Origin: a virus
Length of the DNA: 29,942 bases
Virus record (IMG/VR): IMGVR_UViG_3300035180_002547
Location: 1 to 29,942 of that record
Direction: 5' to 3' (one strand)
Below, in pieces: positions 1 to 29,942 of the stretch. Under the pieces are notes generated by a model. The model did not search any database, was not told the DNA's origin, and saw only the letters and a program-made list of their open reading frames with translations. The position numbers and the translations under genes were made by a program. Positions within the stretch are counted from its first letter, which is position 1, and every line of letters starts with the position of its first letter.

Positions 1-1
1 T

Positions 2-343
2 TTAGAAAAACAAGCTAGAATATTAAAAGCTTTTCTTCCTAAAGATATTCCATTAGCTGGTGGAGCAGTAGATCCACAAAGAAAAGAGCTAAGCAAAGAA
101 AAACTATTAATGTTTTCTAGAAGTCTAGCGGCACAAAGATATGGATTAGATTCTTTAGATGTAATGGAGAAAGTGCTATTTTATCCGGATCTTAAACAAA
201 AAATAACTACTCTTGTCAATGCTATTGATAGAGGGCACTTACCCGTAGACGGCCCAGAGGTAATGAGTGCCACCAAAGAGATTATGGACTTTTTTAAACA
301 AAAAGAAACTAACTCAGAGCAATTTGATGAGGAAAAGGAATAA
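2..343 (+). CDS. Hypothetical phage protein, 5' end cut by window edge
   Basis: The frame is open from base 2 to the TAA at 341-343, so the gene begins left of the window; the ATG at 110 is probably internal, because the coding pattern continues upstream of it. About 113 residues are visible. They are helical and charged, with a motif GGAVDPQRKELSKEKL near the visible start and an acidic, Glu-rich end. I do not recognise a family. The next gene starts 3 bases after the stop, with the same orientation, which suggests one operon and a role in the same virion-assembly programme. The existence of the gene is well supported; its function is unknown. Confidence 0.75.
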   Translation, partial: LEKQARILKAFLPKDIPLAGGAVDPQRKELSKEKLLMFSRSLAAQRYGLDSLDVMEKVLFYPDLKQKITTLVNAIDRGHLPVDGPEVMSATKEIMDFFKQKETNSEQFDEEKE

Positions 344-346
344 GTT

Positions 347-1060
347 ATGAGAATAGCAGATATGTTACAAGCCATTGCTTCCTGGTTAGAGAGCCCAAAT
401 AATGAGGCTTTATTGCTTGCTGAATATCATGAAGATAGCATGAAGATAGTTGCAGAGAATTGCATTTTAGCTGCTGCACTTTTGAAAAATGCTGCCAGCC
501 AAGTTAGTGAGATGGAGCCACCTGAAGAATCTAAAATAACATCAGAATCTTTAGAAGAAATTGCTAATTTAGCAACAGCTCTTGATTCTTCAGGAGACTC
601 TCAACTCAAGAAACAAGCTTCAGTTCTTGATGAACTTCTTTTATCAATTGCAGCTCCCCCTAATGCATATGCTGAAAGAAAAGATTTACAAGATCAAAGA
701 CTAGTAGAACTAAAGAAAAAATATGAAGATCCTCGTAAAGAACTTTATGAAACCAATAAGATTGCAGATTCTGAAAAAGCAATTGATAAAAGTAATATGA
801 CTAAAACTTATAAAATTTTAGAAGCTCCTTTAAGTTCTAGATATTGTCCCGATCATCCTGGTGTACAAATTGCTCGTATTGGTGAGCACATGTGGCAATG
901 CGAATTAGATAAAAAAGCTTATAATTTTGAAACTGGTTTTGAACTTAATAATGGTGCAAAAGTTCCTGGTGGAGATGTTGCTCAACAAACACAAGGTTTA
1001 AATACTCCTTTTCACACTATTTTCGACACTCGTGAGGGCAGACTAGGTAATAATAAATGA
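347..1060 (+). CDS. Hypothetical protein with C-terminal zinc-ribbon-like segment
   Basis: A 237-residue protein. Residues 1-105 are helical and alanine/leucine-rich and include the recurring hairpin motif of this phage at 71-101 (IANLATALDSSGDSQLKKQA, then a LDELL end). Residues 110-160 are charged and likely coiled. Residues 166-200 hold a possible metal site with C167, H170, H181 and C185 (CPDH, then WQCELD), followed by a Gly-rich tail (KVPGGD). The start ATG lies 3 bases after the upstream stop; an AAGGAATAAG stretch that spans that stop could serve as ribosome binding site. The stop overlaps the next start in an ATGA arrangement, so the genes are probably translationally coupled. Function is unknown; a virion or assembly role is inferred only from context. 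Confidence 0.8.
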   Translation: MRIADMLQAIASWLESPNNEALLLAEYHEDSMKIVAENCILAAALLKNAASQVSEMEPPEESKITSESLEEIANLATALDSSGDSQLKKQASVLDELLLSIAAPPNAYAERKDLQDQRLVELKKKYEDPRKELYETNKIADSEKAIDKSNMTKTYKILEAPLSSRYCPDHPGVQIARIGEHMWQCELDKKAYNFETGFELNNGAKVPGGDVAQQTQGLNTPFHTIFDTREGRLGNNK

Positions 1061-1239
1061 GCGAAGTCATTACGAAAATTGAAGATGCAGTCGAAGATTG
1101 TAGAAAAAAGATTAATGAAATTGTATCTAAAATGGATCCAAATTCTGCCGCATATTTTCTTAAGTTATTCGAAGAGAAAATGAAGGAAATAAATGAGCAA
1201 ACAACCAACTTACAAAAAGATTCTGGATCATCCAGATAA
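1057..1239 (+). CDS. Small 60-aa protein, paralogous to the C-terminus of the next gene
   Basis: Starts in an ATGA overlap with the previous stop and overlaps the next gene by 47 bases. Residues 14-45 (core SKMDPNSAAYFLKLFEEKM) align with residues 191-222 of the next protein (core SKMDLETSMYFLEVFNEKM), so this looks like a duplicated helical module. The last 15 residues are polar and overlap the downstream start region, so they may be unconstrained. No catalytic motif is visible. The paralogy supports it being a real protein rather than a chance frame. Alternatively it could be a remnant of a duplicated gene. Function is unknown. Confidence 0.7.
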   Translation: MSEVITKIEDAVEDCRKKINEIVSKMDPNSAAYFLKLFEEKMKEINEQTTNLQKDSGSSR

Positions 1240-1957
1240 AGATGAGATAATTTCTAAATTAGTTATAGGAATACCTGCATCAGATATAAATGATTGGTTA
1301 AAAAACAAATATAAAAATGTAAGTGAAGCAAAGTTTGTTTTATCCGAAAAGAATATTAAATCATTTCAAAATACTTATTTAGATTTTTACAATGATATGC
1401 TGCAAGATTTATCTAAAGTAAAAGGTGCATTAGCAACTAATACTCAAGATCAATTACAATTAGCCGTCAAAGGCAATGCATATTATAAAGATGCATTATT
1501 AAAAGTTGCTAATAATGAATTAGACATAGATACTATTATGGCACGTTTGGCCATCAATATTGAATCTCGTGTGTCCCAAATTTATGATATTGTACAAGAT
1601 AATCCGCTTGATATAAATACTAAAATAGAGCGTGTTTTAATTGAATATGTTGATGCTTTAGGTGGTTTATTAGATAAATATCATAAATGGAAAGAAAGTA
1701 GAATGCCTGATCAAATTGTGCAACATAACGTGACTTTACAAGTAGTAGATCAGCATATTTCGGTATTTCATGATGTAATTAAGGAAGTTTTATCTAAAAT
1801 GGATTTAGAGACATCTATGTACTTTTTAGAAGTGTTTAATGAAAAAATGTCTAAACTCAAGGCACCAACAGCAGACGCTGGTCCATCCCAAGAAATGAAA
1901 CTTGCTGAAGCAAAATTACTTAATGAAACCATAAACCAAAAAATAAATCAAACATGA
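1193..1957 (+). CDS. HTH-like and coiled-coil protein; candidate small terminase subunit
   Basis: A 254-residue protein whose ATG at 1193 is preceded by AAGGAAATAA, a good ribosome binding site; it lies inside the end of the 60-aa gene. Residues 10-60 (HPDKDEIISKLVIGIPASDI, then NDWLKNKY) look like a helix-turn-helix of the kind seen at the N-terminus of many phage small terminase or DNA-binding proteins. A long helical region follows (60-170). Residues 191-222 repeat the module of the 60-aa gene. A small terminase subunit would recognise the packaging site and load the large subunit. This identification is inference from the N-terminal pattern and the location upstream of terL, and could be wrong. 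The stop overlaps the next start (ATGA). Confidence 0.75.
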   Translation: MSKQPTYKKILDHPDKDEIISKLVIGIPASDINDWLKNKYKNVSEAKFVLSEKNIKSFQNTYLDFYNDMLQDLSKVKGALATNTQDQLQLAVKGNAYYKDALLKVANNELDIDTIMARLAINIESRVSQIYDIVQDNPLDINTKIERVLIEYVDALGGLLDKYHKWKESRMPDQIVQHNVTLQVVDQHISVFHDVIKEVLSKMDLETSMYFLEVFNEKMSKLKAPTADAGPSQEMKLAEAKLLNETINQKINQT

Positions 1958-3858
1958 GTCGTCACCCTTCACATTCACTACATACTGTTTCAAGCCAATC
2001 TGAAAAGAAGGAGCCATTGGCACCTTATTCTGATGAAGAATTAGAAATACCAGATGATATGAAAGAAAAAGTAGAAAGAATGATGAAGATTTTGGATGAG
2101 TACGGAATTGATTATGATAAATTCGATTCATCTAAAATTCCTCGTTTAGATTTTAGTAAACGACAAGCATATCCTAATAATGATTCGTATATGCACATTC
2201 CAGGACAACATAACACTCAAAAATGGTTACAAGCTATTGCAGATATTTATCGCAAGGAAAAATCTGGAGAAAATAGAGTTTCTGCCATTCGTCACATTAC
2301 TTCTGGTTGGAATATTATGGAGACTTTTGATTTTTTAAATTGGATAAAGTTTCATGAGGCAGGAGATCATATGAAGTATAAGTTTGCACAACTATGGTAT
2401 GAAAATGACGCTTTAGGTCCTGGTTATTTTCTTCAAGTAAAAAAAGATCCAACACCAACTCAGGAACCGAATGTTTCTGGTAAAGATATTGATTTTGCAA
2501 AACAAGATGCAAATGATAATGCTGAAAAGCGCGAAAGAATTGAAAAGCAAAGAAATAAAATTATTGGAAGACTAGATTCCGCAGAAAAATTACTTCGTTC
2601 CACCGATGGTCATTTATTTGCTGGAAAAGAATTTGAAGCTCTATTAGAGTCTATTTATCAACTTAAAAAGAAAATTCAAATGATAAATAAGATTAGCTCA
2701 TCAACTAGATTATATGAAGATATGATTATTCGTGAAGCTAATGTATTAACCAAACAAGGTTTTACTAAAGCTGCTAGTGTATTACATTCAGTTGCTCAAA
2801 CTCCAGCAGCAAGTGGAGAACAAGCTCAAGGTAAAGAAGGTGGAAAAGATGCTTTAGAATCATCTCCACCAGCAGATCCAAGTGGTGCAGGTAATCCTGG
2901 CGCCCCCGGAGGTTTGCCTTCTGTTGGCCCTGGCATGCCTCAAGGCGCCCCATCATCAGCAGCTCCATCTGGCGTGGCTAACGAAATGTCTCCGGCTCCA
3001 AAAGGAATAAGTGATTTTATTTCAGGTTTAGAAAAAGCTAATTTTTCACCCACTGATAAACAAGCAGTTCATGATGGATTAGAAGTAGAAGACGATTCTT
3101 TTGAAGTGAATGATGTAGAAGATGAATTATTGGTAACTGAAGCTCAAGTAGTATCACCAGCCCCATCCCCACCACAAGAGTCAATTACTACGACACCCGC
3201 TCCAGCCAAATTAGATCCATCTCCTGTTGCTGCTCCAACACCAAAAACAAATAAGCCATTAAACGAAAGATCTACAAAAAATCCAGTTGATGGAGACCCA
3301 TTAGAAGTTACTGAAGATGATATCAAATCTAATGAAAAGCCAATAAGTGCAGATACTGCGGGATTTGACAGCCAAATAGATAATGCATTTAAAAATGTAA
3401 CCATCAGTGATGTTGTTGCTAAATTAGAAAAAATTTCAAAATACTATAAAACTAGAGAGCATCCAAGAGAACTAAGTATCGTAGATATGATGTTAGATAG
3501 TTTAGGGCTAGCCTCTTTATTCCCATCCTTATCAGAAGCTTTAAATAAATCTTTGGAAGCAAATAACTATATTTCTACTCGTGTAGATGATATTTTATCT
3601 AAACTACGTGGAGCTGTAGCTACTCAAGAAAAGAATCCAAAACCTGAAAATGATAAACCAGAAGTTGCAGGAATAAAAAATAAACTTCAAGAAGACCAAG
3701 ATAAAGAAATTAAACGTAAGCAAATGAGAAAAGAACAAGAGGCTTCCGAGTTAGATAACAAAGAAAAAGAAACTCCAGAAGTAGAGATTGAAGAAGACTT
3801 AGCTCCACCTCCAGCAACTCCCGCTACTAAAGCTCAACCACAACGCCCACCAGCATAA
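1954..3858 (+). CDS. Large proline/alanine-rich virion-like protein, function unknown
   Basis: A 634-residue protein starting in an ATGA overlap with the previous gene. Residues 30-170 look globular and are rich in Trp, Tyr and His; 190-285 are coiled-coil-like and include one copy of the recurring hairpin motif at 260-281 (REANVLTKQGFTKAASVLHS). Residues 285-350 are a Gly/Pro/Ala/Ser linker; a second Pro/Thr-rich linker lies around 395-430; a helical segment follows around 480-560; and the last 60 residues are highly charged, ending in a Pro/Ala tail. This beads-on-linkers organisation is typical of large phage virion or internal proteins, but no known family is recognised. Its gene is co-oriented and close-packed with its neighbours. 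A structural role is inferred. Confidence 0.85.
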   Translation: MSRHPSHSLHTVSSQSEKKEPLAPYSDEELEIPDDMKEKVERMMKILDEYGIDYDKFDSSKIPRLDFSKRQAYPNNDSYMHIPGQHNTQKWLQAIADIYRKEKSGENRVSAIRHITSGWNIMETFDFLNWIKFHEAGDHMKYKFAQLWYENDALGPGYFLQVKKDPTPTQEPNVSGKDIDFAKQDANDNAEKRERIEKQRNKIIGRLDSAEKLLRSTDGHLFAGKEFEALLESIYQLKKKIQMINKISSSTRLYEDMIIREANVLTKQGFTKAASVLHSVAQTPAASGEQAQGKEGGKDALESSPPADPSGAGNPGAPGGLPSVGPGMPQGAPSSAAPSGVANEMSPAPKGISDFISGLEKANFSPTDKQAVHDGLEVEDDSFEVNDVEDELLVTEAQVVSPAPSPPQESITTTPAPAKLDPSPVAAPTPKTNKPLNERSTKNPVDGDPLEVTEDDIKSNEKPISADTAGFDSQIDNAFKNVTISDVVAKLEKISKYYKTREHPRELSIVDMMLDSLGLASLFPSLSEALNKSLEANNYISTRVDDILSKLRGAVATQEKNPKPENDKPEVAGIKNKLQEDQDKEIKRKQMRKEQEASELDNKEKETPEVEIEEDLAPPPATPATKAQPQRPPA

Positions 3859-3866
3859 GCGAATGA

Positions 3867-5558
3867 ATGAAATTACGAGAACTACTTCAACAAATGGCGG
3901 AAATTCAAAAAAAGATAGGCTCATCTGAAGCCTATATTTGTGGTGGCACGCCCAGAGATCGATATTTAAAACATCTAGAAAATATTTCAGATCTCGATAT
4001 TACAACTGGTGATAAAACAGTTGGATTTTTATCTCAAGAATTGGGATCAGAATTATCTAAAAAATATAATGTAACTCGTCGTTCTCACGATGATGGACAT
4101 AGTTCTATTTATATTGGAAGTTTTAAAATGGATTTTTCTTCGAATTATAATGTTCCAAATATTATCAATATTCTTAAAACTAAAGCAATCACAAACCCTA
4201 CTGAAATGCAAAAAGAAATGTTTAGTAGAGATTTTACATGCAATGCATTATTGTTATCTTTAGATCTTAAAAACTTAATTGATCCAACTCATTATGGTTT
4301 CAATGATATTAAAGATAAAATGATTAGAACTTGTTTAGATCCACAAATTACTTTGACTTCTAATAAGAATAGAGTTATTAGAGCAATATATTTGGCATCT
4401 AAATTAGATTTTAATATTGACCCATCTATTATTGAGTTCGTTGGCAAAAACCCTCAAACGGTTAAGATTGCTAGTGATAAAGTATTATCAGAAAAATTAA
4501 ATGAAGCTTTTAATAGAGATGCTGATAAAGCTTCTTATTATATATCTAAAATGAATTTATGGAATCAAATTCCAATTACAGAAGTTGTTCAACCTTATTA
4601 TATGAAAGCGCAAAATGGTATGGTAAATAAAAAGGCTTATTTCCAGGGAGGAGGCGGGGTAAACGAACCAACTCCAAAAGAAAAAAAGTATAAATCGGAT
4701 CCAGCTATCGTTAATCAAGTCCGCTTTAAAGAGCCATTTTATCACAACTACGATATTTATGAAATTCCAGGATTCGAACACATTGGTCCAGGTGCCGGAT
4801 GGCACTCTCTACAAAATTATAAAAGCATTTCTGATTTTCTAGCCGCTCGCCGTGAACGTATGAAAAGTAAATATCGGGCCGATGACTCTTGGATTTTGGA
4901 TAGCGGAAAAAAAACCAAAGAAAATCCTGGAATAAAAGCCAGAGCAAATTTATTGTCCCAAATAATAAAAACTGCTAGAATGCCTGGTGGTTTGTTTCAC
5001 AAATTACATCAAAGATTTAAGGATCAAAACTGCGTTGACGAAAATGACGGACCAAATTTTGATTATGGTAAGGAATTTTATGCAAACATGGACAAATATA
5101 AAAGTGTAAAAGATTTTGAAGAGCACGCTGATAAAGGGCCGGTAGCTTTCTTTGCTGATGATAATGCTATAGATTTTCCAATAGATGAATATATTGATCC
5201 AGATATTTCTGCTACAGAACCAACTAATGTAGATGGTGGAAATCCAGCAGGAGAAGGTAATTTAATAGGAGGGTATTTAGATGAATATCTTCCAGAAAAT
5301 GATTTTGAAGGCAAAATGCCTACTAGCCTAGATTTTGGTCGAGATTATATAGAGGGAAATAGTGATGAAAAATCATCTCCAGTAGACTTAAAATCCATTG
5401 AAAATCTATTAAATAAGTACTTGTCTCATGGTTTATATGGGTTACCTGATGGTGTAGATTTGCCAGATGAAGATTTAGAAGAATCCAAAGATTTAAACTC
5501 AGATTATGGAACTAGAGGTCCAGATAGTTTAATTTATGAAGACAAATGGAATATCTAA
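3867..5558 (+). CDS. Class II CCA-adding/poly(A)-polymerase-like nucleotidyltransferase fused to a structural-looking tail
   Basis: A 563-residue protein. Residues 22-200 carry the class II nucleotidyltransferase signature: glycine turn and RD motif (YICGGTPRDRYL, 23-34), metal-binding pair D42 and D44 (ISDLDITT), a likely third carboxylate D89 (KMDF), the RDFTCNAL motif (121-128), DPTHYGFNDIKDK (139-151) and a basic RVIRAIYLASKL helix (169-180). In this family these residues add nucleotides to RNA 3' ends, as in tRNA CCA repair or polyadenylation; all appear intact. The usual RNA-binding C-terminal region is not obvious. Instead, residues 257-270 (AYFQGGGGVNEPTP) match a segment present twice in the protease/scaffold protein at 18261-21866, and residues 370-563 are acidic and low in complexity. 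An upstream ATG at 3863 is out of frame. Enzyme family is confident; role is unknown. Confidence 0.85.
   Translation: MKLRELLQQMAEIQKKIGSSEAYICGGTPRDRYLKHLENISDLDITTGDKTVGFLSQELGSELSKKYNVTRRSHDDGHSSIYIGSFKMDFSSNYNVPNIINILKTKAITNPTEMQKEMFSRDFTCNALLLSLDLKNLIDPTHYGFNDIKDKMIRTCLDPQITLTSNKNRVIRAIYLASKLDFNIDPSIIEFVGKNPQTVKIASDKVLSEKLNEAFNRDADKASYYISKMNLWNQIPITEVVQPYYMKAQNGMVNKKAYFQGGGGVNEPTPKEKKYKSDPAIVNQVRFKEPFYHNYDIYEIPGFEHIGPGAGWHSLQNYKSISDFLAARRERMKSKYRADDSWILDSGKKTKENPGIKARANLLSQIIKTARMPGGLFHKLHQRFKDQNCVDENDGPNFDYGKEFYANMDKYKSVKDFEEHADKGPVAFFADDNAIDFPIDEYIDPDISATEPTNVDGGNPAGEGNLIGGYLDEYLPENDFEGKMPTSLDFGRDYIEGNSDEKSSPVDLKSIENLLNKYLSHGLYGLPDGVDLPDEDLEESKDLNSDYGTRGPDSLIYEDKWNI
4635..4676 (+). repeat. 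Shared YFQGGGGVNEPTP segment (copy in nucleotidyltransferase fusion)
   Basis: Codes for AYFQGGGGVNEPTP, residues 257-270 of the nucleotidyltransferase fusion, followed by a lysine-rich KYKSDP stretch. Two related copies lie in the protein encoded at 18261-21866. The DNA here uses different codons from those copies (GGA GGA GGC GGG against GGT runs), so the similarity is held at protein level rather than by recent copying. Confidence 0.8.
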
Positions 5559-5607
5559 AACAGCGGATATTATTACATATATGCATACACACTCCAGAGG
5601 TACCTAA

Positions 5608-6552
5608 ATGTCATTACAGTCAACAGCACAAGAATTAATAGTTGTCGATCCTGCTATGGGTCTTTCAATGGATGACCCTGGTATGTCATTAGTTCCACTT
5701 GAAGTAGAAGATGTGCATTCTGATCATCCTGCTGTTATGGAACCAATCGCACATAATCACGAAGAATCTCCGTTAATGGAAGTTCACGATCATCCTGAAG
5801 AATTAGAAATTCATATGGATCTTCCAGGAGCCCCACCAGGAACACAAGATCCAGAACCAGTTCTCGAAGTTTCAGAACCTGAAGAAGATAAATCAAAAGC
5901 TATGGATGAAGATCCTGCTAAAACCAAGTCTAATGAAAAATGGGATTGGTCTAAGCGTGGTCCAAAAGGATTTATCGCTTGGGTTAAAGAACGTTGTGAT
6001 GATGTTCCAAAACATTCTGGTTATGATACTGCCGGTCTAGAAAGAGCCGTTGCTTATCTTGAAAGATTAGATAATGAAGTTTCCAAAGCAATGAGATTAG
6101 ATTTAGATGGCGAATTAGATGCTAATCAAATTGAAAAAGTCAGAGCTATTATCGATAATGGTATTGAAAGATTAAATGATCGTTTAGATAAAGTAAAAAC
6201 TAGTAAGAAAAAGACGCGTAAAAAGAAGTCAGAAGTTATTCACGAAGGTCTTGTGAAAGAGGCTCAAAAAATTACTGGAGTACAAGGTGTATTCGTAACT
6301 GTGCCATTATTGATTTCTAGAATTGCAAGAGTTTGTATTAATGGTATGGTGTCTGCTGGTCATGATATCGAAGATTTATATGCAAGACAAGTAAAATATT
6401 ACAAACTTAGTACTCGTGAGCAAGCAGAAGTTCAACAACTTTTGTCCGATATGGGTTATGCTGTTCGTCAAGATAGAGGCTTTATGCCAGATGAAGATTT
6501 TGATGTTTCTAGCAGTGACAACATGGATTGGGCTGCAAACTACAAAGGATAA
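5608..6552 (+). CDS. Hypothetical protein with acidic/His-rich N-terminus
   Basis: A 314-residue protein with AGAGGT a few bases before its ATG. Residues 1-100 are low in complexity and rich in Glu, Asp, Pro and His (for example HNHEESPLMEVHDHPEELEI), probably disordered. Residues 108-190 begin with a Trp-rich motif (KWDWSKRGPKGFIAWVKERC) and continue as helices. Around 200-212 is a basic cluster (KTSKKKTRKKK) that could bind nucleic acid. Residues 215-300 look like a compact helical domain. A 49-bp gap precedes it, so a new transcript could start here, but no clear promoter is seen. The two following genes lead into terL, so a packaging or assembly role is possible. No family is recognised. 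Confidence 0.85.
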   Translation: MSLQSTAQELIVVDPAMGLSMDDPGMSLVPLEVEDVHSDHPAVMEPIAHNHEESPLMEVHDHPEELEIHMDLPGAPPGTQDPEPVLEVSEPEEDKSKAMDEDPAKTKSNEKWDWSKRGPKGFIAWVKERCDDVPKHSGYDTAGLERAVAYLERLDNEVSKAMRLDLDGELDANQIEKVRAIIDNGIERLNDRLDKVKTSKKKTRKKKSEVIHEGLVKEAQKITGVQGVFVTVPLLISRIARVCINGMVSAGHDIEDLYARQVKYYKLSTREQAEVQQLLSDMGYAVRQDRGFMPDEDFDVSSSDNMDWAANYKG

Positions 6553-6554
6553 TC

Positions 6555-7205
6555 ATGTCTCGATACGTTAGACACTCAGCTATTATTTCTAGACAATCTG
6601 ATGAATCAATTGGTGATGATCATTGGTTAAAACAATTCCAAAAAAGTTTGCAAAAGGGAGCTGTACAACCAAGACAGCAAGAATCTTTGTTCGACCAAAT
6701 TAATTCTATCATGAACGGAAGTGCAACTTCTAAATATCCATCAGTTGAAGCTGCTGTTCAAGATATGAAGGAAAGAAGTGGCTTAACAGCTTATCTTAAT
6801 AAGGTTAAAGTTTCTCAAGAAGAAGCCTCTACTACTAAGACAGCCAGTGATAATCAAGAAGCAATTGATAAAAAAGTTGATATGACACCAATTGTAGTTA
6901 AGAAACATCCACCAGTCTTAAAAACATTAGAGAGATATATTAAAGATACTAATGGTAACTTACCAATCTCTGCTATAGTAGATAAAATTCGTTCTATTCA
7001 TCAAAATGATTGCTCTGATGCAAAAGATTGGGAAGATGATAAATTACTGATTATGATTAGTAAACTTAATCTAGTTGCTAAGAAAAATAATCCCGGTACA
7101 TTTCAAGATTATAACAATTTAGGCGCCAGAGATAGTGAATCTAATTCAGAAGTAGATCCTTCTAATACTGATGCATTTTTTGCTTTAGCTCCAGCTAAAA
7201 TTTGA
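6555..7205 (+). CDS. Hypothetical protein upstream of terminase
   Basis: The start is placed at 6555 (MSRYVRHSAIISRQSDESIG) rather than an in-frame ATG at 6528 because AAGGATAATC precedes 6555 at good spacing and the earlier start would lie inside the previous gene. The 216-residue product has a basic, Gln-rich N-terminus (MSRYVRHSAII), a central segment with SKYPSVEAAVQDMKERSGL, a Ser/Thr/Lys linker, and a helical C-terminal domain ending DPSNTDAFFALAPAKI. Its last 97 bases overlap the minus-strand endonuclease gene in antisense. Position directly before terL suggests a packaging or head-assembly role, but no known family is recognised. Confidence 0.85.
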   Translation: MSRYVRHSAIISRQSDESIGDDHWLKQFQKSLQKGAVQPRQQESLFDQINSIMNGSATSKYPSVEAAVQDMKERSGLTAYLNKVKVSQEEASTTKTASDNQEAIDKKVDMTPIVVKKHPPVLKTLERYIKDTNGNLPISAIVDKIRSIHQNDCSDAKDWEDDKLLIMISKLNLVAKKNNPGTFQDYNNLGARDSESNSEVDPSNTDAFFALAPAKI

Positions 7206-7843
7206 GCTTCTGTTTCAGCAATAAGTTCTTTTTTACAAAAATTGCTGCAATTATAACACATGATTTTTAATCCTAAGTTGTCTGGAAAATCATTTTTAAT
7301 AATCCAGCGATACAAGTGAATACCAGTATTTGATTTTTTATTTTCTATAGTTAATCTTTCAATCTTATCTTCACCGCACTCAACACATTGATTGCCATAG
7401 GCTTCTATCACTCTTTTTTTATCACGTAGAGCATATTTATCTTTATAAGTAATATTTTTGCTGCATTTACAATTGTAACATAATATTTGATAACCATCTT
7501 TTTGAATAGGATTGTTGTATAACCAATTATATATTTTATTAGATGTTTGTTTTACATCATTATTTTTACAATCAATTATTAGTTTATAATAATTATCTTC
7601 TCCACAAAATATACATGCATCTCCATAGGAATGAATAATCGCACTTTGCCTACTACGATATCGTGCCATTTGTTTTTTACTGTAATCTGAATTTTTACGA
7701 TATCGTTTTTTATCTTGCTTTTTACGACATATTTTACAAATGTAATGCTTTACTTTTTTGTCATATTTATTCCAATTATAGCTGGATAAATACTCTTTAC
7801 ATTTAAGACAATTTTTTAGACTAAGTTTTTTCTGTGAAGTCAC
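7109..7843 (-). CDS. Probable homing endonuclease with two degenerate HNH/zinc-ribbon repeats
   Basis: The only minus-strand gene in the window: 244 residues, apparently starting at a GTG (7841-7843), since an in-frame stop lies a few codons upstream and the first ATG comes only at residue 60. Residues 12-39 form a zinc ribbon (CLKC ... CKIC). Two tandem domains follow: C77/C80 with C122/C125, and C153/C156 with C196/C199. Each has the YG-x-x-C-x-x-CGE start and LCYNC or MCYNC end typical of a phage HNH nuclease group. In both, the usual LTIDH catalytic segment is altered (LIIDC at 88-92, LTIEN at 164-168), so activity may be reduced or lost. The last ~33 residues are antisense to the neighbouring gene. 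It lies beside the intein-bearing terL, as free-standing homing endonucleases often do. Confidence 0.75.
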   Translation of the reverse strand: MTSQKKLSLKNCLKCKEYLSSYNWNKYDKKVKHYICKICRKKQDKKRYRKNSDYSKKQMARYRSRQSAIIHSYGDACIFCGEDNYYKLIIDCKNNDVKQTSNKIYNWLYNNPIQKDGYQILCYNCKCSKNITYKDKYALRDKKRVIEAYGNQCVECGEDKIERLTIENKKSNTGIHLYRWIIKNDFPDNLGLKIMCYNCSNFCKKELIAETEAQILAGAKAKNASVLEGSTSELDSLSLAPKLL

Positions 7844-7869
7844 AGTAGTATATATATCTTCATTTCAAT

Positions 7870-10818
7870 ATGCCTGTACTAAATATTGAAGACAAAGATT
7901 TGTTTATGAAACTTAAAAAGCAACTGATGATGCTCGATCCAGTTAGCTTTTGTGAAAATCATTTAACATTAGATGGTAAGCCATTTAGGTTGAGTGGAAA
8001 CGGGTATAAACCGTTTGGAGAGATATACAGATATATTGGAATCAAAGCATTAGAGCCAGATTCTAAACCAGTAATTATTGTTAAAGGTCGTCAGGTTGGC
8101 GCCACAACTATGGCCAGTGCCCTAGAAATGTATTTTATGGGTTCTGGAATTTTTGGAATAGCTGATAAGCCACCAATTCGTGTTATTCATGCGTTTCCTC
8201 AATTGGAATTAGCTGCGGCCTATTCTAAAACCAAACTAAACCAAATAATATCATCTGCTATTCCAGTTCCAGCTGATCCTAATAATAAAGCTGCAAAACA
8301 AAAGTCTTGCATGCAAGTTTTATTAGATCAATCTACTGCAACAAATGATTCTTTACATTTTAAACAATTTACTGGCGGAAACCATTTATGGGTTGAATCA
8401 GTAGGATTAGATGGAGACCGAATCATGGGTCGTACTGCTGATATTTTATTTTTTGATGAATGTTTCCCGTCTAATCAAAAAATAGCAACTAATAAAGGAA
8501 AAAAAACAATTGGCAGTTTAGTTAAAAATCATTTAAATAATAAAGATAATCCATTAATTTTATCATTTAATGAAAACACACAGTCTTTTGAATATAAAAA
8601 AATTATTAATGCATGGGAACGTGAAAAAAAAGAATTAATAAGATTATTTTTATGTGGAAAAAAAATTGACTGTACGCCTAATCATAAATTTTTAACAGAA
8701 TTTGGCTGGCAAGAAGCTAAAAATATTAAGTCTGGTACATTAATAAAAACTTATCATGACACTGATAGGCATATAAGTTCGCTTAATAATGACCAATATC
8801 AAATAATATTAGGCTCATTTTTGGGAGACGGACATGTTAATAGTGAAGGGCAATCCAGATATAGATTAAAAGTTATTCATGGATCATCTCAAAAAGATTA
8901 TTGTAATTGGAAAGCTAATGCATTTAACTCTAATATTAAATATATTAAAGAAAATGGCTATGCAAAAAAAGAGGCATATAGTTTTCAAACTAAATTATTC
9001 GGATTAAATAAAAAATTTCCTAAAACAAAAAATGATTGTCCTCAATGGATATTAGATGATATTGATGCAAGGGGAATAGCTATTTGGTTTATGGATGATG
9101 GTAGTATTACAAGAAAATGGAATAGCGGCATGTCTGGAACTATTTCTACATGTTCTTTTAATGAAGATAGTCAGAAAAGATTTGTTAAAAAATTCAAAGA
9201 TTTAAATATTGAATGTCATTATAAAAAATATGATGGACAATTTTATTTATTATTTAATAAAAATGGATTTAATAATTTATTTAAATTAATTGAGCCATAT
9301 ATGCATGAAAATTTATTGTATAAAACTCATATGAAAGAAAATAATTATAAATGGAATTTTATCCAAAATAAATTTGGATGGCTTATTTTGGATAAAATTG
9401 TTAATACAAATATATCTAAAAAAGTATATGATATTGAAATTGAAAATAATCATAATTTTATATTATCACCAAATACATATGGACATAATCTTGGAGGACC
9501 AATTGCTCATAATTGTCAAAAAACGACCAGCACAGCCATTGGTAACTCTTTGAAAGTTTTAACTACTGCTAAATATGGCAGACCATCAAAAGGTGTCCAA
9601 ATATATTTTGGAACACCAAGACGTAAAGGTTCTGATTTTCATAAAATGTGGCAGACATCATCTCAGCAATATTATTATTTGGGCTGTGAAAATTGTGAAA
9701 AACATTTCCCATTATATACTCCCGGCTCAGATGATTGGAAGAAAATTTGGGTCTATGGTAAAATCGTAAGATGCCCACATTGCACTCATGAGCAAGATAA
9801 GTTAGAAGCTGCTGAGCGTGGCAAATGGATTTCATTTAAAGATCCAAACGATCCAGATTGTCAAATGATTGGTTTTCATATCAATCAATTATACATGCCA
9901 ATGTTTACTAGAGAAGATATTGATAATGAAATTCCTGGAAAGCATCCAATCAATACTGAACGTGTATTCATGAATGAAGTTTTAGGGGAATTTTTTCAAG
10001 GAGATTCTAGCCCAATTACTCCAGAAGAAATAAAAGAAAAATGCGCAGATGTTGGAAGAAAATTTAGTGGACGCATAACTCCAGTTATTAACTCAGCGGA
10101 CCCTCAAATGGTAATATTGGGAATCGATTATGGTGCTCGTGCCGATTTAGAACAATTAGCCAATCCAGAAAAAATTAGAGCATCAGGACAATCCTATAGT
10201 ACTGCTGTAGTTTTATCTGTTAAAGGCCCCAATTTATTGAGCATTGAATTTGCAACAAAGTTTAAAAGAAATGATATGGAAAGTAAAAAGGGAATTATAG
10301 ATCAAATAATGAGGCAATATAGTGTTCAATTAGCGGTTGGAGATATTGGTTACTCTAATGATTTTTCGTCTCTATTACATCAAATTTACGGAGATAAGTA
10401 TTTAGTATCTCGTGCTCATAATAAAGTAAATGGACACGTAAAATTTACCACAGACGCGTTTCCTAAGGAAATAGTTTTTGAAAGAGATTTTTATATTGGT
10501 GAATTATATGAACAAATGAAAAATGGAATGATTAGATTCCCATATGGTGATTATGAAAAAGTAGCCTGGCTAATTGATCATTGTTGCAGTATGGAAATAA
10601 AACCATCAACATCTAGAATTGGCGGAGATCCTGAAATACATTATGTAAAAGGTGGCACTCCAAACGACGGTTTTATGGCTTTACTTAATGCATATATTGC
10701 TTACAAATTTCTCATTACTAGAGGATTTACCAATAATAACCCTTTACTTCAGCAATCTAATTTTTCTAATCATAATAAACCTCTAGTATTAAGTGGCTTT
10801 ATTCCTCGTAAATTCTGA
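7870..10818 (+). CDS. terL: Terminase large subunit (GpA-like), interrupted by an intein
   Basis: The ATPase and nuclease that packages genomic DNA into the prohead. The precursor is 982 residues; removing the intein (198-548) leaves 631. Walker A is GRQVGATT (73-80) and Walker B is ADILFFDE (190-197), with the intein placed directly after the catalytic Glu. After the junction come IYFGTPRRKGSDFH, a zinc ribbon C606/C609/C635/C638 and ERGKWIS, which resemble the GpA family of lambda-like terminases. The C-terminal RNase-H-like nuclease has D753 (LGIDYG), D825 (GDIGYSND) and D933 (TPNDGF), the expected metal-binding acids. No clear Shine-Dalgarno precedes the ATG, unlike most neighbours. The portal gene follows after 77 bp. 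Identification is very confident. Confidence 0.96.
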   Translation: MPVLNIEDKDLFMKLKKQLMMLDPVSFCENHLTLDGKPFRLSGNGYKPFGEIYRYIGIKALEPDSKPVIIVKGRQVGATTMASALEMYFMGSGIFGIADKPPIRVIHAFPQLELAAAYSKTKLNQIISSAIPVPADPNNKAAKQKSCMQVLLDQSTATNDSLHFKQFTGGNHLWVESVGLDGDRIMGRTADILFFDECFPSNQKIATNKGKKTIGSLVKNHLNNKDNPLILSFNENTQSFEYKKIINAWEREKKELIRLFLCGKKIDCTPNHKFLTEFGWQEAKNIKSGTLIKTYHDTDRHISSLNNDQYQIILGSFLGDGHVNSEGQSRYRLKVIHGSSQKDYCNWKANAFNSNIKYIKENGYAKKEAYSFQTKLFGLNKKFPKTKNDCPQWILDDIDARGIAIWFMDDGSITRKWNSGMSGTISTCSFNEDSQKRFVKKFKDLNIECHYKKYDGQFYLLFNKNGFNNLFKLIEPYMHENLLYKTHMKENNYKWNFIQNKFGWLILDKIVNTNISKKVYDIEIENNHNFILSPNTYGHNLGGPIAHNCQKTTSTAIGNSLKVLTTAKYGRPSKGVQIYFGTPRRKGSDFHKMWQTSSQQYYYLGCENCEKHFPLYTPGSDDWKKIWVYGKIVRCPHCTHEQDKLEAAERGKWISFKDPNDPDCQMIGFHINQLYMPMFTREDIDNEIPGKHPINTERVFMNEVLGEFFQGDSSPITPEEIKEKCADVGRKFSGRITPVINSADPQMVILGIDYGARADLEQLANPEKIRASGQSYSTAVVLSVKGPNLLSIEFATKFKRNDMESKKGIIDQIMRQYSVQLAVGDIGYSNDFSSLLHQIYGDKYLVSRAHNKVNGHVKFTTDAFPKEIVFERDFYIGELYEQMKNGMIRFPYGDYEKVAWLIDHCCSMEIKPSTSRIGGDPEIHYVKGGTPNDGFMALLNAYIAYKFLITRGFTNNNPLLQQSNFSNHNKPLVLSGFIPRKF
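8461..9513 (+). mobile_element. Intein with LAGLIDADG homing endonuclease, inserted at TerL Walker B
   Basis: A 351-residue in-frame insertion from Cys198 (CFPSNQKIATNKG) to Asn548 (GPIAHN), with Cys549 as the +1 extein residue. Splicing block B is CTPNHKFLTEFGWQEAKNI; block F is KKVYDIEIENNHNFI; block G ends in His-Asn before Cys. The two dodecapeptide-like endonuclease motifs are LGSFLGDGHVN (314-324) and IAIWFMDDGSIT (403-414), each with its acidic residue, so both self-splicing and homing could be active. Excision would rejoin FFDE to CQKTTS. Insertion in a conserved ATPase motif is typical for inteins, since imprecise loss would destroy the host protein. The insert is strongly A- and Lys/Asn-rich. 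Confidence 0.95.
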
Positions 10819-10895
10819 AAATCTCTAACTACTTCAATGCTTTGATATATTATTACTTGAGTATAGTAGAGTAGATGGAAATAAATTGAGGAAAT

Positions 10896-12758
10896 ATGGC
10901 TATTAATAAAGCTCAAAAACTATGGGTAGGACCCTCTAACTCGGATCAGTATCTAGGATCTAAATCTTCTGTACCACAAGTTAGTTCACTAATGTCACGA
11001 ACTGTATCAGATATTAGGCGGCAAGGTATTGCTGGTGAAGTCGAACAAGGTCTATATAGAGATGGATCTGGCCCAACTGTAAAAGAAGATGGATTTACGC
11101 TAAATGGCAGAGTAGTTTCATCTGTAGGTACTCATAAATATGCTCAAGTTGTAAGTAATTCTGGTGGAAATTTCCGTGGTGGTACAGGAGATACAGTAAA
11201 GCAAACTCCTGAAGTTTACTCTCCACTATGGTTAAATTCTAATCTTAATTTACCACGTGATAGAGCAACCATCAATGCTTGGTGCCGTAGTTTTTATGCT
11301 TTAAATCCATTTGTTCATAATGCAGTTAATCTACACAGCACGTATCCTATTAGCAAATTAAACATTAAATGTCCAAACAAAGACATCGAGAAATTCTTTA
11401 ATGATATGATTGAAGAAATTGATCTTATGAATATTTGCGTGCAAATTGCGCAAGAATATTGGTTATTGGGAGAATCTTTTGTTTATGCAGAATTGGATGA
11501 AAGTCGCGGAAAATGGAGCAGATTACTAATCCAGAATCCAGATTATATGATTGTAAAGCGTACGGTAGTTGCTAATGAACCAATCATTATGTTACGTCCT
11601 GATGAAAATTTAAAGAAAATTGTTTTTTCAAATAGAACTAATGATATCGAACAGCGTAAACAGCTTAATAATCATATTATAGATTCAGTAAAGCGTGGAG
11701 AAAATATACCATTAGATAATTTCCATGTTTCACATTTAGCACGCAGAATTAGTCCTTATGAAATTAGAGGAACTGGTCTTCCAGTATGTATTTTTAGACA
11801 ATTAATGTTATTTGATAAATTACGTGAATCTAAATATGCTCAAGCAGATAATATGATTAACCCATTAACATTGGTTAAAATTGGAACTGATGGTCCAGAC
11901 GGATTACATCCTTCAGTTGCAGATTTAGATGCATTCAGAAACGTTTTTGAAGAAGCTCAATATGATAAAGATTTCAAAATCTTTACTCATGCTGGAGTAG
12001 CAGTAGAACGTGTTGGTTATGGACAAGGAATTTATGATATTTCTGGAGATATTACTCAAATAATTAAAGAAATATATGTTGGATTACAAGTACCACCAGT
12101 ATTAATGGATGGTGGAGCTGATACTACATATGCTAATGGTGGTGTTGCTCTTGATGTATTAAGACAACGTTACATGCAATTTAGAAATATGATGTCTCAA
12201 TGGTTAAAAAGAAAAATCTTTGCTCCCATTTCCAAAATTCAAGGTTTTTATGATTATTCTGGTGGAGAAAAACAATTAATTGTTCCAGATGTAGATTGGA
12301 ACCATATGTCTCTATTTGATGCTGGAGATTATATTAATGGATTAGTAACTTTAACTCAAGGTGAAGATGCAGCTAAAAGAGCTTCATTACATACATTATA
12401 TAGATCTTTAGGATTGGAATTTGAAGATGAAATTCGTAAAATGAGAAAAGAGGCAATTCAATTAGCTATTAATAAAAAAGAGAAAGTGGCTCTTGATGCT
12501 ATGGATTTGAACTCTTTGCGTGCACTAGATGAAGAAGATGAAATTCCAGAAATGGAAACTAAACCAGGTGAAACTGGTGCTATGCCGCCTCTTCCAGGAG
12601 AAAGCCCTGGCGGTAGTGCCCCACCAAGCCCAGGAGGATTACCTGGCCTAGACCTTGGTGGATTGCCTCCAATCCCACCAGGACCTTCAGGTGGCACACC
12701 TCCATCCCCTCCACCACCTTCTGGTAGCCCTCTACCTAGTGGTGGACCTCTAGCTTAA
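10896..12758 (+). CDS. Portal protein
   Basis: A 620-residue protein preceded by TTGAGGAAAT, a good ribosome binding site. The portal forms the dodecameric ring at one head vertex through which DNA passes. Support comes from position directly after terL, size, and motifs of the phage portal family: the WCRSFYALNPFVHNAVNLHS region around 128-147, the stem/wing part with YWLLGESFVYAEL and LLIQNPDYMIVKR, and a C-terminal core with GIYDISGDITQIIKEIYVGL, then QVPPVLMDGG and LRQRYMQFRNMMSQWLKRKI. The last 70 residues (about 551-620) are a Pro/Gly/Ser tail, unusual for a portal core and probably disordered. The gene has its own upstream gap of 77 bp. Confident. Confidence 0.93.
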   Translation: MAINKAQKLWVGPSNSDQYLGSKSSVPQVSSLMSRTVSDIRRQGIAGEVEQGLYRDGSGPTVKEDGFTLNGRVVSSVGTHKYAQVVSNSGGNFRGGTGDTVKQTPEVYSPLWLNSNLNLPRDRATINAWCRSFYALNPFVHNAVNLHSTYPISKLNIKCPNKDIEKFFNDMIEEIDLMNICVQIAQEYWLLGESFVYAELDESRGKWSRLLIQNPDYMIVKRTVVANEPIIMLRPDENLKKIVFSNRTNDIEQRKQLNNHIIDSVKRGENIPLDNFHVSHLARRISPYEIRGTGLPVCIFRQLMLFDKLRESKYAQADNMINPLTLVKIGTDGPDGLHPSVADLDAFRNVFEEAQYDKDFKIFTHAGVAVERVGYGQGIYDISGDITQIIKEIYVGLQVPPVLMDGGADTTYANGGVALDVLRQRYMQFRNMMSQWLKRKIFAPISKIQGFYDYSGGEKQLIVPDVDWNHMSLFDAGDYINGLVTLTQGEDAAKRASLHTLYRSLGLEFEDEIRKMRKEAIQLAINKKEKVALDAMDLNSLRALDEEDEIPEMETKPGETGAMPPLPGESPGGSAPPSPGGLPGLDLGGLPPIPPGPSGGTPPSPPPPSGSPLPSGGPLA

Positions 12759-12781
12759 GGATAAATACCCAATAACTTATG

Positions 12782-12793
12782 TATAATTTAGTA
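12782..12793 (+). promoter_or_regulatory. Recurrent TATAATTTAGTA element, possible late promoter
   Basis: The 12-mer TATAATTTAGTA occurs 36 bp before the gene at 12830, and again exactly at 18060-18071 before the small gene at 18102. Similar sequences lie in two other large gaps. Position in the rare intergenic gaps suggests a phage promoter element or a regulator site; no transcription data are available, and AT-rich sequence makes chance matches easier. Confidence 0.35.
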
Positions 12794-12829
12794 TTTGTTT
12801 ACTGATTTTATATACATAAAGGGTTTATC

Positions 12830-14209
12830 ATGCAGAAAACTGCTCAAAAAAGAAGCATTCTCAATAAGTTAAGAGAGATGACAAATGTCAGTGGCCAAGC
12901 TGCTGAAAAATTCTTCAATCCACAGTTTAAGGCTGTAATGGAAAGTTTGCGAGCTAAGGACGATCAAATACGTTCTTTAGTGGCAGGTGCCCCCATTGGT
13001 GATGGAGATCCAGGTTCGGATCCTGTTGCATTGAAAGATCTTTTAAAGTCTGCTAAGTCTAATCTAAATAGACGAGAGTATATGGTTGCAGTTGCTGAAT
13101 TAGGAAGATTTCATAAAAGATTTTCCGATATCCATAGGGAGCTTGATAAACTAAAATTTGATATTGATGCTGTTCATCATCAATTTTTATTTGGTACTGA
13201 AGATGAGCCAATTTTAAATGACGAACAAAAAAAACATCTTCATGATTTGAAAAGTAGATTTGCTCGTACTCAAAGAATGGAGCTAATTAAAGAAGCCGGT
13301 ATTATGGATTTTTTCTATAATATTGGAACGAGACGAGGCCGTGCCCTTTCTGCTTGGGAAAAGCGTTATCCAAAAGAAACTGCTCGTCTAAAAAAAGATA
13401 CAACAACAATGTTGGTAAAATCTGAAGCTGCTTTATCGCAAATTTTATCTACATTGAAAGAAATGGCATCTGCTCGTTCTGTTAGAAATCCAGAACAATA
13501 TACTAAGTTCGCAGAAAAAATTACCAAGAGTTATCAATCATACGATGGTTCTTTTAAGGAATATTACAATACTAACATCAAGGGATGGTTAGATAAAGTA
13601 GAATTAGTTGCTCCAACTGAACCAATTAGTGAAAAAGAGTCTGATGAAATTGCTACTCAAAAAATTCCAGTAGGAGACGTTCCTTCTACTGAAAAAGACA
13701 ATTTCAACATACCAATGTTATTTGGTCCTGATAAAAGCACTGAAGTATCAAGAGTACCTTCACAAGTAGATACTGATAGAGAATCTATGCCTCCTACTAT
13801 GGATGCTCCTTCTTCTAAAGAACTTCCATATGCAGCTACAATGCCATCTCCTGGAATGCAGGTTAATACTCCAAGAATACCACCAGCAGCATCAGTTCCA
13901 ACTATACCATCCCCACCTCCAGCAATGTCTGGACCGATGAGTACGCAGCCATCTTCTGCTGCACCTAGTACTATTCCTTCTCCACCGCCAGCAATGTCAG
14001 AGCCAGGACAATTAAAAAGTGATCAATTAGCAAAGGAATTTGGATGGAACACTGCTCATACAAAATTCCTTTCATCTTTAGAATCATTATCTAATGAAAG
14101 TCCTTTTTTATTAGCCTCTTATATTGCTAAATATGCTCGTAGCATTCAATCTTATGATACTGCTACTGCAATTAAACTTCTAAAAATTGCTAAGAATATT
14201 AGGGGTTAA
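12830..14209 (+). CDS. Hypothetical virion-like protein, coiled coil plus Pro-rich linker
   Basis: A 459-residue protein with AAAGGGTTTATC before its ATG. Residues 1-270 are mainly helical with conserved-looking segments such as GTRRGRALSAWEKRYPKE and repeated amphipathic helices; residues 290-390 are a Pro/Ser/Thr linker with an internal repeat (PTIPSPPPAMSGP and STIPSPPPAMSEP). The C-terminal ~60 residues form a second helical domain (FGWNTAHTKFLSSLESL, then LLASYIAKYARS). It is followed after 2 bases by the lytic transglycosylase gene, so the two products may act together, for example as neck, tail or internal virion proteins. No family is recognised. Confidence 0.85.
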   Translation: MQKTAQKRSILNKLREMTNVSGQAAEKFFNPQFKAVMESLRAKDDQIRSLVAGAPIGDGDPGSDPVALKDLLKSAKSNLNRREYMVAVAELGRFHKRFSDIHRELDKLKFDIDAVHHQFLFGTEDEPILNDEQKKHLHDLKSRFARTQRMELIKEAGIMDFFYNIGTRRGRALSAWEKRYPKETARLKKDTTTMLVKSEAALSQILSTLKEMASARSVRNPEQYTKFAEKITKSYQSYDGSFKEYYNTNIKGWLDKVELVAPTEPISEKESDEIATQKIPVGDVPSTEKDNFNIPMLFGPDKSTEVSRVPSQVDTDRESMPPTMDAPSSKELPYAATMPSPGMQVNTPRIPPAASVPTIPSPPPAMSGPMSTQPSSAAPSTIPSPPPAMSEPGQLKSDQLAKEFGWNTAHTKFLSSLESLSNESPFLLASYIAKYARSIQSYDTATAIKLLKIAKNIRG

Positions 14210-14211
14210 TC

Positions 14212-15384
14212 ATGCCTAATCTGGGACCGAATTTTTACCAAAAGTTAGTGCGAATCTCTTCTGAAGTAGGTATGAAACCAGAAGATTTGATTGCTGTTAT
14301 GGTTTCAGAATCTGGAATGAATCCAGCTGCTGTTGAAAAACAGTATAAAGGTTCTGGACTAATTGGATTTATGCCAGATACTTTAAAGGGTTTAGGATTT
14401 AAAGGAACCTGGGAAGATTTCATTAAATTATCTGGTGAGCAACAATTAGATTATGTTGAAGCTTTTATTAAAAACAAAGGGCAAAAATTTAATTCAGCTC
14501 CACAATATTATGTTGCTAATTTTTGGCCCGCAGCTTTAAAACTTCCAGGAATAAAAGCGGAAGATCCTAACACAGCATTCATTGAATCCAATCCACAAGT
14601 TGTAACAGAACCTAAAACTGGTAGGAAATGGAGCAAGAAATATTATGATGTTGGAATTAAAATTGATCCTACTTTTGAACATAGCGCATATAAAGCAAAT
14701 CCTTTATTTGACAAAAATAAAAGGGGAGCCATTACATATGGTGATATGATTGAAAGAGTAAATGATATTAAAAAACAATCATCATATAAAAATATAATAG
14801 CATCATTAACCAAATCTACTGGATATCAGCCTGGTAAGGAAAATACTATGGTTGTACACAAAGATGATCTTATAAAAAGATATATGAATAAATATAAAGA
14901 TCAAGATCAAGGAATTGATTCTTATCAACAAGTTGGTAATCAATCACAATTAAATAATACTTTGAATAAGTATTTGCAAGAAATTGCAGCATCTGATAAG
15001 TCAAATAAAAAGTTATACAAAAAGTTTTTACCACTTAATCATTTAGTAATTAATGTTACAGCATCTGAATTTGTAGATGCTGTAGAATTTTCTCGTATTT
15101 TATGTGCCGCATTAGATGAAGAATTGATGGCAGAAGCATTTACACATACTAATGGCAATATAATAGATGTTGAATGTTCAATTTCAGGCCCAGAGCATGA
15201 ATGTTTTAAAACAGTAAAACAATTAACTGAATCATTATCTGAAGTGTTTAAGAATTCAACTATTAAAATTGGTGGAATTGATGTAAAAACTAAATTCTTT
15301 ATGAATAAAAAGTCATCTTATCAGCAAATGGATGCTAAAACTGCTAACGCTCAACACAGGAAGTTCCTGATTAAATTTATCTAA
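14212..15384 (+). CDS. Lytic-transglycosylase-like virion protein
   Basis: A 390-residue protein with AGGGGTTAATC before its ATG. Residues 10-115 resemble the lysozyme-like SLT fold: the catalytic Glu is probably E33 in MVSESGMNPAAV, followed by GSGLIGFMPDT (48-57) and QYYVANFWPAALKLPGI (98-114). Such enzymes cleave the glycan strands of peptidoglycan; in a virion operon this usually means local wall opening during genome entry rather than lysis. No signal peptide or membrane segment is visible, which fits a virion-carried enzyme. Residues 115-270 are a charged linker region, and 276-390 form a separate alpha/beta-looking domain (HLVINVTASEFVDAVEFS). Family assignment is good; exact role is inferred. 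Confidence 0.87.
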   Translation: MPNLGPNFYQKLVRISSEVGMKPEDLIAVMVSESGMNPAAVEKQYKGSGLIGFMPDTLKGLGFKGTWEDFIKLSGEQQLDYVEAFIKNKGQKFNSAPQYYVANFWPAALKLPGIKAEDPNTAFIESNPQVVTEPKTGRKWSKKYYDVGIKIDPTFEHSAYKANPLFDKNKRGAITYGDMIERVNDIKKQSSYKNIIASLTKSTGYQPGKENTMVVHKDDLIKRYMNKYKDQDQGIDSYQQVGNQSQLNNTLNKYLQEIAASDKSNKKLYKKFLPLNHLVINVTASEFVDAVEFSRILCAALDEELMAEAFTHTNGNIIDVECSISGPEHECFKTVKQLTESLSEVFKNSTIKIGGIDVKTKFFMNKKSSYQQMDAKTANAQHRKFLIKFI

Positions 15385-15392
15385 AGGAAAAA

Positions 15393-15821
15393 ATGGTAAC
15401 CGAGAAATTTGTTTTAGATGTCATACAGGACTCCAATAAAGATAGAACGAAAACTTTTGCAGAATTTATTGCAACAGTTTTCAAAGATAAATTCGTTGAA
15501 ATATATCTAGGTGATGCGTATGAAGATGTTAGTTTAGAGCAAACTTCAACTGCATATCCTGCTGTTTTTTGTGGCAAAGTAATTGCTGCATATAGAGAGT
15601 GCTTAATTATTAATTCTGTTTATGTAAATTCTCGCGCTAAAACAATTCAGATAGGAAATCTTATGTTTATTAGCGAAAGAGCGATTAGAGGACTTAATGA
15701 AATCGATGGTAATGGTATTATTGAAGATATGTTTATGAGAAGTAAAGAATCTTTAGAGATTAAAAAAAACTTTGTTGATAATTCCGAAAATACTTCAGTC
15801 CAATATACTCGAAAAAAATAA
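15393..15821 (+). CDS. Hypothetical 142-aa protein
   Basis: Starts 8 bases after the transglycosylase stop with AAAGGAAAAA as ribosome binding site. The protein looks compact, with alternating hydrophobic strands (VFCGKVIAAYRECLIINSVY) and a helical, charged end. It has no recognisable motif, signal peptide or membrane segment. Tight linkage to the transglycosylase and later virion-like genes suggests a small head-tail connector, completion or tail protein, but this is inference from position and size only. Confidence 0.8.
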   Translation: MVTEKFVLDVIQDSNKDRTKTFAEFIATVFKDKFVEIYLGDAYEDVSLEQTSTAYPAVFCGKVIAAYRECLIINSVYVNSRAKTIQIGNLMFISERAIRGLNEIDGNGIIEDMFMRSKESLEIKKNFVDNSENTSVQYTRKK

Positions 15822-15827
15822 TGAATC

Positions 15828-16577
15828 ATGTCAGATACAAACCACATACTAAAATTAGCTCACAACTATGAAAAAAGTTGTTTAGAAAGTTTGGATAAAC
15901 TTGCTCGCATTAAAAAATTGCCGAGCGGTAAGTATCGTGTATTATCTGAAAATGGAAAAAATTTAGGAACTTCTGAAACTAAAGAAGAAGCTGAAAAAAG
16001 ATTAAAGCAAGTAGAATATTTCAAGCATAATGATAAAAATAGTTCTGAAGATGAACAAGAAGAAAAAGTAATAGATTTAATGAAAGCTACTGATTTTTCT
16101 TATTCTGCTATTATGCGAGAAATGAGACAAAAAGCAACTAAAGAGCAAGTAAGAGAATTTTTAATTTTATTCAAGAGAGAGTTTGATAAAGCAACAAAAG
16201 ATAAACTTCAAAAACCAGAAAAATTAGCTTTGCAAAACTCTCTTATCAAATTTAATAAGAGGCATAAAATCAAGGTAAAGAAAAAACTTGTTAAAAATGC
16301 AGCTATTAGTGAATTAGGTGATGCTAATCAAGTTGGACAATATTTAGCAAATATTGTTAGATTTACTATTAACAGAATTCCATTAGAAAAAAGACAATCA
16401 GTAATTAGCAATTTGAAAAATAAATTTTATTCTTTTAATGCTGATGAAATAGCTCAGAAACAATTACCACCTACTTCTAGTATAGGTCAATCTATTACTT
16501 TCGTTAAACATGTATTATTTAATCACGATCCAATATATATTCGTGAAGTACTTAATAGTTTAGTGAGTCATTTATAA
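15828..16577 (+). CDS. Hypothetical lysine-rich protein with a small N-terminal beta-type module
   Basis: A 249-residue protein that starts 6 bases after the previous stop, with only a weak ribosome binding site, so translation may be coupled. Residues 25-67 (KKLPSGKYRVLSENGKNLG, then TKEEAEKRLKQVEYFKH) match a short strand-rich module that in phage and bacterial proteins commonly reads as 'K-x-G-K-Y-x-V-L-S-x-x-G-K-x-L-G ... EEAExRLxQxExFK'; its function is not known to me. Residues 85-249 are helical and basic. The stop TAA shares one base with the next ATG. Unknown role. Confidence 0.8.
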   Translation: MSDTNHILKLAHNYEKSCLESLDKLARIKKLPSGKYRVLSENGKNLGTSETKEEAEKRLKQVEYFKHNDKNSSEDEQEEKVIDLMKATDFSYSAIMREMRQKATKEQVREFLILFKREFDKATKDKLQKPEKLALQNSLIKFNKRHKIKVKKKLVKNAAISELGDANQVGQYLANIVRFTINRIPLEKRQSVISNLKNKFYSFNADEIAQKQLPPTSSIGQSITFVKHVLFNHDPIYIREVLNSLVSHL

Positions 16578-17344
16578 TGATACAAAGATTTAGAAAAGTA
16601 ACTAATGGACTTTATAGAGGTAGTGCTCCAACACCTCAAGATGTTGTTATGTTAAAAAACAATCTTGGAATAAACAAGATAGTTAGTTTAGATGAGCGAG
16701 CTGGTTTAAGAATTGAAAGAACTGCTAAATTATTAGATATTAAACAAGTTATATTGCCAATACATTTTCATGATGTTAAAAAATCATTACTTAATATTCT
16801 AAGTCATAATCTAAAAGAACTTTTTTTAGAGGGCGGGCCTACTTTTATACATTGTGAGGCCGGTAAAGATAGAACTGGTTTAGCGGTAGCTTTAGTGCAA
16901 TGTAAATATCTTGGTAAAAATCCAGAAGACGCAATAGAAGAAGCCAAATCTTTAGGTTTTGGTTTGGGAATTGATCATAAATCAATTACTTTATTTGAAA
17001 AACTAATAATAGGGTGTAAACCTGCTAAAGATGAAAATAATGCTGATATAGTTTCAAACGAAAGAGAATATATTGGAGATAATCGAGATTCATTTTTAGA
17101 TGAAGGTCACCAGGGTTCTTTTGCACCATATTTAAGTGTTACAAAGCAAAATCCCATGGATGCAGTATATAATTTTGTTATGGATCAATCTCCTACTAGA
17201 GAAAATTATCAAAGTTACAAGTCAATAAAAGAGCATAATCCTCAAGAAGAGGATACGGTTCCTCAAGTTGGTGTATATGATAATGATGCGGGTGGAAGAG
17301 GTTTTGGCCCAGCAGAAAATAATGGTGGATTTATTTATGATTAA
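16577..17344 (+). CDS. Tyrosine/dual-specificity phosphatase-like enzyme
   Basis: A 255-residue protein. The phosphatase P-loop is HCEAGKDRTG (92-101) with nucleophile C93 and R99. The N-terminus (VTNGLYRGSAPTPQDVVMLK) and NKIVSLDERAGLRIE match the start of bacterial dual-specificity or protein-tyrosine-phosphatase-type enzymes, and a possible general-acid loop lies around 60-67 (LPIHFHDV). The family removes phosphate from phosphotyrosine/serine or from phosphoinositides and nucleotide-type substrates; the substrate here is unknown. The fold ends near residue 155; the last 100 residues are a polar tail ending GGRGFGPAENNGGFIYD, atypical of the family. It lies within a virion-type operon, overlapping its neighbours by 1 and 8 bases. 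Confidence 0.88.
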   Translation: MIQRFRKVTNGLYRGSAPTPQDVVMLKNNLGINKIVSLDERAGLRIERTAKLLDIKQVILPIHFHDVKKSLLNILSHNLKELFLEGGPTFIHCEAGKDRTGLAVALVQCKYLGKNPEDAIEEAKSLGFGLGIDHKSITLFEKLIIGCKPAKDENNADIVSNEREYIGDNRDSFLDEGHQGSFAPYLSVTKQNPMDAVYNFVMDQSPTRENYQSYKSIKEHNPQEEDTVPQVGVYDNDAGGRGFGPAENNGGFIYD

Positions 17345-17990
17345 GAAAGCATATGCTGTTCAAATGACTTATGACGTATCTGATGAGGAAAAGAATCAGG
17401 CCGAAAAAGCCTTATTATTTTTTGTTCATACTGATAAGATTTTGACAATGGCATCTGATCATTTAAATATAATGAAAACTCCTTTCAAAGATAGCCCAGA
17501 AATGAGTCCTAATGAAGTTATGAAAGCTCGTGCAGCTATTAGAAGATTTAGAGATAAAGTTGTTGATAATTTCAATGATTTTAAACGCTCTGCTTTTAAT
17601 TGTGTTAATATAATGCAGATATTTTCAACTGACACCCAAACTTTAAAGCTAATGAAATCATTTATTTCATCTATAGATGAACTAGAAGTAAAGGTTAATA
17701 GATTTGTTGATATTTTTTCTGATTTAGAATCAAAATCTTTCGCTCAAGATGTAGTTAAATTAATTGAAAATATTCAGGCACAATGCGATGATATCCATGA
17801 AATAATTGATGATAGAATAAAAACTCATATACAAACTAATATATTGGCAACTAGTTGGGTAGATAACGTTAGCACTGATTTACAGATGCAGATTGAACGA
17901 AAAACCCCACTAATTATAGATCTTTTTAATAAAAGACAAGACGAGCTTAATGAAGCTTTGAAGGAGAGAACTTTACAACCAGGTAACTAA
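17337..17990 (+). CDS. Hypothetical helical protein
   Basis: The start is placed at 17337 (MIKKAYAVQMTYDVSDEEKN) because a GGTGG lies at suitable distance and the 8-base overlap with the phosphatase gene is normal here; the open frame extends back to 17268, but that part would encode an odd Met-rich stretch inside the upstream gene. The 217-residue product is almost entirely helical and charged, with no recognised motif, signal or membrane segment. It closes the operon: a 111-bp gap follows, with a possible promoter. A virion or chaperone-like role is only a guess from context. Confidence 0.82.
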   Translation: MIKKAYAVQMTYDVSDEEKNQAEKALLFFVHTDKILTMASDHLNIMKTPFKDSPEMSPNEVMKARAAIRRFRDKVVDNFNDFKRSAFNCVNIMQIFSTDTQTLKLMKSFISSIDELEVKVNRFVDIFSDLESKSFAQDVVKLIENIQAQCDDIHEIIDDRIKTHIQTNILATSWVDNVSTDLQMQIERKTPLIIDLFNKRQDELNEALKERTLQPGN

Positions 17991-18059
17991 ATTAGGTAAT
18001 TATGATGGTAATATTCAGATATATGATTGAAATTACTGTCTGCAATGGCAATAATACAT

Positions 18060-18071
18060 TATAATTTAGTA
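18060..18071 (+). promoter_or_regulatory. Recurrent TATAATTTAGTA element, possible late promoter
   Basis: Second exact copy of the 12-mer found at 12782, here 30 bp before the ATG of the 51-aa gene and in the 111-bp gap between two gene clusters. Its place at the start of the protease/scaffold cluster would suit a late promoter. Start of transcription is not known. Confidence 0.35.
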
Positions 18072-18101
18072 ACTATTGTAATTCTTCTCATTGGAGAATA
18101 A

Positions 18102-18257
18102 ATGTTTATAAAACACGGTGATGGAAAAATATTATCAGTTGTTGAGACTGAAGAGATGACTGAAGAGCAGAAGAAAACTGCTAGTGATCTTGCTAAGAGA
18201 ACAGTTAAAACAGCCATTGATACTGATACTTCTTCACAAAAGAAGTCAGAGGAATAA
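18102..18257 (+). CDS. Small 51-aa hypothetical protein
   Basis: A short frame with a good ribosome binding site (TTGGAGAATAA before ATG) that ends 3 bases before the protease/scaffold gene. The product begins MFIKHGDGKILSVVETEEMT, a short strand-type N-terminus, then becomes Glu/Lys/Thr-rich and ends KKSEE. The gene fills the space between the possible promoter at 18060 and the protease gene and has the phage's typical spacing, so it is probably real. The function is unknown; a small capsid-assembly protein is possible. Confidence 0.7.
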   Translation: MFIKHGDGKILSVVETEEMTEEQKKTASDLAKRTVKTAIDTDTSSQKKSEE

Positions 18258-18260
18258 TTC

Positions 18261-21200
18261 ATGACATTTATCAAACTAGGTGAAACACAAGAAATCAAAT
18301 TAGAGAGTATGGAATCTTGTCTTCCTTCTGTTAGTCCAGAAATTTTAGATAACTTTCGTAAGTTCGCAGCAAATTTGAAAAAGATTGCCCCTAAAGCGGA
18401 AGATTTTCTTTATTTTTCTGCTGTTATGATGCATGCAGCTGAAGCTGCCGGAATTAATGATGACGGCACTCCAAAACTTACTTTACGTGGAGAAAATGTT
18501 CAAGTAGGTTGGGATAAAAGAGGCGGAACCTGGCGCTGGACAACCAATGACCCCGGAATTAAACCATATAAGAATTCTAATGGAGATATTTTTCCAGAAG
18601 AAGAATTAGTAAAAGCTTATAAGAAGTGGGTCGGAAAACCTCTTTGCATTGATCATAAATCAAGTTCAGTAGATCATGTAAGAGGTTTTATAGTTGATAC
18701 TTATTATGATCGTAATCTAAAAAGAGTAATTGCATTATGTGCTTTAGATAAAGCTGGATATCCTCAGCTTGCAAGACAAGTTGCTACAGGAGTTTCTAAC
18801 TGTGTGTCCATGGGTACCGCTGTTGGTAAAGCTATCTGCACTGAAGAAGGTTGTCATCGTGTGGCTCGTACAGAAACTGATTTCTGTGACCACATGAAAC
18901 GTAAGACATGCTACGGTGAAATTAACGTTGATTTAAACCCACTCGAATTATCTATTGTTGTAAATGGTGCTGATCCAAAAGCAAATATTAAACACATTAT
19001 TGCTGCTGCTAATACATTAAATACTTATGTTGAAAATAAACAAAAAGAATTAAACAAATTAGCAGATTTATCTTTTACAGCAACACTTACAGTTACTGAC
19101 CCTCAAGGTAAAGAGGGCGTCGGCAACACACAATTTACAATTAACGCAACTGATTTAGAAAAATTCAAGTCAGACGTTGATGACGCTTTTCAGAAATTAA
19201 GTGAGATTAATAACTCTGCTAAAATTTCTGAAAAAGATACTAATCATTTGGCATCAGATCAATTGGTGGATACTCCACCTGCTGATTCTGGATTGGCACC
19301 CCCACATGCAAGATATGCATCTGTTGAAGTAGGGGCAGACTCCATAGCTGAGCTTCGAGATGTTACAAAATCTATCGAAACTAAGCTGGCCTTAATGAAG
19401 CAAAGCTTGGACAAGTTAGCAAATACTTCTACAAACACACAAGAGGAAAATATGTCAGATTCAAATATCAAACAAGGTTATTACCAAGGTGCAGGTGGCG
19501 TTAATGAGCCTACTCCAGGTCAAGCAAAGTATCCTAAAGATCCTCTTCAAGAGCATCTTCGTGAAAAAGAGGATAAGCACATGAATGGTCAATCACCATT
19601 TCCAGGTGTTGGTCCAGTAGATGGTATGCATCCATCTCCAGATTCTGCGGAACAATCTAATGAATTAGAGCGTAAAAAAATGCTTGCCCGAGCTGAATCT
19701 GAAGAGAGAGCACAAAGACGCCAAGCAATTGTTAATCTTGCTAAAGCAGCTCTTGAAAATAAGACAGCTTATTTCCAAGGTGGTGGTGGTGTTAATGAAC
19801 CCGCCAAGCCAGGTACTCAAAAGTATCCAGTTGATAAATTAGAATATGTTCTTCGTGAAAAAGAGGATAAGCACATGAATGGTCAAAAGCCATTTCCAGG
19901 TGTTGGCGCAGTTGATGGACTTCATCCATCTCCAAGCTCATCAGATACTTCTGATGAATTAAAGCGTAAAGAAATGTTACGTAGAGCATCTGCTCTTAGT
20001 GCTAAGTTCGCTTATGCAACTAATGAAGATGGTACGCGTAATTTTGGAGATTGCGCTTGGGAAGTTTATCGTGGCGATAAGTTAATTCTAGCAGCATCTG
20101 TTGCAGATTTGGCTGGTGGTCAAGTCGGTAAACTATATAAAGATATTGCTACTAAAGAATTTGGAGCAAACTTACTTGAAAAAGTAAAAGCCCACGGTGT
20201 TGATAAAGTTCGTTCACTTGTAAAGAGTGCTCAAGCTGCTCCACCACCAGATGCAGGCGCCCCATCTCCAGTAGATTCTTCTGCCCAACCTCCACAAGCA
20301 GATTCTTCTGCTCCAGTTGGTAATCCAGCAGTTGAAGATACTGGTAAATCAGGTGATCCAAAAGAAGCCTTCGTTGAAATGTCAGAGAAAGTTAGAGATT
20401 TAGGCTCAGACCTAGTAGAAGCTGCAAGAGCTTTAACTGGTGAACAAGCTGAAATGGGCGAGATGGAAGGCGCCCCTGTCGGTGCTCCAGCTCCAGAAAT
20501 GGGCGCAGCTGCTTCCTTTAGTACTAACACTCTTAATAGCTTAAGAAAACAACTTAATGGTGCATTAACTGATGCAATCAAAGAAGCAGTAGCTAATTTG
20601 AATGATCATGCACAAGAGCTTGATATGATTGCCGGTCTTTATGATAAGGGTGCAGTAACAAGTGGAAATCAAGAGTTTGTTGGAAATATTGCTAGTGACG
20701 CACTCAATGAAGCTAAGTCTGCCGTTGCAGATGGATTCAAATTGATGACCGCTTTTGTTAAGTATGCCCGTGGTACTAATGCAATCGTTAAGCGTGCAGC
20801 AATTGAAGCAGAACTTGAGGCATTAGCTGAGGGAGAAACTATGACAAGCGAACAAGAAGCTAACAATGGCGATGACTTGATGGCCATGATCTCTGACACC
20901 AACTCTGATTTGGATGATGTCAGAAGCTTAATGGCAGATGATAATGACCATGCTGGAGCAGAACCACACAGTGAGCTACTTGAAATGCTTAGTGAAGAAG
21001 ATGGATTACCAGCTGATGACGCAAATGAAGTTGATGTTGCGTTGAAGCCAGGACAAGAACTACCAAAGGGTCTTCCACAAGATGCACATGTATCTGTTGC
21101 AGGATTTGATACTAAGGCAGAGCGTGCTACCATGAGAGCTAAATTAGCTGCTGATGCATTGGGCAAGCAAGAAGATGGAGAAATCCAAGATATGTCTCAT

Positions 21201-21866
21201 GCTAAGTTCAGTGATATGTTACAAGAAGCCGATTATTTAGCTGATGGTCAAACTGAACTTGATACTAAGCCATCTGATAATCTAGGAAAAGTAGAAACTC
21301 TTCCAGAAATTAATAAGGCCATGATGGATCTTGCAAAAGCTCCACCAAAGGTTCGCAAAGAAGCTGAAGCAATTCATAAGTTAATTTCTGAAGGATCACT
21401 TAACCCAGCTGATTTAGACGCTCTAGTAGCAGAAGGTCTAGACAAGGATGCAGTTGCCTATTACAAGAAATATTGGGCACAAGCTGATGGTGGATCTGAA
21501 TTTGCAAGTGAATTAGTCAAAGAACACGTTAAGTCACAACTTGAAACTGAACTTAATGGTTATAGAGTAAAATTAGCTAGAGCATATGAATTAGCATATG
21601 ATATGGTTGACCGTGGATTATGCTCTTCAGATAGAATTCACGTTACTGCTCAAGTAGACGAAATTATGAAGTTTAATGATGAATCTTTTGAGTCTCTTAA
21701 GAGAGTAGTCGCAAGACACGAACCAGTATTACGTAAGTCTGCTGGTCGTTTACCACAAGTTGGTGTAATTGGCTCTGGTGAAATCAATACTACAACTGCA
21801 TCCGCAGATGATGATTGGTCTCAATTGTCCGCAGCATTTGCTAAGACTTCCAAGAGAATGTTCTAA
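18261..21866 (+). CDS. Prohead protease fused to scaffold-like protein
   Basis: A 1201-residue protein preceded by GAGGAATAATTC. Residues 115-245 resemble a phage prohead protease: candidate catalytic H132 (KPLCIDHKSSSVDHVRGFIV), candidate Ser in VATGVSNCVSMGTA (S179 or S183), and a late ELSIVVNGADPKANI, like the ELSLVxxPAN motif of the HK97-type family. A Cys/His cluster (C193, C198, C209, H211, C217) may bind zinc and is unusual. Two ~97-residue repeats follow from 406 and 503. The remainder is acidic, Ala/Glu-rich and helical, as in scaffolds, ending in a conserved-looking KLARAYELAYDMVDRGL helix. Internal ATGs with strong Shine-Dalgarno sequences at 19452 and 20841 may give nested scaffold products. 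Protease assignment is probable; the scaffold role is inferred. Confidence 0.88.
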   Translation: MTFIKLGETQEIKLESMESCLPSVSPEILDNFRKFAANLKKIAPKAEDFLYFSAVMMHAAEAAGINDDGTPKLTLRGENVQVGWDKRGGTWRWTTNDPGIKPYKNSNGDIFPEEELVKAYKKWVGKPLCIDHKSSSVDHVRGFIVDTYYDRNLKRVIALCALDKAGYPQLARQVATGVSNCVSMGTAVGKAICTEEGCHRVARTETDFCDHMKRKTCYGEINVDLNPLELSIVVNGADPKANIKHIIAAANTLNTYVENKQKELNKLADLSFTATLTVTDPQGKEGVGNTQFTINATDLEKFKSDVDDAFQKLSEINNSAKISEKDTNHLASDQLVDTPPADSGLAPPHARYASVEVGADSIAELRDVTKSIETKLALMKQSLDKLANTSTNTQEENMSDSNIKQGYYQGAGGVNEPTPGQAKYPKDPLQEHLREKEDKHMNGQSPFPGVGPVDGMHPSPDSAEQSNELERKKMLARAESEERAQRRQAIVNLAKAALENKTAYFQGGGGVNEPAKPGTQKYPVDKLEYVLREKEDKHMNGQKPFPGVGAVDGLHPSPSSSDTSDELKRKEMLRRASALSAKFAYATNEDGTRNFGDCAWEVYRGDKLILAASVADLAGGQVGKLYKDIATKEFGANLLEKVKAHGVDKVRSLVKSAQAAPPPDAGAPSPVDSSAQPPQADSSAPVGNPAVEDTGKSGDPKEAFVEMSEKVRDLGSDLVEAARALTGEQAEMGEMEGAPVGAPAPEMGAAASFSTNTLNSLRKQLNGALTDAIKEAVANLNDHAQELDMIAGLYDKGAVTSGNQEFVGNIASDALNEAKSAVADGFKLMTAFVKYARGTNAIVKRAAIEAELEALAEGETMTSEQEANNGDDLMAMISDTNSDLDDVRSLMADDNDHAGAEPHSELLEMLSEEDGLPADDANEVDVALKPGQELPKGLPQDAHVSVAGFDTKAERATMRAKLAADALGKQEDGEIQDMSHAKFSDMLQEADYLADGQTELDTKPSDNLGKVETLPEINKAMMDLAKAPPKVRKEAEAIHKLISEGSLNPADLDALVAEGLDKDAVAYYKKYWAQADGGSEFASELVKEHVKSQLETELNGYRVKLARAYELAYDMVDRGLCSSDRIHVTAQVDEIMKFNDESFESLKRVVARHEPVLRKSAGRLPQVGVIGSGEINTTTASADDDWSQLSAAFAKTSKRMF
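19442..19454 (+). promoter_or_regulatory. Internal ribosome binding site and in-frame ATG (residue 398)
   Basis: AGAGG at 19442-19446 lies 5 bases before an in-frame ATG at 19452 inside the protease/scaffold gene. A start here would give an 804-residue protein beginning MSDSNIKQGYYQGAGGV, without the protease domain. This resembles the lambda C/Nu3 arrangement, in which a scaffold is made from an internal start in the protease gene. Not proven; the same bases encode Gln-Glu-Glu. Confidence 0.5.
19476..19930 (+). repeat. Two tandem ~97-residue coding repeats with YFQGGGGVNEP head
   Basis: Copy 1 begins at residue 406 (GYYQGAGGVNEPTP) and copy 2 at 503 (AYFQGGGGVNEPAK). Both continue with KYP, then REKEDKHMNGQ, FPGVG, VDG and HPSP, and end in a charged helix containing ELKRKEML or ELERKKML. 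A 36-base run is identical at 19557-19592 and 19851-19886 (294 bp apart), which points to a fairly recent duplication or gene conversion. Confidence 0.9.
20829..20843 (+). promoter_or_regulatory. Second internal ribosome binding site and in-frame ATG (residue 861)
   Basis: GAGGGAG at 20829-20835 lies 5 bases before an in-frame ATG at 20841. Initiation here would give a 341-residue acidic protein starting MTSEQEANNGDDLMAMISD, corresponding to the C-terminal scaffold-like region. It may be a functional nested start or a relic of a gene fusion; the same bases encode Glu-Gly-Glu, so chance is possible. Confidence 0.4.
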
Positions 21867-21895
21867 GCAATCAAACAAACTGAATAGAGGATATT

Positions 21896-22657
21896 ATGTC
21901 TAATAAAAGCGTATCAGATTTTGTCGCTGCCGCAATGGATGCAGCATTAAAAAGCCAAGAGTATAAGACTTTGTTTAATACTCAATACAAATTCGCATCA
22001 GATGAAAATGATGTAAAGGGTTGTTCAAAATGTGGCAGTGGTTCATGTTCATGCGGGGATTCCAGCATGGCAGATGATCAAGATGCCAAGAAAAAGAAGG
22101 ACTCTTCCGACTCTGCAAGTGCATGGGATGATAATGATGTCCGTAAAAAGAAGGATGAATCTTCTTCTTCTAGCAGCGACTCTTCCAGCGCAGATGATAA
22201 TGATGCAAAAAAGAAGATGCCACCTTGGTTAAAGGATAAGTCAGATTCTTCTAGTGCAGATGATGCTGATGTAAGAGTAGAAGCTGCATTTGATATGGCA
22301 ATTGACAGTTTACTTACTGCATCTGCCGCTCTTGATTCTGTTGGTATGGAAAAATCCGCATCATTCAGTTTGAAACTTGCCTCTTTAGTTGTTGAAGCTA
22401 AGAAAAAAGACAAGGAATCTAAGAAGAGCAGCAAATCAGACAGCAATGATGCCAAAGATAAGGCAAAAGCCAAGGCTGCAAAAGAAAAAGAAGAAGCTGC
22501 TAAGAAGAAAGCTAAAGAAAAAGAGAAGCACGACACTCAAATGGCTAAAGATAAGGCTGCAAAAGAAAAAGAGAAGGCAAAAGCCCAAGCTGAAAAAGAA
22601 AAAGCAGCTAAAGAAAAAGAAAAGGCAAAAGCTAAAGCATCTTCTTCTAAGAAGTAA
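21896..22657 (+). CDS. Histone-H1-like lysine/alanine-rich protein with Cys cluster and DD-x-DAKKK repeats
   Basis: A 253-residue protein with TAGAGGATATT before its ATG. Residues 1-35 look like a short helical head. Then comes a Cys cluster (GCSKCGSGSCSCGD) that could bind metal. A low-complexity part repeats a block of acidic residues then lysines (ADDQDAKKKK, DDNDVRKKK, ADDNDAKKK) separated by serine runs. A helical hairpin lies at 134-168 (LLTASAALDSVGMEKSASFS). The last ~80 residues are a Lys/Ala/Glu tail (KEKEKAKAKA). Such tails resemble histone H1 or TolA-like helices and could bind DNA or form a long charged helix. Directly follows the scaffold gene, so an internal head or DNA-compacting role is possible. 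Inference only. Confidence 0.83.
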   Translation: MSNKSVSDFVAAAMDAALKSQEYKTLFNTQYKFASDENDVKGCSKCGSGSCSCGDSSMADDQDAKKKKDSSDSASAWDDNDVRKKKDESSSSSSDSSSADDNDAKKKMPPWLKDKSDSSSADDADVRVEAAFDMAIDSLLTASAALDSVGMEKSASFSLKLASLVVEAKKKDKESKKSSKSDSNDAKDKAKAKAAKEKEEAAKKKAKEKEKHDTQMAKDKAAKEKEKAKAQAEKEKAAKEKEKAKAKASSSKK

Positions 22658-22671
22658 TTACGAGGCCAATA

Positions 22672-22899
22672 ATGTTTAAAAATAGTAGCTTTGAGGAAGA
22701 AATCTATCGTTCAATGGAAAAACAACTTGTATCAAATCAAGTTGAAAACAAACATGGATTCAAAAGAATTGCTCAAGCTGCTGAATATCTAAATGCCGCT
22801 GCTGAAATTTTTGATCAGGCAGGCATGTCTGAACAGGCCAAAGAAATAACTGAAGTCTTGCACGGATTAGCACAAGAGCTATCCGGCAAGACTTCTTAA
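22672..22899 (+). CDS. Small helical protein, paralogue 1 of a tandem pair
   Basis: A 75-residue protein with CGAGGCCAATA before its ATG. It begins MFKNSSFEEEIYRSMEKQL and contains AAEYLNAAAEIFDQAGMSEQ followed by AKEITEVLHGLA, a two-helix hairpin that occurs in several proteins of this phage. The next gene is clearly related over nearly its whole length, so this is a local duplication. No membrane segment, signal peptide or catalytic motif. It follows the scaffold and histone-like genes, which suggests an internal or minor head protein, but the function is unknown. Confidence 0.8.
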   Translation: MFKNSSFEEEIYRSMEKQLVSNQVENKHGFKRIAQAAEYLNAAAEIFDQAGMSEQAKEITEVLHGLAQELSGKTS

Positions 22900-22910
22900 T
22901 TTGAGGAATG

Positions 22911-23324
22911 ATGATTAAAAAAAGCATTTTTGAAGATGAATTAATTCGTGGCATGCAATTAGAATTGCAAGCGCATGATAAAAAACAAGGTATGCAAAAT
23001 CTTGTTAAGGCAGCTGAATATCTTCAGTCAGCTTTAGAGATCTTTGAAGAAGCTGGTCTTAATTCAAAAGCAGACCAAGTGTTAAACATACTTGAAAAAA
23101 TTGCTTTAGATTCTAATAATAGTAAGGGTGGCCCTCATACTGTTAATGATAGTCATACTAATGGATTAACTCCAGACAAAATGACAAAAAATCTTCAACA
23201 ACATGGTACCGTATTTAATATGGCAGATGACAATAAATCAGATGATTTATTGAATGCTGAAGTTAAAGAACAACCAATTGAAGTTTCAGACGATCCTAAT
23301 AAGACATTTGAAGATAGTGATTAA
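22911..23324 (+). CDS. Helical protein, paralogue 2 of a tandem pair, with added C-terminal tail
   Basis: The start is placed at 22911 rather than the adjacent ATG at 22908: the sequence then begins MIKKSIFEDEL, which aligns with MFKNSSFEEEI of the preceding paralogue, and GAGGA sits at a more usual distance. The shared domain (AAEYLQSALEIFEEAGLNSK) covers residues 1-68. The remaining ~70 residues are a polar tail with His/Asn/Asp (GGPHTVNDSHTNGLTPDKM, later DDPNKTFEDSD) absent from the first copy. Product 137 residues. The tail gives it a different surface or partner. Function unknown. A 156-bp gap with structured sequence follows. Confidence 0.82.
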   Translation: MIKKSIFEDELIRGMQLELQAHDKKQGMQNLVKAAEYLQSALEIFEEAGLNSKADQVLNILEKIALDSNNSKGGPHTVNDSHTNGLTPDKMTKNLQQHGTVFNMADDNKSDDLLNAEVKEQPIEVSDDPNKTFEDSD

Positions 23325-23338
23325 TAATTTTATACAAT

Positions 23339-23350
23339 ATTGCTAGCAAT
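23339..23350. repeat. 12-bp perfect palindrome
   Basis: ATTGCTAGCAAT, a perfect 6+6 palindrome 15 bp after the stop of the previous gene. It could be a binding site for a dimeric regulator; it is too weak for a terminator on its own, with no T-run after it. Chance cannot be excluded. Confidence 0.3.
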
Positions 23351-23360
23351 AACAAATCGT

Positions 23361-23371
23361 TATATTTAGTT
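23361..23371 (+). promoter_or_regulatory. Variant of the TATAATTTAGT element
   Basis: TATATTTAGTT resembles the 12-mer repeated at 12782 and 18060, and lies just left of an inverted repeat in the 156-bp gap before the gene at 23481. It is farther from its ATG (about 110 bp) than the other copies, so it is a weaker promoter candidate. Confidence 0.25.
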
Positions 23372-23373
23372 GA

Positions 23374-23415
23374 ATTTCGTCCTATAAAAAGATATATAGT
23401 ATAGCGAGACGAAAT
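23374..23415. repeat. Inverted repeat ATTTCGTC / GACGAAAT, 8-bp arms
   Basis: Perfect 8-bp arms at 23374-23381 and 23408-23415 separated by 26 bases; the interior CTATA and TATAG can extend the pairing with a small bulge. It lies in the leader of the gene at 23481. It could be an operator, an mRNA leader structure or an RNA-processing site. No U-run follows, so not an obvious terminator. Confidence 0.45.
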
Positions 23416-23480
23416 AGATGCTAAGGATAGATAATGAAGAATTGCTACTACAATATAAATTTTAATAATGGCGGTGAATT

Positions 23481-24170
23481 ATGTTAAGACTTGTTCAAGT
23501 CGGGAATAGCCTTCCTGCCAGTTTTATAGTTAATCCGTCCTGTGAATTTCAACCCGGTCAAATAGCAGAATTAACAGTTATTGGCAACCAAGTAATGGCC
23601 ACTGTTAGTAATGGAACTGCTCCTATTGGTGTTATTGACGATATTAAAACTAAAGCTTTTACCAACGTATCTTGGAATGAGGTTGTTATCGTTCCTGCTG
23701 TTGGTGTTCCTGGTCAGAACAATACTTTAATAACTCCAATCGACATCAAAGCAGAGCTTAGAAAACCAAATGTTATTCCTTCTAGTTTTAATTCCAATGT
23801 CAATGTAGTGTTAAATCCAGTAAATGGAATAATAACATTTTTAGCAGGAACTCAATTAAATTTTGATTTGACTGGTACTGGAACACCAAATGCAATTAGA
23901 GCTATTGTAAATTATACTTATCAAGTACCTAATATTCCAGGTGATGATAGTACTCAAGGTTCTGGTCGAGTAACTGTTTGGTTTAATAGAATATTTTTTC
24001 AAACTGACCAATATGAAACTAATCAACAATATCCTGTTAGAGCTAATTTATATGTTAGTGAAATGGGTTTTTTGACGACTAGAAGGCCAAGTAATATTCA
24101 TCCTGCTGTAGCCATGGTGACTGCTCCTCCTACCCCAATGAACCCAATGATAGAAATTTTGTGGTTTTAA
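23481..24170 (+). CDS. Beta-rich virion protein, possible capsid decoration protein
   Basis: A 229-residue protein with GGCGGTGAATT before its ATG and its own structured leader. The N-terminal ~60 residues (PSCEFQPGQIAELTVIGNQV, then APIGVIDD) resemble the pattern 'x-PG-x-hydrophobic ... ap-x-Gvi' of small beta-barrel capsid-cement proteins. The rest is a succession of strands (FNSNVNVVLNPVNGIITFLA, RVTVWFNRIFFQTDQ) with few charged residues, typical of a stable virion protein. No coiled coil, signal or membrane segment. It stands alone between two gaps, which suits high independent expression. Decoration is my favoured role; a minor shell protein or tail-tube-like protein are alternatives. 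I did not find the classical major capsid fold in it. Confidence 0.85.
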   Translation: MLRLVQVGNSLPASFIVNPSCEFQPGQIAELTVIGNQVMATVSNGTAPIGVIDDIKTKAFTNVSWNEVVIVPAVGVPGQNNTLITPIDIKAELRKPNVIPSSFNSNVNVVLNPVNGIITFLAGTQLNFDLTGTGTPNAIRAIVNYTYQVPNIPGDDSTQGSGRVTVWFNRIFFQTDQYETNQQYPVRANLYVSEMGFLTTRRPSNIHPAVAMVTAPPTPMNPMIEILWF

Positions 24171-24229
24171 TTTCAGAAAATGCTTAAAAACAGCCCATTC
24201 GTTGTTATATAGTATTTTGGAGGTCAATT

Positions 24230-25000
24230 ATGGCACAAAATACGCAAAGACTATGGGCGCTTTATAGGATAACGAATTTAATAAATAACAAAGTTTATAT
24301 TGGGCAGACAGTTCAACCTAGTAAGAGATGGAATCAACATAGAAATGACTCTGCTAAACCAAAATATCCGATTCATTATTCTATTAATAAGCATGGCGCT
24401 CATAATTTTGAGTTTGAAGTAATTGCTTATTGTAAATCACAAGATGATGCTAATTGGATAGAAGAAGAGTTGATTAAACAATATGATAGTTTAGTGAAAA
24501 ATGGTAAAGGGTATAATATTTCATTGGGTGGCTTGGCTGCCCCAAAATCTGATGAATGGATTCAAGCTATGAAAAATTGGCATGCATCATTATCTACAGA
24601 AGAGAGGGCTGAAATAAGTAGAAAACAATCTGAAGCGACTTTAAAGCAAATTGAAAAAAAAGGTCATCCAGCAGCTGGTCGTATTGTTACCGAAGGAGAA
24701 AAAGAATTACATCGTAAAGCTAGATTAGATAATCCACTTGAATACACTGATGAATTGCGACAAAAAATGTCAGAAGCTCATATTGGCAATAAGGACTCTG
24801 ACGAGACCAAGCAAAGGAAGTCCGAGCGAGCCAAAGAGGCTTGGACGAAGCGAATTTCTTACGATGGAATTAAGTGTCAAGCGCCTGGATGCGATGTTGA
24901 GGGCAAGCATAAGTATAAATTGATTAATAATGTTAGATATTGCAACAAGCATGGTCTTCGAATGTTGCGATACGGTCGGTTAGACTTAGCAAATCATTAA
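24230..25000 (+). CDS. GIY-YIG homing endonuclease (free-standing)
   Basis: A 256-residue protein with TTGGAGGTCAATT before its ATG. The GIY-YIG nuclease domain is at 8-90: ALYRITNLINNKVYIGQT (the first motif is ALY instead of GIY; Y12 is kept, with Y23 of YIG), R33 in SKRWNQH, and a likely catalytic Glu in NWIEEELIKQYDS. Residues 110-205 contain charged helices like the NUMOD3 DNA-binding repeats. Residues 216-241 form a small zinc finger (C216, C221, C238, H241), followed by HGLRMLRYGR, common at the end of phage homing nucleases. It lies between a virion gene and the next structural cluster and is not in an intron that I can detect. Part of the 3' half (about 24790-24860) is richer in G+C than its surroundings, suggesting recent acquisition. 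Confidence 0.9.
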   Translation: MAQNTQRLWALYRITNLINNKVYIGQTVQPSKRWNQHRNDSAKPKYPIHYSINKHGAHNFEFEVIAYCKSQDDANWIEEELIKQYDSLVKNGKGYNISLGGLAAPKSDEWIQAMKNWHASLSTEERAEISRKQSEATLKQIEKKGHPAAGRIVTEGEKELHRKARLDNPLEYTDELRQKMSEAHIGNKDSDETKQRKSERAKEAWTKRISYDGIKCQAPGCDVEGKHKYKLINNVRYCNKHGLRMLRYGRLDLANH

Positions 25001-25015
25001 ATAGCTGCATATTCT

Positions 25016-25028
25016 TTTATTTAGTGTA
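25016..25028 (+). promoter_or_regulatory. Variant of the TATAATTTAGT element
   Basis: TTTATTTAGTGTA, similar to the element at 12782 and 18060, 54 bp before the gene at 25083. It sits beside an inverted repeat in the 82-bp gap after the endonuclease gene, where a promoter for the next four-gene cluster would be expected. Confidence 0.25.
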
Positions 25029-25034
25029 TAAGCT

Positions 25035-25060
25035 TTCTATAATTTGGCATACTTATAGAA
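25035..25060. repeat. Inverted repeat TTCTATAA / TTATAGAA, 10-base loop
   Basis: Perfect 8-bp arms at 25035-25042 and 25053-25060, 22 bp before the gene at 25083. It is AT-rich and not followed by a T-run, so an operator or leader hairpin is more likely than a terminator; in AT-rich DNA, chance occurrence is also plausible. Confidence 0.4.
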
Positions 25061-25082
25061 TAACTCTATTATTGGGGCACAT

Positions 25083-26375
25083 ATGACTTTTAAGCACGTA
25101 AAATTTGAGGAATCTGTGGTAATGCGTTCCTTGGAAAAATTAGCCAAAGAAAAAGGGCTAGTTAAACAAGATCCAATTACCAAATCAGCTTCTAAAACTG
25201 TTGATTTATCTCCCTCTACTAATTTGATGGAGAATGTTCTTAATTTATGTGCAGGATTAAGACAATCAGGTTTTCATAAAGAGGCGTCTGAAGTTGAAGA
25301 GAAATTCGTTGCTTTTAAACAAGCTCAAACTCTTTATGAAACTTCTACTGAAAAGGGAGAAGATGTAATTGATGCTGCTCACTCAAAAGGAAGCCATCAT
25401 TTAGAAGGTGTGGATAGTGATGAAGCTGTTGTGGAAACTATTTTAGATAATCATTTGAAAAGTTTGAAAATGATCGAAAAAGTTCCAACTGGCAAACTTG
25501 CATCATCTAGAGATATTTTACACGCAGTTAAAGTTGTTTTAGCTCAAGCAGATCCTGAAGCTACTAAGCAAGGAAAAGCTGCAATGGTAAAAGCTCTTGA
25601 GACTCTTAAAAAAGGAATGGATGCTTTTCTCAATACTTTCTATGGTAAAGCATTAGAAGAATTTAAGCCTAATTTAGAATTAGCTAAAAAAGAAATTGAT
25701 GAAAAATTAGCAACTCTTGGAAGTATTCCAGATAATGGTACATTTCCAACTCAATTAATGAACGAATTATCTAATCAATTTTATCAAGCTAAAAAATGGA
25801 ATGATGAAACTCGTGCTAGATACAGCGGTGAAGTTGATTCTGCTTGGTTGAGAAAATTTAATTACGCATCATCTCTTGTTGGCATGGCTGTATCCACTTC
25901 TTGGGGAGCTGCTAAAGCTATCAATGAGGGCGATTTAACCGGACTTAAATTTCACACATCACATGTGTCTGCCGATGAAGTTACCAATGTTATTAACATC
26001 AATTTAGTTAGACCATTACAAGGATTAGTTCAAAAAATAGAAGAAATGGATTATGCAGGTCGCAGCTCTAAATTACCAGCAGATAAAAAAGCTAAAACTG
26101 ATGCAGTAGTTAATGAAGTTGCTCCAGCATTAAAATCCGCACAAGATGCAGTTAATAATGTTGCAAATGCAAGTGATTCTAGTTTAAGAATCATTAATCT
26201 TGCTAAAATCTCTTCCTTATTTGCAGCGCCATTAGATACAATAGGCGGAAAACCACTATTTGCAGTTAATTCTATAGATCAATTAAGACAAAAATGCGCA
26301 GTTGCAGTTGCTGCTTATAGTAGAGATTTAGATACTATCAAATCTTGGCTTGATGTAGCTAGTAAAGGTACCTAA
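25083..26375 (+). CDS. Hypothetical helical virion-like protein
   Basis: A 430-residue protein; TTGGGGCACAT lies before its ATG. Residues 1-35 are basic; 50-79 carry the recurring hairpin motif (NVLNLCAGLRQSGFHKEASE), followed by an unusual His/Gly segment (DAAHSKGSHHLEGVDSDE, 98-115). The rest is helical and Lys/Ala-rich with few Cys and a long central part of amphipathic helices. No catalytic motif. It opens a run of four closely spaced genes. Its relation to the small tandem pair through the hairpin motif suggests a common virion-internal or assembly context. Function is unknown. Confidence 0.82.
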   Translation: MTFKHVKFEESVVMRSLEKLAKEKGLVKQDPITKSASKTVDLSPSTNLMENVLNLCAGLRQSGFHKEASEVEEKFVAFKQAQTLYETSTEKGEDVIDAAHSKGSHHLEGVDSDEAVVETILDNHLKSLKMIEKVPTGKLASSRDILHAVKVVLAQADPEATKQGKAAMVKALETLKKGMDAFLNTFYGKALEEFKPNLELAKKEIDEKLATLGSIPDNGTFPTQLMNELSNQFYQAKKWNDETRARYSGEVDSAWLRKFNYASSLVGMAVSTSWGAAKAINEGDLTGLKFHTSHVSADEVTNVININLVRPLQGLVQKIEEMDYAGRSSKLPADKKAKTDAVVNEVAPALKSAQDAVNNVANASDSSLRIINLAKISSLFAAPLDTIGGKPLFAVNSIDQLRQKCAVAVAAYSRDLDTIKSWLDVASKGT

Positions 26376-26383
26376 AGGATATT

Positions 26384-27535
26384 ATGACTAATAAGAATTT
26401 GAAAAGCATTGTACAGCAAATTCAAAAAATTGCTATCACTAGTTTAAATGATAGTGCCGCCCCGGCTCCAGTTAGAACGGGCCCTGGTAATTTGGGAAAT
26501 GCGCCTATAACCACCACAGATGGTGTTGGAACTCGATACCCATCAAGTGCATTACCTATGTCTCCGGTAGTTAAACAATTACAAGAAGCCATTCTTAAAT
26601 TTGCTGATGTTGCTTCTGCTACTGATGTAACTTCTATGCAAGGAAATAAAGAAGGAAAGCAAGAAGGCGAACAATCTCGTCAGATACCAGTATCTAATGA
26701 TAATAAAACTCCAGGATATTCATCTTTTGAAGAAGGTGTTGGTTTAAATCAATCTACCAAAAATGATAAAAATTATCTGGGTAGTTCTGATGCATTTGGA
26801 AATTTTCTTGTTCAAAATTATGTTCCAAAAGATAGTTTTATTGGTAAACAATACTTGAATACAGATGTTGCAGGGCAACCTAATAGACAATCAGCATCTA
26901 TGAATCCAACTAATTTACGTGGCATTATAGATACTATAAAAAGAGTTGGCTCATTAAATGCTAAAGGTGAAAAATCTGTTGATGGATTATGGCAAACAAG
27001 AACTAACAATGCTTTACATGTTATTGCAGATTTAGTTTCTGTAATGTTGTCATTTACTAATGATATGGGGTTAAAAGTTCAGGGAAATATTCAAAATAAT
27101 CTAAATTATTTTAAAAGCTTAGTTCCAAAATCTTATAATGATATGAAATCAACTCAAGAAGTAAATGAGAGAGCTGAAAAATTAATACCACATATAAATG
27201 CTATGACTAAATTTTTTGAAAACATTAACTCTCAAGTTTTCAATAACAAAGACTTAAGAAAATATATTGATCAAAAAACGCCTTTCGCACAGTATCCAAA
27301 GAGTATTCAAGTTCCAGATAGTATGAAAGCTATGGCTATACCAGGTGTAAAATTTGATTGGATTCAGAATCCAGCTCAAAATTGGATTTCATTACATGAG
27401 TTATCCAGTTTAGATAATTTTAAAAGATTCATGCAACGTTTGCAATATCCAGAAACACCAGAAATGATCAAAAAAATTCTTGATTTAGTTTCTGAAAAGT
27501 TAAATCAGAGTGAAATATTTAAGAGTAGAACTTAA
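26384..27535 (+). CDS. Hypothetical virion-like protein
   Basis: A 383-residue protein starting 8 bases after the previous stop, with AAAGGATATT as ribosome binding site. Residues 1-20 form a basic amphipathic helix (NLKSIVQQIQKIAITS), residues 25-60 are Pro/Gly/Thr-rich, and 95-125 are polar with a Gly/Gln-rich stretch. The remainder (about 175-383) is mostly helical with Trp-containing segments (GVKFDWIQNPAQNWISLHEL). No recognised family, no membrane segment and no catalytic signature. Placed between other unknown virion-type genes; role unknown. Confidence 0.82.
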   Translation: MTNKNLKSIVQQIQKIAITSLNDSAAPAPVRTGPGNLGNAPITTTDGVGTRYPSSALPMSPVVKQLQEAILKFADVASATDVTSMQGNKEGKQEGEQSRQIPVSNDNKTPGYSSFEEGVGLNQSTKNDKNYLGSSDAFGNFLVQNYVPKDSFIGKQYLNTDVAGQPNRQSASMNPTNLRGIIDTIKRVGSLNAKGEKSVDGLWQTRTNNALHVIADLVSVMLSFTNDMGLKVQGNIQNNLNYFKSLVPKSYNDMKSTQEVNERAEKLIPHINAMTKFFENINSQVFNNKDLRKYIDQKTPFAQYPKSIQVPDSMKAMAIPGVKFDWIQNPAQNWISLHELSSLDNFKRFMQRLQYPETPEMIKKILDLVSEKLNQSEIFKSRT

Positions 27536-27545
27536 GGAGTAATTA

Positions 27546-28784
27546 ATGTCATTCATTTATCAAGATCAAGACTTAATACATCAATTACTTAAAATGAGTC
27601 AAACTCAACAGCCAGATCCAAAGCAATTTATGGATTTAGCAAAAGAGTTGGTTAAAAATTTACAAACAGAATTTTCTGGAGGCATGACATTTACATCTGA
27701 AAAAGATAATGCCGACTTAAGTCAAGCGCATTTAGTTAATGTAAATGAATTGCTTTACTTTCTTAATTTCAATCAAATAAAAGCTAATGGAAAAAGTTTA
27801 GTCCTAAGAGCGCAAAATTTTGATTTAAAACAATTGGGTGATGACGCTAATTTATATACTCAATTTCCTGCCCAAGGTGAAGCTCAATATTACGTTTATA
27901 GAAAAGCTTTGGAGGCATATTTACAGGATTTAAAGACTAAATCTAAAGATAATCCTATTTTTTCCGCAACTATTAATAAACTATCAACTGCTATTAATAC
28001 AGAGCTACCATATACAGCACCTAAACCAGAAGCTGCTGGTAATTCAAATGAACAATCTATAGAATCTGGACAACAAGGAACAGATGGCGGACCTGGAAAA
28101 CCTGGAACATCAGGAACAGGAACAGGAACAGGAACAGAATCAGGATCAGGATCAGGATCAGGAACAGGATCAGTATCAGGAACAGGAACAGGATCAGGAT
28201 CAGGATCAGGATCAGGAACAGGATCAGTATCAGGAACAGGAACAGGATCAGGAACAGGAACAGGAACAGGATCAGCAACTACAAGTAAAGTGCGTGCAGA
28301 ATCATTGCAAAATATGGTTAATGTATTGCCACTTAATCCTAATGATGTAGATTTTAATAGAATAAGAGAGTTCTTCAATTATTTTAGAACTATTTTGCAA
28401 AACTCTCAATATGCAGGTGCAGCTGAAATATCAAAAAATATGAATGATACCGAATTTTATATTACTGAAGTTCAGAAAATGACTCGTACAGGCGCATCAC
28501 AAATTAATTTATATGAAGATCCTATTGGCATAGGAAATCTATTAAAACCACCAGTTACAACAATCTATAAACCATTTTTAAATAGTTTAGAATATATAGT
28601 TGAAAATACTGGAAGAGTAATAAATGCATTTTATGCAATGTATAGAACTCAATTAAGTGAAAATAAGAACAATCGCTCATTAATTGAAGCCCAAGCAACA
28701 GGAAGCAATTCATATCTTGTAAGAAATAAAGAAAGCATTCAAGCACTAATAAATAGATACAATGAAGTTGTAAAATTCAAATGA
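27546..28784 (+). CDS. Hypothetical protein with long Gly-Thr/Gly-Ser repeat linker
   Basis: A 412-residue protein with TAAGGAGTAATT, a strong ribosome binding site. It has two helical domains, about 1-155 and 250-412, joined by an almost pure Gly-Thr/Gly-Ser stretch at 187-243 (for example SGTGTGTGTESGSG). The repeat is encoded by tandem hexanucleotides, so length change would stay in frame. The linker would hold the domains apart flexibly; no enzymatic motif is visible. The stop overlaps the next start in an ATGA arrangement, so the two products are probably made in similar amounts. Function is unknown. Confidence 0.85.
   Translation: MSFIYQDQDLIHQLLKMSQTQQPDPKQFMDLAKELVKNLQTEFSGGMTFTSEKDNADLSQAHLVNVNELLYFLNFNQIKANGKSLVLRAQNFDLKQLGDDANLYTQFPAQGEAQYYVYRKALEAYLQDLKTKSKDNPIFSATINKLSTAINTELPYTAPKPEAAGNSNEQSIESGQQGTDGGPGKPGTSGTGTGTGTESGSGSGSGTGSVSGTGTGSGSGSGSGTGSVSGTGTGSGTGTGTGSATTSKVRAESLQNMVNVLPLNPNDVDFNRIREFFNYFRTILQNSQYAGAAEISKNMNDTEFYITEVQKMTRTGASQINLYEDPIGIGNLLKPPVTTIYKPFLNSLEYIVENTGRVINAFYAMYRTQLSENKNNRSLIEAQATGSNSYLVRNKESIQALINRYNEVVKFK
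28104..28274 (+). repeat. Hexanucleotide tandem repeat GGAACA/GGATCA
   Basis: About 28 units of GGAACA or GGATCA with occasional variants (AGAATCA, GTATCA) encode Gly-Thr/Gly-Ser. A larger period is visible: the variant CAGTATCAGGAACAGGAACA occurs at 28171 and again at 28225, 54 bp apart, so blocks of nine units were duplicated. Slippage during replication is expected to change length without shifting frame. Confidence 0.93.
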
Positions 28785-29866
28785 AATTAAATAATAGTGA
28801 AATAAATTTCTATGTTGACACTTTAATAGTTGAGGCACTATTAGCTGATACTAATTTGTCAAAAACTGCTCAAGCTGGAACTACTGTTTCTGAAATAACT
28901 AATAAAGTTAAAGATTATTTTGGAAATCAAATCGATCCTAATGATAGAGCGGGAAGTTTATTAACTATGTTAGCTCCAGGTGGACTATCATTAGCTTTCA
29001 AAGCTATGGGATTTGGTTGGTTAGGATTATTATTTGCATTACTTGTTAGAGTATTTCACATTGATGTCGGTGCAATATTAAAATCAATATATAATAAACT
29101 TAAAGGTACATTAAGTAACGATAAAAAAGTAACTTCAGCAGAAATAGATGCTATAGTTAGTGGCTCAGTTCAAGAACAAGTAAAACCATCTACAGAAGAA
29201 GAAGTTGAAGAATCTAAAGATTTATTAGAGAGTAAAAATAGTCCAATTGAATTATTAAGAGATGCTAGAATGTTAAAATTAGCTATGATTGAATTTGATA
29301 AAAATCAATTCAATAAAGTGGCATCAATATCTTCTTATTTATTTAATCTTTTTAACTCTAGAAAATCAGAAAAGGTATCTGTTTTATCTCGTTTATTAAG
29401 TTGGATTTTCAAAATTGCTATTGCTTCAGCCGGATTAATGGTTGCAGGAGATGTCATCAATAAGTATTTAGGTCGCCCAAATGCTTTAGATGGCTCTATG
29501 CAAAAAGGAAAAGTAGTTACAGCCCCTGTAATGTCAGTATCTACTCAAACAAAGTTTAAAATTCAACCAAACTATCGTGATGTTGCACAAAATTCTGGCG
29601 ATACTATTTGGGATGAAGATATTTCAAATAATAAATCATCTATTGAATCAATGCTACTTAATTTTACAAAACAAGTTTATCAAGGATTAGATGGTTTAGA
29701 TTCTATCATAATGTCAACTCCAGGATTTCAAGTAATCGCTGACAAGATAGCTTTCTATAATCATGAATCTGAAGGTGGTAATAAGGTTTACATTCCAAAA
29801 TACTTTACTTCTAAACAACAAATTGTTGATATGTTTATCGATGATGTAGCAGAAAAAGCAAAGTAA
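28781..29866 (+). CDS. Hypothetical protein with two hydrophobic segments
   Basis: A 361-residue protein whose ATG overlaps the preceding stop. Two hydrophobic segments are visible: about 66-94 (GGLSLAFKAMGFGWLGLLFA and following) and about 206-226 (LSWIFKIAIASAGLMVAGDV). Between them is an acidic/Lys linker (EEEVEESKDLLESK). No signal peptide at the N-terminus. It could be a membrane-associated or membrane-penetrating virion protein, or a protein with buried hydrophobic helices. The C-terminal 100 residues are polar. No family recognised; the membrane role is inference from hydrophobicity. Confidence 0.83.
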   Translation: MKLNNSEINFYVDTLIVEALLADTNLSKTAQAGTTVSEITNKVKDYFGNQIDPNDRAGSLLTMLAPGGLSLAFKAMGFGWLGLLFALLVRVFHIDVGAILKSIYNKLKGTLSNDKKVTSAEIDAIVSGSVQEQVKPSTEEEVEESKDLLESKNSPIELLRDARMLKLAMIEFDKNQFNKVASISSYLFNLFNSRKSEKVSVLSRLLSWIFKIAIASAGLMVAGDVINKYLGRPNALDGSMQKGKVVTAPVMSVSTQTKFKIQPNYRDVAQNSGDTIWDEDISNNKSSIESMLLNFTKQVYQGLDGLDSIIMSTPGFQVIADKIAFYNHESEGGNKVYIPKYFTSKQQIVDMFIDDVAEKAK

Positions 29867-29917
29867 TTAGGTGCATAGCTTGACATATAATTACAATTTC
29901 CCCATGGTGAGAATATA

Positions 29918-29942
29918 ATGAGAAAAAGTGAAATTTTTGATA
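29918..29942 (+). CDS. Start of the next gene, cut by window edge
   Basis: ATG at 29918 preceded by GGTGAG at normal spacing (CCATGGTGAGAATATAATG); the frame begins MRKSEIFD and runs off the window. The N-terminus resembles those of other short-start helical proteins here, but too little is visible for any functional statement. It continues the co-oriented cluster after a 51-bp gap. Confidence 0.6.

Follow-up and report, generated by a model that had tools for sequence, protein, structure and literature searches.

A peptide common to a putative scaffold and an enzyme-linked protein: a candidate prohead-core docking tag in giant relatives of Bacillus phage G

In phage lambda the C and Nu3 genes are nested: the protease is N-terminal, and the scaffold is the in-frame C-terminal part, made from its own internal Shine-Dalgarno sequence (SD) and start. 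Mu and PaMx73 follow the same plan, an N-terminal protease with the scaffold as in-frame C-terminal part behind an internal SD and start (PMC4378225). In T4, a capsid targeting sequence (CTS) at the N-terminus of internal proteins and of Alt directs them into the scaffolding core (PMC3012670, PMC5694885). The recruitment of proteins into the heads of giant phages is poorly known; in the giant phage SPN3US two diverged head proteins, gp53 and gp54, have identical N-termini, which were likened to the T4 CTS (PMC5694885).

We analysed a stretch of viral DNA of 29,942 nucleotides, called the window here (IMG/VR record IMGVR_UViG_3300035180_002547). An initial annotation had reported that a nucleotidyltransferase fusion and a protease/scaffold protein share a segment, and we confirmed one copy in ORF 3867-5558 (AYFQGGGGVNEPTP, at 4635-4676) and two more in ORF 18261-21866 (YYQGAGGVNEPTP, Y at 19479; YFQGGGGVNEPAKP, Y at 19770). 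As had been stated, the residues are kept and the codons are not (TTC CAG GGA GGA GGC GGG GTA AAC GAA CCA vs TAC CAA GGT GCA GGT GGC GTT AAT GAG CCT), and the two proteins are unrelated outside the segment. When a 63-aa segment was used as the query, the other two places were found with E = 3.6e-8 and 8.6e-5, far beyond chance, and a profile of the tag matched relatives down to E 5e-24. The motif covers about 25 residues and reads K-x-[AGS]-Y-[FY]-Q-G-(GGGVN or TE)-E-P-T-P-x(3-4)-K-Y-x-x-[DE]. It is predicted to be disordered in both carriers, resembling a short linear motif. The weak likeness said to continue downstream (KYxxDP ... R-KE ... PG) did not hold up. Over the ~55 residues past 'KY', profile-profile comparison of P2, the protein that follows the enzyme, with the scaffold gave a probability <1% and E 0.16-0.33, whereas scaffold copies 1 and 2 matched each other at E 1e-33; we therefore reject a downstream homology of ~50 residues between P2 and scaffold. 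The YFQG of the tag recalls the TEV protease site ENLYFQ/G, a likeness that we take as coincidence because the ENL part is absent.

Table 1. Positions of the features discussed, in window coordinates
Feature	Position	Strand	Basis
Class II nucleotidyltransferase (CCA-adding-like) head/neck domain, residues 1-245	3867..4601	+	Pfam PolyA_pol 1.6e-11
P2 part of fusion: tag and mostly disordered body	4626..5558	+	Stand-alone ORF in most relatives
Shared tag, P2 copy (KKAYFQGGGGVNEPTPKEKKYKSDP)	4629..4703	+	Segment/profile matches; pLDDT <50, disordered
IIKTA ([LIVM]xKxA, candidate prohead-protease site) in P2	4962..4976	+	Motif kept in P2 bodies
Prohead protease domain	18261..19010	+	PHROG head maturation protease 6e-13; Bacillus phage G gp19 34% identity, 8e-28
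Internal Shine-Dalgarno GAGGAA	19443..19448	+	Conserved codon usage and anti-SD duplex energy
Putative separately made scaffold, residues 398-1201, starting MSDSNIKQGYYQGAGGVNEPTP	19452..21866	+	Internal SD/start; C-terminal match to phage G gp21
Shared tag, scaffold copy 1 (KQGYYQGAGGVNEPTPGQAKYPKDP)	19470..19544	+	Segment and profile matches
Shared tag, scaffold copy 2 (KTAYFQGGGGVNEPAKPGTQKYPVDK)	19761..19838	+	Second unit of ~97-residue tandem repeat

Profile searches covered 54 related giant-phage records, 20 of 198-480 kb and 34 further ones. Clear copies occur in two gene families only, the protease/scaffold ORF (two) and P2 when present (one), and the search proposed in the initial annotation thus restricts the segment to these two. 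No third carrier was found at E<=1 in the 20 records, and the major capsid protein (MCP) has no tag. Two weak extras in the 34 further records, one in a 19-aa frame (E 0.009) and one in a 224-aa ORF (E 0.055), were left out of the count. The tag is absent from phage G, Rctr197k and Myrna, and none was found in cultured relatives, phage G included. BLAST gave zero matches in 50,697 phage and 72,556 plasmid records. A single genome among 84,980 bacterial and archaeal ones matched, on a 383-kb contig that is itself a phage of this kind and bears the head genes of the group.

The nucleotidyltransferase domain matched the tRNA nucleotidyltransferase PHROG (1.7e-12) and, by Foldseek, CCA enzymes (2.5e-12). 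Its motifs GG..RD, DxD and RDFTxN are kept wherever aligned (37-38 of 39), and RxxR is kept in 39/39. Tested as a class II CCA-adding enzyme, it has the catalytic motifs (GG..RD...DxD and RDFTxN) and the head fold; the tRNA-holding body and tail domains have no counterpart, as the ordered part stops near residue 250 and is followed by disordered P2. The enzyme gene adjoins P2 in all 39 phages. The name 'nucleotidyltransferase fusion' is correct for the window, but it overlooked that the enzyme is a separate, upstream neighbouring gene in most relatives; the fusion with P2 is a derived state that has arisen about three times independently. Likewise, the idea of a docking or head-targeting tag on the enzyme fits well, except that the owner of the tag is P2, with the nucleotidyltransferase adjacent and fused only in some phages.

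P2 has a single tag in 28 of the 39 phages, where the enzyme is mostly its own gene. In most phages with a tagged P2, P2 is a separate gene that starts with the tag; a fused P2 has it in the interior of the protein, precisely where enzyme and P2 meet. The tag and the next ~20 residues form the best-conserved stretch of P2. In the remaining 11 phages P2 is tagless and the scaffold tag is retained; therefore, targeting of P2 either is dispensable in some phages or relies on other contacts. Tagless P2s persist, and some of them (L358, L383) are cut to ~55 residues and joined to the enzyme.

The second carrier is a 1201-aa ORF in which a prohead protease, with H132 and S183 invariant in 37 aligned homologues, is joined to a scaffold-like C-terminal part. 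The initial annotation had the tag copies right and overlooked an in-frame internal start (ATG 19452 in the window), which lies just before copy 1 and is kept in 39/39 phages. At the SD site GAGGAA codes for Glu-Glu in 52/52 pairs, compared with 85/596 elsewhere in the same ORFs, and the SD persists even where the residues encoded over it change. Anti-SD duplex energies of <= -5 kcal/mol were found at all 39 internal starts and at 88 of 653 other in-frame ATGs. As this SD and ATG are conserved behind the protease, a separate scaffold of ~804 aa with the tag at its N-terminus is probably made, like in Mu and lambda. The scaffold carries two tags in nearly every phage, the tag-bearing unit recurring 97 residues on. 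We use 'scaffold' as a provisional label, for which there are only the location of this part, its composition and a short match to gp21, an uncharacterised protein of phage G (E 4e-4 for the C-terminal part; 1.8e-5 by profile). The predicted structure of the ORF is of low confidence (mean pLDDT 51) and its tags are unstructured; among solved structures no relative of the scaffold was found, the one match (E 0.07) not being meaningful.

Tags are of the GGGGVNEP or the TEEP type. Scaffold copy 1 and P2 have the same type, in different codons, in 24 of 27 phages and disagree in three (Fisher 3e-4). With relatedness controlled this agreement is not significant, because there are only one or two well-supported independent pairs. 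We take co-change of tag type in the two proteins as suggestive.

We propose, with about even confidence, that a giant-phage clade related to Bacillus phage G uses the segment as a short linear docking tag of its prohead core. A peptide common to the scaffold and to the enzyme-linked P2 suggests an address label into the half-built head. In our model, the protease and scaffold would be made as one ORF, and the scaffold would also be made separately from the internal ATG, tag first. The tag would bind the same partner in scaffold and P2, which could be the core, the inside of the shell or the portal; P2 would therefore enter the prohead core along with the scaffold, and so would the joined nucleotidyltransferase in the clade of the window. 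The protease may then cut the core proteins there, possibly at [LIVM]xKxA sites, leaving the enzyme domain intact. On this reading, P2 is a probable prohead protein onto which the docking tag of the scaffold was copied. In weighing this proposal we counted for it the restriction to two genes, the internal start in 39/39 phages, the separate gp19 and gp21 genes of phage G, the N-terminal placement of the tag, its conservation within P2, its disorder, the agreement of tag types and the head-type motif of P2, and against it the 11/39 tagless P2s, the tag-type control, the three mismatches, the internal tag in the fusions and the provisional status of the scaffold label.

The residues that precede the tag bear on another explanation, that the segment is a recognition and cleavage site of the prohead protease, cut between K-x-[AGS] and Y. 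Such cuts would release the protease from the scaffold, cleave the scaffold a second time at copy 2 and shorten P2 at its N-terminus; in fusions they would split the nucleotidyltransferase from P2 instead. [LIVM]xKxA is enriched only in head-gene stretches (z 5-6 in the core, about 0-2 elsewhere), with 199 vs 54 in scaffolds and 27 observed vs 7.3 expected in the 39 P2 bodies; adjacent nucleotidyltransferase domains show no enrichment (8 observed, 10.2 expected). Directly before the tag, Kx[AGS] is found in 38/40 copy-1, 31/40 copy-2 and 26/27 P2 tags, and 29/40 copy-1 tags read [LIVM]xKx[AGS], near the head-enriched motif. This conserved K-x-[AGS] is the sole clue to cleavage at the segment, and we read it as a hint; the place of copy 1 behind the protease domain and of the P2 tag at the joint of the fusions would also fit. 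We nevertheless consider a cleavage site unlikely. Only 3/40 copy-2 and 12/27 P2 tags retain the hydrophobic residue, and ~20 residues are conserved past the putative cut, beyond what known head proteases need. Moreover, dozens of LxKxA head sites are without the tag, and so is the MCP, although its N-terminal extension has a conserved LVKYA.

P2 might instead be a second core or scaffold protein rather than cargo, with the tag a duplicated self-assembly motif of the scaffold and the nucleotidyltransferase a mere neighbour that is sometimes fused. The predicted disorder of P2, its head-type [LIVM]xKxA site, the paired tags of the scaffold and the single tag of P2 beside a mostly separate enzyme gene are consistent with this. 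We find it rather improbable, as the constant adjacency and the repeated fusions suggest a joint function with the enzyme, and the tagless P2s, above all those of ~55 residues, fit an enzyme linker or partner better. That the segment is a recent copy, moved by recombination between two head-module genes and with no shared function, seems very improbable to us. The genes do belong to one module, at a distance of 13-15 kb, and loss of the P2 copy is tolerated, but the codons differ between the copies within each phage, the residues persist between phages that have diverged deeply, and no stretch of P2 is better conserved than the tag with the ~20 residues after it. Returning to the docking tag, we regard as possible, though doubtful, an extension in which the tag is transferable: the N-terminal docking peptide of the scaffold, placed on a partner, would carry the nucleotidyltransferase into the capsid, so that a tRNA/RNA-modifying enzyme may be packaged and then delivered together with the phage genome.

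For phage-G-like giants, this analysis puts forward candidates for the scaffold and its start codon, for a targeting peptide, for a cargo or core protein and for the protease motif. Should the tag act in trans, it could be used to load proteins into very large capsids.

The closest cultured relative is Bacillus phage G (portal 33% identity, protease gp19 34%, and, in relatives of the window, MCP ~56%). Its gp21, which matches the C-terminus of the scaffold, is encoded downstream of the protease gene gp19; unlike in the window phage, protease and gp21 are thus two genes, and the tag is nowhere in phage G. As in the nested protease/scaffold genes, the window ORF has a head protease domain at its N-terminus and, further on, an internal start in frame whose ribosome-binding site is conserved. 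Its short product would act as a scaffold, a view supported by the separate gp19 and gp21 genes of phage G. It differs from lambda and Mu in its size of ~1200 residues, and in that the tag of the internal product is repeated and also present on another protein. The enzyme is like class II CCA-adding tRNA nucleotidyltransferases in its catalytic motifs and its head and neck fold, and unlike them in that it has only ~245 residues, without tRNA-binding body and tail, and lies in a head/packaging module, beside or fused to P2. The tag is like the T4 CTS, by placement and not by sequence comparison, in being a short N-terminal sequence common to otherwise unrelated proteins; this holds for separate tagged P2s, as putative head proteins, and for the putative scaffold. 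In contrast to the T4 CTS, it is longer (~25 residues), begins the scaffold itself and is repeated inside it, and it can be internal, in the enzyme fusions, which sets it apart from known N-terminal head-targeting signals in general. Of a T4-type CTS one would expect removal by the prohead protease at a defined motif; here K-x-[AGS] almost always precedes the tag, and the full [LIVM]xKxA is often missing. Finally, as with gp53 and gp54 of SPN3US, an N-terminal sequence is common to two proteins of a giant phage; those two are homologous (34% identity overall), whereas the tag carriers described here are unrelated, and one of them is the scaffold.

We found that the protease/scaffold ORF and P2, a protein fused in the window behind a nucleotidyltransferase (NTase), share a short peptide motif, the tag, with the consensus K-x-[AGS]-Y-[FY]-Q-G-(GGGVN or TE)-E-P-[TSAK]-P-x(3-4)-K-Y-x-x-[DE]. 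The three copies in the window, which is the complete 29,942-base IMG/VR fragment, lie where the initial annotation had placed them and, as it had also said, differ in codons, at many synonymous positions. A 63-residue query from the P2 copy matched both scaffold copies (E 3.6e-8 and 8.6e-5). The annotation had further claimed that a weak similarity between P2 and the scaffold continues downstream, but profiles of the ~55 residues after 'KY' gave E 0.16-0.33 and a probability below 1% for this pair; the same stretches of the two scaffold copies matched each other at 1e-33. The downstream similarity is unsupported, and thus the shared element is a motif of ~25 residues. In the scaffold, it belongs to a unit of ~97 residues that is repeated once.

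Features of the window discussed in the text, and other genes of the head module
Feature	Position	Remarks
NTase-P2 fusion ORF	3867-5558	
Tag copy in P2	4635-4676	AYFQGGGGVNEPTP
Cysteine-rich ORF, possibly HNH-type endonuclease	7109-7843	minus strand, opposite to flanking head genes; read from sequence
Large terminase	7870-10818	split by intein with LAGLIDADG endonuclease
Lytic transglycosylase-like domain (SLT)	14212-15384	head/packaging module; E 2.5e-4, just below Pfam cut-off
Tyrosine/dual-specificity phosphatase-like protein	16577-17344	inside head module; similar ORF in related locus L203
Protease/scaffold ORF	18261-21866	
Putative nested scaffold	19452-21866	would begin MSDSNIKQGYYQGAGGVNEPTP
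Scaffold tag copy 1	Y at 19479	YYQGAGGVNEPTP
Scaffold tag copy 2	Y at 19770	YFQGGGGVNEPAKP
GIY-YIG-like homing endonuclease ORF	24230-25000	head module; read from sequence

A pattern scan of IMG/VR DNA matched at least 118 stretches. Among the matches listed, the non-redundant carriers were two protein families and two unclustered short ORF pieces (loci L204 and L120), and on later reading the L204 piece was assigned to P2. In a profile search of 20 large records (198-480 kb), the protease/scaffold ORF had two tag copies and a second protein had one or none, with no further carriers at E<=1; the second protein lies ~13-15 kb upstream of the protease/scaffold ORF in most records, 19 kb in G011 and 29 kb in G009. 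The profile search of relatives suggested by the initial annotation bore out this two-carrier pattern in 34 further records, apart from two weak extra matches that we discounted (E 0.009 in a 19-residue frame and E 0.055 in a 224-residue ORF). The tag is absent from Bacillus phage G, the closest cultured relative, and from Rctr197k and Myrna, and the two-copy region had zero matches in phage and plasmid collections. A search of 84,980 bacterial and archaeal genomes gave a single matching contig, which sits in a Chitinophagales genome bin; its head genes follow the order seen in these phages and it carries two tags, so it is a phage contig. No published description of the tag was found in the literature searched with general terms, mostly outside subscription journals.

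Residues 34-250 of the protease/scaffold ORF are a head maturation protease, with H132 and S183 invariant across 37 aligned homologues. In two relatives (L152 and L155) the protease part is ~380 residues longer and holds intein-like sequence. No family was assigned to the long C-terminal part; its profile matches the scaffold-like gp21 of phage G at the same relative position (E 1.8e-5; pairwise 4e-4). Phage G encodes the protease, gp19, apart from gp21, each in a gene of its own. Directly before scaffold tag copy 1, a Met codon with a strong Shine-Dalgarno (SD) sequence is present in 39 of 39 phages. Scoring the best Met in a range of 24 codons (as a rule just one is present), we found an SD duplex energy <= -5 kcal/mol in all 39, compared with 88 of 653 other in-frame ATGs in the same ORFs. 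The Glu-Glu over the SD is encoded GAG GAA in 52/52 cases versus 85/596 elsewhere, a difference whose P value is overstated because the sequences are related. Where the residues differ (E-G-K-M, E-D-T-T-M, R-E-T-T-M), the SD is kept as purine-rich GAGG or AGGG. From these sequence features we infer a nested scaffold as a putative product.

P2 is a separate ORF in most relatives, often preceded by an AAAGGA-type SD, with the N-terminus M-x(2-6)-K-x-[AG]-YFQGGGGVNEPTP. The NTase gene lies immediately upstream of P2 in 39/39 phages, commonly with an overlap of a few bases. Fusions with the tag at the joint occur in the window and four relatives, which form one supported clade (91/96), and a second time in L389; in L358/L383 a reduced P2 without the tag is fused to the enzyme. 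By parsimony, this history took three changes. The enzyme domain, whose catalytic motifs are retained wherever aligned, has a confident predicted fold (pLDDT mostly 85-97) that matches CCA-adding enzymes; it stops near residue 250, and the tag and P2 are predicted to be mostly disordered. The best conserved part of P2 is the tag plus the next ~20 residues (mean pairwise identity 0.74-0.76, then ~0.4). By our reading, P2 carries the tag in 28 of the 39 phages, counting a diverged TADP form in L372 and L375, and lacks it in 11. In L355 (G004:C1:246300-262000) an in-frame TAA splits P2 into a 107-residue piece with the tag and a remainder, possibly reflecting a broken gene, a sequencing error or a frameshift.

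The tag occurs as two types, GGGGVNEP and the shorter TEEP. Scored by eye, with L384 excluded as intermediate, scaffold copy 1 and P2 agree in type in 24 of 27 scorable phages (Fisher 3e-4), with differing codons. Controlling for relatedness leaves one or two well-supported independent pairs; because these are so few, co-variation of type between the two proteins is suggestive only.

A second motif, [LIVM]xKxA, was spotted in the window proteins and tested afterwards, as one of eight patterns tried there; it occurs 37 times against 12.7+-3.3 expected. Head-module proteins, both in this phage group and in phage G, contain it about three times as often as expected, most strongly in the protease/scaffold ORF; elsewhere it is close to background level. 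Independent stretches agree with the window result: in two relatives z is 2.7-5.7 around the head genes versus -0.7 to 2.0 in other stretches, and in phage G 4.9 in head genes versus 1.6 in adjoining genes. Scaffolds hold 199 sites (54 expected), P2 bodies 27 (7.3 expected) and NTase domains 8 (10.2 expected). In the major capsid proteins (MCPs), LVKYA is conserved in an N-terminal extension that the phage G counterpart, gp27, lacks. In relatives (L240-L251) the MCP, ~56% identical to gp27, is encoded ~12-13 kb downstream from the start of the scaffold, a position beyond the window end. The simplest reading is that the prohead protease recognizes [LIVM]xKxA; this candidate motif would mark P2 as a head-type protein, but not the enzyme domain.

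The best reading, at roughly even chances, is that the scaffold core uses the tag as its docking motif and that P2 has borrowed it. Docking would build P2 into the prohead, together with the enzyme where the two are fused. The main rival is that the tag is a protease site, and K-x-[AGS] does precede it nearly always; however, scaffold copy 2 and half of the P2 tags do not retain the hydrophobic position, and conservation continues for ~20 residues beyond the putative cut. Another rival to the borrowed docking motif makes P2 a core protein in its own right.

The protease/scaffold layout is a nested gene of an already known kind, for which lambda C/Nu3 is a precedent. Mu-type phages provide another (PMC4378225). 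In its proposed action, the tag resembles the capsid targeting sequence (CTS) of T4 (PMC3012670, PMC5694885); we do not claim that the tag belongs to the T4 CTS family. Unlike in T4, the scaffold itself bears the tag here, and in repeated form.
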